A stretch of 64,000 nt of DNA from Cupriavidus oxalaticus. Its GTDB lineage: Bacteria; Pseudomonadota; Gammaproteobacteria; Burkholderiales; Burkholderiaceae. The stretch spans positions 2,542,001 through 2,606,000 of the forward strand of contig NZ_CP038635.1 in assembly GCF_004768545.1 (NCBI RefSeq), in the 5' to 3' direction. The position numbers and the translations under genes are program-made. Shown here piece by piece: positions 1-64,000 of the stretch. Each line of letters begins with the position of its first letter. The first letter of the stretch is position 1. A model generated the notes under the pieces. That model was not told the origin of the DNA and ran no database searches. It saw only the letters and a list, made by a program, of their open reading frames with translations.

Positions 1-515
<515 letters not shown>

Positions 516-584
516 GGATAGGCAAGAATTCGGCGCGCCATATTGCAGCAGCGCGCCGGGTTGCTTGTGGTTCGGTCATGCCGG

Positions 585-1397
585 TCAGGGCATATTGCGC
601 CGCCCGCCGATCACCATCTTTACGCGCGGCCCGTCGGCAATGGCACTGGCGCGCATGGGCCCCGCGCCCTGGGCGGGCTGGTAGAACCGGTAGAACTGCA
701 GGACCGTGCTGACATACTGCCGCGTCTCGGGGTACGGCGGAATCCGGTTGTTGTAACGCTGCACCGCACCTTCGCCCGCGTTATACGCCGCCAGCACCAG
801 TTCCAGGTTGTTCGGGAACAGCTGCATCAGCCAGCGCAGGTAGCGCACGCCAGCCGTGATGTTGGTGCGCGGGTCGGCCAGCTTCTGTTCGACCGTGCGG
901 CGCTGGTCGGCGCTGACGCCGAAGCGCGCGCCGGTGTCGGGAATCACCTGCATCAGCCCGATCGCACCCTTTGGCGAGACCGCACCCGGGTTGAAACCCG
1001 ACTCGACCGCCATCACCGCCTTGACCAGCGCGGGATCGACGTCCTGCCTGCTGGCGATCTGGTGGATCAGCGGCTCGACGGTCTTGATATTGGGATGGTT
1101 GACGACGTACCGGTAGAGCTTGTGCTGTTCGAGGTCGATATCGTCAGCGCCGTCCGCGCCGGCTGGCGCCCTGCCGCGCTGTATCGCTGCCAGCCGCGCG
1201 CTGTCGAGCTTGCCGCCGTCCTTCATGAACAGCTTGTAGCGCGAGTCGAGCTTCTGGTCGGCAAAGTGCGCGATGCCGTCGGCATCGATATAGCCCCACA
1301 GCTCGGCATGGGCCGCCGGCGCGCAGGCGAGCCCGGCCAGCGCCAGCACGGCGGCTGCCGTCCTGCGCCATGGATTGCCGGGGGGTCTCGTCGTCAT
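585..1397 (-). CDS. Lytic transglycosylase with SLT domain (periplasmic)
   Basis: This protein should cleave peptidoglycan glycan strands in the periplasm, leaving 1,6-anhydro-muramyl ends. Residues 1–31 form a signal peptide ending in AHA. Residues about 32–60 (WGYIDADGIAHFADQ) resemble the DUF4124 module often placed before SLT domains. The SLT domain at about 105–235 has the catalytic glutamate in VESGFNPGAV (Glu132), then GAIGLMQ and AYNAGEGAV. The 270-residue length is normal for this class. It sits between parE and parC on the same strand and may be co-transcribed with them. Which named Slt/Mlt class it belongs to cannot be settled here. Confidence 0.9.
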   Translation of the reverse strand: MTTRPPGNPWRRTAAAVLALAGLACAPAAHAELWGYIDADGIAHFADQKLDSRYKLFMKDGGKLDSARLAAIQRGRAPAGADGADDIDLEQHKLYRYVVNHPNIKTVEPLIHQIASRQDVDPALVKAVMAVESGFNPGAVSPKGAIGLMQVIPDTGARFGVSADQRRTVEQKLADPRTNITAGVRYLRWLMQLFPNNLELVLAAYNAGEGAVQRYNNRIPPYPETRQYVSTVLQFYRFYQPAQGAGPMRASAIADGPRVKMVIGGRRNMP

Positions 1398-1463
1398 CGT
1401 GCGTTCCTGCTGGTCTGCGGACTGGGGGATTATCCCCCCAATCGCGGGCCGGCGCTCCAGTGG

Positions 1464-3455
<1,992 letters not shown>

Positions 3456-3799
3456 GGAGTCGCTACGAAAGTGGATGTCCCGGCTGCCGCGGGCGTACAA
3501 CTGTGCACGCGCCGGGGCACCGGGCACTGCATTGTAATGGATGCGCGGGGCGGTATTCCCGCTGAAAAACGCTTGCGGCTGCCGCCGGGGCCCGCGCCGC
3601 ATTTGCCGCGGCGCCGCCACTTTCTGCCGCGCCACCGGCATCAAGCGGGTGGCGTACGCGTTTTCCGCGTCCGGGGTAAACTCGCCACCACCCCGCCCAC
3701 GGCAAGCCAGATTGCCGTCCCGGCACGGTTCACAACAAGCACAGACAATCCATGCCGGCGCCGCGCCACCGCGCGGCCAGCCGCACACCGAGCCAAGAC

Positions 3800-5011
3800 A
3801 TGCAAAACCGACAACTTTCCCTGACCACCGTGCTGGTGTGCGGGGGCCTGCTCGTCACGCTATCGATGGGCATCCGCCACGCCTTCGGCCTGTTCAACCT
3901 GCCGATCACGCAGGCGCACGGCTGGAACCGCGAGACCTTCGCCTTCGCGCTGGCACTGCAGAACCTGATGTGGGGCGCCAGCCAGCCCTTCGCCGGCGCG
4001 CTGGCCGACAAGTTCGGCGCGCTGCGCATCATGCTGGTCGGCGTGGCGCTGTATGTGGCGGGCCTGGTGGTGATGGCGCTGGCGACCAGCGGCACGGCCT
4101 TTGCCACCGGCGCCGGGGTGATGATCGGTATCGCCCAGTCCGGCACCACCTACAGCATCGTCTACGGCGTGATCGGCCGCGTGGCCAGCCCCGAGAAGCG
4201 CGTGTGGGCGATGGGCATCGCCGCCGCGGCGGGATCGTTCGGGCAGTTCCTGATGATCCCGGTGGAGCAGGGGCTGATTTCCGGCCTGGGCTGGCAGAAC
4301 GCGCTCTATGTGATGGCGCTGATGGCCTGCGTGATGCTGCCGCTGGCGCTGACCCTGCGCGAACCGAGCGAGATGGCGCACGGCGCCGGCCAGCACCAGA
4401 CCATCGGCCAGGCGATCCGCGAGGCCTTCGGCAACCGCAACTACCAGCTGCTGACGCTGGGCTACTTCGTGTGCGGCTTCCAGGTGGTGTTTATCGGCGT
4501 GCACCTTGCGCCGTACCTGAAGGACCAGGGCCTGACCGACCCGAAGGTGGCCGTGGTGGCGCTGGCGCTGATCGGTCTGTTCAATGTGTTCGGCACCTAT
4601 ACCGCCGGCGCCATGGGCCAGCGGCTGCCCAAGCGCTACCTGCTCGCATTTATCTACCTGGCGCGCGCCGTGGTGATCGCCGGCTACCTGCTGTTGCCGC
4701 TGACGGTGGCGAGCACCTGGGTATTCGCAGCGCTGATGGGGTTCCTGTGGCTGTCGACGGTGCCGCTGACCAACGGCATCATCGCGCAGGTGTTCGGGGT
4801 GAAGTACCTGTCGATGCTGTCGGGGGTGGTGTTTTTCTCGCACCAGATCGGCAGCTTCCTGGGGGCGTGGCTGGGGGGCTATCTCTATGACCGTACCGGT
4901 GGGTACAACACGGTGTGGCTGATTTCGATCGGGCTGGGAGTGCTGGCGGCGCTGGTTAACCTGCCGATTCGCGAGCAGGCGCTGGTGCGTGGTCAGCCGG
5001 TGGCGGCGTGA
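3800..5011 (+). CDS. MFS transporter (12-TM, substrate unknown)
   Basis: A 403-residue major facilitator superfamily permease with about twelve hydrophobic segments and the loop 2–3 signature GALADKFGALRI. It resembles the monocarboxylate/OFA-like branch, but no substrate can be assigned. I use the ATG at 3800 (MQNRQLSLTT), which starts just before the first membrane helix. An in-frame ATG at 3752 would add 16 residues, and neither start has a strong Shine-Dalgarno sequence. The gene is divergent from parE, so both promoters should lie between 3455 and 3800. The stop overlaps the start of a 46-residue membrane peptide gene. Confidence 0.85.
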   Translation: MQNRQLSLTTVLVCGGLLVTLSMGIRHAFGLFNLPITQAHGWNRETFAFALALQNLMWGASQPFAGALADKFGALRIMLVGVALYVAGLVVMALATSGTAFATGAGVMIGIAQSGTTYSIVYGVIGRVASPEKRVWAMGIAAAAGSFGQFLMIPVEQGLISGLGWQNALYVMALMACVMLPLALTLREPSEMAHGAGQHQTIGQAIREAFGNRNYQLLTLGYFVCGFQVVFIGVHLAPYLKDQGLTDPKVAVVALALIGLFNVFGTYTAGAMGQRLPKRYLLAFIYLARAVVIAGYLLLPLTVASTWVFAALMGFLWLSTVPLTNGIIAQVFGVKYLSMLSGVVFFSHQIGSFLGAWLGGYLYDRTGGYNTVWLISIGLGVLAALVNLPIREQALVRGQPVAA

Positions 5012-5151
5012 TGGTTGCGGGCCGCGCGCGCATGGCGAAGGCAGCCGGGCTGGCGGTGCTGGGCGGGGTGCTGGCGCTTGGCTTCGTGGGGTATCTGCGG
5101 CCTTCGTTTGTGGTTGATCTGACGAATATGGTGCTGGCTTGGTGCGGGTGA
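5011..5151 (+). CDS. Small membrane protein, 46 residues, translationally coupled to the MFS gene
   Basis: The ORF begins with the overlap TGATG: the MFS stop is at 5009–5011 and the ATG is at 5011. It encodes a basic N-terminus (MVAGRARMAKAAG) followed by one hydrophobic segment of about 18 residues (LAVLGGVLALGFVGYL) and a short tail ending in AWCG. Stop-start overlap, a positive-inside N-terminus and one membrane span suggest a real accessory peptide of the transporter. I do not recognise a named family. It could be a chance ORF; conservation next to MFS homologues would settle it. Confidence 0.6.
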   Translation: MVAGRARMAKAAGLAVLGGVLALGFVGYLRPSFVVDLTNMVLAWCG

Positions 5152-5190
5152 GGTTGGGCAGGCCCGTGGAATCGCCGCTTTCGCTGTTTG

Positions 5191-5294
5191 TGACAAGCTG
5201 TCGGCCGTTGAAGCGTTGCTGTCGCTGCTTATGACATGCTGTCGGCCGTTGAAGCGTTGCTGTCGCTGCTTATGACATGCTGTCGGCCGTTGAA
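5191..5294 (+). repeat. 41-bp tandem repeat, two and a half units
   Basis: Units lie at 5191–5231 and 5232–5272, with a 22-bp partial third copy at 5273–5294. Each unit starts TGACAWGCTGTCGGCCGTTG and ends GTCGCTGCTTA. The first two units differ at one base (AAG versus ATG near the start). Degenerate copies in the opposite orientation occur at about 5971–6080, beyond the right inverted-repeat arm. Confidence 0.85.
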
Positions 5295-5363
5295 CCGCCT
5301 GGTTCCGCCCTGCTGGGCGGGTCACTTTTTGTCCGAGCGACAAAAAGTAACCAAAAAACGCGT
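5273..5363 (+). repeat. Left arm of a 91-bp inverted repeat
   Basis: This arm matches the reverse complement of 5902–5992 at 88 of 91 positions by eye. It contains GGTTCCGCCCTGCTGGGCGG and the internal palindrome TTTTTGTCCGAGCGACAAAAA. The arms are separated by 538 bp with no transposase ORF. Confidence 0.9.
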
Positions 5364-5523
5364 CGCCTGAGCGGCTGGCTATCAATTTGGCGGCGTGGGT
5401 GGGTCGGGCGGTGGTGATTTCCGTTCGATGTGGCTGGTGGCTCAAACCTGCTACGCCAGGTGAGTTTGGGATAGTGGCTGCGTCGACCCACTATTGGACG
5501 ATCCCCATGCCGGGCGCAGGCCG

Positions 5524-5570
5524 CCTGCTGCCGGCGTCAACGCGGGGACGCCTACGGCTGCGCTGCGCGC
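5524..5570 (+). repeat. 47-bp dispersed repeat, copy 1
   Basis: This copy begins CCTGCTGCCGGCGTCAACGC and ends GGCTGCGCTGCGCGC. An inverted copy with a 3-bp insertion lies at 5697–5746, and a direct copy with about six mismatches lies at 26839–26885. Confidence 0.7.
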
Positions 5571-5696
5571 GCTCAGTATCGTAGGTCGGGGGCTTGGGCA
5601 CGGAGTGCATCGCTGCGCTCGCACAGCGCGGTCGTGAAGGACGCCGGGCCCGAAGCCGGATCAGGACGTGGGCGCAGCCCTGCCACCTTAGGGCCG

Positions 5697-5746
5697 GCGC
5701 GCAGCGCAGCAGCCGTAGGCGTTCCTACGTTGCGGTCGGCAGCAGG
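5697..5746 (-). repeat. Dispersed repeat, copy 2 (inverted)
   Basis: The reverse complement of this stretch matches 5524–5570 apart from a CTG insertion and a few substitutions. Copies 1 and 2 therefore form a second inverted repeat nested inside the 91-bp arms. Confidence 0.7.
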
Positions 5747-5901
5747 GGCCCGCCACAGCTCTGGGCTCGTTCAAACATCGCTTTAATCGCAGGCCACCTT
5801 GGCGCACCAAGGCGTCAGGCAGTCCTGCTCTGCAACGAAGCAAAGCCCCGTACGAAAGCCCAAGCCCACTACGATAAGAGTGACCGCCCGCAGGGCAGTA
5901 A

Positions 5902-5992
5902 ACGCGCTTTTTGGTTACTTTTTGTCGCTCGGACAAAAAGTGACCCGCCCAGGAGGGCGGAACCAGGCGGCTCAACGGCCGACAGCATGTCA
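5902..5992 (-). repeat. Right arm of a 91-bp inverted repeat
   Basis: Partner of 5273–5363, with three mismatches in 91. Together the arms could extrude a large cruciform or fold as a long hairpin RNA. Position just downstream of uup (stop at 6081) means they may also act at the 3' end of that transcript. Confidence 0.9.
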
Positions 5993-6080
5993 TAAGCAGC
6001 GACAGCGGACGCATAAACAGCCGACAGCATGTCACCAACAGCGACACCGGCGCTTGAACAAGCCGAGAGCCTGTCGCTCC

Positions 6081-8012
6081 TTATATCCCCTCCCCCTTCA
6101 CCTTCCCCTCCAACACCTCCCACCGCTCCAACGCCTCCAGCAATTCCATCTCGATCTCATCATGCCGCGTTGCGAGCTGCGCCGCCTTGGCCGCGTCGCT
6201 GACATAGAGCGAGCCATCCTCCAGCTGCGCCGAAATCGTCTTCTGCTCGGTCTCCAGCGCGGCGATGCGCTCCGGCAGGCCATCCAGCTCGCGCTGCTCC
6301 TTGTATGACAGCTTGACCGAACGATTGGCGCCGCGCGCCTCGCGCGACTCCTTGCCCCTGGCCGGCTCGGCCGCCTTCTGCTCCGGCTTGCGCGCAGCCT
6401 GGATCCCGGCGGCGCGGGCCGATTGCTCGACCCAGTCGGAATAGCCGCCCACCGACTCGCGCCACACGCCTTCACCCTCGGCGGCGATGGTGGAGGTCAC
6501 CACGTTGTCCAGGAACGCGCGGTCGTGAGAGACCAGGAACACAGTGCCGCTGTAGTCCTGCAGCAGTTCTTCCAGCAGCTCCAGCGTATCGATATCGAGG
6601 TCGTTGGTCGGCTCGTCCAGCACCAGCACGTTGGCCGGCCGCGCGAACAGCCGCGCCAGCAGCAAGCGGTTGCGCTCGCCGCCCGACAGCGACTTGACCG
6701 GCGAACGCGCGCGCTCCGGCGCGAACAGGAAATCGCCCAGGTAGCTCATCACGTGCTTGCGCTGCCCGTTGACCTCGACCCAGTCGCTGCCCGGGCTGAT
6801 GGTGTCGGCCAGCGATTTTTCCAGGTCAAGCGCGGTGCGCATCTGGTCGAAGTACGCCACCTGCAGGTTGCTGCCGTTGCGCACCGTGCCGCTGTCCGGC
6901 GCCAGCTCGCCCAGGATCAGCCGCAGCAGCGTGGTCTTGCCGGCGCCATTGGGGCCGATCAGGCCAACCTTGTCGCCGCGCATGATGGTGGCGGTGAAAT
7001 CGCGCACCACCACCTTGTCGCCATAGGCCTTGTTCACGTCGGTCAGCTCGGACACGATCTTGCCGGAGCGGTCCGCCTGCGATACCTCCAGCTTGACGTT
7101 GCCCTGCACCTCGCGGCGCGCGGCGCGCTCGGTGCGCATCGCCACCAGGCGCTGGATGCGAGATACGCTGCGCGTGCGGCGCGCCTCCACGCCCTTGCGG
7201 ATCCACACTTCTTCCTGCGCCAGCAGCTTGTCGAACTTGGCCTGCTCGACCTGCTCGGCGGCCAGCATTTCTTCCTTGCGCGCCTGGTAGGCGGCAAAGT
7301 TGCCGGGGAAGGACACCAGCCGGCCGCGGTCCAGCTCGACGATGCGAGTGGCCACGCGGTCCAGGAAGGCGCGGTCATGGGTAATCAGCAGCACGCTGCC
7401 GCGGAAGGCGAGCAGCAGGTCTTCCAGCCAGCGGATCGCCTCCACGTCGAGGTGGTTGGTCGGCTCGTCCAGCAGCAGGATGTCGGGTTCGGCGACCAGC
7501 GCCTGCGCCAGCGCCACGCGCTTTTGCAGGCCGCCGGAGAGCGCGTCGACGCGGGTGTGCGAATCGAGCCCCAGCCGGGCCAGCGTGGTTTCCACGCGGG
7601 TGCGCAGCTGCCAGGCGCCGGCGGCGTCCAGCTCGGACTGCAGCCGGTGCAGTTCGGCCAGCGCGGCTTCGTCGTCGTGGTGCTCGGCAACGCGATCGGC
7701 CGCGGCCTCGTAGCGCACCAGCAGGTCATGCGCATCGCCCATGCCCTGCGACACCGCGTCGAACACGGTGATGCCCGGCTCGAACTGCGGCTCCTGCGGC
7801 ACGTAGGCACTGGTCACACCGCTCTGGCGTGCGATCAGGCCATCGTCAGGCGCCGACAGCCCGGCCACGATCTTCAGCAGCGAGGACTTGCCCGAGCCGT
7901 TGCGCCCGATCAGGCCCACGCGTTCGCCGGACTCCAGCGAAAAATCGGCGTGGTCGAGCAAAGCCACGTGCCCGAAGGCGAGCTGGGCGTCGGTAATGGA
8001 AAACAGGGCCAT
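6081..8012 (-). CDS. uup: ABC-F family ATPase Uup
   Basis: Uup is a soluble twin-ATPase of the ABC-F family that acts on ribosomes and affects replication-related phenotypes; it has no membrane domain. The 643-residue product contains two nucleotide-binding domains with Walker A GRNGSGKSS and GPNGAGKTT, signatures LSGG, and Walker B LLLDEPTNHLD and LVLDEPTNDLD. A linker separates them, and the charged coiled coil at the C-terminus (about 565–640) is the feature that separates Uup from EttA or YheS. The ATG at 8012 (MALFSITDAQ) is used; the frame stays open upstream but reads as low-complexity sequence. A terminator-like hairpin lies in its leader at 8144–8175. Confidence 0.93.
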   Translation of the reverse strand: MALFSITDAQLAFGHVALLDHADFSLESGERVGLIGRNGSGKSSLLKIVAGLSAPDDGLIARQSGVTSAYVPQEPQFEPGITVFDAVSQGMGDAHDLLVRYEAAADRVAEHHDDEAALAELHRLQSELDAAGAWQLRTRVETTLARLGLDSHTRVDALSGGLQKRVALAQALVAEPDILLLDEPTNHLDVEAIRWLEDLLLAFRGSVLLITHDRAFLDRVATRIVELDRGRLVSFPGNFAAYQARKEEMLAAEQVEQAKFDKLLAQEEVWIRKGVEARRTRSVSRIQRLVAMRTERAARREVQGNVKLEVSQADRSGKIVSELTDVNKAYGDKVVVRDFTATIMRGDKVGLIGPNGAGKTTLLRLILGELAPDSGTVRNGSNLQVAYFDQMRTALDLEKSLADTISPGSDWVEVNGQRKHVMSYLGDFLFAPERARSPVKSLSGGERNRLLLARLFARPANVLVLDEPTNDLDIDTLELLEELLQDYSGTVFLVSHDRAFLDNVVTSTIAAEGEGVWRESVGGYSDWVEQSARAAGIQAARKPEQKAAEPARGKESREARGANRSVKLSYKEQRELDGLPERIAALETEQKTISAQLEDGSLYVSDAAKAAQLATRHDEIEMELLEALERWEVLEGKVKGEGI

Positions 8013-8143
8013 GGGAAAAGACGACGAATGGAAAGACGGAGCCGGATCGGACGGGGATGGTTGCCGGGCATGGCGCGGCAGCCCGCATTGTAGATGACCC
8101 CGGCCGCAGGCGGCCCCAGACACGCGGCCCCCGGGCAGGCGGC

Positions 8144-8175
8144 CCAAAAAAGAAGGGCCCGCGCACTGCGGGCCC
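8144..8175 (-). terminator. Leader terminator hairpin upstream of uup
   Basis: On the minus strand an 8-bp perfect stem (8168–8175 with 8155–8162, loop of five) is followed by a T-rich run at 8154–8144. This is a good intrinsic terminator located about 130 bp before the uup start. Since the next gene upstream is divergent, it can only act on the uup leader or a small RNA. The 5' arm can instead pair with 8227–8234 (see findings). Confidence 0.65.
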
Positions 8176-8513
8176 AAGAGTCTCTCCTCGGTGCCCTGCT
8201 CGCAAGGCACGCAAACAGAGTATCAATGGGCCCGGTCCCGCTCCAGTCGGACAAATCCGTAAGGGAAAGTCCCGTCAACCCGGCGTTGCTCGCCGGGCAC
8301 GCTTGCCGCGCCGCCAGTTGTCCGGACCCGGTGCCGCGTGGAACAATGGCTTGTCCTGCACACCCGGGGTGCCGGCACGACAGGCAAGACGACACGCAAG
8401 ACGACAGGCAAGACAACGCAGAGCCGGCGCCACAGCCGGCCAGAAGACGGAACGGGTGGTTGGCCTCCGGCCGCTGCCCGCGCCGGTTCCAGTCATTTTT
8501 GTACGGGGGTTAC

Positions 8514-9512
8514 ATGTTCGATCCGGGTCCGGGGCGCCTGCCTTCCTGCGGGAAGCGCGCGCCCGTCTTGTCATGCCCTGCCCTGGCCGCGCTGGCAGTG
8601 GCGCTGCTGGCTGCGGCCATGCCGGCACCATCCGCCGCCGCCAGCGCATCCACCACTGCCACCGACCCTGCCGCCGCGGCGCCGTCCGACGTCGCGCCGG
8701 TGCTGCGCCGGATCAGGCAGACCGGCGCCATCCGCATCGCCCACCGCGAAAGCTCGGTGCCGTTCTCCTTCGTCGCCGACGGCAAGCCGGTCGGCTATGC
8801 CGTCGACCTGTGCCTGAAGGTTGCCGACGCCGTGCGCGGCGCGCTGAAGCTGCCGTCGCTGCGCGTGGACTGGGTGCCGGTCACGCCGGCCAGCCGCATC
8901 CCGGCCATCGTCGAGGGCAAGGCCGACCTGGAATGCGGCTCCACCACCAACAACCGCGAGCGGCGCGAGCAGGTCGCCTTCACCATCCCGCATTACATCG
9001 CCGGCAGCCGCATGCTGGTCAAGGCGGCGTCGGGCATCAACCGGTGGCCGGACCTGCGCGGCAAGACCGTAGTCTCGACCACCGGCACGACGCCGCTGGC
9101 CACGCTGCGCAAGATGGATGAGTCCGGCGCGCTGCAGCTGCGGCTGGTCGAGGCCAGGGACCACGCCCAGGCCTTTGCCATGGTCGAGGCCGGCAAGGCC
9201 GATGCCTTCGTGATGGATGACGTGCTGCTCTATGGCCTGCGCGCCAACGCGGCGCGCCCGGACGACTACCGCGTCACCGGCGACCTGCTCACCATCGAGC
9301 CCTACGCCATCATGCTGTCGCGCCACGACGCGGCCTTCAAGCAGCTGGTCGACAAGACGCTGGTGGCGTCGATCTATGACCAGGACACGCAGCGGCTGTA
9401 CCGCAAGTGGTTCCAGGCGCCGATTCCGCCGCACGGCATCCGGCTCGATATCCCGATGAGCTACCTGCTGCGCGACTCGTTCAAGTTCCCGAGCGACAAG
9501 GTGTCGGACTGA
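8514..9512 (+). CDS. gltI: GltI-like periplasmic glutamate/aspartate-binding protein (orphan)
   Basis: A 332-residue periplasmic solute-binding protein of the polar amino acid ABC family. After a signal peptide (hydrophobic stretch at about 20–42, ending in SAAASA) come HRESSVPFS, ECGSTTNN and MDDVLL, motifs shared with E. coli GltI, plus the C-terminal YRKWFQAPIPP. The start at 8514 is backed by a GGGGG run six bases upstream. No permease or ATPase gene is nearby, so it either serves a transporter encoded elsewhere or works as an orphan receptor. Ligand specificity is inferred from similarity. Confidence 0.85.
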   Translation: MFDPGPGRLPSCGKRAPVLSCPALAALAVALLAAAMPAPSAAASASTTATDPAAAAPSDVAPVLRRIRQTGAIRIAHRESSVPFSFVADGKPVGYAVDLCLKVADAVRGALKLPSLRVDWVPVTPASRIPAIVEGKADLECGSTTNNRERREQVAFTIPHYIAGSRMLVKAASGINRWPDLRGKTVVSTTGTTPLATLRKMDESGALQLRLVEARDHAQAFAMVEAGKADAFVMDDVLLYGLRANAARPDDYRVTGDLLTIEPYAIMLSRHDAAFKQLVDKTLVASIYDQDTQRLYRKWFQAPIPPHGIRLDIPMSYLLRDSFKFPSDKVSD

Positions 9513-9657
9513 CGTAGCCAGGCCAGGGGAAGGCGCGCCGCATGGACCTTCCTGATGGCCGCGCTGGCGATGGCGGCCACCGGCATGACCGGAGGTTCGA
9601 CAAGCTGAGGCGCCCGCGCGCGCCCTGAACGACCCTGAGCGTCCCCCCCAGGCGCCG

Positions 9658-10167
9658 CTACAGCATCATGAAGGCAACGTCGGCGGCGCTGACCGCATCC
9701 GGCGGCACGCCCTTGCGGCGCTGGAACAGGATGTGCTGCAGCACGCGGTCGCGGTGCGTGGCGAAGGTCTGCGGGTCCAGCCGCAACGCCATGCGGGCGT
9801 AGTGCTCGGCCATCAGCTTGTAGACCCGGTGGCGCACCAGCAGCATTTCGTTTTCTGCCTTGAACCGGCTCATCGTCCCCGTGTGGTCGTCTTCCAGCTG
9901 GCGCATACCGACCACCACCCGCGCGTGCATGCCCCGGTAGCGGTCGATTTCCGCATGGGCCTTGCGCAGTTCTTCGCGCAGCGACCGGACCTCCTGCATC
10001 AGCTTGAGGTTGTGCTGCACGCCCCGCTGGATGCGCGTGGCTTCTTCCAACGCATGGTCCGCCGCGGCGATGGTGTCCTGCCATGGCGTCGTGTCCGCCT
10101 CCAGCGCCTTCTCCCCGGACTGCGTCGTTGGCCAGACGGCCGCGTCTTCGATGCCGGTGTGATTCAT
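9658..10167 (-). CDS. Coiled-coil protein of unknown function
   Basis: A 169-residue soluble protein I do not recognise. Residues about 30–105 are rich in charged heptads (ALEEATRIQRG, EVRSLREELRKAHAEIDRY) and should form a coiled coil. The C-terminal third is mixed and basic and contains HRDRVLQHILFQRRKG. No signal peptide or membrane span is seen. The ATG at 10167 (MNHTGIEDAA) has a GGGGAG ribosome site; an upstream in-frame TTG at 10185 is less likely. Neighbours point in other directions and give no functional hint. Confidence 0.7.
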   Translation of the reverse strand: MNHTGIEDAAVWPTTQSGEKALEADTTPWQDTIAAADHALEEATRIQRGVQHNLKLMQEVRSLREELRKAHAEIDRYRGMHARVVVGMRQLEDDHTGTMSRFKAENEMLLVRHRVYKLMAEHYARMALRLDPQTFATHRDRVLQHILFQRRKGVPPDAVSAADVAFMML

Positions 10168-10418
10168 ACCGCTCCCCTTACCCAAAAGCCAGCCGCCGGC
10201 ATCGTAAGGTTCGTGCCGGCTTGGTCAGGCCGCAATACCGCGACTGCCTGGTAATGCACGCCCGCGGGGCGTGCCTAGTTCTGTATTTTGTTTCATTGAA
10301 AACCGCAATGCCGCTTCGCACAACCACCACGACGGAGGGACGCGGCTTTGGCGCAACATGGCGGCGGCGCTAAGATGCCGGTCTGGCTGCGTTGCCGCCC
10401 CTCTTTCCAGCCCCAACC

Positions 10419-10751
10419 ATGAACGGATACCTGCTCCTCGCCCTCGCCATCGTCGCCGAAGTCATCGCCACCAGCAGCCTGAAGGCCTCGCAAGGATTCA
10501 CGCGGCTGGTGCCCAGCGTGCTGGTGGTGGGCGGCTACGTGGCGGCGTTCTGGCTGCTGATGATGGTGATGCGGACCGTGCCGGTAGGGATTGCGTATGC
10601 AATCTGGAGCGGGGCCGGGATCGTGCTGGTGACGCTGATCGCGGTGGTGCTGTACCGGCAGATCCCGGATCTGGCCGCTTGCCTGGGGATCGGCCTGATC
10701 ATTGCCGGCGTCGCGGTGATTCAGCTTTTTTCCAAGTCCAGCGCGCACTGA
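10419..10751 (+). CDS. emrE: Small multidrug resistance (SMR) efflux protein, EmrE-like
   Basis: A 110-residue inner-membrane protein with four transmembrane helices, the same length as E. coli EmrE. It keeps the essential glutamate in helix 1 (AIVAEVIATSSLK, Glu14), GFTRLVPS, and the helix 3 motif GIAYAIWSGAGIVL. It should exchange protons for cationic drugs or quaternary ammonium compounds as an antiparallel homodimer. The ATG at 10419 (MNGYLLLA) is chosen over an in-frame ATG at 10392. No partner SMR gene is adjacent, so it probably works alone. Confidence 0.93.
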   Translation: MNGYLLLALAIVAEVIATSSLKASQGFTRLVPSVLVVGGYVAAFWLLMMVMRTVPVGIAYAIWSGAGIVLVTLIAVVLYRQIPDLAACLGIGLIIAGVAVIQLFSKSSAH

Positions 10752-10811
10752 ACAACGCCATGCCCAGACTGCAGGATGCAACGCCGCTTGGCCTGCTGGC
10801 AGCCGAACGAT

Positions 10812-10985
10812 TTACCGCACCTCGCACGGCCCGGGCGTACATGTCACGGTGGAACCCGGCGGCACGATGATGGTACGGCCGCTCGGCGGCGGATCGGAAA
10901 CGGTGCGTTGCACCGAGATGCAACTGGCGAGCCCGAGAAGCGGCAACAACACTAGTGAACGTACGAGAAGTCCGACGCGTACCAT
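10812..10985 (-). CDS. Small lipoprotein, 57 residues
   Basis: The ORF starts at 10985 with GGGAG about eight bases upstream. It encodes MVRVGLLVRSLVLLPLLG followed by the lipobox LASC, so Cys22 should be lipidated. The mature part of about 36 residues is rich in Pro, Ser and Thr and ends TVTCTPGPCEVR, giving two further cysteines that may pair. I recognise no family. It converges with the SMR gene. Confidence 0.7.
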   Translation of the reverse strand: MVRVGLLVRSLVLLPLLGLASCISVQRTVSDPPPSGRTIIVPPGSTVTCTPGPCEVR

Positions 10986-11321
10986 GGCGATCTCCCTGTA
11001 GGGCAAGGCCGCTGCCGGCAGGTGTCGGGAACGCAACCTTTGCCTTTGCGGAAGTATAGGCAAGCAAGGCGCAATTGGCCCCCTGGTGATCGAATCGGGA
11101 TGGGGGAATTTGCCTGAGGCTGTCGCCAAGAATCGAATCTGCATCTGGCCGGATTCACATTCAGACATAGCGAAAGCGGCCCCGGACACAAACGCCGCGT
11201 CATTGCCATGGCATAACAATGTATCGTCAATGCAGCTTCGGCCTGCGCGTTTGCGCACCGAAGCTCTGGCGTGCCCGCCTTGCGGTACGGCACATACTCT
11301 TTCCGCGAGAAGCCAAGCGAT

Positions 11322-13001
11322 ATGTTCGACGACCTGCGCAATACCTACGACCGCGTCTATGTGCCGTTCACCGGCAAGGAATTCCTGCAAAGCCTGGACG
11401 ATGGGCGCGAAGTGTGGATCTACGGAGAGCGTGTACGCAATGTCGCCGAGCATCCGGCCTTTCGCAACATGGCGCGCATGATTGCCCGGATGTACCAGGC
11501 GCTGCACGATCCGGAACGCCACACCGAACTCTGCGTTCCGACCGAATGGGGCGGCTTTACCCAGCGCTTTTTTCGCGCCCCGCGCGATGCGGCCGAGCAG
11601 GTGGCGCAGCGCGATGCGATTGCTGGCTGGCAGAAGTGCGCATGGGGCTGGATGGGACGGTCTCCGGACTACAAGGGCTCGTTCCTGGCGACGCTGGGGG
11701 CCAACCCGGCGTTCTACAAGGGCTACGAGGAAAACGCCCGACATTGGTATCGCAAGGCTCAGGAGCGGACCTGGTACCTGGGCCACGCCATAGTCAATCC
11801 CCCGGTGGATCGCGATCTGCCGCCGTCGGCCACATCGGACGTATTTGTGCGTGTGGTCCATGAAGACGATGGCGGCATCTACGTGAGCGGGGCCAAGGTC
11901 GTTGCCACCGGCGCGGCGCTGACTCACTACACCTATGTTGCCAATGTCGACGCCACGCCAGCGCGAGGGCCCAAGTTCATCGTACCCACCAACGCCCCGG
12001 GATTGAAGCTTCTGTGCCGGGTCTCGAACGAATATCGGGCCGCGGTACTCGGCAGCCCGTTCGACTATCCCCTGTCATCGCGCCTGGACGAGAACGACGC
12101 CATTCTCGTGATGGACAATGTTTTCGTGCCGTGGGAGAACGTCTTCATGCACGGAGAGGTCCCGCAGGCGGACGCCATACAATCCGGCTCCGGATACCTG
12201 GAGCGCGCATCGCTCCACGGCTGTACGCGTGTCGCGGTCAAGCTCGACTTTATCATCGGACTATTGACCCGCGCGCTGGAGATCACCGGCACCCGCGGCC
12301 TGTATGGCGTTCAGGTGCACCTCGGCGAGGTGATCGCATGGCGCAACGCTTTCTGGGCCTTGTCTGATGCGATGGCCAAGAGCGAAGTGCCCTGGCATGG
12401 CCACGTCCATCCCGATCCGCACTTTGCCGGCGCCTACCGCGTACTGAACCAGGAGGCATTGCCGCGCGTGCGCAATATCATCGAGCAGGTCGTAGCCAGC
12501 GGCCTGATTTACCTGAACTCACATGCGATCGACTTCAGCGTGCCCGAGATACGAGCCTATCTCGACAAGTACCTGCGCGGTTCCGGCGGCGCGCCGGCCG
12601 AGGAACGCGTCAAGGTCATGAAGCTGCTGTGGGATGCCATCGGCACCGAGTTCGGCGCACGTCATGAACTTTACGAGATCAATTACATCGGCGGCAACGA
12701 CGCCACGCGGTTGACCAACCTGTCGGCGGCGCAGAACACGGGCAACCTGGACCAGATGAAGGCTTTCGCCCGTTCGGCAATGGATGACTACGACCTGACC
12801 GGCTGGACGGTTCCAGACCTGGTCAACCCCGACGATGTCAGTGCGCTTCCGCGCAACCCGCGTGCCGCGGGGCAGAAACGTGGCAATGTCATAAATGACA
12901 TTGCGGCCAAAACCGCCAAGCCAAATAGAACTGCTCCACCTCGCACCACCGCTAACGGCGCAATCGCCGTACCAGGCTGTTCGGGCCCGAGACGGCGCTG
13001 A
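11322..13001 (+). CDS. HpaB-family flavin-dependent aromatic monooxygenase
   Basis: The product belongs to the 4-hydroxyphenylacetate 3-monooxygenase large-subunit family, which ortho-hydroxylates phenols using FADH2 from a separate reductase. Family features visible in order are PFTGKEFLQSLDDGREVWIY, YGWMGR-like WGWMGRSPDYK, HAIVNPP, VSGAKVVATGAALTHY, PFDYPLSSRLDENDAI and GGRHELYEIN-like GARHELYEINY. The ATG at 11322 puts PFTG 14 residues in, as in HpaB; an upstream GTG at 11271 is less likely. At 559 residues it is about 40 longer than usual because of an unusual polar tail. No HpaC reductase gene is nearby. The true substrate is unknown. Confidence 0.85.
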   Translation: MFDDLRNTYDRVYVPFTGKEFLQSLDDGREVWIYGERVRNVAEHPAFRNMARMIARMYQALHDPERHTELCVPTEWGGFTQRFFRAPRDAAEQVAQRDAIAGWQKCAWGWMGRSPDYKGSFLATLGANPAFYKGYEENARHWYRKAQERTWYLGHAIVNPPVDRDLPPSATSDVFVRVVHEDDGGIYVSGAKVVATGAALTHYTYVANVDATPARGPKFIVPTNAPGLKLLCRVSNEYRAAVLGSPFDYPLSSRLDENDAILVMDNVFVPWENVFMHGEVPQADAIQSGSGYLERASLHGCTRVAVKLDFIIGLLTRALEITGTRGLYGVQVHLGEVIAWRNAFWALSDAMAKSEVPWHGHVHPDPHFAGAYRVLNQEALPRVRNIIEQVVASGLIYLNSHAIDFSVPEIRAYLDKYLRGSGGAPAEERVKVMKLLWDAIGTEFGARHELYEINYIGGNDATRLTNLSAAQNTGNLDQMKAFARSAMDDYDLTGWTVPDLVNPDDVSALPRNPRAAGQKRGNVINDIAAKTAKPNRTAPPRTTANGAIAVPGCSGPRRR

Positions 13002-13077
13002 CCCTGCCCTGCCAGGGCCCTGGGACTCCGGCCGCCCGCCTGCTTGTTTGGGGATGGGAAGAAAGCTGAAGCGTCGA

Positions 13078-13152
13078 TGGTCCCGCCGACAGGAATCGAA
13101 CCTGTATCTAGCGCTTAGGAGGCGCTCGTTCTATCCATTGAACTACGGCGAG
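13078..13152 (-). tRNA. tRNA-Arg (anticodon CCT)
   Basis: A complete cloverleaf can be drawn on the minus strand: acceptor CTCGCCG/CGGCGGG (one T·G pair), D-stem GTTC/GAAC, anticodon stem AGCGC/GCGCT with loop CTCCTAA, T-stem ACAGG/CCTGT with TTCGATT loop, discriminator A and encoded CCA. The length is 75 with CCA. The anticodon CCT reads AGG. Confidence 0.95.
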
Positions 13153-13460
13153 GGGACCCTGAAGCAGGAGGGGAGTATATCAAAATCCTCTTGCCGGGAG
13201 TCAGCCGACACCGCTGCGGCGCAGATGCTGCATCGGTGGTCCGCGGCACATATCAGAGGACAGAGGAGGAAAATTACGGCTGCAGCGGGGTTATGCCGGG
13301 GTGCAGAACAGTGCCGGGGAATTTCCGACAGCTGGTCGCGCCGGTGTCGGTGCCAGCCCAACGCATAGCGACGATCCGCTGATGGCGCGTCGCCGTGCCG
13401 CCAGCCGCCAACCCGCGCCGCACGGCGCCCTGGCGCCGACCCGGGCAACGGCCGCGAGCG
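13153..13460. other. Intergenic region before the first peptide gene
   Basis: No convincing gene. The frame starting at 13301 is open into the peptide gene but reads as Ala/Arg/Pro low-complexity. The only clear signal is the sigma-54 promoter that follows at 13461. Confidence 0.6.
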
Positions 13461-13477
13461 CTGGCACGCGCCTTGCT
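13461..13477 (+). promoter_or_regulatory. Sigma-54 (-24/-12) promoter for peptide gene 1
   Basis: The sequence CTGGCACGCGCCTTGCT fits the consensus YTGGCACGNNNNTTGCW at every fixed position, with GG and GC ten bases apart. It lies 52 bp upstream of the start of the double-glycine peptide gene at 13529. The activator is probably the sigma-54 regulator encoded at 14710–16062. Confidence 0.85.
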
Positions 13478-13528
13478 GTATTCCGGTACCGCGCCGGCAC
13501 CAAGCCGCCACTAACCGGAGACAGAAAT

Positions 13529-13822
13529 ATGGCCACCCTCGCTATCCACGATCTTGCCAGCTGCCGCGAACTTGCTTCCGACACCATGGCCCGCGTGCGC
13601 GGTGCCGGCGGGCAGTGGGTGTTCGGGTGGATCCGCCCGTTCGTGCCTTCATCGCCATTGCCGGCCGGCGCGGTGTTCAACTTTTACGAGATCAATTACA
13701 GCTTCTATGCTGATCAGATGAACAACCAGTTCCAGAACATCGATATCCGCAACAACGCGCCCAACTCCAATATCAGCGTCCAGGGCGACCAGGGCGCAAG
13801 GAACGACGGCCGCCTGGTCTGA
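13529..13822 (+). CDS. Double-glycine leader peptide 1 (97 residues)
   Basis: A small precursor with leader MATLAIHDLASCRELASDTM followed by ARVRGAGG, so C39 cleavage is expected after residue 28. The 69-residue core is aromatic at first (QWVFGWIRPFVP) and then Asn/Gln-rich (NNQFQNIDIRNNAPNSN). It has no cysteine, so lanthionine or disulfide maturation is unlikely in the core. GGAG sits upstream of the ATG at 13529, and a sigma-54 promoter precedes it. The leader matches six other small genes at 26 and 32 kb. The PP2C gene follows 81 bp later. Its biological role is unknown. Confidence 0.8.
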   Translation: MATLAIHDLASCRELASDTMARVRGAGGQWVFGWIRPFVPSSPLPAGAVFNFYEINYSFYADQMNNQFQNIDIRNNAPNSNISVQGDQGARNDGRLV

Positions 13823-13903
13823 GCGAGCGTCGTGGCACGCCCCGGCGCGACGGGGCAAGAATGGGGCAATAAAGGGGCGCGCGATGCGGAGCGGAGGCTA
13901 GAT

Positions 13904-14680
13904 TTGGGTTTCGATTCGCACTTCCAGTGGACCTCGGCGGCCTGTACCGACGTCGGCCGCGTACGCGAACGCAACGAGGATGCGTGCCTGGACCTGCCCG
14001 CGCAGCAGCTGTGGGCGGTCGCCGACGGCATGGGAGGTCACGCCGTCGGCGACTTCGCCAGCCAGGCCGTGGTCAAGGCGCTGGCCGCGCTGCCGCCGCA
14101 GCCGCTGCTGGAAGACCGGATGGAAGCCACGCGCGCGGCGATGCAGGGGGTTAACCTGGCGCTGGTCGACGAAGCCGCGCGGCTGGGGGTGCGCTGCATC
14201 GGCAGCACGGTGGTGGTGCTGCTGGCCGGCGACCGGCGCTGCGGCTGCCTGTGGGCGGGCGACAGCCGGCTGTACCGGCTGCGCGGCGGCGAGCTGGTGC
14301 GGCTGACGCGCGACCACAACCAGGTCGAGCGCCTGCTGGCGCGCGGACTGATCACGCCCGAGCAGGCGCGCCACCATCCCGCGCAGAACACCATCACGCG
14401 CGCCGTCGGCGCCGCGGCGACGCTGGCGCCGGAGCAGCTGCTGACCGAAGTTGCCGATGGCGACGTCTTCCTGCTGTGCAGCGACGGCCTGAGCAATGAG
14501 GTCGACGACCCCGACATCGCCGCGGTGCTGGCGCAACAGGATCCGCCGCAAGCCGCGCAGACGCTGCTGCAGATGGCGCTCGATGCCGGCGGGCGCGACA
14601 ACATCTCGGTGGTGGTGATCCGCGCTGCCGATCCGTACGGCTCGGACAAGACGCTGGTCAATCCCGAGCTGGACACCTGA
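13904..14680 (+). CDS. PP2C-family Ser/Thr protein phosphatase
   Basis: A 258-residue metal-dependent phosphatase of the bacterial PP2C (Stp/PstP) type, expected to reverse phosphorylation by the locus kinase. All family motifs are visible: DVGRVRERNEDA, VADGMGGHAVGD, GSTVVVLL, WAGDSRLYRLR, NTITRAVGA, LLCSDGLSNEVDD and GGRDNISVVVI. I choose a TTG start at 13904 because a GGAGG Shine-Dalgarno lies six bases upstream and the first residues then match the family; a GTG at 13832 would add 24 poor residues. The C-terminus has SDKTLVNPELDT, similar to motifs in the kinase and FHA protein. It may be co-transcribed with peptide 1. Confidence 0.88.
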   Translation: MGFDSHFQWTSAACTDVGRVRERNEDACLDLPAQQLWAVADGMGGHAVGDFASQAVVKALAALPPQPLLEDRMEATRAAMQGVNLALVDEAARLGVRCIGSTVVVLLAGDRRCGCLWAGDSRLYRLRGGELVRLTRDHNQVERLLARGLITPEQARHHPAQNTITRAVGAAATLAPEQLLTEVADGDVFLLCSDGLSNEVDDPDIAAVLAQQDPPQAAQTLLQMALDAGGRDNISVVVIRAADPYGSDKTLVNPELDT

Positions 14681-14709
14681 GCAGCGCCCCTACTCCTTAC
14701 TACCCCTTG

Positions 14710-16062
14710 CTAACCCTTGCTCCCGTCAGCCTGCCGGCTGGCGCGGAAATCCTTGGAATGGATGCCGTGCTTCTTCAGCAGCATCTGCACGTGCGAGCGG
14801 TTCATGTCGAAGCGCCGCGCCAGCTCGGCGACGGTGCCGCCGACTTCCTGCAGCCCGCGCTCCAGGAAGGCGCGCTCGGCTTCGTCGCTGGCCGCGCGCT
14901 TGGCCTCGCTGAGCGAGGTGGGCATGGCGATGTCGGCCCCCGCTCCCCCTGCTGTTGCCGTCCCCACCACCGCCAGCGCCGCCGGCCTGGGCCGGATGTC
15001 CTGCGGCAGCTGCGCCAGGTCGGCGGTGTCGCCAGCCAGGCAGGAAAGCCGGTACATCAGGTTGCGCAGCTCGCGGATATTGCCCGGGTAGTCATAGTGC
15101 AGCAGGAAGTCGCGCAGCCGCGGCGTCAGCCTGACCGGCGCGCGCTTGAGCATGCTGGCGGCCTCGTCGCTGAAGTAGGACACCAGCAGCGGGATCTCGT
15201 CGTGCCGCTCGCGCAGCGCGGGCAGGCTGACATGGATTACGCTCAGGCGGTAGAACAGGTCTTCGCGGAAGGTGCCGGCCTCGCTCATCTTGCGCAGGTC
15301 CTTGTTGGTGGCGGCGACGATGCGCGCATCGACCGAGATAATCTCGTCCGAGCCCACGCGCTGGATCTCGTGCGCTTCCAGCACGCGCAGCAGCTTGACC
15401 TGCCCCGTCAGCGGCAGCTCGCCAATCTCGTCGAGGAAGATGGTGCCCGTATGCGCGCTTTCGAACTTGCCGCGCCGGTCGTTGCTGGCGCCGGTGAACG
15501 CGCCCTTCTTGTGGCCGAACAGCTCGGACTCGAGCAGGCTGTCGGGGATCGCGCCGCAGTTGACCGAGATGAACGGCTTGTCGGTGCGCGAACCGTTGGC
15601 GTGGATCACCTTGGCCATCAGTTCCTTGCCGGTGCCGCTCTCGCCGTCGATCAGCACCGGCAGGTCGGTCGGCGCGGCTTTCTCGGCGATTTCCAGCGCT
15701 TCGAGCAGCTTGGGGTTGTCGCCGAAGGTACCCCCGAAGATAAAGCTGCGCTCCATCAGCGCCTGGCGCCGCTCGCGCGGCATGCGTTCGACCTCCTGCT
15801 GCGGCGGCGCGTTCTTGGCCGCGCTGTCGGCCCCGGTTTCGGCAGAAGACGCTGCCTGCACGAAGCGTTCCTTGTGCGACAGCCCCATGACCTCGTCGCG
15901 CAGCGTGGTGGCCTGCTTGAGCAGCTTCTCGATCTCGGGCCGGTCGAGGCGCGACGCCCAGCGCAGCGTCGAGCGCAGGATCTCGATCTTCTCGATCAGG
16001 CCGGCGAACGACACCGGCGAGGTGACCGAGGCGGGGGTGGCACCCTGGTTGTATAGCTTCAT
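14710..16062 (-). CDS. Sigma-54-dependent transcriptional activator (bEBP) of the peptide locus
   Basis: A 450-residue AAA+ enhancer-binding protein. The central domain has Walker A GESGTGKE (140–147), GAFTGA (187–192) for sigma-54 contact, LFLDEIGE-type Walker B (IFLDEIGELP) and FREDLFYRL. The C-terminal Fis-type helix-turn-helix lies at about 400–435 (VAELARRFDMNRSHVQML). The first 100 residues hold no receiver, GAF or PAS domain, only helical sequence, so the input signal is unclear. Its ATG overlaps the exporter stop (ATGA), so it is the last gene of the five-gene secretion operon. It probably activates the -24/-12 promoters at 13461, 26651 and 31736. Confidence 0.92.
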   Translation of the reverse strand: MKLYNQGATPASVTSPVSFAGLIEKIEILRSTLRWASRLDRPEIEKLLKQATTLRDEVMGLSHKERFVQAASSAETGADSAAKNAPPQQEVERMPRERRQALMERSFIFGGTFGDNPKLLEALEIAEKAAPTDLPVLIDGESGTGKELMAKVIHANGSRTDKPFISVNCGAIPDSLLESELFGHKKGAFTGASNDRRGKFESAHTGTIFLDEIGELPLTGQVKLLRVLEAHEIQRVGSDEIISVDARIVAATNKDLRKMSEAGTFREDLFYRLSVIHVSLPALRERHDEIPLLVSYFSDEAASMLKRAPVRLTPRLRDFLLHYDYPGNIRELRNLMYRLSCLAGDTADLAQLPQDIRPRPAALAVVGTATAGGAGADIAMPTSLSEAKRAASDEAERAFLERGLQEVGGTVAELARRFDMNRSHVQMLLKKHGIHSKDFRASRQADGSKG

Positions 16063-19000
16063 GCTGCGCTCAGTTGCTTCTGCACCAGTTGGTAATACAT
16101 GCCCTTGCGTTCCAGCAGCTCTTCATGCCGGCCCTGCTCGACGATCGCGCCTTCATACAGCACCAGGATCTTGTCGGCCTGCATGATGGTGCTGAGGCGG
16201 TGCGCGATGATGACCGCGGTGCGCCCGCGCAGGATCTCCTGCATGTTCGCCAGGATGTTGCTCTCGGACTGCGTGTCGAGCGCCGAGGTCGCTTCGTCGA
16301 ACACCAGCAGCCGCGGGTCGTGGTACAGCGCGCGCGCGATGCACAGCCGCTGGATCTGCCCGCCCGACAACCCCATGCCGCGCTCGCCCACCACCTGCTC
16401 GTAGCCGAGCGGCAGCTTGCTGATAAAGGCGTGGGCATCGGCCATGCGCGCCACTTCCTCGATGCGGCGCCGGTCCGGGCTGTCGTCGCCGCAGGCGATG
16501 TTCTCGGCGATGGTGCCCGAGAACAGCAGGTTGGACTGCATCACATAGCCGACCTGCGCGCGGTAGAACGCCGCGTCGATCACGTTGAGGTCGTAGCCGT
16601 CCACCGACATCGAGCCCTCGGTCGGCTTGTAGAAGCCCACCAGCAGCTTGGCCAGCGTGGTCTTGCCCGAGCCGCTGCGCCCGACGATGGCGACCATCTC
16701 GCCCGGCCGGATGGTAAAGCTGATGTTCTCCAGCACGTAGGGCGTGTCCTCGCCGCCATAGCGGAAGTACAGATCCTTCATCACGATCTCGCCCTGCAGG
16801 TCGGGCAGCATCACGCGCGACAGCACGTCCTGCGGCTTCTGCTCCGGCTCCAGGTCGAGCACGTCGCCGAGCCGCTCCATCGCCACGCCGGCATCGTTGA
16901 GCTGGCCCCACAGCGCCACCAGTCCCATCAGCGGCGCCAGCACGCTGCCCATGAAGGCGTTGAAGGCGATCAGCTGGCCGATGGTCAGCTCGCGCTCGAG
17001 CACCAGCGTCGCCCCCACCCACAGCACCGCGATGGTGGTCGCGGCATTGAGCAGCTGGCTCGCCAGCCCCACCAGGATATGGAAAGCCTGCGCCTTGTAT
17101 TGCGCTTCCAGCGCCTTGGTGTACTTGCGCTCCCAGCGCAGCCGCACCGGCCGTTCGATGCCCATGCCCTTGACGGTCTCCGCGCCGCCCAGCGTTTCCA
17201 TCAGGTAGGCCTTGGCATCGGTCGACGCGGCAAAGACCTCGCGCGCATAGGTCTTGACCCTGGGCGTCACCACCACCGTCAGCGCCGCGATCGGGATCAC
17301 GAAGGCGATCAGCAGCAGCGTCAGCTTGACGTTGTAGAGGAACATGATGGTGAAGTAGATAAACACCATCAGCAGGTTCAGCGCCGTGGTCACCGTCGAC
17401 TCGGTCAGGAAGGCGCGGATGGTCTGGTTCTCCTGGAAGCGCGCGAAGATGTCGCCGGTCTTGCGCTTGGCGAAGAACGACAGCGGCAGCGACAGCGTGT
17501 GCTTGAAGAAGTGCGACATCATGGCGAAGTCCATGTTGCGCACCATGAAGTTGGCCAGGTACGCGCGGATCGTCGACATCAGCTGCGAGAACACGTTGGA
17601 GATGATCAGCCCCACGATCAGCAGGTGCAGCAGCCCCACGTTCTGGTGCACCACCACGCCGTCGAGGATGTTCTGGATGATCAGCGGCGGCACCACGCCC
17701 AGCATCTGGATCACGAAGGTCGCCAGGAACAGGTGCGCCAGGATCTTCTTGTACGGCGCCAGGTAGCCGATGAAGCGCAGCCACGGCGAGCGCTGCACCG
17801 ACAGCTGCGTCATGCTCTCGCCCGGCGAGAACAGCAGGCAGGTGCCGCTCCAGCCGCGCTCGAACTCCTCCGCGCTCATCTTGCGGAAGCCGATGGCGGG
17901 ATCGGCCACCCACACCCAGCGCGACGAGATGCCGTACACCACCACGTAGTGGTAGCCCTCCCAGTGCACGATGAACGGCAGCTCGAAGCCCATCAGCGAG
18001 TCGCGCGTGCATTGCACGCCGCGCGTGGTGAAGCCGAGCGATTCACCGGCGCGCGCCAGGCTGTCGAGCGTGGCGCCCTGCGTGGTCACGTTGGCCAGTT
18101 CGCGCAGCTTGCCCAGCGTCATCGGGATGCCGTAGTGCCGGCAGATCATTGCCAGGCAGGCCGCGCCGCAGTCCATTTCCTCGGCCTGCTCGACCAGGCC
18201 GAAGCGGCGGATCAGCTTCTCGCCCAGTTCGGGCCTGGAATGCAGGTCCAGCAGCACGGGACGCTTGCGCCGCTCGGCCAGCTTCTTCTGCCGATGCAGC
18301 TCGCGGTCGAGCGCGCGGATGCGCTCCTCCAGCACCTCGCGCAGGCGCGGGTTGCGCTCCAGGATCAGCTGCACGGTCTTCTCGGGAATGACCAGCAGGC
18401 GCACGTCGGTCTCGGCGACGGCCGCTGCCAGCTGCTCCTGCCGCATCACGCAGGCGCGCTCGCCGAAGATGTCGCCCTGCCCAAGTGTCGCCAGGGGGAA
18501 CTCGCTGCCTTCTTCGCTGCGCACCACGCGCACGGTGCCCTGGCGCACCACGTACAGGCGCCGGTCCTCGCGCCCGTCCTGCTTCAGGATTTCCTTGCCG
18601 GCGCTGACGCGCTTGACGCCCACGCTGCGCACGGCGTCGGCCAGTTCCTGCTTGTCGAGCTTGCCGCGCAGGTCGAACAGCCGCGCGACAAAGCCGCCGG
18701 CGGAACTGATCGCGACATAGCTGGTGACAAAGGCCAGCGCGGCCGGGTTGCCGGCGACCACCGGCTCGGCCACGCTGCGCGGGATCATCAGCAGCTCGGT
18801 CTTTCCCGAGGCGCGCACCGACGACTCGTGCCGGTACTCGCGCAGCAGCGCGATATCGGCAAAGACCTCGCCAACCTTGCGCACGCCCATGCTGATTTCC
18901 TTGCCGTGTTCCTCGTTGAACACGCGCACGGATCCCGACTTGACGATAAACAGGCCGGGCGCCGCATCGCCGGCATTGCAGACGGTATCGCCAAAGCCGA

Positions 19001-19199
19001 AGGTCAGCACCTGCGCGGCCTCGGCCAGGCGCGACACTTCCTCCGGCGTCAGCACCGACAGGATTTCGACGCCGGCCAGGAACGTGGCCAGCGCGGATCC
19101 GCCCTCGGGCCGTTCCGGTGCTGTCGGCGCTGTCGGTGCGGCCGGCGCAGCGGCAGCGGCGGCGCCTTCGCCAGACTCGCTAGCGGGCTTCGATGACAT
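16059..19199 (-). CDS. cNMP-binding/C39 peptidase/ABC exporter fusion for double-glycine peptides
   Basis: A 1046-residue inner-membrane exporter that should cut leaders after GG and pump the cores out through HlyD and an outer-membrane channel. Order: an Ala/Pro-rich start; cNMP-binding-like domain 1 (about 35–160); domain 2 (about 165–295), whose pocket looks degenerate; C39 peptidase (about 330–460) with Cys344 in EEMDCGAACL, His417 in GYHYVVVYG and Asp433 in VADPAIGF; six membrane helices (about 480–760); and an NBD with Walker A GRSGSGKT (840–847), LSGGQ (944–948) and LLVFDE (964–969). The catalytic triad is intact, unlike the degenerate CLD of HlyB. It overlaps ppiC by 20 bp and the regulator by 4 bp. 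Confidence 0.94.
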   Translation of the reverse strand: MSSKPASESGEGAAAAAAPAAPTAPTAPERPEGGSALATFLAGVEILSVLTPEEVSRLAEAAQVLTFGFGDTVCNAGDAAPGLFIVKSGSVRVFNEEHGKEISMGVRKVGEVFADIALLREYRHESSVRASGKTELLMIPRSVAEPVVAGNPAALAFVTSYVAISSAGGFVARLFDLRGKLDKQELADAVRSVGVKRVSAGKEILKQDGREDRRLYVVRQGTVRVVRSEEGSEFPLATLGQGDIFGERACVMRQEQLAAAVAETDVRLLVIPEKTVQLILERNPRLREVLEERIRALDRELHRQKKLAERRKRPVLLDLHSRPELGEKLIRRFGLVEQAEEMDCGAACLAMICRHYGIPMTLGKLRELANVTTQGATLDSLARAGESLGFTTRGVQCTRDSLMGFELPFIVHWEGYHYVVVYGISSRWVWVADPAIGFRKMSAEEFERGWSGTCLLFSPGESMTQLSVQRSPWLRFIGYLAPYKKILAHLFLATFVIQMLGVVPPLIIQNILDGVVVHQNVGLLHLLIVGLIISNVFSQLMSTIRAYLANFMVRNMDFAMMSHFFKHTLSLPLSFFAKRKTGDIFARFQENQTIRAFLTESTVTTALNLLMVFIYFTIMFLYNVKLTLLLIAFVIPIAALTVVVTPRVKTYAREVFAASTDAKAYLMETLGGAETVKGMGIERPVRLRWERKYTKALEAQYKAQAFHILVGLASQLLNAATTIAVLWVGATLVLERELTIGQLIAFNAFMGSVLAPLMGLVALWGQLNDAGVAMERLGDVLDLEPEQKPQDVLSRVMLPDLQGEIVMKDLYFRYGGEDTPYVLENISFTIRPGEMVAIVGRSGSGKTTLAKLLVGFYKPTEGSMSVDGYDLNVIDAAFYRAQVGYVMQSNLLFSGTIAENIACGDDSPDRRRIEEVARMADAHAFISKLPLGYEQVVGERGMGLSGGQIQRLCIARALYHDPRLLVFDEATSALDTQSESNILANMQEILRGRTAVIIAHRLSTIMQADKILVLYEGAIVEQGRHEELLERKGMYYQLVQKQLSAA

Positions 19200-19932
19200 G
19201 TTCCTGCGCCCTGCCCATCAGCCAGTCTTCGCGCAGCAGGCGCCGCACTTCCACCGCAACCTCGGTGTCGAGCGTGGCGGGATGCTTGGCGCGCACCAGG
19301 AAGACTTCGAAGAAAGAGCGGTCCGGCGCTGGGAACGGCCCCAGCAGGTCGCCCGGCTCCGCGTTGAATACCTTGGCCTCGATATCGGTCTTGAGCGAGC
19401 CGCGCAGCACCTTGCCGATCGCGCCGCCGTGCTCGCGCGTGTCGGCGATCGAATGCTCGCGCGCCATGTCGGCGAACGCGTCCGGATCGTCCTGCAGGTA
19501 AGAGATCAGCTCCTTGGCCTTGCCTTCGCTGTCGACCACGATATGGCTGACCTCGATGCTGTCGAAGCGCGGCGAGTTCAGCGCAAAGTACTCCTGCACC
19601 GCGGCGTCGCTGCAGACCTGCTCCATCATCCGCTCCTGGTACAGGTTGTCGGTGATGAACGCCTCGAACTCGTCGAGGCTGACATTGAGCGCATCGAGGT
19701 AGTGGTTCATGTCGGCGGCGCGGTGCAGCCCCTGCACGCGGCGGAACTGGTCGGCGCGCTCCTGGATTTCTTCGGGCGTGACCACCATGCCCTGACGCTT
19801 CGCGGCGTGCACCGTCAGCTTGTCGCGCACCATCTGCTCGACCAGACCTTCGAACTGCCCGGTCAGCTTGAGCAGCCGAACGAATTCCTCGACGCCGAGC
19901 ACCTCGTCGTCGATACGGACAATGCCAGTCAT
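19180..19932 (-). CDS. Parvulin-type peptidylprolyl isomerase (SurA/PpiC-like), no signal peptide
   Basis: A 250-residue protein with a SurA-N-like helical region (residues about 10–125) followed by a parvulin rotamase domain (about 130–230: SHIVVDSEGKAKEL, FADMAREHSIADT, HGGAIGKV). There is no signal peptide or membrane helix, so it probably acts in the cytoplasm, perhaps keeping precursors unfolded for the exporter. The ATG at 19932 has AAGGAG seven bases upstream. It overlaps the exporter start by 20 bp. Such isomerases occur in other C39 peptide-export clusters, which supports a chaperone role, but this is inference. Confidence 0.85.
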   Translation of the reverse strand: MTGIVRIDDEVLGVEEFVRLLKLTGQFEGLVEQMVRDKLTVHAAKRQGMVVTPEEIQERADQFRRVQGLHRAADMNHYLDALNVSLDEFEAFITDNLYQERMMEQVCSDAAVQEYFALNSPRFDSIEVSHIVVDSEGKAKELISYLQDDPDAFADMAREHSIADTREHGGAIGKVLRGSLKTDIEAKVFNAEPGDLLGPFPAPDRSFFEVFLVRAKHPATLDTEVAVEVRRLLREDWLMGRAQEHVIEAR

Positions 19933-20025
19933 GTCTAGGCTCCTTTTGACGGCCCTATGCGTTAGCACGGGCATCCGGATTGGCTGTTCCTGTATTCCCC
20001 CGGCTGCTGCCGGTGCTGCCGGCGG

Positions 20026-21405
20026 TTACCCCGCCACCTCGCGGAAGGGGTCGAGCCCCAGGTCGATCAGGCGGCGCTCGCGCACCACGATCTCCGCCGT
20101 GGCGGTCATGCCATAGCGCAACGGATACTTGTTGTCGGCCACGGTGTAGTAGTCGCGCGCCAGGCGCACCCTGCCCTCGTAGACCGGCTGCTTGTCGGGG
20201 CCCGGCTTGGTCGCGGGCGAAATGAATTCCAGCGTGCCTTCGATGATCCCGTAGCGCTGGTACGGGAAGGCGCTGAATTTGAGCTTGACCAGCAGCCCCT
20301 CGCGCAGGAAGGCGCGGTCGCGCTCTGCAATGACGATCTTGACCACCGGGCGCGCATCCTTGGGCGCGATCCCGCCCAGCGGCGTGTTGGCCTGCACCTT
20401 GTCGCCGCGCTGGGTGGAGGTGACATCGGTGATCACGCCCGACACCGGCGCCAGGATCAGCAGGAAATTGTCCTTGTCGATATTCTCGAAGCGGATGCGC
20501 GCGGCGGCGTCCGCCACCAGCCGCGCGGTCTGTACCTGCAGCCGCAGCTTGTCTTCGGTGCTGGCGATCTCGCGCAGCGCCGCGTCGTACTGCACGCGCA
20601 GCCCGGCCAGGTCCTGCCCGCTGCTTTCGAGCAGCGCGCTGGCCTGGGTCATCTCGCGGGACAGCCGGGCATCAAGCTCGCTCAGCCGCGACTGCGCCAC
20701 GCGCAGGTTGTTCTCGGCGTCCTGCGCCGCGGCGCGCTTGGCATCGAGCTGCGACTGCGACACGCCGCCGCCGCCGGGCAGCGCCAGCAGGCGCGCATAG
20801 CGGTCCTGCTCCTGGCGCGCAAACTCGCGCGCGCGCCGGGCGTTTTCCAGGTTGCTGCGCGCCTCCTGCAGCTGCGCGCGCTGTTCCTCGGCCAGCCGCG
20901 TGGTGCCCTGGGCAAGGCGGTTCTCGTGCTGGCGCGTGGCCACGTCGATCTGCTGCTTGAGCGCGTTGGCGCGGCGTTCCATCAGCGCCTTTTTCTCCGG
21001 GAACTGCTTCCATTCGCGCTCGGAATCCTCCAGCTTGAGCTGCGCTTCCAGCGCATTGGCGGCGGCCTCGATCGCGCCGCGCGCGTTCAGCCGCGCCAGC
21101 ACGTCATCCTTGGACACCGGCTGGCCTTCGGCGACGTACAGGTCGGCCAGCTCGCCGTCGACAGGGGCATAGAAGCGCCGCACTTCCGATTCGGGTGCCA
21201 GCGTGCCTTGCGCGGTGACGATGACATCGGCATGGCCGACGAAGGACCACACCAGCCCGCATACCACCAGCGCAAACGTGGTGACGATGGTCAGCATGCC
21301 CAGCCGCGACGGTTCGGCGGTAAGCAGGCCGATACCCTCGGCGCTGTGGTCTTCGAGCGCTTCGGACAGCGGCTTCAGGCCGGCCTGGCGGGAATCGTCT
21401 TTCAT
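20026..21405 (-). CDS. HlyD-family periplasmic adaptor of the C39 exporter
   Basis: A 459-residue membrane fusion protein linking the ABC exporter to an outer-membrane factor. It has one N-terminal transmembrane helix (about 36–58: LGMLTIVTTFALVVCGLVW), a biotinyl-lipoyl-like half motif (VIVTAQGTLAPES, ELADLYVAEGQPV), a long alpha-hairpin of about 110–300 rich in Gln/Arg/Glu, and a beta-barrel region (LAPVSGVITDV, VYEGRVRLARDYY). The start overlaps the FHA gene stop by four bases (ATGA). The hairpin is long, as expected for contact with a TolC-type partner. Confidence 0.92.
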   Translation of the reverse strand: MKDDSRQAGLKPLSEALEDHSAEGIGLLTAEPSRLGMLTIVTTFALVVCGLVWSFVGHADVIVTAQGTLAPESEVRRFYAPVDGELADLYVAEGQPVSKDDVLARLNARGAIEAAANALEAQLKLEDSEREWKQFPEKKALMERRANALKQQIDVATRQHENRLAQGTTRLAEEQRAQLQEARSNLENARRAREFARQEQDRYARLLALPGGGGVSQSQLDAKRAAAQDAENNLRVAQSRLSELDARLSREMTQASALLESSGQDLAGLRVQYDAALREIASTEDKLRLQVQTARLVADAAARIRFENIDKDNFLLILAPVSGVITDVTSTQRGDKVQANTPLGGIAPKDARPVVKIVIAERDRAFLREGLLVKLKFSAFPYQRYGIIEGTLEFISPATKPGPDKQPVYEGRVRLARDYYTVADNKYPLRYGMTATAEIVVRERRLIDLGLDPFREVAG

Positions 21406-24047
21406 GGCTGCCTCGCTGGCTGCTGCGGCGCGGGGTTCGCCGCGTTGGCCGCGTTGGCCGCGTCACTCGGGGCGGCATCCGCGGGCACCTTGCCGCTGTC
21501 CTCGCCGCCGATCAGCTCGAGCTTGGTCTTGAGGACGGCGGGATCGAGCACGGTGCGCAATTCACGCAGCGCATGGCGCTGCTGGTCGGCCTCGGCGCGG
21601 ATCTCTTCCTCGACCTTGGCCAGCTGCGCCAGGTCCGCACTTTCGCCGGCGCGCAGCTGCGTAAAGATGCGCATGCCCTGGCGCGCATCGTCCTGCGCCT
21701 GCGACAGCAGCCGGGCCTGCGCGCGGAACCTGGGCGAGATGCCGGGTTCGAGCCGCTGCTCGCTGCCGATCACGCCGTTGCTGCGGTATTGCTTCCACGC
21801 GGCCACGGCGCTGCCCATCAGTTCGCGCGCGCGCCGCAGCGCGCTGTCGCGCACGCCGTTGACATCGGCTTCCACCGCGCTGGCGAAGAACTTGTCTTCG
21901 TCGGCGTCGAGCATGGCGTAGAAGCCGAGCAGGCGGTCTTCATAGCCCTTGCTGCCGCGCGCGGCCTGCAGCTCGGCAAACTGCGCCGCCACCTTCTGCT
22001 TGTGCGCGAGGTCGCGCGCGAGATCGTCGCTCCATGCGCCGCCCTGGATGCGCCTGAATCCCGCTAGCGCGGTGTTGCTGTCGCCCTGCTGCCACGCGCT
22101 GGCCGCACTGGCGTACTGCGTTGCCATCTCCGGCGGCGGCAGCCGCGGCGACAGTTGCGCGAACTGCGCCTGGAACGGCGGCGTGGCGAAGCGGCTGTCC
22201 GCCAGCCGCGCCACCAGCGTGCCGGGGCGGCGCGCGCGCAAGGCCTGCAGCAGCGCGGTGTAGCGGTCCAGGTCCGCCTGCACCTGGTCCAGGCCCGCCA
22301 GCCGCGGGTATTTCTCGCGATAGTCGGCGATCACCGGCTGCAGCGCTTCCGGCCGATCGCGGCCGAGTTCGGTGGCGATGCTGGTGTCGAGCCGCCCGAT
22401 CGCCGCCAGGTAGACCGACGCATCGTTCTGCAGCCGGCGCACGTCGCTGAGCGCATCGGCATAGAGGTCGCGGAATGCCGGCACGTCGGCGGCAATGCGG
22501 CCCAGCGCGCGCTGGTGCGCGATGGTGTCCTGGTTCCAGTGCGCCAGCAGCTCGCGGATCGGCGCCTCATCGGCGTAGAGGCGGATCGGCGCATCGGCAC
22601 CCCGCTGCGCGGCATAGCGTTCGAGCCGGCCGATCCATTCGAGTTCGGCCACCAGCGGCCGGGCGTCGGCGTTATTCGCGCCGAGCTGCCGCATCTGCGC
22701 GAGCGCGGCATCGGCACCGCCGAAGTCGCCGGCCTTGAGCTTCGCGACCCAGCCGGGCACGTAGGCGCGCAGCAGCGCTTCGGTGCCGAGCGCCTGCACC
22801 TCTGCATCGCCGGGATGGCGTGCGAGATAGCGGTCGGCCGCCTTCGCCGCGCCGGCGTAGTCGCCCGCCGCATGCAGGGTCTGCACCGCGCGCTCGTCGG
22901 CGCCGCGCCAGTAAAGCGCCGCGCCGGCCAGCACGGCCAGCAGCAACAGCGCGCCGCCCCAGCGCGCGGCGCGCCGCAGGCGTGCGCCGTCGTCGAGGCC
23001 GAAGCTGCGCGCCGCCTCCGCCAGCAGCAGCGCAATGCGTCCGCGCTTGCGCGGCGGATGCGCGCGGTCTGGCGCGGCGGTCGCGGCAGCGGCCTGGGCT
23101 TCGGCGTCGGCGTTGACTTCGTCTTCCTGGTGCGAGGCGTAGTCGACGCAGAAGATGTCCAGGAAGGAATCGGCGGCGCCGACAAAGGTGGTGCGGTCAT
23201 CTTCGTCGTGTGCGGCGTCGTGTGCGGCCGGTTCAGCCGGCACCTGCGCCGGTACGGCGGGCTCCAGCGTGGTCCGCGTCGCGGTGGCATCGTCGTCGCC
23301 GGCGCGGCGGACCTCGGCCTTGTAGACGAAATGGCTGCCGCCGAACGCAATGCGGTCGCCGTTGTCCAGCGGCACGCCGTGGTCCGCCAGGCGCCTGCCG
23401 TTGACGAAGGTGCCGTTGGTGCTGCCCAGGTCTTCCAGGAACGGCACGCCGCCCTTCAGGTACACGTGCGCGTGCCGGCGCGACAGGTAGTTGACCTGCT
23501 GCGGATAGTTGTCGCGATAGCGCGCAAAGGCATCGTCGGCCTTGCTGATCAGGTACGGGAAGCCGTCGACATGAATCGGCTGCAGCCCGACATCGTCGCG
23601 TTCCGGCAGCAGCGTCAGCGCGACCCGCGGCGGCTCCGGCTGCGGTGCCCGCGGCGACAGCCGCACGCGGAACGACAGCGCCGGGCCGAATGCCAGCTCG
23701 TCGCCATCGCGCAGTTGCGCCGGCTGCCGCGCCACCGCCGCGCCGTTCACGCGCGTGCCGTTCTTGCTGCCCAGGTCGGCAACATAGACCGCGCCTTGCT
23801 CGGCAAAGATGCGCGCATGGCGCCGCGACAGCGGCGCCGCGAGGTCTTCGGGATAGGCGGCGAATGGCAGCTCGGTGCGGCCGACCGGGAACAGGTCTTC
23901 GTCGATGCGGATCTCGCCCAGGTCCGGCCGCGAGACCGGCGTCAGGAACACATCGAATTCCCTTGCCAGTTCCTGGCTCGACTCCCGAGCGATCCCCTGG
24001 GCCATTTTCACCGGCATTTCCATGATCAGTGCTTCGTCAGGAGCCAT
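21402..24047 (-). CDS. Twin-FHA-domain single-pass membrane protein
   Basis: An 881-residue protein that heads the secretion operon. Two forkhead-associated domains bind phosphothreonine: FHA1 (about 46–130: GRTELPF, LSRRHARI, DLGSKNGTRVNG) and FHA2 (about 155–245: LSRRHAHVYL, DLGSTNGTFVNG). Next come an acidic linker containing DDRTTFVG (residues about 283–290), one transmembrane helix (about 363–380) and a roughly 500-residue alpha-helical domain outside the membrane that I do not recognise. The layout suggests a sensor or scaffold joining kinase signalling to the secretion apparatus. The ATG at 24047 is used; in-frame ATGs at 24023 and 24017 are possible. A strong sigma-70-type promoter lies upstream. 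Confidence 0.88.
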   Translation of the reverse strand: MAPDEALIMEMPVKMAQGIARESSQELAREFDVFLTPVSRPDLGEIRIDEDLFPVGRTELPFAAYPEDLAAPLSRRHARIFAEQGAVYVADLGSKNGTRVNGAAVARQPAQLRDGDELAFGPALSFRVRLSPRAPQPEPPRVALTLLPERDDVGLQPIHVDGFPYLISKADDAFARYRDNYPQQVNYLSRRHAHVYLKGGVPFLEDLGSTNGTFVNGRRLADHGVPLDNGDRIAFGGSHFVYKAEVRRAGDDDATATRTTLEPAVPAQVPAEPAAHDAAHDEDDRTTFVGAADSFLDIFCVDYASHQEDEVNADAEAQAAAATAAPDRAHPPRKRGRIALLLAEAARSFGLDDGARLRRAARWGGALLLLAVLAGAALYWRGADERAVQTLHAAGDYAGAAKAADRYLARHPGDAEVQALGTEALLRAYVPGWVAKLKAGDFGGADAALAQMRQLGANNADARPLVAELEWIGRLERYAAQRGADAPIRLYADEAPIRELLAHWNQDTIAHQRALGRIAADVPAFRDLYADALSDVRRLQNDASVYLAAIGRLDTSIATELGRDRPEALQPVIADYREKYPRLAGLDQVQADLDRYTALLQALRARRPGTLVARLADSRFATPPFQAQFAQLSPRLPPPEMATQYASAASAWQQGDSNTALAGFRRIQGGAWSDDLARDLAHKQKVAAQFAELQAARGSKGYEDRLLGFYAMLDADEDKFFASAVEADVNGVRDSALRRARELMGSAVAAWKQYRSNGVIGSEQRLEPGISPRFRAQARLLSQAQDDARQGMRIFTQLRAGESADLAQLAKVEEEIRAEADQQRHALRELRTVLDPAVLKTKLELIGGEDSGKVPADAAPSDAANAANAANPAPQQPARQP

Positions 24048-24113
24048 GTTTCCAGGGAGCCAACAGCGCGGCTGCCGCGGCGGCCGGCCAAGGGGGGTGA
24101 AGCGACTAAGAAC

Positions 24114-24141
24114 ATAGTAGGCGACGGCTTAGGCTAGTCAA
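24114..24141 (-). promoter_or_regulatory. Sigma-70-type promoter for the secretion operon
   Basis: On the minus strand TTGACT (24141–24136) and TACTAT (24119–24114) are separated by 16 bp. It lies about 67 bp upstream of the FHA gene start and should drive FHA–hlyD–ppiC–C39 exporter–activator. The secretion machinery thus appears to use the housekeeping sigma factor, while the peptides use sigma-54. Confidence 0.65.
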
Positions 24142-24319
24142 TCGGCTGCGGCACGCGTGCAGGCGCGTGTTTTCACTGAGTCGGGCAGGGAAAGAGGCAA
24201 GGGCTGCACGCGTGGCGCAAGGCATTGCGCAACGCGTTGCGTACGCATGCGTCACGCCGCGCGTGAAGGTCGTGGCAGGTACCGCAGGCACCGGCCCGCG
24301 CCGCGCGGCAGCGAGCGCA

Positions 24320-25747
24320 CTATTGCGGCTGGCTGGCCGCCGTGTTGCGCACTTCGGTGTCGGGCCAGCCGCCGCCAAGCGCCTTGTACAGCGTGACAGT
24401 GTCGGCCAGAATCTGTTGGTGGACCGCCAACAATTGCAGCTGTGCGTTCAGCAGCGAGCGCTCGGTCTCGAACACTTCGAGCTGCGAGACCACGCCTTCC
24501 CTGAGCTGCGCCTCGATCTGCGCCGACACCACGCGCAGCTGCTCCACCTGCTGCTGCAGCTCTACGCGCTGCTTCTTGTGCGCATCGACGTTGACCAGTG
24601 CACTCTCCACCTCTTCGAACGCCGTCATCACGGCGCGGCCATATTCGTTTTCCGCCACGCCCACCTGCGCTTCGGTGGTCTTCACGCGCGCACGCACGCT
24701 GGGATCGAGCATGGGCAGGTTGATGCTCGGCATAAAGCCGAAGGTGAAGGACTTGAGCAGGTCGCTCAGCGCAAAGCTGGCGGTGCCGCCGCGCGCGGTC
24801 AGGCTGATGCTGGGCAGCTGCGCCAGCCGCGCCTGGCCGACGATGTTGTAGGCCGCCAGCACGCGATATTCGGCCGCGACGATGTCGGGCCGGCGCGCCA
24901 GCAACTGCGACGGCAGGCCGGCCGGCACGCTGGGCGGCTGCACGCGGTCCTGCAGGCGTCCCGCCGGTACCTTGAGGTTGCCCGCGGGCACGCCCACCAG
25001 CGTGGCCAGCGCGTTTTCCGCCACATCGCGCGAACGGCGCAGCTCCAGCAAATCCTTGTTGAGCCGGTTGATTTCAGCCTGCTGCTGCATGACGCGGATC
25101 TTGGGCGCCAGGCCATTCTGGTACATGGCCTGGTAAGTGGTGAGGATCTGCCCGTTCTTGGCGACGGTGCGCGTCTGCTGCTCGATCTGCTCGTCGAACT
25201 GCAGGATCGTGAAGTAAGTGGTCGATACATTGGACACCAGCGTCAGGTAGCCGGCGCGCCAGTCGGCCTCGGTGGCGCGGAACTCGGCGGTCTGCGCCTG
25301 CACGCCCTTCTCGACCTTGCCCCAGATATCGATATCCCAGTTCAGCTGCGCGCCCGCGTTGTAGGTCCAGGTGGATTTCTGCCCGGTGCTTTTCTCGAAG
25401 CTCGCACCGGCGCCGATATCGATCACCGGCAGCCCGCCGGCACGTGCTTCGCCGATCTGCGCATTCGCCACGCGGATGCGCGCGGCCAGCACCTTGATGT
25501 CGTAGTTGCCGGCCAGCGCCTGGTCGATCAGGCCGTCGAGGTACGGGTCGTTAAAGTTGTGCCACCAGTTGGGCTGCACCGCGTCCTTTGGCGACACCGT
25601 GATCGAATCCTGGCGCGACCATTCGGCCTTGGCCGGCGTTTCCGGACGCTGGTACACCGGCGGCCGGAAATCGGCGCAGCCGGCCAGCAGCGCGGCGCAT
25701 GCGGCGGAAGCGAGCCAGGCCAGGCGGCGCGAGGCTTGGGTCGGCAT
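24320..25747 (-). CDS. NodT/TolC-family outer-membrane factor lipoprotein
   Basis: A 475-residue outer-membrane channel of the NodT branch of the TolC superfamily. The signal peptide ends in the lipobox LLAGC, so the N-terminus should be lipid-anchored. Two OEP repeats follow (about 60–250 and 280–460), with typical WWHNFNDPYLDGLIDQAL and ARRPDIVAAEYRVLAAY. The ATG at 25747 is used, but an in-frame GTG at 25780 has a better AGGA ribosome site and remains possible. It lies just before the FHA–HlyD–C39 operon on the same strand and is the obvious exit channel for the exporter. NodT proteins also serve RND pumps, but none is nearby. Confidence 0.9.
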   Translation of the reverse strand: MPTQASRRLAWLASAACAALLAGCADFRPPVYQRPETPAKAEWSRQDSITVSPKDAVQPNWWHNFNDPYLDGLIDQALAGNYDIKVLAARIRVANAQIGEARAGGLPVIDIGAGASFEKSTGQKSTWTYNAGAQLNWDIDIWGKVEKGVQAQTAEFRATEADWRAGYLTLVSNVSTTYFTILQFDEQIEQQTRTVAKNGQILTTYQAMYQNGLAPKIRVMQQQAEINRLNKDLLELRRSRDVAENALATLVGVPAGNLKVPAGRLQDRVQPPSVPAGLPSQLLARRPDIVAAEYRVLAAYNIVGQARLAQLPSISLTARGGTASFALSDLLKSFTFGFMPSINLPMLDPSVRARVKTTEAQVGVAENEYGRAVMTAFEEVESALVNVDAHKKQRVELQQQVEQLRVVSAQIEAQLREGVVSQLEVFETERSLLNAQLQLLAVHQQILADTVTLYKALGGGWPDTEVRNTAASQPQ

Positions 25748-25981
25748 GACCCGGGGAGCGGCAGTAAGGGATACGGGCACGGTGCGATCCTGCGTGCGTG
25801 CGCGGCGGGGAACGCACTGGCGTGCCGTGGCCGCGGAGGTCTGTCTGTATTGTGGTGCGCGCGGGCGCGCGCTCCAACCCCGATCCGCATCAGGCGAAAT
25901 CCGATGCAGTCGGCCATGGATGGGCACATGAGGCGCGCCGCGAGGACACCCTCGCGGCGCGGCGCCATCTCAACAAGCTTC

Positions 25982-26245
25982 TCAACGATAGATATTGTTG
26001 CTGGCGTTCTGGTTGGTATCCACATGCGAACGGACATGGTCAAGGAAGGCCGAGCCGTTGCCATTCAGGTTGGTGACGGTCTGCATCTGCGCGATTTCCT
26101 GCGTGGCGGTGATGCTGCTGTCTAGCTTGAACTTGATCGGGGCGTAGACCGCCGCGAAGGGCATGTAGGCGAGACCGCCGCGCACGGCTTGCATGCGCTT
26201 GCTGTCGAGGGTTTCGGTGGCGGCCAGGTCTTTGATGGTCAGCAT
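25982..26245 (-). CDS. Double-glycine leader peptide 2 (87 residues)
   Basis: The 24-residue leader MLTIKDLAATETLDSKRMQA plus VRGG precedes a 63-residue core that starts LAYMPFAAVYAPIKF and ends TNQNASNNIYR. The core has no cysteine. It closely resembles peptide 5, which also holds the second position in a pair. CGGAGAAC lies before the ATG at 26245. It follows peptide 3 by 57 bp on the same strand and should share its sigma-54 promoter. Confidence 0.85.
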   Translation of the reverse strand: MLTIKDLAATETLDSKRMQAVRGGLAYMPFAAVYAPIKFKLDSSITATQEIAQMQTVTNLNGNGSAFLDHVRSHVDTNQNASNNIYR

Positions 26246-26302
26246 GATCGTTCTCCGGGTATCGATGTGTGCGTGGGTGCGTGGGCAGCTATGGCGCGGG
26301 GC

Positions 26303-26572
26303 TCAGCCGTAGATGTTGTTGGTGGCGTTCTGGTTGGTGTGCACGTTCGACTTGACGTGGTCCAGGAACGCCGAACCGTTGCCGTTCATGTTGGTGACGT
26401 TCTGCAGTTGCGCGATTTCCTGCGTGGCGGTGATGCTCTTGTCGATCGACAGCTTCAGCGGCATGTAGGCGGCGACGAACGGGACATAGGCGAAGCCGCC
26501 GCGGACGGCGTGCATGCGCTTCTGGTCCAGGGTGTCGATGGTGGTCAGGTCGTTGATGGTCAGCGTGGTCAT
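26303..26572 (-). CDS. Double-glycine leader peptide 3 (89 residues)
   Basis: The 26-residue leader MTTLTINDLTTIDTLDQKRM plus HAVRGG precedes a 63-residue core starting FAYVPFVAAYMPLKLSIDKS and ending in HTNQNATNNIYG. It is the near twin of peptide 4 at 31832. AGGAG lies nine bases before the ATG at 26572; upstream in-frame codons would add only a Pro/His-rich stretch. It is the first gene of a two-gene unit with peptide 2 and lies 78 bp after a sigma-54 promoter. Confidence 0.88.
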   Translation of the reverse strand: MTTLTINDLTTIDTLDQKRMHAVRGGFAYVPFVAAYMPLKLSIDKSITATQEIAQLQNVTNMNGNGSAFLDHVKSNVHTNQNATNNIYG

Positions 26573-26650
26573 GATGGGCTCCTGGTGAGGATGGTGTTGC
26601 CTGGGTTGGGGTTCGAGCATCGGGTTGGTGTCGCGCTCGGTTGGGATATC

Positions 26651-26666
26651 GCAGGGAGCGTGCCAG
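26651..26666 (-). promoter_or_regulatory. Sigma-54 (-24/-12) promoter for peptides 3 and 2
   Basis: On the minus strand CTGGCACGCTCCCTGC has GG and GC exactly ten bases apart and matches the -24 half perfectly; the -12 half has CTGC for TTGC. About 50 bp from this element onward is identical to the promoter at 31736. Confidence 0.8.
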
Positions 26667-26695
26667 GAGGGTGCGGCTGGGGGTTGGCGTTTTGT

Positions 26696-26720
26696 AAACG
26701 CCTGAAAATAAGGGATTTTT
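26696..26720 (-). promoter_or_regulatory. Conserved block upstream of the peptide 3 promoter (candidate activator site)
   Basis: The minus strand reads AAAAATCCCTTATTTTCAGG followed by CGTTT. It matches 31682–31706 at 22 of 25 positions and ends 29–30 bp before the -24 element in both cases. Next to it is the palindrome GGCGTTTTGTAAACGCC (26686–26702). Its position suits an enhancer site for the sigma-54 activator. Confidence 0.45.
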
Positions 26721-26838
26721 TATTCGACCTTGCCCTTCAGGCTCAGGTTGCCGCTGCTTTTGAAGGGCACTGGCTGGTGGGTTCGACCCAACACGTTGAG
26801 GGTGTGTGTTGGGTGTGCTGTGACAGCAGGGCCGGTAC

Positions 26839-26885
26839 CCTGCTGCTGACGGCAACGCAGGAACGCCTTCGGCTGCGCTGCGCGC
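26839..26885 (+). repeat. 47-bp dispersed repeat, copy 3
   Basis: Same orientation as copy 1 at 5524–5570, with about six mismatches over 47 bp. It lies in the gap between the peptide 3 promoter region and the first DUF4399 gene, right at the 3' end of the latter. Confidence 0.65.
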
Positions 26886-26904
26886 CGGTCACATGGGGGG
26901 CGTT

Positions 26905-27339
26905 TTACTTTACGTAGATTGTGATTCGCTTTGAATACACGGGCGGATTTGTGGGGATGTGCTTGTCATCCCCCATGATCAGCTGCAGCGTATGCTTGCC
27001 GGGCGGCAGTTCCAGCATGGTTTCAGTCTCTCCCGCGCCGAAATGCAGGTGGTTCCGGTCGTTCGGGATTTCCTTGTCCATTGGCGGCAGCTCGACGTCG
27101 ATCAGCAAGTGGTGGTGCCCGGTGTTGGCATACTTCACATCCTTTGGCGCCACCCCCATGTTGCGCAATCCAAACCATACCTTGAACGGCTTGCCGGCAG
27201 GCATCACCTGCCCGTCATTGGGCCAGCCGATATAGAGATAGGCATTCGGCGGCGCCGGCGTGGATCCGCCCTGGGCTGCGAACGACACCAGCACGCTGGC
27301 AGCGAGCGCAGCGGCAGCAAGTAGTCTGGATCTGGACAT
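26905..27339 (-). CDS. DUF4399 periplasmic protein, copy A (144 residues)
   Basis: An exported protein with a signal peptide of about 25 residues and a single DUF4399 beta-sandwich-like domain. Its signature is GHHHLLIDVELPP, then IPNDRNHLHFGAGETE and LPPGKHTLQLIMGDDKHIP. The function of the family is unknown; the clustered histidines suggest metal binding. The ATG at 27339 has GAGAGGG upstream; an earlier in-frame codon adds only Arg-rich residues. It follows a paralogue by 45 bp, and the two form a transcription unit. Confidence 0.85.
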   Translation of the reverse strand: MSRSRLLAAAALAASVLVSFAAQGGSTPAPPNAYLYIGWPNDGQVMPAGKPFKVWFGLRNMGVAPKDVKYANTGHHHLLIDVELPPMDKEIPNDRNHLHFGAGETETMLELPPGKHTLQLIMGDDKHIPTNPPVYSKRITIYVK

Positions 27340-27384
27340 AACCCTCTCCCGTGGTGGCCGTGCGATGCCACGCCGCACGCAACG

Positions 27385-27810
27385 CTAGCGCACGGTGATC
27401 GTGATCTTCTTCGAATAGATCGGCGGCTCGAACGGTATGTGCTTGGCGTCGCCCATCAGCAGTTGCAAAGTGTGCTTGCCCGGCGGCAGTTCGATGCGCG
27501 CATCGGTCTCGCCCGCGCCGAAGTGCAGGTGGTTCCGGTCGTTCGGGATCTCCTTATCCAGCGGCGGCAGCTCGACGTCGATCAACAGGTGGTGGTGGCC
27601 GCAGCGTGGCAGCTCGATGCCTTTGGGGCACACACCCATGTTGCGCAGCCCCATGCGCACCCAGAACTTGCCGCCGGTGATCACCGTGCCGTCGTGCGGC
27701 CAGATGATGTAGGCCTCGGCGTTGGGTGGCGCGGCTGTCGACAGCGACAGCGATGGCGCGGCCGCGAACACGGCGGCCGCCGCCAGGCGGAACAGGAATC
27801 GTCTGGACAT
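27385..27810 (-). CDS. DUF4399 periplasmic protein, copy B (141 residues)
   Basis: Paralogue of the next gene, with the same signal peptide layout and DUF4399 core (CGHHHLLIDVELPPLDKEIP, NDRNHLHFGAGETD, GKHTLQLLMGDAKHIP). It differs by two cysteines (VCPKGIELPRCGHHH) flanking the segment before the histidine cluster. A GGAGGG ribosome site precedes the ATG at 27810. It is divergent from the FGE-fold gene. Whether it acts with the peptide exporter or is only a neighbour is unclear. Confidence 0.85.
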   Translation of the reverse strand: MSRRFLFRLAAAAVFAAAPSLSLSTAAPPNAEAYIIWPHDGTVITGGKFWVRMGLRNMGVCPKGIELPRCGHHHLLIDVELPPLDKEIPNDRNHLHFGAGETDARIELPPGKHTLQLLMGDAKHIPFEPPIYSKKITITVR

Positions 27811-28091
27811 ACGCCCTCCCCGGAGATCTGCCCGAAACCCGATCACGTTGTCCCGTCAGCCCATTCTTGTTGCTTGTTGGCCAGCGCTCGGCGATTCGTC
27901 ATTCAGGTTAGGACGCAAGCCCGGAAAATGCGACCCCGGCGAAGCGGGGCGGCTTTGCAATGCTTGGCCCGGGACACAGGCGCTGTGCTATCTTGAAGCA
28001 AGCCGGTCTAGGTCTCGGCAACACCACAAAGCGTCCGCAACGCATGTGCCGGCATGCAATCGGGTTCGCTGCCGTCCGACGAGGTGTGAAG

Positions 28092-29306
28092 ATGTGGCGC
28101 AATCTACCAGTCGTGCATCTGGCCGCGATGGCCGGGATTCTCGCCTCCACCGCACTTTCCATGGGTGCGGCGTCCGCTGCGTCCACGGACACGCTGCTGC
28201 TGGCCGGCATCCTGCCCAAGAACACCGACGAGCAGTATGAGCTCAGCTTCTGGGAATCGATCAAGAACAGCAACTATGCCGCCGACTACGAGGCGTACCT
28301 GAAGCAATATCCCAACGGGCGCTTCGCGGTGCTGGCCAAGTCACGGCTCGAGCGGCTGCGTGCTTCGGCATCGGCGCCGGCACCTGCGCCCGCGCCTAAG
28401 GCACAGAAGCAGGCCGCGCCGCCGCCCCGGTCCGGCACTTCCTCGGGCGGGCAGGTTTCGCGAGCGCCGGCCGCGTCGGCACCTGCCGCTGCCCGTTCCG
28501 AGCCGGCCCCTGCTCCGCCCTCAGCGGCAGCACCCAAGGCCGGCGCCGCGGCCGGTGGCTCGATCAGCGTTGCGCCACCGCCAGCCCGCGCCGGCGAAAT
28601 TCGCGATTGCCCGACATGCCCGGTGCTGATCCCGCTGCCCGCGGGCAGCTTCACCATGGGCAGCAGTGCCAGCGACCCGGCGGAGAAGCCGCCGCATCAC
28701 GTCACCATCGGCCAGCCGTTCGCGATCGGCCGCTTCGAAGTCACGGTCGAGCAGTGGAATGCCTGCGTCGACGCCGGCGGCTGCCAGCGCGTGCCGACCA
28801 TTGCTGAAAGCGCGAAGAACTCACCGGTCCGCGATGTCAGCTGGGACGATGCGCAACAGTACGTGGAGTGGCTGAGCAAGACCACCGGCAAGGCCTACCG
28901 CCTGCCGACGGAAGCGGAATGGGAATACGCGGCGCGCGGCGGCACCGCCAGCGCGTTCTGGTGGGGCGACCAGATGCGCAAGGGCAACGCCAACTGCAAG
29001 GACTGCGGCGATCCGTGGAGCAACGATGCGCCGGCGCCGGTGGGCTCGTTCGCCGCCAACCCGTGGGGCCTGCATGACGTCAACGGCAGCGTGTGGGAAT
29101 GGGTGGCCGACTGCTGGCACAGCTCGTACAAGGGCGCTCCCGCGGACGGGCGCGCCTGGAACGAGAACGCGTGCGGCTCGCGCGTGATCCGCGGCGGCTC
29201 GTGGCGCGAAGGGGCCGGCTACATGGTGTCTTCCACGCGCTTCAAGTACAGCCCGAGCGTGCGGCAGTCGCAGAACGGCTTCCGCGTGGCGCGCGACATG
29301 AAATAG
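28092..29306 (+). CDS. Exported FGE/SUMF1-fold protein lacking the FGE cysteines
   Basis: A 404-residue protein with a signal peptide (about 1–28), a helical segment (about 35–90: [20 protein letters not shown], of a type often seen next to caspase-like or FGE domains), an Ala/Pro linker (about 92–170) and a C-terminal formylglycine-generating-enzyme fold (about 175–404: [57 protein letters not shown]). The cysteine pair that catalyses formylglycine formation after the RGGSW motif is absent, so it is probably not a sulfatase activator; binding or another chemistry is more likely. GAGGTG lies before the ATG at 28092. Confidence 0.85.
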
Positions 29307-29356
29307 CGTGCGCGCACGAAGCCCGTCGGTGAAGCGCAAGCCAACGCGTGCGCCCG

Positions 29357-31405
29357 TCAGCGCGCACGCGTCGAGATCTGCACTACGTCCGCGCTGATGC
29401 GGTCGTTGCCATAAGTGCGCGCCATCTGCGCCAGCGGCTTTTCCAGCGCGCGCAGGTAATCCTGCTGCCCTTCCACCTCCGTGCGGCGCCCTTCGAACAG
29501 CGGCACCGGCGTCGTCAGCAGCACCACCAGCTCGGTGCCGAAGGGGGCCGACACAACCCAGGCGCCACCTTCGCCGATCGTCGCCTGGTGCCCTGCCGGA
29601 GCCTGGTGGGCGGACACCCGCGAGCTGGGCACCATGTGCGCGACCTTGCCGTCGGCCGCGAAGTAATCGACGTAGACATAGGACTCCTGCGCCGGCGTAC
29701 GCAGCTCCAGCACCAGCGGCGAGCCATCGGTCAGCTGCGAGCTCTTGCCACGCAACCGCAACGACGAGGCGGTGCCGCCTTCGCGATTGCCTGACCAGTA
29801 CGGCGCGACCAGTTTCGCCACCTCGCACTTATCATCCGCAAGCGGCTGCGTCTCGACGGTCACGCCCTTCACGCCGGGCAACTTCGCCAACTGCTCGCGC
29901 AGGCGCGCCGGCCCCACGCTTTCGGCCAGGAAGCCGCGCACGCGCAGCGTATGGGCCTTTTCGCTGGCGTTGAGCAGCGAACACGGCACGGCGGCGAGCG
30001 CCTTGGTAACCTCGGCCATGGAAAACACCGCTGGGCGCGCCGGCGCTGGCGCTTCTGGCGGCGCGGGAGGCGTGACAGGCTGCGTGGGGGGCGCCTCCGC
30101 ACGCGTCTCGGCCGGCGCCGTGGCGGGCTGCCGCTGCGCATGCCAGGCGTAGTAGCCGATCGCCGACACCCCGGCGAGCACGGCGGCGACACCGCCGATC
30201 ATCATCGGCGAACGCTGCGACGGCGTGGTCATCGGCACCGCGCTCATGCCATGCAGGAAACGCGCGACGGTTGGCGTGCGCGTGGCGCGATTCAGCGACA
30301 GTGCCTCGCGCATCGTTTTCCACTGCGTGCGGCTGAGCTGCGGCGGCTGCGGCGGCTTGACGCCCGCCTCGCGCGCCTGGTTGGCCGACATGCGCTGGTA
30401 CGGGTGCTTGCCTGTGATCAGTTCGTAGGTCACGCAGGCCAGCGCGTAGATATCGTCGCGCGGGTCTGGCTCGCGGTGCTCGAACATCTCCGGGCTCGCA
30501 TACGCCGGCGTCATGCCGCCCAGCGAGCCGGGATCGAACACGGTGCGGTCGGACTCGTCAGCCGGCGGCAGGAAGCCGCGCGCGATGCCGAAGTCGATCA
30601 CCTTGACCTCGCCGCTGTCGGTCAGGAACACGTTGGCAGGCTTGAAGTCGCAGTGCACGAAGCCGCGCTCGTGCGCATAGGCCAGTGCATTGCCCATGCC
30701 GTTGATGATGGGCATGGCGCGCGCCATCGGCATGCCGCTGAAGCCGGGCGCCTTCAGCACGTGGTTGAGCGAATTGCCCGACAGGTATTCCATGGTCAGG
30801 AAGACCACCGGCCCGTCGCGGTCGAAGTCGTAAACGGTAACGATATTCCGGTGCGCCAGCGTCTGCGCCTTGCGCGCCTCGCGCTGCAGCGCGATCAGCG
30901 ACTTGGGATGGCCGCTGAACTGCAGGTTCAGCACCTTGATGGCGATATAGGGCTTGCGGTCGGACGCCTCCAGCTTGCGCAGGTCGAGCGCCTTGTACAC
31001 CGTGCCCATGCCGCCCACGCCCAGGCACTCTTCCAGCACGAAGCGGCCGTTCAGCGTATCGCCCACGCCCTTGGCATGTGCCGCCGGCGGCAAGGTGCCG
31101 GCCTCGGGTGAGGTCGCGTAGAGCGAACCTGTCTGCGGCCCGGTGGCCATGCGCGTGGCTTCGGTAACGCCCTCGTACTGGGTCGCACTGCGGCGCTCGA
31201 TGCGCCGCATCACTTCGGCATAGACCGCGGGCGGGAACGGGAATCGGGTGTTTTCCTCGATGACCACGCGCGCCGCCTGGCTGGGCGAAGTGGGGTCCTG
31301 GGCCAGCGCAGTCTCGAACGACGCAACGAATTCGTCGTCGGACAGTCCGCCGCTCTGGAACTTTCGGATCAGGTCTTTAAGACTGGCCACGGCTCGCCCT
31401 GACAT
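29357..31405 (-). CDS. Transmembrane Ser/Thr protein kinase with DUF4384 domain
   Basis: A 682-residue Hanks-type kinase. A helical N-terminal region (1–110) precedes the kinase domain (about 120–385) with GVGGMG (129–134), Lys157 in AIKVLN, catalytic HCDFKPANV (251–259) and DFG (271–273). The HCD in place of HRD makes it a non-RD kinase. The activation segment carries DRTVF (Thr288). A transmembrane helix (401–421) leads to an outside part with a Pro-rich linker and a DUF4384 domain (about 550–640). I use the ATG at 31405; no clear ribosome site is seen. It likely phosphorylates the FHA protein and other locus proteins, opposed by the PP2C phosphatase. Confidence 0.9.
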   Translation of the reverse strand: MSGRAVASLKDLIRKFQSGGLSDDEFVASFETALAQDPTSPSQAARVVIEENTRFPFPPAVYAEVMRRIERRSATQYEGVTEATRMATGPQTGSLYATSPEAGTLPPAAHAKGVGDTLNGRFVLEECLGVGGMGTVYKALDLRKLEASDRKPYIAIKVLNLQFSGHPKSLIALQREARKAQTLAHRNIVTVYDFDRDGPVVFLTMEYLSGNSLNHVLKAPGFSGMPMARAMPIINGMGNALAYAHERGFVHCDFKPANVFLTDSGEVKVIDFGIARGFLPPADESDRTVFDPGSLGGMTPAYASPEMFEHREPDPRDDIYALACVTYELITGKHPYQRMSANQAREAGVKPPQPPQLSRTQWKTMREALSLNRATRTPTVARFLHGMSAVPMTTPSQRSPMMIGGVAAVLAGVSAIGYYAWHAQRQPATAPAETRAEAPPTQPVTPPAPPEAPAPARPAVFSMAEVTKALAAVPCSLLNASEKAHTLRVRGFLAESVGPARLREQLAKLPGVKGVTVETQPLADDKCEVAKLVAPYWSGNREGGTASSLRLRGKSSQLTDGSPLVLELRTPAQESYVYVDYFAADGKVAHMVPSSRVSAHQAPAGHQATIGEGGAWVVSAPFGTELVVLLTTPVPLFEGRRTEVEGQQDYLRALEKPLAQMARTYGNDRISADVVQISTRAR

Positions 31406-31681
31406 GGTTTTCGGGCAGGGTTGCCCGCGCTGTGTGCAGTGCGAAATTGCCCTGTCTTCGATGGATACTAGTGCGCACCCATGGCATGCGCAATCCGTGC
31501 GCTTGCGCTGCGCTGCCGGCACGCAACGCCGTGCGCGTGCGGCGCCGGCATTCGTCGGCCGCGATCGGCGCCGACTGTCACTGCGGGGCCAACACCGGCG
31601 CCACACATGTTGGCCGGGCACCGCCATCCAGTGGCCCGCAATGGCGCACACGACCGGTGCCGGAAAGCCGACATGCCCGTC

Positions 31682-31706
31682 AAAAACCCCTTGTTTTCAG
31701 GCATTT
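31682..31706 (+). promoter_or_regulatory. Conserved block upstream of the peptide 4 promoter (candidate activator site)
   Basis: Matches 26696–26720 (opposite strand) at 22 of 25 positions, with the core CCCTTGTTTTCAGGC. It ends 29 bp before the -24 element, the same spacing as in the other copy. The 31406–31681 stretch before it holds no gene I can support. Confidence 0.45.
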
Positions 31707-31735
31707 GCGCGCGGCGCGCGCAGCCGGCTGCGGCG

Positions 31736-31751
31736 CTGGCACGCTCCCTGC
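31736..31751 (+). promoter_or_regulatory. Sigma-54 (-24/-12) promoter for peptides 4 and 5
   Basis: CTGGCACGCTCCCTGC, identical to the element at 26651–26666. The expected start is about 12 bp downstream, giving a leader of about 70 bases before the ATG at 31832. Confidence 0.8.
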
Positions 31752-31831
31752 GATATCCCAACCGAGCGCGACACCAACCCGATGCTCGAATCCAAACCCA
31801 AACGCAATACCTTCCGCCACTGGAGACCATC

Positions 31832-32101
31832 ATGACCACGCTGACCATCAAGGACCTGTCCTCCGCCGAAACCCTGGACCGCAAGGGCATGCAAGCCGTG
31901 CGCGGCGGCATGACCTACATGCCGTTCGCCGCGGTGTACATGCCGCTGAAGCTGTCGATCGACAAGAGCATCACCGCCACGCAGGAAATCGCGCAAATGC
32001 AGTCTGTCACCAACCTGAACGGCAACGGCTCCGCGTTCCTGGACCACGTCAAGTCGAACGTGCACACCAACCAGAACGCCACCAACAACATCTACGGCTG
32101 A
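31832..32101 (+). CDS. Double-glycine leader peptide 4 (89 residues)
   Basis: Leader MTTLTIKDLSSAETLDRKGM plus QAVRGG (26 residues), then a 63-residue core starting MTYMPFAAVYMPLKLSIDKS and ending HTNQNATNNIYG. The last 50 residues differ from peptide 3 at only a few positions, and the first 20 core residues vary more. GGAG lies eight bases before the ATG at 31832. It heads a unit with peptide 5. Confidence 0.88.
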   Translation: MTTLTIKDLSSAETLDRKGMQAVRGGMTYMPFAAVYMPLKLSIDKSITATQEIAQMQSVTNLNGNGSAFLDHVKSNVHTNQNATNNIYG

Positions 32102-32151
32102 GCCCCGCGCCATAGCTGCCCACTCACACATACCGAGACCCGGAGACCATC

Positions 32152-32421
32152 ATGACCACGCTGACCATCAAAGACCTGTCCGCCGCCGAAACCCTCGACA
32201 GCAAGCGCATGCACGCCGTGCGCGGCGGCCTCGCCTACCTGCCCTTCGCCGCCGTCTACGCGCCGATCAAGCTGGCGTTCGACGGCAGCATCGACGCCAA
32301 GCAGTCGATCGCACAGATGCAGACCGTTACCAACCTGAACGGCAACGGCTCGGCCTTCCTGGATCACGTCAAGTCGAACGTGCACACCAACCAGAACGCC
32401 ACCAACAACATCTACGGCTGA
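32152..32421 (+). CDS. Double-glycine leader peptide 5 (89 residues)
   Basis: Leader MTTLTIKDLSAAETLDSKRM plus HAVRGG, then a core starting LAYLPFAAVYAPIKLAFDGS and ending HTNQNATNNIYG. It is closest to peptide 2. CGGAG precedes the ATG. The 50-bp gap after peptide 4 begins with the same 22 bases as the gap between peptides 3 and 2, so the two pairs are duplicates in opposite orientation. Confidence 0.88.
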   Translation: MTTLTIKDLSAAETLDSKRMHAVRGGLAYLPFAAVYAPIKLAFDGSIDAKQSIAQMQTVTNLNGNGSAFLDHVKSNVHTNQNATNNIYG

Positions 32422-32512
32422 TCCAGCCACGGCCGCGGCGCGCGGTGGCCATATGCAAGCCCCGCGCCAGCCGCTCCGGAACCCTCATCGAATCACCTGA
32501 AGGAGCGCCATC

Positions 32513-32785
32513 ATGTCATCCATCATCGTTCGCGACCTCGCCGTCAGCAAAGACCTCGACCGTGCCTCGCTGCGCGCCGTGCGCGGCGGCAATTCCTGGC
32601 TCACCCGCGGTGTCGGCAACGTCGGCCCGCTGGCCAACGTGACCGTCAACGTCAACCAGAACATCGCCCAGCTGCAGAGCATCAATGTCAACACGCTCAA
32701 CAACAGCTTCGTCGGCCACGGCGCAGGCCCTGTGAGCGTCGATGTCAACCCGTCGCAATGGGCCGGCAACTTCGCCGCGGTCTGA
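32513..32785 (+). CDS. Double-glycine leader peptide 6 (90 residues)
   Basis: Leader MSSIIVRDLAVSKDLDRASL plus RAVRGG, then a 64-residue core unlike the others: NSWLTRGVGNVGPLANVTVN followed by VNQNIAQLQSINVNTLNN and a Gly/Val/Asn tail. The NQNIAQLQSINVNTLN part recalls the TQEIAQMQ.VTNLNGN stretch of peptides 2–5, so the cores are related. AAGGAG lies before the ATG at 32513. No promoter was found in the 91-bp gap, so it is probably transcribed with peptides 4 and 5. Confidence 0.82.
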   Translation: MSSIIVRDLAVSKDLDRASLRAVRGGNSWLTRGVGNVGPLANVTVNVNQNIAQLQSINVNTLNNSFVGHGAGPVSVDVNPSQWAGNFAAV

Positions 32786-32900
32786 GCGCCTGGGTAATAC
32801 GGGGAGCGGCGGCCGGCCCGCGAGTGCACCGCGGGCCGCCGCCTATACTGAAGCGGTCCCGCGGCCGCATGGCCGTGGCGCCGCATTACCGGAGACAGCC

Positions 32901-33143
32901 ATGGCAGTAATCGTCATCAAGGATTTGTCCGACAGCGTGGATCTCGACCGGCAGGCCATGACCGCCATCCTGGGCGGCGGGCGCACCGCCGGCGGCCAGG
33001 GATGGCATGGGCTGCGGCGCAGCGGACCGGCGCGCATCGTCGATTACCCGGGCGGCCTGCCCGGCAATCGCCACGTGATGCCGCGGGAAGTCCCGCTGGG
33101 CCGGTTGCCCCGAAAACCTGCAGACAAGGGGACGGGCGGCTAA
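32901..33143 (+). CDS. Double-glycine leader peptide 7 (80 residues)
   Basis: Leader MAVIVIKDLSDSVDLDRQAM plus TAILGG fits the family, but the core of about 54 residues is different: basic, Gly/Pro/Arg-rich (GGQGWHGLRRSGPARIVDYP) and without the Asn-rich motif. GGAG lies eight bases before the ATG at 32901. A strong hairpin (about 32809–32842) and a TATACT hexamer (32844–32849) separate it from peptide 6, so it may have its own promoter. It could be a decayed member or a distinct product. Confidence 0.7.
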   Translation: MAVIVIKDLSDSVDLDRQAMTAILGGGRTAGGQGWHGLRRSGPARIVDYPGGLPGNRHVMPREVPLGRLPRKPADKGTGG

Positions 33144-33978
33144 GCGCGGGCGGCAACGGGTAGAGAGAAGCGGTCGATCAAATGAAAAGCCCGCCAGTCA
33201 CTGGCGGGCTTGGTTGCGGACGGGCCCGGACCTTCTCGGTCACGCGGTCAACAGTTCGGTCATTCTTTGCCAGGCAGGCTTCCCATGATTCCGCCCATGA
33301 AGCGGACGCCCATCCGGACCACCCGGAGAGTCGCAGGAAGACTGGCGCTTGGGGCAATGACCGCAATGCTTGCCGCTAGCAGTGGCGCAATGCCGCTGGA
33401 GGAGGTCAAAGCGGGAACGTTTTTCGTCCGCCCCGTGCGGGCATCCTGTGTGCTCGCGCCTCCAGTATAGGCAGGGGCCGCGGCCTTTCAACCCGGCCGG
33501 CGCCTGCGGCGCGCCAGGGTGTCGCCAGCGGCGCATGCAGGTGACGCCAGGCTGACATATCTGGTTACGTTTTCGCAGTGCAACAAAATTTTCTCACTCT
33601 GCTATAATCCGCGCCGTGAGTTTCGCAACTGTGAGATCCGCCAACCGCCCGGCACCGGCTTCACCTCAATGCCGCGGCGAATCCGCTGCCCTCCCAAGCT
33701 CTGTTTCCTCGCTGCCGGACGCCTAGTTGTTGTTTGCGCCAGCCGCCCAGCAGAACGCACCGCTCACCTGACGTCGCCTCGTCTCCGATCCTGTTGAACA
33801 GCCTGAAACCTGAGCTGTTTGCCTGCCAGGGACATGGCCGGACCGCCCAGCGGAACCAGCCAACGCCCTGCCTGCCGCCGTACTGCCAGCTGTGTCTGTC
33901 GTAACGGCCTCACCGATTGGCGCCGAAGCCTTTTTAAGACTTTGCACTGCGCCCACCCCATTCTGCGTTCGGGGTGCC
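33144..33978. other. Non-coding interval: peptide-locus terminator and long helicase leader
   Basis: No gene is supported. A terminator lies at 33187–33211. An ORF at 33297–33470 has a weak signal-like start but no ribosome site. A TATAAT at 33603–33608 in an AT-rich patch (CAACAAAATTTTCTCACTCT) is a good -10 and would give the helicase mRNA a 5' leader of about 360 bases, as is common for cold-induced DEAD-box genes. Confidence 0.6.
33187..33211. terminator. Bidirectional-type hairpin after the peptide genes
   Basis: AAGCCCGCCAG and CTGGCGGGCTT form a perfect 11-bp stem with a TCA loop. It lies 43 bp after peptide 7 and closes the locus. The T-run on the plus strand is weak. Confidence 0.65.
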
Positions 33979-35910
<1,932 letters not shown>

Positions 35911-35947
35911 TGGGCCGGTGCGCTGAGCGCACCTTGCCACCGGCAGC

Positions 35948-35975
35948 AAAAAGGGCACCCGAGGGTGCCCTTTTT
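35948..35975. terminator. Bidirectional intrinsic terminator between helicase and egtB-like gene
   Basis: AAAAAGGGCACCC and GGGTGCCCTTTTT form a perfect stem with a GA loop and U-runs on both strands. It ends the convergent helicase and egtB-like genes. Confidence 0.95.
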
Positions 35976-35993
35976 GCATGCGCGCGAAAGACG

Positions 35994-37253
35994 CTACAGC
36001 GCGCAGGTCCGGAAGCCGACGAACGCCAGGTCATCCTCCGGCAGCAGCGCCCAGCGCGCCCGCGCATGGCGCAGCCGCGACGGGCTGGCGAACGATACGC
36101 CGCGCACCGCCTGGTGCGTGCTGAAGCGGCCGACAAACTCGCCGTCCGACGGCGCCGCGTTGAAGCCCGCGTAAGGCTCGTACGGCGTCGCCGTCCACTC
36201 GCGCAACGCGCCCCATTGCAGCCCGCGGTTCTGCGTGGCTGCCAGCTCCCATTCCGATTCCGCCGGCAGGCGCCGGCCGGCCCACACACACCACGCCTGT
36301 GCTTCGAACAGCGTCACGTGGCGCACCGCTTCGTCGGGATTGAGCGTGCGCAGCGTGCCGAAGCGCTCCACCATCCATTGGCGCGAGTCCGGATGGCGTG
36401 ACCAGTAGCGCGGGGACGAGCGCTCCTGCGTCATCAGCCACTGGCGGCCCGACGCCGACCACCACGCGGGCCGCTCGTAGCCGCCGTCTTCGATGAATTC
36501 CAGGAACTGCGCGTTGCTGACCGGCGCGACATCCATCTCGAAGGCCGGCACATAGGTCGGTTGCGGCGGCAGTTCGTCGGGCCACGCAAAGCCGTCCGCC
36601 TCGCTCCAGCCCAGCGTGAAGCGCCCGCCCGGGAACTGCAGCGTGCCGCCCTGCCCGGCTGGCCGGGCAAGGCCCGTGGCGGGCGCCGATTCCGCGGGCG
36701 CCATGCCCAGCGCCTGCAGCAGCGCGGCCAGCCCCTCGCCCTGCCCATCCTCATGGAACAGCGCGCGGCGGTACGGGTACAGGGTCAGGTCGCTGTCGTC
36801 GGGCAGCAATGCCACCCGGCGCAGCAAGCCGTCGAGCACATCGGCGGCATAGCGCTTGACCACGGCCACGTCGGGTAGCGTGACTTCCCAGCGCTCGTCC
36901 GGGCCGATACGGTCGGGATCGAACCATTCGTCGGCGCCGTCGAGCAGCGAGGGCTCGGACGCCACCGGCACCGGCACGCCGCCGCGGTCTATCTGGCGCA
37001 CGCCGCGCAGGCACCACCACTCCGCATGCCAGGCAACATGGCCCAGTGTCCATAGCGGCGGGTCGGCGTCATACTGGCGCGGCACGTCCCAGGCGCGGCG
37101 GGTCTGGCCGAACGGTGCCAGCCATGCCAGCGTGCGGTTGCGCGTCTCGACCAGCGCCTGCGCCAAGCCTTCGCGCGGCAGCCGGCGCGGGTCGGACCAG
37201 GCCGCCTTGCCGCCGGTGAAATAGAGATCGGGAAGCATGGGAAAGCCGCTCAT
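35994..37253 (-). CDS. egtB: EgtB/SenA-like non-heme iron enzyme (DinB + FGE fold)
   Basis: A 419-residue enzyme of the EgtB family, which joins hercynine to a thiol (or selenol in SenA) using iron and O2. An N-terminal DinB-like domain (about 30–190) has LGHVAWHAEWW (His72/His76) and LFHEDGQGE (His167); the C-terminal FGE-like fold (about 205–419) has FPGGRFTLGW, VSNAQFLEFI, RRLPAESEWELAA and AVRGVSFASP. The position expected for the last iron ligand of the HxxxH pair is Gln171. egtD lies upstream on the same strand. No egtA, egtC, egtE or senB is present. The ATG at 37253 is chosen; 37238 is possible. Product (ergothioneine, selenoneine or other) is uncertain. Confidence 0.8.
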   Translation of the reverse strand: MSGFPMLPDLYFTGGKAAWSDPRRLPREGLAQALVETRNRTLAWLAPFGQTRRAWDVPRQYDADPPLWTLGHVAWHAEWWCLRGVRQIDRGGVPVPVASEPSLLDGADEWFDPDRIGPDERWEVTLPDVAVVKRYAADVLDGLLRRVALLPDDSDLTLYPYRRALFHEDGQGEGLAALLQALGMAPAESAPATGLARPAGQGGTLQFPGGRFTLGWSEADGFAWPDELPPQPTYVPAFEMDVAPVSNAQFLEFIEDGGYERPAWWSASGRQWLMTQERSSPRYWSRHPDSRQWMVERFGTLRTLNPDEAVRHVTLFEAQAWCVWAGRRLPAESEWELAATQNRGLQWGALREWTATPYEPYAGFNAAPSDGEFVGRFSTHQAVRGVSFASPSRLRHARARWALLPEDDLAFVGFRTCAL

Positions 37254-37295
37254 CGACAGGTCCGCGCAGTTCGCAGTTAGATGGAGTGGGAAGGC

Positions 37296-37343
37296 AATGG
37301 CCGCACCGGCGTGCAGCCTGCAGCGCACGCCGGTGCGGCCATT
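37296..37343. repeat. Perfect 19-bp stem-loop between egtD and egtB
   Basis: 37296–37314 and 37325–37343 are perfect reverse complements with a 10-base loop. There is no T-run on either strand, so it is not a plain terminator; it may stabilise or process the mRNA. Confidence 0.85.
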
Positions 37344-37352
37344 ATGACACCA

Positions 37353-37406
37353 CCTGCCGGCCCTGCCCGGAGCAGCCCGGCGGCAACCCGGGGCAGGGCC
37401 GGCAGG
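37353..37406. repeat. Second long stem-loop just after the egtD stop
   Basis: CCTGCCGGCCCTGCCCGG pairs with CCGGGGCAGGGCCGGCAGG across a 17-base loop, with a single-base bulge. It lies one base from the egtD stop and could attenuate read-through into egtB. Confidence 0.8.
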
Positions 37407-37407
37407 C

Positions 37408-38511
37408 TCAGCCGCGCGCGTGGAACACCGCGAACCAGCCGCGCGGATCGGTCCAGCAGACCGGGTCCTCAAACCCGGCCGCTTCGAGCAGCAGCGCGAA
37501 ATCGTCAGGCTTGTACTTGTACGAATCCTCGGTATGGATGCGCTCGCCCGCGCCGAACTCGCGCGCGCCGCCCTCCCACTGCACGCGCACGTCGCGGCAT
37601 GCCGCCAGGTGCATCTGGATGCGCGACGCCTCGCGGTCGAAGCTGGCCACGTGGCGCCAGTCTGCCAGCTCGAAGTCGGTGCCGACGATCCGGTTCACGT
37701 TGCGCAGCATATTGCGGTTAAAGGCAGCGGTGACGCCCAGCGCATCGTCGTAGGCGGACACCAGCGCCGCCTCATCCTTGTGCAGGTCGACGCCGATGAG
37801 CACGCCATCGCCGCGCCCTGCCGCGCCGCGCAGCCGCTGCAATAGCGCCAGCGCTTCCATCGGGGAGAAATTGCCGATGCTCGAGCCCGGGTAGAAAAAC
37901 AGCCGCCTGCCGCGCCTGACATTGCGGGGCAGGTCGAACGGCGCGCACAGGTCGGCGCCCAGCCCCAGCATCGGGATGCCGGGATGTTGCTGCTGCAGCG
38001 CCGACAGCGTCGTGCGCAGGAAATCGACCGAGATATCGAGGGCCACGTACTGTGCCGGACGCAGGCTGCCGAACAGGCGCGCGGCCTTCTCGCAATTGCC
38101 GGCGCCCAGGTCCACCAGCACGCAGCCGCTGCCGGCGCGTGCCGCGATGGCGGGGGCGGCGCTGGCAAAGATCGCTGCCTCGGTGCGTGTCGGATAGTAC
38201 TCGGGCAGGTCGGTGATCGCCTCGAACAGGCGCGAGCCCAGCACGTCGTAGAAGAACTTGGGACTGATCGCGGCCGGCTCGGCGCACAGCCCGGCCAGCA
38301 CTTGCCGGCGCAGGGCGCCGCTGTCCTCGCAATACTGCTGCACGAACTCGGGCTGTGGCGGCGGGCGGTGGGCGTGGCCGTCGGCCAGGGCGACCAGCGC
38401 GGGCTGGGCGCCGGGCGCCGGCGAGACGGCATGGCCGTTGTGGTGGTTGCGGGGAGTGGTCTGCTGGGTGTGCTGGGAAGGGGCGTTCGGCGGGTTCGGG
38501 ACAGCCGGCAT
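37408..38511 (-). CDS. egtD: L-histidine N-alpha-methyltransferase EgtD
   Basis: EgtD trimethylates histidine with three SAM to give hercynine, the first step of ergothioneine synthesis. The 367-residue product has the family fold: FFYDVLGSRLFEAITDLPEY, YYPTRTEA, SAM motif VLVDLGAGNCEKAARLF, YPGSSIGNF and RIHTEDSYKYK. About 50 N-terminal residues are Pro/His-rich and probably disordered. AAGGAA precedes the ATG at 38511. It is followed by two stem-loops and the egtB-like gene, and the pair suggests a hercynine-derived thiol pathway. Confidence 0.93.
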   Translation of the reverse strand: MPAVPNPPNAPSQHTQQTTPRNHHNGHAVSPAPGAQPALVALADGHAHRPPPQPEFVQQYCEDSGALRRQVLAGLCAEPAAISPKFFYDVLGSRLFEAITDLPEYYPTRTEAAIFASAAPAIAARAGSGCVLVDLGAGNCEKAARLFGSLRPAQYVALDISVDFLRTTLSALQQQHPGIPMLGLGADLCAPFDLPRNVRRGRRLFFYPGSSIGNFSPMEALALLQRLRGAAGRGDGVLIGVDLHKDEAALVSAYDDALGVTAAFNRNMLRNVNRIVGTDFELADWRHVASFDREASRIQMHLAACRDVRVQWEGGAREFGAGERIHTEDSYKYKPDDFALLLEAAGFEDPVCWTDPRGWFAVFHARG

Positions 38512-38765
38512 GACGTTTCCTTGTGTGGTCGCGAATGGTCACTGCTTCACTGCGTATTCCCCAAGGTCGCGCTGTGCATGTCGTGCGCGCCGGTCTCCGC
38601 AACCCGCTCCTGTGCTGTCCGGCGCGCATCGGGCGGAACCGAGCTTCAAGGATAGGTGCATCCGGCGGATTGCGCACCGTTGCATGCCGGGAGGGGCACG
38701 ATGCAGCACCCACCGCAACTTGAGTCGGTATCTCCCCTAATGCGCCACACCGGCAACAGTTCGTT

Positions 38766-38771
38766 TATAAT
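38766..38771 (+). promoter_or_regulatory. -10 element upstream of the Mn riboswitch
   Basis: TATAAT at 38766–38771 lies about 35 bp before the aptamer. The -35 region is not clear. The 38512–38765 stretch otherwise holds only the divergent egtD upstream region with no gene I can support. Confidence 0.5.
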
Positions 38772-38805
38772 GCCGCCCAGCGCGGCCTCCGTGGCCCGCG
38801 ACCCT

Positions 38806-38922
38806 CAAAGGGGAGTAGCTCCGGGGCTGATGCCCTTAGCACAATCGTCATTCCGGGACTTCGTCTCCGGTTGTGCTGACCACCGGTGCGCATACCGCGC
38901 TTGTGGTCGAGCAAGACCTTTG
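38806..38922 (+). ncRNA. yybP-ykoY manganese riboswitch
   Basis: The conserved signature AAAGGGGAGTAGCT lies at 38807–38820, and the outer stem pairs CAAAGG with the late ACCTTTG at 38916–38922. Between them are the GCACAATC…GGTTGTGC hairpin and the second arm GACCACC…GTGGTC. This family senses Mn2+ and controls TerC/MntP-type exporters, which matches the TerC gene at 39036. A competing hairpin, CCTTTGCAACC with GGTTTGCAAAGG (38917–38950), overlaps the closing stem and forms the likely expression platform. Confidence 0.9.
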
Positions 38923-39035
38923 CAACCTGGACTTCATGGTTTGCAAAGGCGCCCCCATGCCCCGTGCTCCGCGAATCCAGGCGAACCAACGTTAAGCGTG
39001 CGCGTTTGCGCTGTTTTGTACCCTGAGGAGAGTTC

Positions 39036-39740
39036 ATGGAGTGGTTTACCGATCTGTTCACGATGCAGTTCCTGACGGCGCTGCTGTCGATTGTCGTCAT
39101 TGACCTGGTGCTGGCCGGCGACAATGCCATCGTGATCGCACTGGCGGCACGCAACCTGCCCCCGCACCTGCAAAAGAAGGCCATCATCTGGGGCACCATC
39201 GGTGCCGTGGTGGTGCGTTCGGCCATGACGATCGGCGTGGTCTGGCTGCTGAAGATCCCCGGGCTGCTGCTGGTCGGTGGCCTGGCGCTGGTGTGGATCG
39301 CCTACAAGCTGCTCTCCGACGAAGGCGGTGAAGAAGGGCACGGCTCGGGCGCCGCGACCCTGTGGGGCGCGATGAAGACCATCATCATCGCCGATGCGGT
39401 GATGGGCGTGGACAACGTGCTGGCCGTGGCCGGCGCCGCGCACGGCAGCTTCCTGCTGGTGGTGCTGGGCCTGCTGATCAGCATCCCCATCGTGGTGTGG
39501 GGCTCGAGCCTGGTGCTCAAGCTGATGTCGCGCTTCCCGGCCATCATCTACGTGGGCGCGGGCGTGCTGGCGTTCACGGCGGTCAAGATGATCGTGCACG
39601 AGCCGCTGGTCAAGGCCTTCTTCGAGGCCAACCCGGTAGTCAACTGGGGCCTGTACGTGCTGATCATCGGCGGCGTGCTGGGTGCCGGCTACCTGGTGCA
39701 GAAGCGCCGCGACCAGCAGGAACCGGCTGGCAGCCACTAA
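39036..39740 (+). CDS. TerC-family membrane protein, probable Mn2+ exporter
   Basis: A 234-residue inner-membrane protein with seven predicted helices. It keeps the TerC acidic motifs [17 protein letters not shown] in helix 1–2 and [17 protein letters not shown] in the second half, whose Asp and Asn residues are expected to bind metal. An acidic, His-containing loop ([11 protein letters not shown]) separates the halves. The riboswitch in its leader supports a role in Mn2+ export. GAGGAGAG lies before the ATG at 39036. A terminator follows at 39784. Confidence 0.92.
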
Positions 39741-39783
39741 GGCTTGCCGCCGTGCCGGGGCAGCCGCCCCGGCCCGCTGACGG

Positions 39784-39816
39784 AAGGGCCGCCCGGAAGG
39801 GTGGCCCTTCTTGCTT
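39784..39816 (+). terminator. Intrinsic terminator after the TerC gene
   Basis: AAGGGCCGCCC and GGGTGGCCCTT form a stem with one G·U pair and a GGAA tetraloop, followed by CTTGCTTT. It separates the TerC unit from thyA. Confidence 0.9.
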
Positions 39817-39871
39817 TAAAATGCCTGCTTTGCGGGTCCAGCGCCCGCGTCACATCCCCTGCCCCGCGCCG

Positions 39872-40666
39872 ATGAAACAGTATCTCGACTTCATGCGCCA
39901 TGTGTACGAGCATGGCACCGACAAGGCCGACCGCACCGGCACCGGCACGCGCTCGGTGTTCGGCTACCAGATGCGCTTCGACCTGCGCGAAGGCTTCCCG
40001 GTGGTGACCACCAAGAAGCTGCACCTGAAGTCCATCATCCTGGAACTGCTGTGGTTCCTGCAGGGCTCGACCAACGTGCGCTGGCTGCAGGAAAACGGCG
40101 TCAGCATCTGGGACGAATGGGCCGACGAGAACGGCGAACTGGGCCCGGTGTACGGCTCGCAGTGGCGCTCGTGGCCGGCGCCGGATGGCCGCCATATCGA
40201 CCAGATCACCGACCTGATGGCGCAGATCCGCGCCAACCCGGACTCGCGCCGGCTGATCGTGTCGGCCTGGAACGTGGCCGATATCCCGCGCATGAAGCTG
40301 CCGCCCTGCCACGCGTTCTTCCAGTTCTACGTGGCCGACGGCAAGCTGTCGTGCCAGCTGTACCAGCGCAGCGCCGATATTTTCCTGGGCGTGCCCTTCA
40401 ATATCGCAAGCTATGCGCTGCTGACGCACATGATCGCGCAGCAGGCCGGGCTGGAAGTGGGCGACTTTATCTGGACCGGCGGCGACTGCCACATCTACAA
40501 CAACCACTTCGAGCAGGTGCAGACTCAGCTGGCGCGTGAGCCACTGCCGCTGCCGCGACTGAAGATCGTGCGCAAGCCCGACAGCATCTTCGACTACCGC
40601 TACGAAGACTTCGAACTGGACGGCTACCAGTCGCATGCCGCCATCAAGGCACCGGTGGCCGTATGA
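39872..40666 (+). CDS. thyA: Thymidylate synthase
   Basis: ThyA methylates dUMP to dTMP with 5,10-methylene-tetrahydrofolate. The 264-residue protein has the same length as E. coli ThyA. The catalytic Cys146 is in [10 protein letters not shown], and other motifs are [44 protein letters not shown] and the C-terminal AAIKAPVAV. The ATG at 39872 is the only reasonable start. It overlaps folA by four bases, the classic arrangement that links dTMP synthesis to folate recycling. Confidence 0.98.
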
Positions 40667-41163
40667 CGATCCTGACGCTGGTAGTCGCCAAGGCCCGCAA
40701 CGGCACCATCGGCCGCGACAACACGCTGCCGTGGCGCCTGCCCGAAGACCTGGCGCATTTCAAGCGCACCACCATGGGCGCGCCCGTGATCATGGGCCGC
40801 AAGACCTGGGACTCGATCGGCCGCCCGCTGCCGGGCCGGCGCAATATCGTGGTCAGCCGCAACCCGGACCTGCGCATCGAAGGCGCCGAGGTGGCAACGT
40901 CGCTGGAAGACGCGCAGCGCCTGTGCGTGGGCGTCGACCAGATCTTCCTGATCGGCGGCGCGCAGCTGTATGCCGAGGCGATGCCGAGCGCCGACCGGCT
41001 GGTCGTGACCGAAATCGATGCCGACGTGGAAGGCGACGCCTTCTTCCCGCCGATCGACCGCACGCAATGGCTGGAAACCGCGCGCGAGACGCATCATTCC
41101 GAGGCCAACGGCTTCGACTATGCGTTCGTCACCTACGATCGGCCGCCTTCGGAAGAGTCCTGA
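40663..41163 (+). CDS. folA: Dihydrofolate reductase
   Basis: FolA reduces dihydrofolate produced by ThyA, using NADPH; it is the target of trimethoprim. The 166-residue product shows [20 protein letters not shown] with the active-site acid at Asp29, [21 protein letters not shown] for NADPH binding, and [10 protein letters not shown]. The start overlaps the thyA stop (ATGA), so translation is coupled. The ilvA leader begins within about 50 bp of its stop. Confidence 0.97.
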
Positions 41164-41179
41164 GCCGATGCCGGCGGCA

Positions 41180-41208
41180 TTGACAAATCCCGCCGCATCG
41201 CCCAAAGT
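41180..41208 (+). promoter_or_regulatory. Sigma-70-type promoter for the ilvA leader
   Basis: TTGACA (41180–41185) and CAAAGT (41203–41208) are 17 bp apart. The expected start falls at about 41214–41216, right at the leader-peptide ATG, so the leader could be translated from a leaderless transcript. Confidence 0.5.
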
Positions 41209-41215
41209 CTGCCCC

Positions 41216-41278
41216 ATGGACCGCCGTCACCTCCCCATCGCGCGAATTATTCGCACCATTCTCCGAATGGTGGGTTAG
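41216..41278 (+). CDS. ilvA leader peptide (20 residues, Ile-rich)
   Basis: The ORF encodes MDRRHLPIARIIRTILRMVG. Four isoleucines, two leucines, one valine and one threonine in 20 residues are what a branched-chain attenuator needs. Just after it comes a terminator, then ilvA. Starvation for charged tRNA-Ile should stall the ribosome and prevent termination. An in-frame ATG at 41168 would add 16 residues if translation starts on read-through mRNA from folA. Confidence 0.75.
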   Translation: MDRRHLPIARIIRTILRMVG

Positions 41279-41303
41279 CGCGCGTCCAGAACCAGATTTC
41301 CGC

Positions 41304-41336
41304 AAACACCCGCCCTGCAGGCGGGTGTTTTGTTTT
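41304..41336 (+). terminator. Attenuator terminator upstream of ilvA
   Basis: AAACACCCGCC and GGCGGGTGTTT form a perfect 11-bp stem with a five-base loop, followed by TGTTTT. It lies 26 bp after the leader-peptide stop and 42 bp before ilvA. Confidence 0.9.
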
Positions 41337-41377
41337 CCGGCTCCAGGGCAATCGACAACGAATCCCGGAGCCACTCC

Positions 41378-42973
41378 ATGCAAGCCACTGCCGAAGCGAC
41401 CACCGAAGTCGCCACCGAAGTCGCCACCTCCGCCGCATCCGACCATCACGCCTACCTGAAGCGCATCCTGACCGCGCGCGTCTACGATGTGGCGCGCGAG
41501 ACGGAGCTGGACTTTGCCAGGCACCTGTCCGCGCGGCTGCACAACCAGGTCTACCTCAAGCGCGAAGACACCCAGCCGGTGTTCTCGTTCAAGCTGCGCG
41601 GCGCCTACAACAAGATGGCGCAGCTGAGCCCCGAAGCGCTGCGGCGCGGCGTCATCACCGCCTCGGCCGGCAACCATGCGCAAGGCGTGGCGCTGTCCGC
41701 GGCGCGGCTCGGCGTGCGCGCGCTGATCGTAGTGCCGACCACGGCGCCGCAGGTCAAGGTCGACGCAGCGCGCGCGCACGGCGGGCCCACCGTCGAGGTG
41801 GTGCAGGCCGGCGACTCCTATACCGACGCCTACCGTCATGCGATGCAGCTGCAGGCCGAGCACGGACTGACTTTCATCCCGGCATTCGATGACCCCGATG
41901 TCATCGCCGGCCAGGGAACCGTCGCGGCGGAAATCCTCAACGCGCACCGCGGCCCGATCCACGCGATCTTCGTGCCGATCGGCGGCGGCAGCCTCGCCGC
42001 GGGCGTGGCCACCTACGTCAAGGCGGTGCGGCCGGAGATCAGGGTCATCGGCGTGCAGACGGACGACTCGTGCGCGATGGCGCAATCGGTGCGCGCAGGG
42101 CGGCGCGTCGAGCTGGAGGAAGTGGGACTGTTCTCGGACGGCACCGCGGTCAAGCTGGTCGGCGAAGAGACCTTCAGGCTGTGCCGGCGCTATCTGGACG
42201 AGATCGTCACCGTCGACACCGACGCGCTGTGCGCGGCGATCAAGGATGTGTTCGAGGACACCCGCAGCGTGCTGGAACCCGCCGGCGCGCTGGCGGTGGC
42301 AGCGGCCAAGCAGTATGCGATGCGCGAGGGCCTGCGCAACCAGACGCTGGTGGCGGTGACCTCCGGGGCCAATATCAACTTCGAGCGCATGCGTTTCGTC
42401 GCGGATCGCGCCGAACTGGGCAATGCGCGCGAAGCCATGTTCGGCGTGACGCTGCCCGAAACCTGCGGCGCGTTCCGGCGCCTGTGCGCCCGCGTGGGCC
42501 ACAGGCAGATCAGCGAGTTCACCTACCGGATTGCCGATGCGCAGACCGCGCACGTCTTTGTCGGCATGCAACTGCGCACGGCCGGCGAGGCGACGGAGAT
42601 CCTCGACACGCTGCACGCCGACGGCTTCCCGGCGATCGACCTGACCGCCGACGAGGTGGCCAAGGAGCACGTGCGGCATATGATCGGCGGCCGCTCGCCG
42701 CTGGCGCGCGGCGAGCGCCTGTTCCGCTTTGAATTCCCCGAGAAGCCGGGGGCATTGATGGCCTTCCTGTCGGCGCTGGCGCCGGACTGGAACATCAGCC
42801 TGTTCCACTACCGCAACCAGGGCGGCGATACGGGATCGGTGCTGGCCGGCATTCAGGTGACCGACGAGGTGACCGACGGCCAGGTGCAGGCTTTCCGCGA
42901 GCGGCTGGCCACGCTGGGCTATCCGTGGCAGGAAGTCAGCGACAACCCGGCGTACCGCATGTTCCTCGCGTAA
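41378..42973 (+). CDS. ilvA: Threonine ammonia-lyase, biosynthetic
   Basis: IlvA deaminates threonine to 2-oxobutanoate, the first step of isoleucine synthesis. The 531-residue protein has a PLP domain with the catalytic lysine in PVFSFKLRGAYNKM (Lys72), SAGNHAQGVAL and GGGSLAAG, then two C-terminal ACT-like regulatory domains (about 345–530) that bind Ile and Val. This length and the twin ACT domains separate it from the short catabolic TdcB. CGGAG lies before the ATG at 41378. The Ile-rich leader and terminator add transcriptional control to allosteric control. Confidence 0.96.
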   Translation: MQATAEATTEVATEVATSAASDHHAYLKRILTARVYDVARETELDFARHLSARLHNQVYLKREDTQPVFSFKLRGAYNKMAQLSPEALRRGVITASAGNHAQGVALSAARLGVRALIVVPTTAPQVKVDAARAHGGPTVEVVQAGDSYTDAYRHAMQLQAEHGLTFIPAFDDPDVIAGQGTVAAEILNAHRGPIHAIFVPIGGGSLAAGVATYVKAVRPEIRVIGVQTDDSCAMAQSVRAGRRVELEEVGLFSDGTAVKLVGEETFRLCRRYLDEIVTVDTDALCAAIKDVFEDTRSVLEPAGALAVAAAKQYAMREGLRNQTLVAVTSGANINFERMRFVADRAELGNAREAMFGVTLPETCGAFRRLCARVGHRQISEFTYRIADAQTAHVFVGMQLRTAGEATEILDTLHADGFPAIDLTADEVAKEHVRHMIGGRSPLARGERLFRFEFPEKPGALMAFLSALAPDWNISLFHYRNQGGDTGSVLAGIQVTDEVTDGQVQAFRERLATLGYPWQEVSDNPAYRMFLA

Positions 42974-43020
42974 ACGCAAGCGAGCCGCCCGCAGGCAGCT
43001 CGCCAGTCGGTCAGTGCCGA

Positions 43021-44388
43021 TCAGTTGCCGGCGATGGTCATCTGCTCGATCAGGATCGAGCCGGTTTCCTTGGTGCCGCGGATCAGCGAATCGGCTCCGA
43101 TCGCAACGATCTGCCGGAACATCTCGGCCATATTGCCGGCAATGGTGATTTCTTCCACCGGGTACTGGATCACGCCGTTCTCGACCCAGTAGCCCGACGC
43201 GCCGCGCGAATAATCGCCGGTGACGTAGTTGACGCCCTGCCCCATCAGTTCTGTCACCAGCAGGCCGGTGCCGAGCTTGCGCAGCATCGCCGGGAAGTCG
43301 TCGCCAGGCTCGGTCAGGTTGCTGTGCAGCGTCAGGTTGTGCGAGCCGCCGGCGTTGCCGGTGGTCTTCATGCCGAGCTTGCGCGCAGAATAGGTCGACA
43401 GGAAGTAGCCCTGCACCACGCCGTCGCGCACCACGTCGCGCTCGCGCGTGCGCACGCCTTCCTCATCGAACGGGGCGCTGCCCATCGCGCCCGGGGTGTG
43501 CGGCTGCTCGTGGATCTGCACGTGCGGCGCGAACACGGCCTTGCCCAGCGTATCGCACAGGAAGGTGGACTTGCGGTACAGCGCCCCGCCCGACACCGCC
43601 TGCACGAAGGCGCCCAGCAGGCCGGCGGCCAGCGGCGCCTCGAACAGCACCGGGCAGCGGCGCGTGGACAGCTTGCGCGCCTGCAGCCGCGCCAGCGCGC
43701 GCTCGGCGGCGTAGCGGCCGATGTCCTCGGGGTTGGCCAGTGCCAGCGGCGCGCGCTTGGACGAGTACCAGTCATCGCGCTGCATGCCGCTGCCGCTGCC
43801 GGCGATCGGCGCGCACGAGATGAAATGGCGCGAATACGGATAGCCGCCCGAGAAACCGCGCGTGGTCGCCAGCACGAACTGCGAATGCTGCGCCGACACG
43901 CTGGCGCCGTCGCTGTTGCGGATACGCGGCGACACCGCGAAGGCGGCGGCCTCGGCGCGGGTGGCGATGTCGATGGCGGCCTCGGCATCGATGGTCCACG
44001 GATGGAACAGGTCCAGGTCCTGCGGCGAGCGCTCCAGCAGCTCTTCCTCGGCCAGGCCCGCACACTCGTCTTCCGCGGTGAAGCGGGCGATGTTGTAGGC
44101 TGCCTCGGCAGTGGCGCGCAGCGCGGCCGGCGAGAAGTCCGAGGTGCTGGCATTGCCGCGGCGCTTGCCGATCATGACCGTGACGCCGACCACCTTGTCG
44201 CGGTTCTGCTCGATCGTTTCCACCTGCCCCTTGCGCACCGATACGGACAGGCCGCTGCCTTCGGAGATCTCCGTGGCGGCGTCCGTTGCGCCCAGCTCGC
44301 GTGCCACACGCAGCACATCGGCGGCCATCTCGCTGAGCTGGGCCTGGGTGTAGGTGAAATGCGCGGTCTGTTCTGCGATCTGGTCCAT
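43021..44388 (-). CDS. pmbA: PmbA/TldE metalloprotease component
   Basis: PmbA (TldE) partners TldD in a heterodimeric metalloprotease that trims unfolded peptides, including microcin B17 precursor and CcdA in E. coli. The 455-residue product has family motifs SVRKGQVETIEQNRDK, DGASVSAQHSQFVL, GAFVQAVSGGALYRKSTFL, GMKTTGNAGGSHNL and VTGDYSRGASGYWVENG. The ATG at 44388 is used; one at 44412 adds a short stretch. TldD is not in the window. Because this organism encodes leader-bearing peptides, TldD/E could act on leader fragments, but no evidence here ties them together. Confidence 0.95.
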   Translation of the reverse strand: MDQIAEQTAHFTYTQAQLSEMAADVLRVARELGATDAATEISEGSGLSVSVRKGQVETIEQNRDKVVGVTVMIGKRRGNASTSDFSPAALRATAEAAYNIARFTAEDECAGLAEEELLERSPQDLDLFHPWTIDAEAAIDIATRAEAAAFAVSPRIRNSDGASVSAQHSQFVLATTRGFSGGYPYSRHFISCAPIAGSGSGMQRDDWYSSKRAPLALANPEDIGRYAAERALARLQARKLSTRRCPVLFEAPLAAGLLGAFVQAVSGGALYRKSTFLCDTLGKAVFAPHVQIHEQPHTPGAMGSAPFDEEGVRTRERDVVRDGVVQGYFLSTYSARKLGMKTTGNAGGSHNLTLHSNLTEPGDDFPAMLRKLGTGLLVTELMGQGVNYVTGDYSRGASGYWVENGVIQYPVEEITIAGNMAEMFRQIVAIGADSLIRGTKETGSILIEQMTIAGN

Positions 44389-44445
44389 GGGGGATCCGTG
44401 CCTGGGGGTCATCAAAAGTCCAAGCGGGAATCATAGCAAGATAAA

Positions 44446-45060
44446 ATGCCGGTCATGACGCGAAATTCCCGTAATTCCCAAGGCTCGCGCTTCCCCGGCG
44501 CGTTTTCGCCGGAGCCCGAAGACGACGAACCGAAAAGCAAGTCGCAGCGCAAGCGCGACATGACCGCCCTGCAGGACCTTGGCGCCGAGCTGGAAGCGCT
44601 GCCCAAGGACCGGCTGGCGCGCGTGCCCATGCCCGAGTCGCTGGCCGACGCCATCCACGAGGCCCGCCGCATCACCAGCCATGAAGGCAAGCGCCGCCAG
44701 ATGCAGTTCGTGGGCAAGGTCATGCGCGGCCTGGACGACGACGAGGTCGATGCGATCCGCGCCGCGCTGGAAGGCTTCAAGGGCACCAGCAAGGCCGAGA
44801 CCGCCCGCATGCACCTGATCGAGCGCTGGCGCGAGCTGCTGCTGGCCGACGACGCGGCGCTGACGCGCTTCCTCGGCGAGCACCCGGTCGCCGACGTGCA
44901 GTCGCTGCGCAACATCATCCGCAACGCACGCAAGGAGAAGGAGCAGGCCAAGCCGCCGCGCTACTTCCGCGAACTGTTCCAGGCCATCAAGGCAGCGCTC
45001 GACGCCAAGGACGGCGCTGCCTCCACCGACGCAGCCCCTTCACCGGAGCCCGAGGCATGA
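44446..45060 (+). CDS. darP: Ribosome biogenesis factor DarP (YjgA)
   Basis: DarP/YjgA associates with late 50S precursors. The 204-residue, highly charged protein has the family pattern [40 protein letters not shown] and [14 protein letters not shown]. It starts at 44446 or three codons later at 44455. It is divergent from pmbA, an arrangement that is conserved (yjgA–pmbA). The stop overlaps the mog start. Confidence 0.93.
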
Positions 45061-45704
45061 CCCAGACCACGCAGTCGACGCAGCCGGTATCCCGCAACCA
45101 TCCCGACGAACTCGTCGTCGGCTTTGTCTCGGTCTCGGACCGCGCCTCGGCCGGCACCTACCAGGATGAAGGCATCCCGGCGCTGCGCGAGTGGTTCGGC
45201 CGCACGATGACCTCGCCGTGGCAGGCGGTGGAGCGGCTGATTCCGGACGAGCAGGCGCAGATCTCGCGCACGCTGATCGAGCTGGTGGATGTGGCCGGCT
45301 GCGACCTGGTGCTGACCACCGGCGGCACCGGCCCGGCGCGGCGCGATGTCACGCCGGAGGCCACGCTGGCCGTGGCGACCAAGGAAATGCCGGGCTTCGG
45401 CGAGCAAATGCGGCAAGTAAGCCTGCACTTCGTGCCGACCGCGATCCTGTCGCGCCAGGTGGCGGTGATCCGCGAGACCGCCAGCCGCGCCGCGCTGATC
45501 ATCAACCTGCCCGGCCAGCCGCGCGCCATCCGCGAGACGCTGGAAGGCCTGCGCGATGCCGACGGCAAGCCGGTGGTGCAAGGCATCTTTGCCGCGGTGC
45601 CGTATTGCATCGACCTGATCGGCGGGCCTTACATGGAAACCGACGAGGCCGTGGTCAAGGCCTGGCGGCCGAAGAACGCGGTGCGCGCCAAGCCTGCTGC
45701 GTAA
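45057..45704 (+). CDS. mog: Molybdopterin adenylyltransferase
   Basis: Mog adenylates molybdopterin before molybdate insertion. The 215-residue product has the MoaB/Mog fold with [20 protein letters not shown] and the nucleotide-binding motif [18 protein letters not shown], then [14 protein letters not shown] and [14 protein letters not shown]. It overlaps darP by four bases (ATGA), so the two are translationally coupled. The length matches Mog rather than the shorter MoaB. Confidence 0.94.
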
Positions 45705-45756
45705 GTCACACCCCAACCGCGCCGCCGGCGCCTGCCGGCGGCAGCCATCCCGCGCC

Positions 45757-46638
45757 TCAGCGCAATCCCAGGTACAACCCCAGCGGCACGAACACCACCG
45801 CGGCAATATTGCCGAGCAGCACGATCGACGCGACCTGGTCGGGCTCCTGCCGGAAATGGTCGGCGATCAGGAAGTTCAGCACCGCCGGCGGCAGCGCCGC
45901 GAAAACGAACAGCAGCCCGCGCTGCAGTTCCGTCAGCGGCACCCACTGCGCCAGCAGCAGCGCCACCGCGACGCCGGTCAGCGGGCACGCCACCGCGCCC
46001 ACCACGCCCATGCCCCAGTTGCGCAGGCTCACGTCCTTCATGCGCACGCCCAGGGCGAACAGCATCAGCGGCACAGTGGCATCGCCCAGCAGCTTGACCG
46101 ACTGGTAGACCGGGTCCGGCAAGGTGAACCAGGGCCGCGCCAGCGACAGCCCGACACCGGCCACCGTGGCCAGCACCATCGGGTTGCGCGCGATCTGTGC
46201 CATCGACGCATGCCGGTTGACGATCTTCAGGCCGAGGGTGAAGTGCATCAGGTTCGACGCCGCGAACAGCGCCACCGCCGGAGCCAGCCCGGCGTGGCCG
46301 AAGGCAAAGACCGACAGCGGCAAGCCCATGTTGCCGCAGTTGTTGAACATCATCGGCGGCACGAAGGTACGCGGATCGACCTTGAGCAGCCGCGCCACCG
46401 CCCACGCCAGCACGCCCGAACCGAACACCACCGCCACCGCGCAGACCAGCAGCGCCAGCTGGTCTGCCAGCACGAAGTCCTTGCTGACAAAAGCCGACAC
46501 CACCAGCAGCGGCGCGATCACATCGAGGGTGGCGCGATTGATCCCGGCCATGTCCGGGTGGGCCTTGCGCCCGTACAGCCACCCGACCAGGATGATCAGG
46601 ATGACCGGCGTGATGATGGATACGATGCGCTCGAACAT
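45757..46638 (-). CDS. AEC-family transporter
   Basis: A 293-residue auxin-efflux-carrier family permease with about ten hydrophobic segments and the broken-helix motif NNCGNMGLPL typical of this family. AEC proteins in bacteria usually move malonate, malate or other small acids; no substrate can be assigned. It converges with mog and is followed upstream on the same strand by orn, with no sign of functional linkage. Confidence 0.88.
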   Translation of the reverse strand: MFERIVSIITPVILIILVGWLYGRKAHPDMAGINRATLDVIAPLLVVSAFVSKDFVLADQLALLVCAVAVVFGSGVLAWAVARLLKVDPRTFVPPMMFNNCGNMGLPLSVFAFGHAGLAPAVALFAASNLMHFTLGLKIVNRHASMAQIARNPMVLATVAGVGLSLARPWFTLPDPVYQSVKLLGDATVPLMLFALGVRMKDVSLRNWGMGVVGAVACPLTGVAVALLLAQWVPLTELQRGLLFVFAALPPAVLNFLIADHFRQEPDQVASIVLLGNIAAVVFVPLGLYLGLR

Positions 46639-46740
46639 GGCAGGCTCGACGGGAGGTGCCCGGGAGGGCAGCGCGCGCCCCGTCGGGTGGTGGTTGGTTG
46701 TTGTTGTCGGAGGCCGCGAAGCCGGCTTATTAGCGCCGGC

Positions 46741-47394
46741 TTATTGCGCCGGGGTGTCGGCAGCCGGAGTATCAGCAGCCGGAGTAGCGGCGGCCGGAGT
46801 AGCGGCGGCCGGTGCGCCCGGCGGCGTGTGACGGATAAAGTGCGTGCGGTAGTAGCGCAGCTCTTCCACCGATTCCAGGATGTCGGCCAGCGCCGTGTGC
46901 AGCTGGCGCTTGACGAAGCCCTTGTGGATGACCGGCTCCCAGCGCTTGCACAGCTCCTTGAGCGTGGACACGTCCAGGTTGCGGTAGTGGAAGAACGCCT
47001 CCAGCTTGGGCATGTAGCGCGCCATGAAGCGGCGGTCCTGGCAGATCGAGTTGCCGCACATCGGCGACTTGCCGGCCGGCACCCAGCGCTTGAGGAAGGC
47101 CAGCAGCTCGGCCTCGGCCTGCTCCTCGGTCAGCGTGGACGCCTTGACCTTGTCGATCAGGCCGGAGCGGCCGTGGGTGCCCTTGTTCCAGTTGTCCATG
47201 CCGTCGAGCACGGCGTCGCTCTGGTGGATCACCAGCACCGGGCCTTCGGCCAGGATATTGAGCTCGGAGTCGGTAATGACGATCGCCACTTCGATAATGC
47301 GGTCGGTATCCGGCTGCAAGCCGGTCATTTCCATATCGAGCCAGATCAGGTTGTGTTCGCTCTTGACGGATTTGGCGGTGGCGTGGGTGGTCAT
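46741..47394 (-). CDS. orn: Oligoribonuclease
   Basis: Orn degrades 2–5-nt RNAs, notably pGpG from cyclic-di-GMP turnover. The 217-residue DEDDh exonuclease has [41 protein letters not shown] and the late [20 protein letters not shown]-terminal tail of 15-bp repeats ([20 protein letters not shown]) extends beyond the usual 180 residues. The ATG at 47394 is used. It is divergent from the M48 protease gene. Confidence 0.96.
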
Positions 47395-47490
47395 CGGGAC
47401 TGCTGAGAAAGGGATTTGGGGAAGCGTCGGCGGCGGAGGCGGACGCGAACAACTTATAATTCTCGCATATCCGTTCCAAGGCTCTTGCCG

Positions 47491-48738
47491 ATGTTCACCT
47501 TTGTCTTCCTCGCCGCGCTGGTGCTGATGGTGCTGACCAAGCTCTGGCTGGCCGCGCGCCAGGTGCGCCATGTGGCACAGCACCGCAACGCGGTGCCGGC
47601 GCGGTTTGCCGACACCATCTCGCTCGCCTCGCACCAGAAGGCGGCCGACTACACCGTCGCCCGCACCCGGCTGTCGATGCTTGAAGTGCTGGCAGGCGCC
47701 GCGGTGCTGATCGGCTTCACCATGCTGGGCGGGCTGCAGTGGCTCAACCAGTTCTGGCTGGAGACCTTCGGCCCGGGCTATGCGTATGGCGTGGCGCTGG
47801 TCGCCAGCGTGGCGGTGATCGGGGGGCTGGTCGACCTGCCCTTCGCGCTCTATGGCCAGTTCGGCATCGAGGAGCGCTTTGGCTTCAACAAGATGACCTT
47901 CGGCCTGTGGCTGGCCGACATGGTCAAGATGCTGGCGGTCGCCAGCGTGCTGGGCCTGCCGCTGCTGCTGGCGGTGCTGTGGCTGATGGAACGCGCCGGC
48001 TCGCTGTGGTGGCTGTGGACGTGGCTGGTATGGATGGGCTTCAACCTGTTCCTGCTGGTGGTGTTCCCGACCTTTATCGCGCCGCTGTTCAACAAGTTCG
48101 AGCCGCTGGCCGACGAATCGCTGCGCCAGCGCATCGAGGGCCTGATGCAGCGCTGCGGCTTTGCCAGCAAGGGCCTGTTCGTGATGGACGGCAGCAAGCG
48201 CAGCGCGCACGGCAACGCCTACTTCACCGGCTTCGGCGCGGCCAAGCGCATCGTCTTCTTCGACACGCTGCTGGCGCGCCTGTCGGGCGACGAGATCGAG
48301 GCGGTGCTGGCGCACGAACTCGGCCACTTCAAGCGCCGCCACGTGGCCAAGCGCATCGCCGTCACCTTTGCGCTGAGCCTGGTATTCCTGGCGCTGTTGG
48401 GCTGGCTGGCAACGCGCACGTGGTTCTACACGGGCCTCGGCGTGGCGCCCAACCTGGGCGTATCCAACCATGCGCTGGCACTGGTGCTGTTCTTCCTGAC
48501 GCTGCCGGTGTTCACCTTCCTGCTGGGGCCGCTGTCGAGCCAGTCGTCGCGCCGCCATGAATTCGAGGCCGACGCCTTCGCCGCCGACCAGACCAACGCC
48601 GGCCACCTGGTGTCGGCACTGGTGAAGCTGTACAAGGACAACGCTTCGACCCTCACGCCCGATCCGCTCTACAGCGCCTTCTACTACTCGCATCCGCCCG
48701 CCGCGCAGCGGATCGACCGGTTGCTGGCGCACGCATGA
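47491..48738 (+). CDS. M48-family membrane metalloprotease (Ste24-like)
   Basis: A 415-residue integral-membrane protein with several N-terminal helices and the zinc motif [11 protein letters not shown]; the third ligand is in [11 protein letters not shown]. It resembles CAAX prenyl protease 1/Ste24 more than HtpX by length and by [15 protein letters not shown]. The bacterial substrate is unknown. ATG at 47491 follows a TTATAAT element at about 47453. The stop overlaps rsgA by four bases, so the two are co-translated. Confidence 0.92.
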
Positions 48739-49742
48739 GCCGTACCTCCCGACACCGCGGCGCCGGCGGCGCCAATAATGCCGGCGCGAATGCACGCGCA
48801 AATGCAGGCACAAATGCAGGCACAAGCGCCGAGCCCGCACTGATCATCGCCGCGCACGGCCGGCACTACGTCGTCGAGCTGGCCGACGGCACGCGCATGC
48901 ATGCCTTCCCGCGCGGCAAGAAGAGCGACAGCGCCGTCGGCGACCATGTCAGCGTCGAGCGCGCCGCGGCGGACCAGTGCGTGATCACCAGGGTCCAGGC
49001 GCGCAAGAACCTGCTGCACCGTTCCGACCAGTTCAAGTCCAAGCTGCTGGCGGCCAATATCGACCAGGTCATCATCGTGCTGGCGACCGAGCCGGGCTTT
49101 TCCGAAGACTTGCTGGGACGTGCGCTGGTATCGGCCGAGGCGCTGGAGATCCGGCCCCTGATCGTGCTCAACAAGACCGACCTGCCCGAGCGGCTGGACG
49201 AGGCGCGCCGGCGCCTGGCGCTGTACCGCGAGCTGGGCTATGACACGCTGGAACTGTCGGTGCGCGCCAACCCGGAACAGGCGCTGGCGGCGCTGCAACC
49301 GCGGCTGGCGGGGCTGTCCAGCATCCTGATCGGCCAGTCGGGCATGGGCAAGTCGTCGCTGCTGAACCTGCTGATTCCCGGGGTGGATGCGCAGACGCGC
49401 GAGATCTCGGCCAAGCTTGATTCCGGCAAGCACACCACCACCTTCACGCGGCTGTATCACCTGCCGGCGGACTGGGGCATGGTCGACGGGCGCCATGGTG
49501 CGCTGATCGACTCGCCCGGTTTCCAGGAATTCGGCCTGTACCACCTGAGCGAAGGCATGCTGGAACGCGCCTTCCCCGAGTTCCGTCCGCTGCTGACGGA
49601 GTGCCGCTTCTACAACTGCCACCACACCAACGAACCCGGCTGCGGCGTGCTGGCGGCAGTGGCGTCGGGAGCGATCGCCGAGCGCCGCCACCAGCTCTAC
49701 GCGCAGCTGCTGCACGAGTCCAGCCAGCAGAAGCCGTGGTAA
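48735..49742 (+). CDS. rsgA: Ribosome small subunit GTPase RsgA
   Basis: RsgA is a circularly permuted GTPase that checks 30S maturation. The 335-residue protein shows an OB fold (about 30–100), then G4 NKTD, G1 [12 protein letters not shown] and G3 DSPGFQEF in permuted order, and a zinc finger [14 protein letters not shown]. The first 32 residues are a low-complexity tail with a 12-bp tandem repeat (48777–48824) encoding [12 protein letters not shown] units. ATGA overlap with the upstream protease gene. Confidence 0.96.
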
Positions 49743-49774
49743 GGTGAATGCGCCTGGGTAACCGGTGAGTCGCC

Positions 49775-50080
49775 ATGAAACTGCTGCTGTACGCCACCTC
49801 GCTGGTTCACGCCGCCCATTGCCAGAATGTGCTGCGGGCCGCCGGCATCCGGGCGGAACTACGCAACACCTGGCTGGGTGGCGCCACCGGCGAGATCCCA
49901 TTCCGGGAAAGTGCGCCGCAGGTCTGGCTGCTCGATGACGACATGGAAGCGCAGGCGTGGGCAGCCCTCAATGCCGCCGCGAACCCGGTGCCAGGGCCAA
50001 GCTGGCAATGCCGCCACTGCCACGAATGGCATGAGGCGCAATTTGGCGCCTGCTGGCGCTGCGGCGCGGCGCGCGACTAG
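49775..50080 (+). CDS. DUF2007-type small protein with C-terminal CxxC pairs
   Basis: A 101-residue cytoplasmic protein. The first 70 residues have the DUF2007 pattern (putative signal-transducing protein: LLYATSLVHAAHCQNVLRAA, QVWLLDDDMEAQ), and the tail WQCRHCHEWHEAQFGACWRC forms a likely zinc ribbon. It follows rsgA by 32 bp on the same strand and may be co-transcribed. Its function is unknown. Confidence 0.78.
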   Translation: MKLLLYATSLVHAAHCQNVLRAAGIRAELRNTWLGGATGEIPFRESAPQVWLLDDDMEAQAWAALNAAANPVPGPSWQCRHCHEWHEAQFGACWRCGAARD

Positions 50081-50113
50081 CGCCGGGCGGCCCTTTCATA
50101 TACGACGCCGGTA

Positions 50114-51106
50114 TCAGCCCACCCACAGCGCCAGCGACACCATGGCGAGCAGCAGCATCCACAGCACCACCGCACGCCATACCAGCCCGACAGCCGACTG
50201 CAGCGTGCGCACGCCTGGCTCGGCGCCGAACTCCGGCGCCGACGGCTCAGGACCGTTGTCCTCTTCCATGCCCGGCGCATAGTCCACCGCCGGGCCGACC
50301 GCGCTGGTACGCAGCACCACGGTGGAATCGTCCTCGGCCAGCGGCGTGCCCAGGCGCACGCCCAGCGCCCCGCCGCCGCTGGCGAGCAGGATGCCGTTGA
50401 CCGCATCGTTCCACTTGCGCGCATGGTTGCGCCACGCATACACCGCATCCTCGAAATTGCCCACGATGGCAAAGCCGATTGCGGTCAGGCGCGAGGGGAT
50501 CCAGTCGAGCAAGTAGAACGCGCGCGCGGCAAAGCGGCCCAGCGCGGGGCTGCGTTCGGTCGACGGCTCGTTCCAGTGGCGGCCGAGGTATTCCGCGACG
50601 CGGTACAGCACCACGCCGCCGGGTCCGATCGGCACCAGGAACCAGAAGAACACGCCGAACACATGCCGGTGCACGGCGATGATCGCCGCTTCCAGCGTGT
50701 GCCGCACGATCTCGGTGACAGGCATATCGACTGTGTCGATGCCGGTCCACTCATGCAGCAGCGTGCGCGCGGTATGGACGTCGTCGCGGTTCAGCGCCTC
50801 ATGGATATCGGTGAAGTAGTGGCTGAACTGGCGGAAGCCCAGCGTCATGTAGAGCACCAGCACGTTCCAGGCGAGCGTCAGCGCCACGCTGATCGATGCG
50901 AGCAGGTAGTGCACCACGACCACTGCCAGCGTCAGCGGCAGCACCACGGTGAACCACGCCAGCGCCGCATCGCGGGGGCGGCCGGTATCGAAGGCATGCT
51001 CGGCGCGGTCGCCCAGCGCGCGCACGATCTCGTGGATCGGGTTGTTGCGGCCCAGGGCGCGGAACTGCTCGGCGATCAGCGCCAGGAGAATAGAAACAAA
51101 GGTCAT
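50114..51106 (-). CDS. CobD/CbiB-like inner-membrane protein
   Basis: A 330-residue membrane protein similar to the CobD/CbiB family of adenosylcobinamide-phosphate synthases (LTAIGFAIVGNFEDAVYAWR, ILLASGGGALGVRLG, YRVAEYLGRHW). Five or six hydrophobic segments are seen. No cobalamin gene is nearby, and such stand-alone proteins in this group may have another role, as with AmpE. The ATG at 51106 (MTFVSILLAL) is chosen because the upstream frame reads as basic low-complexity. Confidence 0.8.
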   Translation of the reverse strand: MTFVSILLALIAEQFRALGRNNPIHEIVRALGDRAEHAFDTGRPRDAALAWFTVVLPLTLAVVVVHYLLASISVALTLAWNVLVLYMTLGFRQFSHYFTDIHEALNRDDVHTARTLLHEWTGIDTVDMPVTEIVRHTLEAAIIAVHRHVFGVFFWFLVPIGPGGVVLYRVAEYLGRHWNEPSTERSPALGRFAARAFYLLDWIPSRLTAIGFAIVGNFEDAVYAWRNHARKWNDAVNGILLASGGGALGVRLGTPLAEDDSTVVLRTSAVGPAVDYAPGMEEDNGPEPSAPEFGAEPGVRTLQSAVGLVWRAVVLWMLLLAMVSLALWVG

Positions 51107-51224
51107 CTTGGTACGGGTGTTCCAAGGGGGGCGCCCCGCCCGATGTGCCGGCGCAGGCGCAATGCATAGCGAGAAGATAGCACAGCGGTACCTGACCCTA
51201 CCCGTTGCGACACAAAAAGCAAAA

Positions 51225-51242
51225 GCCCGCCGGTTGGCGGGC
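51225..51242 (-). terminator. Terminator after the pirin gene
   Basis: GCCCGCC and GGCGGGC pair around GGTT. On the minus strand the stem is followed by TTTTGCTTTTTGTG, a good terminator for the pirin transcript. Confidence 0.85.
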
Positions 51243-51272
51243 AGGATTTTCAAGCGAATCTACGCGTGATGG

Positions 51273-51971
51273 TCAGGGCAGGTCGAACACCAGCACCTCG
51301 GCGTCATCGCCACCAGACAGCGCGACCTCGCCGACCGACTCCAGCTTGGCCGCATCGCCCGCTTCCAGCGCCTTGCCGTTGACCAGCACGCGGCCACGCG
51401 CGACATGGACATAGGCGCGGCGACCCGGCGCGAGGGCCAGCGTGGCGGCCTCCTCGCCATCGAGCAGCCCGGCGTACAGGCGCACGTCCTGGTGCACCAC
51501 CACCGAGCCGTCGGCGCCGTCCTGGCTGGCCACCAGGCGCAGCTTGCCGCGCTTGTCGGCCGCCTCGAAGTGCTTTTCCTCGTAGCCCGGCTCGATGCCA
51601 TTCTGCGCAGGCATGATCCAGATCTGCAGGAAGTGGGTCGTATCGTGCGCGGCGTGGTTGTACTCCGAGTGCCGCACACCGGTGCCGGCGCTCATGCGCT
51701 GCACGTCGCCCGGACGGATCACGCTGCCGTTGCCCATGCTGTCCTTGTGCGCCAGTTCGCCTTCGAGCACGTAGCTGATGATCTCCATGTCGCGGTGGCC
51801 GTGCGTGCCGAAGCCCATGCCCGGCGCGACGCGGTCCTCGTTGATCACGCGCAGCGGCCCGAACTGCACATGCTGCGGATCGTAGTAGTCGGCAAACGAG
51901 AACGAATGATAGGACTTCAGCCAGCCGTGATCCGCATAACCGCGCTCTGCAGACTTTCTGATTTCAATCAT
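51273..51971 (-). CDS. Pirin-family protein (YhaK-like)
   Basis: A 232-residue bicupin. The N-terminal cupin has GFGTHGHRDMEIISYVLEGE with the metal-binding His pattern, followed by HSEYNHA. The length and sequence recall E. coli YhaK rather than the longer pirins. Pirins are iron proteins, some with quercetinase activity, often tied to redox stress. AGGAGGG lies nine bases before the ATG at 51971. It is divergent from a LysR regulator, as yhaK is beside yhaJ. Confidence 0.9.
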   Translation of the reverse strand: MIEIRKSAERGYADHGWLKSYHSFSFADYYDPQHVQFGPLRVINEDRVAPGMGFGTHGHRDMEIISYVLEGELAHKDSMGNGSVIRPGDVQRMSAGTGVRHSEYNHAAHDTTHFLQIWIMPAQNGIEPGYEEKHFEAADKRGKLRLVASQDGADGSVVVHQDVRLYAGLLDGEEAATLALAPGRRAYVHVARGRVLVNGKALEAGDAAKLESVGEVALSGGDDAEVLVFDLP

Positions 51972-52132
51972 TTTGATGGCCCTCCTTGGCCTGTATCCGT
52001 GTCGCCACCGGCATCCGAACTGCCTGGGACCGCTGGATGGCATGTATTGCGTTGTTGATGCTAGGAAGTTTAGGCCCCGACGCGTATATTTACGGGGACC
52101 GCCTTAGAAGCACTCATTCAGTTTTTCTGAAT

Positions 52133-53053
52133 ATGCCACTCTCACTCGAATCCCTCGAAGTCCTGGACGCCATCGAGCGCAAGGGCAGCTTCGCCGCCGC
52201 CGCCCACGAGATGGGCAAGGTGCCCTCCGCGCTGACCTATGTGGTGCGCAAGCTGGAAGAAGACCTAGACGTGCTGCTGTTCGACCGGCGCCGGCACCGC
52301 GCCGAGCTGACCCCGGCCGGACGCGCACTGCTCGACGAAGGCCGCCACCTGCTGCACGCCGCCGACGACCTGGCGCGCCGCGTCAAGCGGCTGGCCACCG
52401 GCTGGGAAGCCACGCTGACCATCGTGGTGGACGACCTGATCAATTTCCGCGCGCTGCTGCCGGTGGTCCACGACTTCTATGCAGAGAACACTGCCACGCG
52501 GCTGCGCTTTGCCAAGGAAGTGCTGGGCGGCGCCTGGGACGCGCTGGTCAGCAACCGTGCCGACCTGGTGATCGGCGGCGCCTACGACGCGCCCAGCACG
52601 CAGGGCTTCCAGATCCGCCCGCTGGGTACGATGCCGTTCGTGTTCGCGGTGGCGGCGCACCATCCGCTGGCCACCGAGGAAGGCCCGCTCACCACCATCC
52701 AGATCGCCAGGCACCGCATCGTCGCGGTGGGCGATACCTCGCGCAACCTGCCCGCGCGCACCCATGGCGTGCTGGCCGGCCAGGACGTGCTGGTGGTGCC
52801 GACCATGCGCGACAAGCTGGAAGCGCAGATCCGGGGCCTGGGCTGCGGCTGGCTGCCGGCGCCGATGGCGCAGCCGCATATCGAGAGCGGCGTGCTGCAG
52901 GCGCGCGAGACCGTCGAGGTGCGCGCCCCGGGCAACTTCAAGGTGGCGTGGCGCACCAGCAACCGCGGCAAGGCGCTGCAGTGGTGGGCCGGCAAGCTGG
53001 AAGACCCGCGCTTGGCGCAGGCACTGCTGCTGCAACCCGAACTCGCCGGCTGA
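52133..53053 (+). CDS. LysR-family regulator, divergent from the pirin gene
   Basis: A 306-residue LysR regulator: winged helix-turn-helix at residues 4–62 ([36 protein letters not shown]) and a substrate-binding domain (about 90–300). It resembles YhaJ. The 161-bp gap to the divergent pirin gene should contain its operator, and it probably controls the pirin gene and itself. ATG at 52133 follows TTTTTCTGAAT, with no clear ribosome site. gluQ follows by 10 bp. Confidence 0.9.
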
Positions 53054-53063
53054 GGGTGTCCGC

Positions 53064-53969
53064 ATGGCAGTGACGGCTGCAATGTTTGCCTCGGCGGCCG
53101 GCTACCGCGGCCGCTTTGCCCCCTCGCCGACCGGCCCGCTGCATATGGGCTCGCTGGTCACCGCGCTGGCCAGCTGGCTGGATGCGCGCGCGCACGGCGG
53201 CCAGTGGCTGGTGCGTATCGAGGACATCGACATGCCGCGCTGCGTGCGCGGCGCCGACCAGGACATCCTGCAGACGCTGGCGCGCCTGGGCATGACGCCG
53301 GACGAGCCGCCCGTGTGGCAGAGCCGGCGCGAGGCGCACTACGCCGAGGCGCTGCGCCGGCTCGATGCCGCCGGGCAGCTCTACCCCTGCGGCTGCTCAC
53401 GCAAGGAAATCGCCGATTCGCTGGTGCACGTGCGCGAGCGGCACCAGACGCTGGGCTACCCCGGCACTTGCCGTCATGGCCTGAACGGCAAGCTGCCGCG
53501 CGCGTGGCGCGTGCGCGTGCCGGACGGCCCGGCCGCCACGATCTGCTTTGACGACCGCTGGCAGGGGCGCCAGTGCCAGGACCTCGAGACCGAGCTGGGG
53601 GACTTCGTGCTGCGCCGTGCCGACGGGCTGTGGGCCTACCAGCTGGCGGTGGTGGTGGATGATGGCCTGCAGGGCATCACGCATATCGTGCGTGGCGCCG
53701 ACCTGCTTGACTCGACGCCGCGGCAGATCCACCTGCAGCACCTGCTGGACCTGCCCACGCCGAGCTACCTGCACGTGCCGGTGGTGGTCAACGAGATCGG
53801 GGAAAAGCTGAGCAAGCAGAGCGGCGCGCAGGCGATCGACACCGGCGCTCCTCTGGAGGCGCTGCGCCAGGCTGGCATGAACCTGGGACTGGCGAACCAC
53901 GAAGGCAATGTGCGGGACTGGCTGGCGCGCGCCACGGAGGACTGGCGCCAGCGAATGGCGGCGGCCTGA
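53064..53969 (+). CDS. gluQ: Glutamyl-Q tRNA(Asp) synthetase
   Basis: GluQ-RS places glutamate on queuosine of tRNA-Asp. The 301-residue protein is a truncated GluRS catalytic core without an anticodon-binding domain: [19 protein letters not shown] (HIGH region), zinc ligands CGCSRKE and TCRHG, and EKLSKQSGA in place of KMSKS. The ATG at 53064 lies 10 bp after the LysR stop. The short length is diagnostic. Confidence 0.95.
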
Positions 53970-54002
53970 CCCGCAGGCCGCCTCGGGCGGGTCGCCCAAT
54001 CA

Positions 54003-54037
54003 GGACTTAGGACTTAGGACTTAGGATTCAGGACTTG
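54003..54037 (-). repeat. Five heptanucleotide units at the 3' end of rhlE
   Basis: GGACTTA occurs three times, followed by GGATTCA and GGACTTG. The last two units overlap the rhlE stop and final codons, so repeat slippage could change the C-terminus. Confidence 0.85.
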
Positions 54038-55524
54038 CGCGGCACGCCGCCCAGCAGCGCCGCGACCGGGCGCTTGGGCGCCTGGCGGCCACGGCTCAGC
54101 GCGGCGGCGATTTCCTCCGACGGCTTGACCTGCGAGCTGCTTGCGCTGGGCTCGTACGGGCGCGAGAAGAACGGATCGTCGGAAGGGCGGAACACCTGGC
54201 GGCTGCCGCTGTGCTCGTGGCGGCGCGGCCGCTCCTCGTCGCCGCTGCCGCGCGCACGGCGCAGGTCGCCGCGCTGGCGGCGGCGCTCTGCCTCGTCCTG
54301 GCGCGACTTCTCGCCGGTCGGGTCAAAGCCCTCCAGCTTGCCGCGCGGAATGCTGCGCTTGATCAGCTTCTCGATATCGGACAACAGGCGCTCATCGTTG
54401 CCCGGCACGTAGATCGACAGCGCATCGCCGCTGGCGCCGGCACGGCCGGTGCGGCCGATACGGTGCACGTAGTCCTCGGCGCTGAACGGCAGGTCGAAGT
54501 TGATCACGCATGGCATGTCGGGGATATCGAGCCCGCGCGCCGCCACGTCGGTGGCGACCAGCGCATCGATGGTGCCGCTCTTGAAGCCGTCCAGCGTCTG
54601 CATGCGCTCGGTCTGGGTCTTGTCACCATGGATCGCGGCGGCGTTGATGCCCTCGCGCTCCAGGTGCCGCGCCAGCCGCGAGCAGCCGATCTTGCTGTTG
54701 ACGAAGACGATGCACTGGCGCGACTGCGACTGCTCGGCGCGCTGCTTGAGCAGGTGCACCACCGCGGCCTGCTTGTGGCCGTCCTCGACCTGGTACACCG
54801 CCTGGCGCACGTTCTCGTTGGTCGAGTTGCTGCGCGCCACTTCGATGGTGACCGGCTGCTTCAGGTAGCTGGCGGCCAGCCGCTTGATTTCCGGCGAGAA
54901 CGTGGCCGAGAACAGCAGCGTCTGGCGCTGTGCCGGCAGCAGGTTGATGATGCGCTGCAGGTCCGGCAGGAAGCCCATGTCGAGCATGCGGTCGGCTTCG
55001 TCCAGCACCAGCATCTGCACCTGCGACAGGTTGACCGACTTCTGCTGCACGTGGTCGAGCAGGCGGCCCGGCGTGGCCACCAGGATCTCGACGCCGCGGC
55101 GCAGGGCGTCGGTCTGCGGATTCATGTCAACGCCGCCGAACACCACCGTGCTGCGCAGGTCGGTGTGCTTGGCGTAGCGGGCGACGTTGTCGTAGACCTG
55201 GTCGGCCAGTTCGCGCGTGGGCGTCAGCATCAGCGCGCGCACCGGATGGCGCGCCGGCGAGGCGCTGGCATTGGCCAGCGGCAACAGGCGCTGGATGATC
55301 GGCAGCGCGAAGCCGGCGGTCTTGCCGGTGCCGGTCTGCGCGGCGCCCATCACGTCCTTGCCGAGCAGCACGACGGGAATGGCCTGTGCCTGGATCGGCG
55401 TGGGCGTGGTGTAGCCCTGGTCGGACAAGGCACGCAGGATGCGCGCGTCCAGGCCAAAGCTTTCGAAGGTCTGCACCGCGGTCTGCCCGGCGGTGGTGGG
55501 TTCTGGTGCGGTCGTAGTGGTCAT
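54028..55524 (-). CDS. rhlE: DEAD-box RNA helicase RhlE
   Basis: A 498-residue RNA helicase involved in ribosome assembly and RNA decay. Motifs: FESFGLDARILRALSDQGY (Q motif region), AAQTGTGKTAGF, PTRELADQ, TPGRLLDH, DEADRMLDMGFLPDLQ, SATFS, ATDVAARGLDIPD and HRIGRTGRAG. The C-terminal 110 residues are basic and low-complexity. The ATG at 55524 (MTTTTAPEPT) is used; the upstream frame to 55608 is not conserved-looking. It is a second RhlE-type helicase besides the one at 34–36 kb. Confidence 0.94.
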   Translation of the reverse strand: MTTTTAPEPTTAGQTAVQTFESFGLDARILRALSDQGYTTPTPIQAQAIPVVLLGKDVMGAAQTGTGKTAGFALPIIQRLLPLANASASPARHPVRALMLTPTRELADQVYDNVARYAKHTDLRSTVVFGGVDMNPQTDALRRGVEILVATPGRLLDHVQQKSVNLSQVQMLVLDEADRMLDMGFLPDLQRIINLLPAQRQTLLFSATFSPEIKRLAASYLKQPVTIEVARSNSTNENVRQAVYQVEDGHKQAAVVHLLKQRAEQSQSRQCIVFVNSKIGCSRLARHLEREGINAAAIHGDKTQTERMQTLDGFKSGTIDALVATDVAARGLDIPDMPCVINFDLPFSAEDYVHRIGRTGRAGASGDALSIYVPGNDERLLSDIEKLIKRSIPRGKLEGFDPTGEKSRQDEAERRRQRGDLRRARGSGDEERPRRHEHSGSRQVFRPSDDPFFSRPYEPSASSSQVKPSEEIAAALSRGRQAPKRPVAALLGGVPRKS

Positions 55525-55871
55525 GGGTATCGGTGTCTGGCGGGAGGCGAACCCGGCACAAACGGATACGCGTCTGGAACTCATCTCGCCCTGGCTCTCG
55601 GCTGACACCGGGGAGGCGCCGGCGCGGCCATGCCGCTTGCACAGGGCTTGCAGCTTTTGGCCAAGAGAATCAAAGACTTAAATTCTAGCATTTCTGCCGC
55701 TAGAGTGACCAGCATGGGGCGGGTGTGCAGGCGCGCCGCGACACTGCGCGGCCCCCGCCGGGGCGATTTCAAGAAACTGTCACATCGGCAATGGATGATG
55801 CCGGCGGCACCGTTGACAAGGCGAGCCAGAACCGGCCGCGCGGACGCCACCTTCCGACCACCGAGACCAAT

Positions 55872-56009
55872 ATGGACTTCGAGCAATTCCGCCAGACCTG
55901 CCAGCAGTTCCTGCGCACTTCGAGCCAGTTCCTAGGCCTGGCCACCGTCCTGCCCTTGCCGGCGCGGCCGGCGAGTCAGCCGGCCCAGCCTGCACAGCAG
56001 GCGGCCTGA
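55872..56009 (+). CDS. Possible small protein, 45 residues
   Basis: The ORF encodes MDFEQFRQTCQQFLRTSSQF followed by a short hydrophobic part and a Pro/Ala/Gln tail. The first 20 residues are amphipathic. The ribosome site is weak, and I do not recognise a family. It lies in the gap between rhlE and a gene remnant, so it may be chance coding. Confidence 0.3.
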   Translation: MDFEQFRQTCQQFLRTSSQFLGLATVLPLPARPASQPAQPAQQAA

Positions 56010-56049
56010 CAGGGAGATCCGTCCACCACCGGCGCGGCGTCCAGGTGAC

Positions 56050-56112
56050 TCGGTCGCCGCGGATGCCGTTGTCCTGGATCATCTTGCCCCACTTCGTGTA
56101 GCCGCCGCACAT
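56050..56112 (-). pseudogene. Possible remnant of a Bug/TctC-type binding protein
   Basis: The minus strand encodes YTKWGKMIQDNGIRGD, which resembles the C-terminal end of Bug-family tripartite tricarboxylate receptors (…WGKVIRDAGI…). No matching N-terminal part lies upstream and no stop follows, so only a fragment is left. The 56113–56506 stretch beyond it holds no gene I can support, apart from a GC-rich hairpin at about 56155–56184. Confidence 0.35.
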
Positions 56113-56506
56113 GAGGCCTGCCATGGGTCCAGCTGGCCGCCTGGCAAGGAAAAAGCCCCGGTGCCGGGGAGGGCAGCGGGGCTCAAGTGGTAGCGGGGCA
56201 ACCTTTCGATTACCCACGCGGTGATCTTGTCCGATCGCGCCAAGGCCCACATCACCCAAATGCGGGTCGTACGGCCGACAACAGAGCGCCGGGCGCCGCG
56301 CGCCTGGCGTCACCTGTAAAGCCTGTCAATCATCACTCGCACTCGCCCAGCCAGGAATCGGGGTTTTCTCCGAGCGGGTTTCCGCCAGCTTCCAGTCGCG
56401 CCGCGCATGGGGTCTACTGGTATCACATTGATATGGCACAGCCAAGGCGGCACATCGCCGCAGTCAATGGAGCACCAAGACGATTCCAATGACCGGGAGA
56501 CAGACC

Positions 56507-56617
56507 ATGGTGACGAAAAAAGAAGACGCATTCGTACTGAAGAACCTTCTCGCCCTCGCAGCAGTGGAAACCCTGGGCGGCGCGATCGCCCTGGGCATGG
56601 TCTTCCACCTGATCTGA
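56507..56617 (+). CDS. Small hydrophobic protein, 36 residues
   Basis: GGGAG lies seven to eight bases before the ATG at 56507. The product is MVTKKEDAFVLKNLLALAAV followed by ETLGGAIALGMVFHLI: a charged start and a largely hydrophobic remainder that would span a membrane. A GG pair occurs at residues 24–25, but the leader does not match the 13–33 kb peptide family and the piece after it is only 11 residues. Probably a small membrane protein of unknown function. Confidence 0.45.
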   Translation: MVTKKEDAFVLKNLLALAAVETLGGAIALGMVFHLI

Positions 56618-56683
56618 ACCGGCATGCCTGGCGCCGGCGCTGCCACGTCGGCGCGGTGCTCGTTACGACGGCGCCCTGCGACC

Positions 56684-57037
56684 TTACTCGTCGACAATCA
56701 CCTCGAAGCCGCCGTAGATCATCCGCTGACCGTCGAACGGCATCGGGTCCATCCCTTCCTTCAGGCGCGGGTCTTCCATCGCCGCCTTCATGCCGGTGTC
56801 GCGCTTCTCCTTTGACGGCCACACGATCCAGGAGAACACCACCGCTTCATCGTCCTTGCGCTTGACCGCCATGGTGAAGGACGTCACCTTTCCCTCCGGC
56901 ACGTCATCGCCCCAGCATTCCACCACCTTCAGCGCGCCGTGCTCCTTGAACACCGCTGCGGCCTTCTGCGCCACCTGGCGGTAGGTTTCGCGATTGGCCT
57001 GCGGCACGGCCAGCAAGAATCCGTCGATATAGGACAT
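56684..57037 (-). CDS. DUF1428 family protein
   Basis: A 117-residue protein with the DUF1428 pattern MSYIDGFLLAVPQANRETYR, ALKVVECWGDDVPEGKVTSF, VVFSWIVWPSKEKRDTGM and DGQRMIYGGFEVI. The fold is a ferredoxin-like dimer of the ABM/YciI sort, and the function is unknown. GAGGAG precedes the ATG at 57037. A bidirectional terminator (57222–57253) separates its upstream region from the tRNA. Confidence 0.92.
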   Translation of the reverse strand: MSYIDGFLLAVPQANRETYRQVAQKAAAVFKEHGALKVVECWGDDVPEGKVTSFTMAVKRKDDEAVVFSWIVWPSKEKRDTGMKAAMEDPRLKEGMDPMPFDGQRMIYGGFEVIVDE

Positions 57038-57221
57038 GGATTTGACTCCTCTTCGGGTTGAACGGGTGCGAACGGGTTGCATCCGACTACCTTAGTCCAT
57101 CGCTACACGGGCCGAGGTTCCTCCAGGGATCGCGCCCTGCACCCCAACGTGTGGTGTGCTGGCCATTGGAAGCGGCGTTGCCACATGCGGGCTTCTGGAA
57201 GTCACTGGCGACAAAGCAAAA

Positions 57222-57253
57222 AAGGGGTTACGGCGCATTCACCGTAACCCCTT
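57222..57253. terminator. Bidirectional terminator between tRNA(CAT) and the DUF1428 gene
   Basis: AAGGGGTTACGG and CCGTAACCCCTT form a perfect 12-bp stem with an eight-base loop. A-rich flank before and TCTTT after allow termination in both directions; on the minus strand it ends the tRNA transcript. Confidence 0.9.
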
Positions 57254-57265
57254 CTTTAACAGCAT

Positions 57266-57344
<79 letters not shown>

Positions 57345-57354
57345 TTGGAAGCGT

Positions 57355-59898
57355 TTAGTTGCCTTCCAGGAAACTCTTCAGCTTGTCGGAGCGGCTCGGG
57401 TGGCGCAGCTTGCGCAGGGCCTTGGCCTCGATCTGGCGGATCCGTTCGCGCGTGACGTCGAACTGCTTGCCGACCTCTTCCAGCGTGTGGTCGGTGCTCA
57501 TTTCGATGCCGAAGCGCATGCGCAGCACCTTGGCTTCGCGCGGCGTCAGCGAGTCCAGCACGTCCTTGACGACGTCGCGCATGGAGCCGTGCAGCGCCGC
57601 TTCGGCCGGGGCCAGCGTGTTGGTGTCCTCGATGAAGTCCCCCAGATGGGAGTCGTCGTCGTCACCGATCGGCGTTTCCATGGAGATCGGTTCCTTGGCG
57701 ATCTTCATGATCTTGCGGATCTTGTCTTCCGGCATCTCCATCTTCTCGGCCAGCGTTGCCGGATCCGGTTCATTGCCGGTTTCCTGCAGGATCTGGCGCG
57801 AGATGCGGTTCATCTTGTTGATCGTCTCGATCATGTGCACCGGAATACGGATGGTGCGCGCCTGGTCGGCGATCGAGCGCGTGATGGCCTGGCGGATCCA
57901 CCACGTGGCATACGTCGAGAACTTGTAGCCGCGGCGGTATTCGAACTTGTCCACCGCCTTCATCAGGCCGATGTTGCCTTCCTGGATCAGGTCGAGGAAC
58001 TGCAGGCCGCGATTGGTGTACTTCTTGGCGATCGAGATCACCAGGCGCAGGTTAGCCTCGGTCATCTCGCGCTTGGCTTCGCGGGCACGACGCTCGCCCT
58101 CGGCCATCTTGCGGTTGACGCCCTTCAGTTCCTTCAGCGGCAGCACCACGCGCGACTGCAGGTCGATCAGCTTCTGCTGCAGCTCATGCACGGCCGGCAC
58201 GTTGCGCTCGACGATGGCGCTGTAGCCCTTGCCGTCGGCCACCACGGTGTTGATCCACTCGAGGTTGGTCTCGTTGCCCGGGAAACGGGCGACGAATTCC
58301 GAGCGCGGCATGCCGCACTTGTCGACCACGATATTCAGGATCGAGCGCTCGAGCTTGCGCACTTCGTCCACCTGGCCGCGCAGCGTGTCGCACAGGCGCT
58401 CGACATTGCGGGCGGTGAAGCGGATGCCCATCAGTTCGGCCTGGATGGCTTCCTGGGCCTTGACATAAGGCTTGGACTTGTAGCCCTCCTTCTCGAAGGC
58501 ACGGCGCATCTTGTCGAACTGCTCGGCGATCACGCGGAATTTTTCCAGCGCGTTCTGCTTCAGCTCTTCCAGCTGGCGCGCGGAGGCACCGGCGCCGGCG
58601 CCGCCTTCGTCGTCGTCTTCCTCGTCGCCTTCCTCGTCGTCGTTCTCGTCGCCTTCCTCCTCGTCTTCGGACGCCGCCGCCGGGGCCGAGGGGGCTTCCG
58701 GGGCTTCATCGGCGTTCGGGTCGATCAGGCCGTCGACGAACTCGTCGATCTTGATCTCGTCGTTGGCCACGCGCTCGGCGTGGGCCAGGATCTCGGAGAT
58801 GGTGACCGGGCATGCCGAGATCGCCATCACCATGTCCTTCAGGCCGGCTTCGATGCGCTTGGCGATTTCGATTTCGCCCTCGCGGGTCAGCAGCTCGACC
58901 GTGCCCATTTCACGCATGTACATGCGCACCGGGTCGGTGGTGCGGCCGAACTCGGAGTCAACCGTGGACAGGGCCGCCTCGGCCTCTTCCTCGGCTTCTT
59001 CCTCGCTGGTGGCGGACGGCGCGTTGTCATTGAGCAGCAGCGTCTCGGCATCCGGCGCCTGTTCGTAGACGGCGATGCCGATGTCGTTCAGCGTTGCGAC
59101 CAGCGTGTCGATCGTTTCCGAATCGACCATGTCGTCCGGCAGGTGATCGTTGATCTCCGCGTAGGTCAGGTAGCCGCGCGACTTGCCCAGCTTGATCAGC
59201 GCCTTGAGCTTCTGGCGACGCAGCTCGAGCTCCTCTTCCGTCCCCTGCTGGGTCGAGGCGAACTCCTTGAGCAGCGCCTTTTCCTTGGCCTTGCGGTCCT
59301 TGGCCTTCTGCTTTTCGGTCTTCGGCGCGGCTGCGGGCGTCGCGGCGCGCACGTCGTTCTCGTAAAACTCTTCAGTCACGTCGTCTGTTGTGCTGTCGTC
59401 GTGCTGCATCTCGGCCTTGGGCTTGCGGCCGCGCTTTTTCGGCTCCGGCTTGATTGCCGGGGCAGCGGGACGCTCGGATGCAACGGATGCAGGGGTCGCG
59501 GTGCGCGCCTTGGATGCCGTCGCGGTGCTGTCCGCCTTGGCGGCCCCGCTCTTGGCGCCGGCTGCTGCCGCTCGCTTGCTCTCGACTTCGGTATTCTGCT
59601 GTTTCGCCACGGTGATACTCTTGCCTTTCACTGGTGCAGACACGGCAACCTTGCCGCTCGTACTGGCGCTCTCGCGTGCCGAAGTCGAGGCCTGTGTTTC
59701 CTTGGATGTGCGAGTCCTGGCAGGAGTGGTCACGGCGGGCGCTTGCGCGCTACGCACGGACTTGGATGGCGCAGACCGGGCTGGTGTCCTGACTGGCGCG
59801 GTCGATGTCTTCGCCGCCGTCGTTTTCGCAGACGCCTTGCCGCTCCCTGATTGGGGAGCCTTCGTTGTAACCTTTTCGGTTGCTTTGGCCTTTGCCAT
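57355..59898 (-). CDS. rpoD: Primary sigma factor RpoD with long Lys/Ala-rich N-terminal extension
   Basis: RpoD directs RNA polymerase to housekeeping promoters. The product is 847 residues. Region 1.1 begins only at about residue 219 ([20 protein letters not shown]), so about 218 residues are added in front; they are rich in Lys, Ala, Thr and Ser and look like a histone H1-type tail. An acidic insert ([20 protein letters not shown]) lies in the non-conserved region. Regions 2–4 are standard: [35 protein letters not shown], and [20 protein letters not shown]. The ATG at 59898 is used; a GTG six codons earlier is possible. Confidence 0.97.
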
Positions 59899-60099
59899 TG
59901 GCACGCTCACTTTCACCAGAACTGGGAAGAAAGATTTCGCAATCCAAACCGGCTATTGTAGCACGCCACGGATAGCCAGCTTCCTGTCAGGTGAGGTTTT
60001 CACCTGAAAAATCAAGGCTTAAGCTCGGCGGTGCCGGCCTAGTCCCTCATCCAACGCCTGAACCTGCCTCCCGGTTGATAGCCGTCGCGCCGCCGCGCT

Positions 60100-61920
60100 T
60101 CAGCCAAGTTGACGCCGCCGGTGGATCTCGCCCACCAGCCAGCGCATGCGTTGCTTGGCCGCCTCATCGGCGGTCCCTGCCACGACTTCGGCCTGCAGCA
60201 TGTCGAGTTCGCGCCGCAACGGCTCTGCCAGCAGCTTGGTGATGGCGGCATCGAACTCCTGCGTCGCAGGCGCCTCTTCGATCTCTTCCTTCAGCACGGC
60301 GGTGCGCGCAGCCGCGTACAGTTCGGCATATGGCGACTGGGCCAGCCGCTCGCTGAATGCCGCAAAATTCACCTCGCCCTGCAGGCCATCGCATGTCGAC
60401 ACCAGGTGCGTCAGCACTTCGCTCTCTCCGCCTGTGCCGCCCTCGCCATCCAGCAGCAAGGCGCGCGCGTCTTCGTCGAGCCGGGCGGACAGTGCCGGAT
60501 AGCACATCAGCAACTGGATCACGCGCTGCTCCAGGCCGGTCGGCGCCTGCCGCCTTGCCCGCGGGCGCGGCTTCTCGAAACGGCCCACGCGGGCCGGATC
60601 GCTGCGCAAGCCGCAGATGGCCTCGATCTCGGCAGGTGTCGTACCAGTGGCATCGGCAAGTTCGCGCACAATCTGTAGCCGCAGGCCGCCGGCGGGCATC
60701 GCCTGTAGCAGCGGCTTGGCCTCGTACTGGGCGCGGGCCCGGCCCTCGGGCTGGCGCAGGTCAAGCTCCTCGGTCACCGACTGCAGCAGGAAGCGCGACA
60801 GCGGCATGGCATTGCGCACCTGCGTGGCAAAGGCTTCGGTGCCCTCTTCGCGCACATAGCTGTCGGGATCGTGCTCGGCCGGCAGGAACAGGAAGCGGAT
60901 GGTCTTGTTGTCGGCCACATGCGGCAGGCAGGCTTCGAGTGCCCTTCGCGCCGCACGGCGGCCGGCGGCATCGCCGTCGAACGAGAACACCACCGCGTCG
61001 GTCTGGCGCAGCAACTTCTGCACGTGCACGGGGGTGCACGCCGTGCCGAGGGTAGCGACGGCATTGGCAAAACCGAGCTGGGCCAGTGCCACGACGTCCA
61101 TATACCCTTCGACCACCAATACGTATCCGGTTTCCCGGATGGCATGGCGCGCCTCGAACAGGCCGTATAGTTCGGTCCCCTTGCTGAACAGCGGGGTTTC
61201 CGGCGAGTTCAGGTACTTGGGCTCGCCCTGGCCCATTACGCGGCCGCCGAAGCCGATCACGGCTCCCTTGGTGTTGCGGATGGGGAACATGATCCGGTCG
61301 CGAAAGCGGTCATAGCGCCGCGGCTTGCCGTCGGGGTCGCGCTTGTCGCTTTCGATCAGCAGGCCCGATTCGGCCAGCGGCGCGGCGATATTGTCGTCGC
61401 GATAGCTGCCGAACACCGCTTCCAGCCCCTGCCAGTCGTCCGGCGCATAGCCCAGGCCGAACTGCGCGGCGATCTCGCCGGTCAGCCCGCGCCCCTTCAG
61501 GTACTGGATCGCCTGCGGCGCGGTGCGCAGCTGGCGGCGGTAGAAGTCGGTCGCGCGGGTCATGGCGTCGGACAGCGCCACCGAGCGGGCCTGCTGTTCG
61601 GCGCGTTGCCCCGGCGGCAGCCGGTCGCGCTCTTCCGGCACGGTCATGCCGACCGACTGCGCCAGCTCGCGCACCGCCTCCGGGTAGGACTGGCCGGAGT
61701 ACTCCATCAGGAAACCGATGGCCGAGCCATGGGCGCCGCAGCCGAAGCAGTGGTAGAACTGCTTGGTCGGCGAAACCGTGAACGACGGCGATTTCTCGTT
61801 ATGGAAGGGGCACAGCCCCATGAAATTCGCGCCGCCCTTCTTCAGCTGCACATACTTGCCCACCACATCGACAATGTCGACACGGTTGAGCAGGTCCTGA
61901 ATAAAGGATTGCGGAATCAC
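60100..61920 (-). CDS. dnaG: DNA primase
   Basis: DnaG makes RNA primers at the replication fork. The 606-residue protein has an N-terminal CHC2 zinc finger (CPFHNEKSPSFTV…CFGCGAHG), the TOPRIM core (EGYMDVVAL, SFDGDAAGRRAA) and a C-terminal helicase-interaction domain. The start is a GTG at 61920 (VIPQSFIQDLLNRVDIVDVV), the usual beginning of the family; the earlier TTG at 61965 adds unrelated residues. The dnaG–rpoD order is the macromolecular synthesis operon. Confidence 0.97.
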   Translation of the reverse strand: MIPQSFIQDLLNRVDIVDVVGKYVQLKKGGANFMGLCPFHNEKSPSFTVSPTKQFYHCFGCGAHGSAIGFLMEYSGQSYPEAVRELAQSVGMTVPEERDRLPPGQRAEQQARSVALSDAMTRATDFYRRQLRTAPQAIQYLKGRGLTGEIAAQFGLGYAPDDWQGLEAVFGSYRDDNIAAPLAESGLLIESDKRDPDGKPRRYDRFRDRIMFPIRNTKGAVIGFGGRVMGQGEPKYLNSPETPLFSKGTELYGLFEARHAIRETGYVLVVEGYMDVVALAQLGFANAVATLGTACTPVHVQKLLRQTDAVVFSFDGDAAGRRAARRALEACLPHVADNKTIRFLFLPAEHDPDSYVREEGTEAFATQVRNAMPLSRFLLQSVTEELDLRQPEGRARAQYEAKPLLQAMPAGGLRLQIVRELADATGTTPAEIEAICGLRSDPARVGRFEKPRPRARRQAPTGLEQRVIQLLMCYPALSARLDEDARALLLDGEGGTGGESEVLTHLVSTCDGLQGEVNFAAFSERLAQSPYAELYAAARTAVLKEEIEEAPATQEFDAAITKLLAEPLRRELDMLQAEVVAGTADEAAKQRMRWLVGEIHRRRQLG

Positions 61921-62121
61921 CCGACTGACCGTCCTGAGGCTTGGCCGTCCCGCGACGGGAGGCAATTTCTAGGAATGCGTGACCGGTGCGGCGCCCGGTT
62001 GCTATCGGAATATTGTAGTGCAGCGCGCTCAGGCCGCCCGCAATGTTTATCAACTCCGTGCATTTACGCCGAATCCCGACGATCCGGCGTGCATCACGCC
62101 TATATCTGATTAAATCAGCAC

Positions 62122-62571
62122 TTACTTCTGAGCCAGCGCCGCCTTGACCAGCGCCGACACGGCCGTCATGTCGGCACGGCCGGCGAGCTTGCCCTTGAGT
62201 ACGCCCATGACCTTGCCCATGTCCTGCGGGCCGGCAGCCCCGGTGGCGGCGACCGCCTGCTGGACTTCGGCGGCGACTTCGGCCTCGGACAGCGCGGCGG
62301 GCATGTAGACCTTCAGCACCTCGACTTCGGCAAGTTCCTTGTCGGCCAGGTCGTTGCGGCCAGCCTGCTGGAACTGGGAGATTGAATCCTTGCGCTGCTT
62401 GATCAGCTTCTCGACCACGGCCAGCACGGCGGTATCGTCAAGTTCCGTGCGCTCGTCGACCTCGCGCTGCTTGATCGCGGCCAGAAGCAGGCGGATGGTG
62501 CCGAGGCGCTCGGTTTCGCGGGCGCGCATGGCGGTCTTCATGTCTTCGCTGATACGGGCTTTGAGGGACAT
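62122..62571 (-). CDS. yqeY: GatB/YqeY domain protein
   Basis: A 149-residue helical protein of the YqeY family, related to the tail domain of GatB that binds tRNA. Motifs: MSLKARISEDMKTAMRARET, ERLGTIRLLLAAIKQREVDE and AGPQDMGKVMGVLKGKLAGR. The exact role is unknown. It lies just before dnaG, where rpsU and yqeY are often found; rpsU is not seen here. The ATG at 62571 is used. Confidence 0.94.
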   Translation of the reverse strand: MSLKARISEDMKTAMRARETERLGTIRLLLAAIKQREVDERTELDDTAVLAVVEKLIKQRKDSISQFQQAGRNDLADKELAEVEVLKVYMPAALSEAEVAAEVQQAVAATGAAGPQDMGKVMGVLKGKLAGRADMTAVSALVKAALAQK

Positions 62572-62643
62572 CGTGATCTTCCAGAAAGTGTGCGGACACT
62601 CACAGGTGGCGGCGAGAGCCGCCCACTGCAAGGCCCATAACGC

Positions 62644-62677
62644 AAAAACCCGCCGAAGCGTGGCGCCACAGCGGGTT
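62644..62677 (-). terminator. Intrinsic terminator after the flavoprotein gene
   Basis: On the minus strand AACCCGC pairs with GCGGGTT across an inner TGGCGCCA palindrome, followed by TTTGCG. It separates the flavoprotein gene (stop 62828) from yqeY. Confidence 0.75.
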
Positions 62678-62827
62678 GGTGCAAGCGCGAGGCCCGGTTC
62701 AGAACAGCTTCGATTTTCGGGATAGCGGCTTTACGAAGTTCTGGATTGTAGCACCAAGCCCCGAGCACGGAAGTGGCGCGCAACGGGCACGGAAAAAGCG
62801 GGCCCTGAGCACAAACAGGATCGGCGG

Positions 62828-64000
62828 TCAGGCCACTGACTGTCCCGCGGCAGCGCTGCGGCTGGCCTCCGCCACCGCCTTGCCTGCCGCGACGGCGGAC
62901 GCCCAGGCCCATTGGAAGTTGTAGCCGCCCAGCCAGCCCGTCACATCGACCACCTCGCCGATGAAGTAGAGCCCCGGCACCTCGCGCGCCATCATCGTGG
63001 CCGAGGACAGCGCGCGCGTATCGACGCCGCCGATCGTCACCTCAGCCTTGCGATAGCCTTCGGTGCCCGACGGCACAATGCGCCAGCCGTTGAGCGATGC
63101 GCCAAGCTTGCGCAGTCCCTTGTCCGTGACATCGTGCAGCGGCATGGCGGCATCTACGCCAGCGGCGGCGCACCATGCGTCGGCCAGCCGCGCCGGCAGC
63201 CGCTGCGCCAGCAGGTTGCCGAGGTGCTTGCGGCTGCCGCCCTTCTGCTCCAGCAGCCAGGCCGCGGCGTCTTCTCCGTCGAACAGGTCGATGGCAATCG
63301 GCGTGCCCGGCTTCCAGTAGCTCGAGATCTGCAGCACCGCCGGCCCGGACAACCCGCGGTGCGTCCACAGCAGGTCTTCGCGGAACGCGCCCGCCGTCTT
63401 GCCGTTGCCGGTGGCGACATCCACCTCCAGAGACACGCCGGCCAGCGGCGCGAACGGGGTCCAGTCCTTGCCGTCGAAAGTCAGCGGCACCAGCGCCGGC
63501 CGGGTTTCGACGATGCCCAGCCCGAACTGGCGCGCGATGCGGTAGCCGAAGTCGGTGGCGCCGATCTTGGGGATCGACAGCCCGCCGGTTGCCACCACCA
63601 GGGCGCCGGCGCGGATCGTGCCGGCGGAGGTCAGCAACATGAAGTCATCGCCCTCGCGGCGGACTTCCGCTACCGCACAGCCGGTCTGCCAGCGTACGCG
63701 GCCGGTGTCGCATTCCGCGCGCAGCATGGCGATCACGTCCTCGGCGCTGTCATTGCAGAACAGCTGGCCGCGATGTTTCTCATGCCAGGCGATGCCGTGG
63801 CGGCGCATCAGGTCGAGGAAGTCCTGCGGGGTATAGCGCGCCAGCGCCGAGCGGCAGAAGTGCGGATTGGACGACAGGTAGTTGGCCGGCCCCGCCTGCA
63901 GGTTGGTGAAATTGCAGCGGCCGCCGCCGGAGATGCGGATCTTCTCGGCCAGTTTGGTCGCGTGATCGACCAGCACCACGCTGGCGCCGTTCTGGCCGGC
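62828..64000 (-). CDS. HI0933-like FAD-dependent oxidoreductase (5' end outside window)
   Basis: About 391 residues are visible; the frame is still open at the right edge (…AGQNGASVVLVDHATKLAEK), so the FAD-binding GxGxxG start is outside. Family features include KIRISGGGRCNFTN, ALVVATGGLSIPKIGATDFG, LLWTHRGLSGPAVLQISSYW and FIGEVVDVTGWLGGYNFQWA, typical of the HI0933/YhiN aminoacetone-oxidase-like flavoproteins. Physiological substrate is unknown. A terminator at 62644–62677 follows. Confidence 0.92.
   Translation of the reverse strand, partial: AGQNGASVVLVDHATKLAEKIRISGGGRCNFTNLQAGPANYLSSNPHFCRSALARYTPQDFLDLMRRHGIAWHEKHRGQLFCNDSAEDVIAMLRAECDTGRVRWQTGCAVAEVRREGDDFMLLTSAGTIRAGALVVATGGLSIPKIGATDFGYRIARQFGLGIVETRPALVPLTFDGKDWTPFAPLAGVSLEVDVATGNGKTAGAFREDLLWTHRGLSGPAVLQISSYWKPGTPIAIDLFDGEDAAAWLLEQKGGSRKHLGNLLAQRLPARLADAWCAAAGVDAAMPLHDVTDKGLRKLGASLNGWRIVPSGTEGYRKAEVTIGGVDTRALSSATMMAREVPGLYFIGEVVDVTGWLGGYNFQWAWASAVAAGKAVAEASRSAAAGQSVA

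Follow-up and report, generated by a model that had tools for sequence, protein, structure and literature searches.

A conserved Burkholderiaceae locus joining a C39-peptidase exporter, double-glycine leader peptides, sigma-54 sites and a kinase/phosphatase/FHA set, a candidate system for gated export of structural peptides

Read directly from the sequence, as its parts, motifs, promoter placement and co-inheritance are, a locus of Cupriavidus oxalaticus is one conserved system whose parts are inherited together. The explanation that we favor, with a probability of roughly 0.55, is that it encodes a sigma-54-timed, phospho-gated type I exporter of structural peptides. The locus lies in the window, the whole 64,000-nucleotide stretch of DNA analyzed here, in which 18 proteins encoded between 8.1 and 38.5 kb were scanned with Pfam. 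The identities of the machine genes were assigned by Pfam, and the start positions of the NodT channel and kinase genes were checked separately. The original prediction had named the exporter, its partners, seven small precursor genes and their regulators, and Pfam/NCBIfam and ORF checks located every one of them where it had been placed. The list below gives their coordinates together with features that the prediction did not name:

13462-13476, + strand: sigma-54 -24/-12 type site, TGGCACG-N4-TTGC, 67 bp upstream of pepG
13529-13822, + strand: pepG, leader peptide, core WVFGWIxPY...NQxxNQFQ
13832-14680, + strand: PP2C-type protein phosphatase (Pfam PF13672)
14710-16062, - strand: sigma-54 activator, AAA+ (Pfam PF00158), with a GAFTGA loop
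16059-19199, - strand: exporter, 1046 aa, two cNMP-binding domains, C39 peptidase and ABC membrane and ATPase domains (Pfam)
19180-19974, - strand: parvulin-type peptidyl-prolyl isomerase (Pfam PF00639)
20026-21405, - strand: HlyD-type periplasmic adaptor (Pfam PF13437)
21402-24047, - strand: twin-FHA protein, two N-terminal FHA domains (Pfam PF00498, twice)
24320-25747, - strand: NodT-type outer-membrane channel, probable start 25747 (NCBIfam TIGR01845 above cut-off; Pfam OEP)
25982-26245, - strand: pepB, leader peptide, major Asn/Gln-rich class
26303-26572, - strand: pepA, leader peptide, major Asn/Gln-rich class
26651-26665, - strand: sigma-54 type site, TGGCACGCTCCCTGC, upstream of pepA
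26905-27378, - strand: DUF4399 protein, copy 1 (Pfam PF14347), hydrophobic N-terminal signal-like segment
27385-27846, - strand: DUF4399 protein, copy 2 (Pfam PF14347)
about 28092-29306, + strand: FGE-sulfatase-fold protein (Pfam PF03781), hydrophobic N-terminal signal-like segment
29357-31405, - strand: Ser/Thr kinase (Pfam PF00069), C-terminal DUF4384 (PF14326)
31737-31751, + strand: sigma-54 type site, upstream of pepC
31832-32101, + strand: pepC, leader peptide, major class
32152-32421, + strand: pepD, leader peptide, major class
32513-32785, + strand: pepE, leader peptide, core VNVNQNIxQxQ...LNN
32901-33143, + strand: pepF, leader peptide, short basic core with a VDYP motif
C1:2060669-2060746, outside the window: extra leader gene 1 (leader profile match)
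C3:214259-214333, outside the window: extra leader gene 2 (leader profile match)

The seven small genes share the leader consensus M..L.I.DL....LD...M.A[VI].GG; the pepG leader ends in RGA-GG here and in most of its closest relatives, and in GG in most others. A leader profile, which had five of the window's own leaders among its sequences, picked out of the 8-Mb genome the window's seven and two others (E = 6e-14 to 1e-5), so that the leader family exceeds chance. Of two congeneric genomes lacking the exporter, searched with the same profile, one (G026) gave no match and the other (G190) a single one at E = 0.33. Because the two additional leader genes sit elsewhere in the genome, the locus is not fully self-contained, as had been claimed; moreover, in four of the genomes inspected a kinase island with pepC-like, pepE and pepF genes is separated from the exporter by ~100 kb to 1 Mb. 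Each genome holds several related precursors. The cores of pepA-D, pepG and pepE are mutually related by sequence comparison, that of pepE matching the pepA-D cores at E = 0.02. The six of the seven peptides that were scanned matched none of the NCBIfam precursor families, and in public annotation the peptides are called hypothetical, apart from a few records that name them porin or STAS proteins.

The exporter has the composition of a PCAT, a C39 peptidase fused to an ABC exporter, with an adaptor and an outer-membrane channel, and the GG-leader proteins encoded with it are its probable substrates. The C39 Cys motif, Walker A and LSGGQ are all present in 80/80 relatives, and the His motif HWEGYHY was matched, by pattern search only, in 71/80. 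HlyD and NodT genes are both found in 62 of 67 full-flank loci; the parvulin matches NCBIfam TIGR04500 weakly, with 86 of 180 bits. We regard it as very likely that the locus is a dedicated peptide export system. The C39 domain would cleave precursors, recognized via their common leader, behind the GG, and the cut peptides would then exit through the exporter, HlyD adaptor and NodT channel with assistance from the parvulin. A C39/ABC exporter with an HlyD protein is also the layout of NHLM/NHLP clusters. The exporter and adaptor do match the corresponding models TIGR03796, TIGR03794 and TIGR03797, at scores short of the curated thresholds (566.5 of 853.3, 72.5 of 156.2 and 401.9 of 709.4 bits, respectively), and we do not assign the locus to that group.

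Co-inheritance of peptide genes, exporter and kinase extends through Cupriavidus, Paraburkholderia, Caballeronia and relatives. An exporter ortholog was found in 56 of 200 Burkholderiaceae genomes, and the pepG core in 56/56 of these versus 1/144 exporter-less genomes, a comparison made with a profile built from genes adjoining exporters, which divergent peptides of exporter-less genomes may escape. The one exception, G179, has a partial match containing a stop, and nonetheless carries two leader genes. The pepA-D peptides are missing from 5/56 exporter-bearing genomes. Exporters consistently occurring without such small genes had been proposed as a test of the original prediction, which survived it: a leader-profile match lies beside the exporter in 73 of 80 loci, two of these (L045 and L051) having only short or frameshifted leader copies, and the remaining seven have leader matches elsewhere in the same genomes. 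The complete cut-and-export route and its predicted sigma-54 and kinase/phosphatase/FHA control are supported as one co-inherited system.

Placement of promoters points to very probable sigma-54 control of the peptide genes. Sigma-54-like sites precede pepG in 58/62 cases (1.2 in shuffles) and pepA-D in 57/79 (0.7 in shuffles), compared with 7/697 for machine and accessory genes (10.6 in shuffles), and both extra leader genes outside the window are preceded by sites matching at 10/11 positions. Such -24/-12 sites before peptide genes, together with an activator bearing GAFTGA, are the marks of a sigma-54 regulon; the GAFTGA loop is kept in 77/80 relatives, and the C-terminal end of the activator, read by eye, holds a helix-turn-helix-like segment. 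The locus had been credited with its own sigma-54, which holds for the activator; the sigma factor itself is not encoded there. The locus-encoded activator and RpoN from elsewhere in the genome would turn on the peptide operons.

The kinase, phosphatase and FHA genes could in principle regulate something else, such as a type VI system, and merely adjoin the exporter; in the accounts drawn on here, type VI secretion in other bacteria is under such a trio. We consider this very unlikely. A kinase ortholog was found in 55/55 other exporter-bearing genomes versus 0/25 exporter-less ones, even where kinase and exporter genes lie far apart, and the divergent neighbor of the kinase is a leader peptide gene in all ten stretches inspected. 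In the full-flank loci FHA is beside the exporter in 62/67 and PP2C in 63/67, and none of the 18 proteins from the 8.1-38.5 kb scan showed a type VI domain, which sets the locus apart from the type VI threonine-phosphorylation pathway with its linked core genes. The likeness to PpkA/PppA/Fha, as far as the material at hand describes that pathway, is that the same three kinds of protein occur in one system, and by analogy the same logic likely applies here. Here, however, the trio serves a type I exporter, and the FHA protein has a long part beyond its hydrophobic segment (near residue 360), a C-terminal ~500 residues without a known family, for which no convincing PDB relative was found. Motifs SRRHA and NGT of the FHA protein are present in 71/72 relatives. 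Kinase and PP2C would set the phosphorylation of some component, and the membrane-bound twin-FHA protein would read that state and gate assembly or export, in the manner of type VI secretion with its kinase, phosphatase and Fha. Such phospho-gating of export seems, by this analogy, somewhat better than an even bet. To our knowledge, no other type I exporter is under a kinase/phosphatase/FHA switch, and this would be the first.

The composition of the exported cores sets them apart from their neighbors. Cores of pepA-D and pepG contain 21% Asn plus Gln, 8-10% charged residues and 0.3% and 0% Cys, respectively, compared with 7%, 24% and 0.8% in machine and neighbor proteins; Cys occurs in 9/79 pepA-D cores, and Asn/Gln enrichment is absent from pepF and from the two cores encoded in trans. 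We infer that the exported Cys-poor, Asn/Gln-rich, low-charge cores most likely build fibers or amyloid-like material at the surface or within the matrix, with pepA-D as abundant subunits and pepG, pepE and pepF as special ones. We put the chances of this structural fate, as surface or matrix and perhaps amyloid subunits, at about even. AlphaFold2 models of two cores were poor (mean pLDDT 62.1 and 51.7) and gave no fold, and testing for beta alternation gave a weak signal (median z of 0.27 for pepA-D, 0.64 for pepG and 1.79 for pepE, the last from four sequences only). Even with thresholds relaxed to E = 5 for Pfam and E = 10 for the PDB, searches of the cores returned neither curlin nor any consistent Pfam match, and nothing from the PDB. 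Curli were set aside: in 46 + 55 cores searched to E = 5, no curlin repeats (PF07012) appeared, and in the genome none scored above cut-off, the best (E = 0.1) being on another contig.

In function, the systems that appear closest are cyanobacterial EbfG/PteB and Caulobacter Cdz. According to the portions cited, the small GG-motif proteins EbfG1-4 of Synechococcus elongatus require the C39 transporter PteB for secretion, and biofilm depends on them; amyloid is formed by EbfG1-3, and EbfG4 localizes to the surface and the matrix (PMC4997328, PMC9981879). The likeness, several small GG-motif proteins with a C39-peptidase transporter, is one of description, and for amyloid or matrix it extends here to core composition only. 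In contrast to our locus, the host is a cyanobacterium, and a sigma-54, kinase, PP2C and FHA set goes unmentioned in those portions (PMC4997328, PMC9981879). More tentatively, and with the odds somewhat against it, one can picture a hitherto unrecognized Burkholderiaceae surface-fiber system in which distinct leader peptides from genome-scattered sigma-54 promoters would leave through a single C39 exporter, its assembly under a threonine-phosphorylation gate that acts via the membrane-spanning twin-FHA protein, and would jointly form an amyloid-like coat.

Small proteins with GG leaders and C39/ABC-HlyD exporters classically serve as bacteriocins, and the peptides might be surface-held or diffusible toxins under sigma-54-controlled export, acting by Cdz-like contact killing or as class II microcins. 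The multiple related precursors in each genome and the between-genus variation of the pepA-D cores (mean column identity 32%) would suit such a role. As described in the portion cited, the bacteriocin-like CdzC/D of Caulobacter kill on contact via a type I system, and CdzC forms surface aggregates (PMC5380434). Like Cdz, our locus couples a type I exporter to small proteins for secretion, surface aggregation being a Cdz feature; Cdz differs in having glycine zippers and, for immunity, a small membrane protein (PMC5380434). Glycine is not enriched in the cores here (6-10% versus 8%), and a search for small membrane genes shared among loci came up empty: none of seven small-ORF families common to at least 12 of 90 stretches is membrane-helix hydrophobic (highest median 19-residue Kyte-Doolittle mean, 1.09), in a scan that masked regions under ORFs of at least ~180 codons and could thus hide an immunity gene. 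Furthermore, the pepG core is kept across genera (52% mean identity) and is under constraint like its leader (median pN 0.22 and 0.24; dN/dS 0.37), a pattern that looks unlike a diversifying toxin. Killing factors are, in our view, unlikely. It had been suggested that the peptides are structural, signaling or contact factors rather than classic bacteriocins; the evidence is compatible with this, short of proof.

Less credible still are peptides acting as secreted signals, read by neighbors or the producer with the kinase as sensor. The linked kinase, which ends in DUF4384 and has a membrane-like hydrophobic stretch around residue 399, does lie beside small exported peptides, and the Pfam scan found no receiver domain in the sigma-54 activator. 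Yet cores of 60-70 residues, in conserved classes and several similar copies, would in our judgment be unusual for signals, and the Pfam scan of 18 proteins turned up no peptide-receptor family.

If our interpretation is right, a large group of bacteria from soil and plants would secrete an as yet unstudied material or factor under a promoter code of its own, leader and sigma-54 site would make substrates predictable genome-wide, and type I secretion would be joined to threonine phosphorylation. Clusters of sigma-54 activator, parvulin, HlyD, cNMP-C39 exporter and FHA genes occur elsewhere in the same gene order, with exporters 35-39% identical. All five parts are present in L124, L125 and L127, where FHA matches are weak, and FHA is Pfam-confirmed in L126 and L128; close relatives of the L126 exporter include Magnetococcales and Gammaproteobacteria, among others. 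Unlike the Cupriavidus locus, L128 has three OEP channels, and L126 and L128 have glycine-rich small ORFs; leaders of the Cupriavidus kind were found in 0/7 stretches of these clusters and, in four whole genomes, nothing scored below E = 0.2. A Skermanella plasmid, in which FHA, sigma-54 activator and parvulin are not annotated within 14 kb of the exporter, carries a 35% identical exporter with an HlyD neighbor.

The original prediction overlooked the FGE-fold protein and the DUF4399 pair (26905-27846). Its statement that no modification enzyme is present needs amending for the former, and is borne out insofar as the C-terminal segments lack the catalytic-type Cys. Catalytic FGEs carry a Cys pair within their C-terminal motif. 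Here, the segment GGSW...STRF without Cys was found in 16 copies in 17 stretches, plus the window's own copy, and FGE-type peptide maturation was dismissed on this ground. DUF4399 copies 1 and 2 are each present in 61/67 full-flank loci.

The window lies at C2:2542001-2606000 of an 8.0-Mb host genome in 7 contigs. Pfam and ORF scans found the parts that the original prediction had named for a self-contained double-glycine peptide secretion locus in place at 13.5-33.1 kb, arranged from left to right as follows.

Gene order of the locus (Pfam and ORF scans)
Left end, + strand: pepG, PP2C phosphatase
Next, - strand, left to right: sigma-54 activator, exporter, parvulin, HlyD adaptor, twin-FHA protein, NodT channel, pepB, pepA, two DUF4399 genes (26905-27846)
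After the DUF4399 pair, + strand: FGE-fold gene
After the FGE-fold gene, - strand: kinase
After the kinase, + strand: pepC, pepD, pepE, pepF
Right of pepF: DEAD-box helicase

In the exporter, two cyclic-nucleotide-type domains precede the C39 peptidase. The C39 motif is intact in all 80 exporter loci compared, and the ABC motifs, adaptor and channel were likewise read from sequence. The sigma-54 activator carries the GAFTGA loop; a receiver domain was looked for in it and none was found. The FGE-fold protein has no cysteines in its GGSW segment in 16 copies (from 17 stretches) and therefore probably acts by binding, not by modification. The tandem DUF4399 genes adjoin the major peptide genes, and the first of them has a GHHH motif in 67/67 copies. 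Speculatively, the pair may be chaperone-like; its structure comparison returned one weak match, to Filamin-B (E = 0.059), and that of the C-terminal part of the FHA protein one match at E = 0.21, both of which were left unused. In 21/90 stretches (e.g. L054:16070-16537) the pepG/PP2C side also has a conserved small protein, lecithin-retinol-acyltransferase-like, with the motif HHGIYAG. Unrelated to the peptide system is an ergothioneine-type pair at 35994-38511 of the window, an FGE-sulfatase/DinB_2 protein beside a histidine-specific methyltransferase (Methyltransf_33), which we take to be EgtB/EgtD.

The closest relatives of the exporter are in Cupriavidus, with 98% identity in Cupriavidus sp. 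LEh25 (among the best 80 of 269 matches). Orthologs occur in 56 of 200 family genomes, own genome included, at no less than 1714 bits and 74-100% identity; generic exporters come next, at 502 bits or lower. The pepG core profile matched 57 of the 200, namely all 56 exporter-bearing genomes and G179, where the match is partial and interrupted by a stop. The Fisher p of this pairing, ~3e-49, is inflated by shared ancestry and by a profile built from exporter-side genes. All 51 genomes matched by the pepA-D profile bear the exporter, and the profile had no match in exporter-bearing G016, G063, G118, G193 and G199. Within the genus, exporter and pepG are both present in 15/22 genomes and both absent in 7/22. 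Across an order sample of 300 genomes (own included) the exporter was found at E <= 1e-160 in no more than 3, each a member of the same family. In a scan of records with taxon names, the best 80 of 269 loci lie in Cupriavidus, Paraburkholderia, Caballeronia, Trinickia, Noviherbaspirillum, Herbaspirillum, Aromatoleum and others. L091 is the locus of Paraburkholderia xenovorans LB400. Among the 67 loci with full flanks, the sigma-54 activator and parvulin are present in 67 each, PP2C in 63, HlyD, FHA, NodT and a leader peptide in 62 each, DUF4399 in 61 and the FGE-fold gene in 58 (complete or truncated where the stretch ends).

Homologous exporters standing consistently without such small genes would have spoken against a dedicated locus. 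Seven of the 80 loci (L054, L055, L067, L078, L088, L090 and L105) lack a leader match nearby, and their genomes hold 3-21 leader matches elsewhere (E <= 1; best E 9e-15 to 4e-9, while weaker ones may be chance), so that this pattern was not found. At L045 and L051 the exporter-side leader matches are only short or frameshifted, and the genome totals are 11 and 10. The pairing is not perfect: G179, a draft genome in 440 contigs, has two leader genes but no exporter.

The kinase follows the same distribution. In a survey of 80 genomes, comprising 55 exporter-bearing genomes (own left out) and 25 hand-chosen from 144 exporter-less ones, a kinase ortholog (E <= 1e-70) was detected in 55/55 versus 0/25; the match is split in two pieces in G172, G159 and G136. 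Four genomes (G116, G132, G081 and G160) have ~100 kb to 1 Mb between kinase and exporter, and the distant kinase still adjoins a pepC-like, a pepE and a pepF gene. Such joint inheritance of genes that are not closely linked speaks more strongly than any other finding for kinase, peptides and exporter acting together. PADLOC matches of the kinase are to kinase families, mainly over the kinase domain; they were judged generic, and a role as a defence gene was rejected.

Promoter-like sites were scored as at least 9/11 matches to TGGCACG-N4-TTGC, with GG and GC fixed, no more than 200 bp upstream. Mononucleotide shuffles served as controls, only genes with at least 150 bp of DNA upstream were scored, and machine-gene starts were first-Met approximations. 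Sites precede 58/62 pepG genes (shuffled 1.2) and 57/79 pepA-D genes (shuffled 0.7), 1/6 unclassified leader candidates, and 7/697 genes of the eleven machine and accessory types together (shuffled 10.6). The count of 0/6 for pepE and pepF is what would be expected with both genes downstream of pepC-D in a shared operon. The own genome has two more leader genes, C1:2060669-2060746 and C3:214259-214333 (L173, L174). Both have 10/11 sites and cores unlike the others, and stretches of 8 and 7 kb around them contain none of the machine genes of the window locus. One exporter therefore probably serves nine precursors, and the regulon would be definable by leader plus sigma-54 site.

The peptides fall into four recurring classes.

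Peptide classes and their core motifs
pepA-D: often several copies; Q-x4-Q...GNNxAF
pepG: WVFGWIxPY...NQxxNQFQ
pepE: VNVNQNIxQxQ...LNN
pepF: short, basic; VDYP in many

The cores of pepA-D, pepG and pepE are interrelated: within the genome the pepA-D profile reaches pepG at E = 0.003 and pepE at E = 0.02, and a profile comparison of pepG with pepA-D gave 92%. These cores contain 21-24% Asn+Gln, 4-10% charged residues and at most 0.3% Cys, compared with 7%, 24% and 0.8% in the window's machine and neighbouring proteins; Cys is present in 9/79 pepA-D cores. Constraint on pepG is similar in core and leader (659 pairs, restricted to dS 0.05-0.9), and pepA-D cores are far more variable between genera. 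In the small-ORF survey an ORF overlapping a machine gene was kept only if it resembled a known peptide, and candidates of <60 residues, such as short copies in L045 and L076, were not counted later; a few of its 157 leader candidates, e.g. L094:4627, resemble chance. The genomes of L054, L055 and L067, with 15, 21 and 15 leader matches at E <= 1, carry tandem arrays (L175, L176, L177) of VAPVTQVDAS cores behind the same leader type, the first gene of most having a 9/11 sigma-54-type site; L076 and L182 have cores resembling these. Public records P0002, P0059 and P0073 label peptides of this family as porin or STAS domain protein, which looks like mis-annotation.

Searches of the cores gave no convincing match in Pfam and none in PDB, and the five peptides scanned against PHROGs phage families had none. 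No match to curlin was found; homology to curli or amyloids by sequence was rejected, since the resemblance is confined to composition. For the two core alignments modelled, AlphaFold produced poor models and no confident monomer.

We propose that the activator fires the peptide operons, that the leader docks on the C39 domain and is cut after GG, and that the core would exit via exporter, HlyD and NodT, helped by parvulin. Kinase and PP2C would set a phospho-mark to be read by the membrane FHA protein, and the cores would assemble outside the cell. A structural role of the cores is most likely, judging from their composition, the conservation of pepG, the several subunit classes, the failure to find an immunity gene and the precedent of EbfG, the GG-motif biofilm proteins of Synechococcus elongatus, for which PMC4997328 and PMC9981879 describe a matrix role. 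A weak beta-alternation statistic was left out of this claim. The peptides may instead, with lower probability, be bacteriocins; a scan of conserved small ORFs, which has blind spots, showed no small membrane gene able to give immunity. A function as signals is a further, less likely reading.

GG-leader protein export by C39 transporters, with a matrix role in cyanobacteria, is already known. The window exporter scores under the NCBIfam cut-offs for both NHLM and HlyB, and NHLM membership was rejected. Within open-licence papers we recognised no description of the sigma-54 promoter code, the co-inherited kinase/phosphatase/FHA set or the peptide families; in the main text of PMC5979394 the words HlyD, FHA, bacteriocin and phosphatase do not occur, and "secretion" stands in the reference list only.

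Among 299 genomes sampled across the phylum there are remote exporters with 35-39% identity, in clusters whose sigma-54 activator, parvulin, HlyD and FHA genes are ordered as in the window. By sequence comparison all five parts are in L124, L125 and L127, with weak FHA matches; FHA is Pfam-confirmed in L126 and L128, the latter with three OEP channels. L129 has no match to sigma-54 activator or parvulin, and a Skermanella plasmid exporter relative has HlyD as its sole neighbour among these parts. A leader of the window type is absent from the remote-cluster stretches and genomes checked. As these clusters share parts and order without this leader, the control module seems older than the peptides. 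The L126 exporter has close relatives in records named Magnetococcales and Gammaproteobacteria, among others. At L126:2536-3522 and L128:2309-2620, short ORFs rich in glycine lie next to Magnetococcales-type exporters with linked FHA; they are possible substrates lacking a recognised leader.
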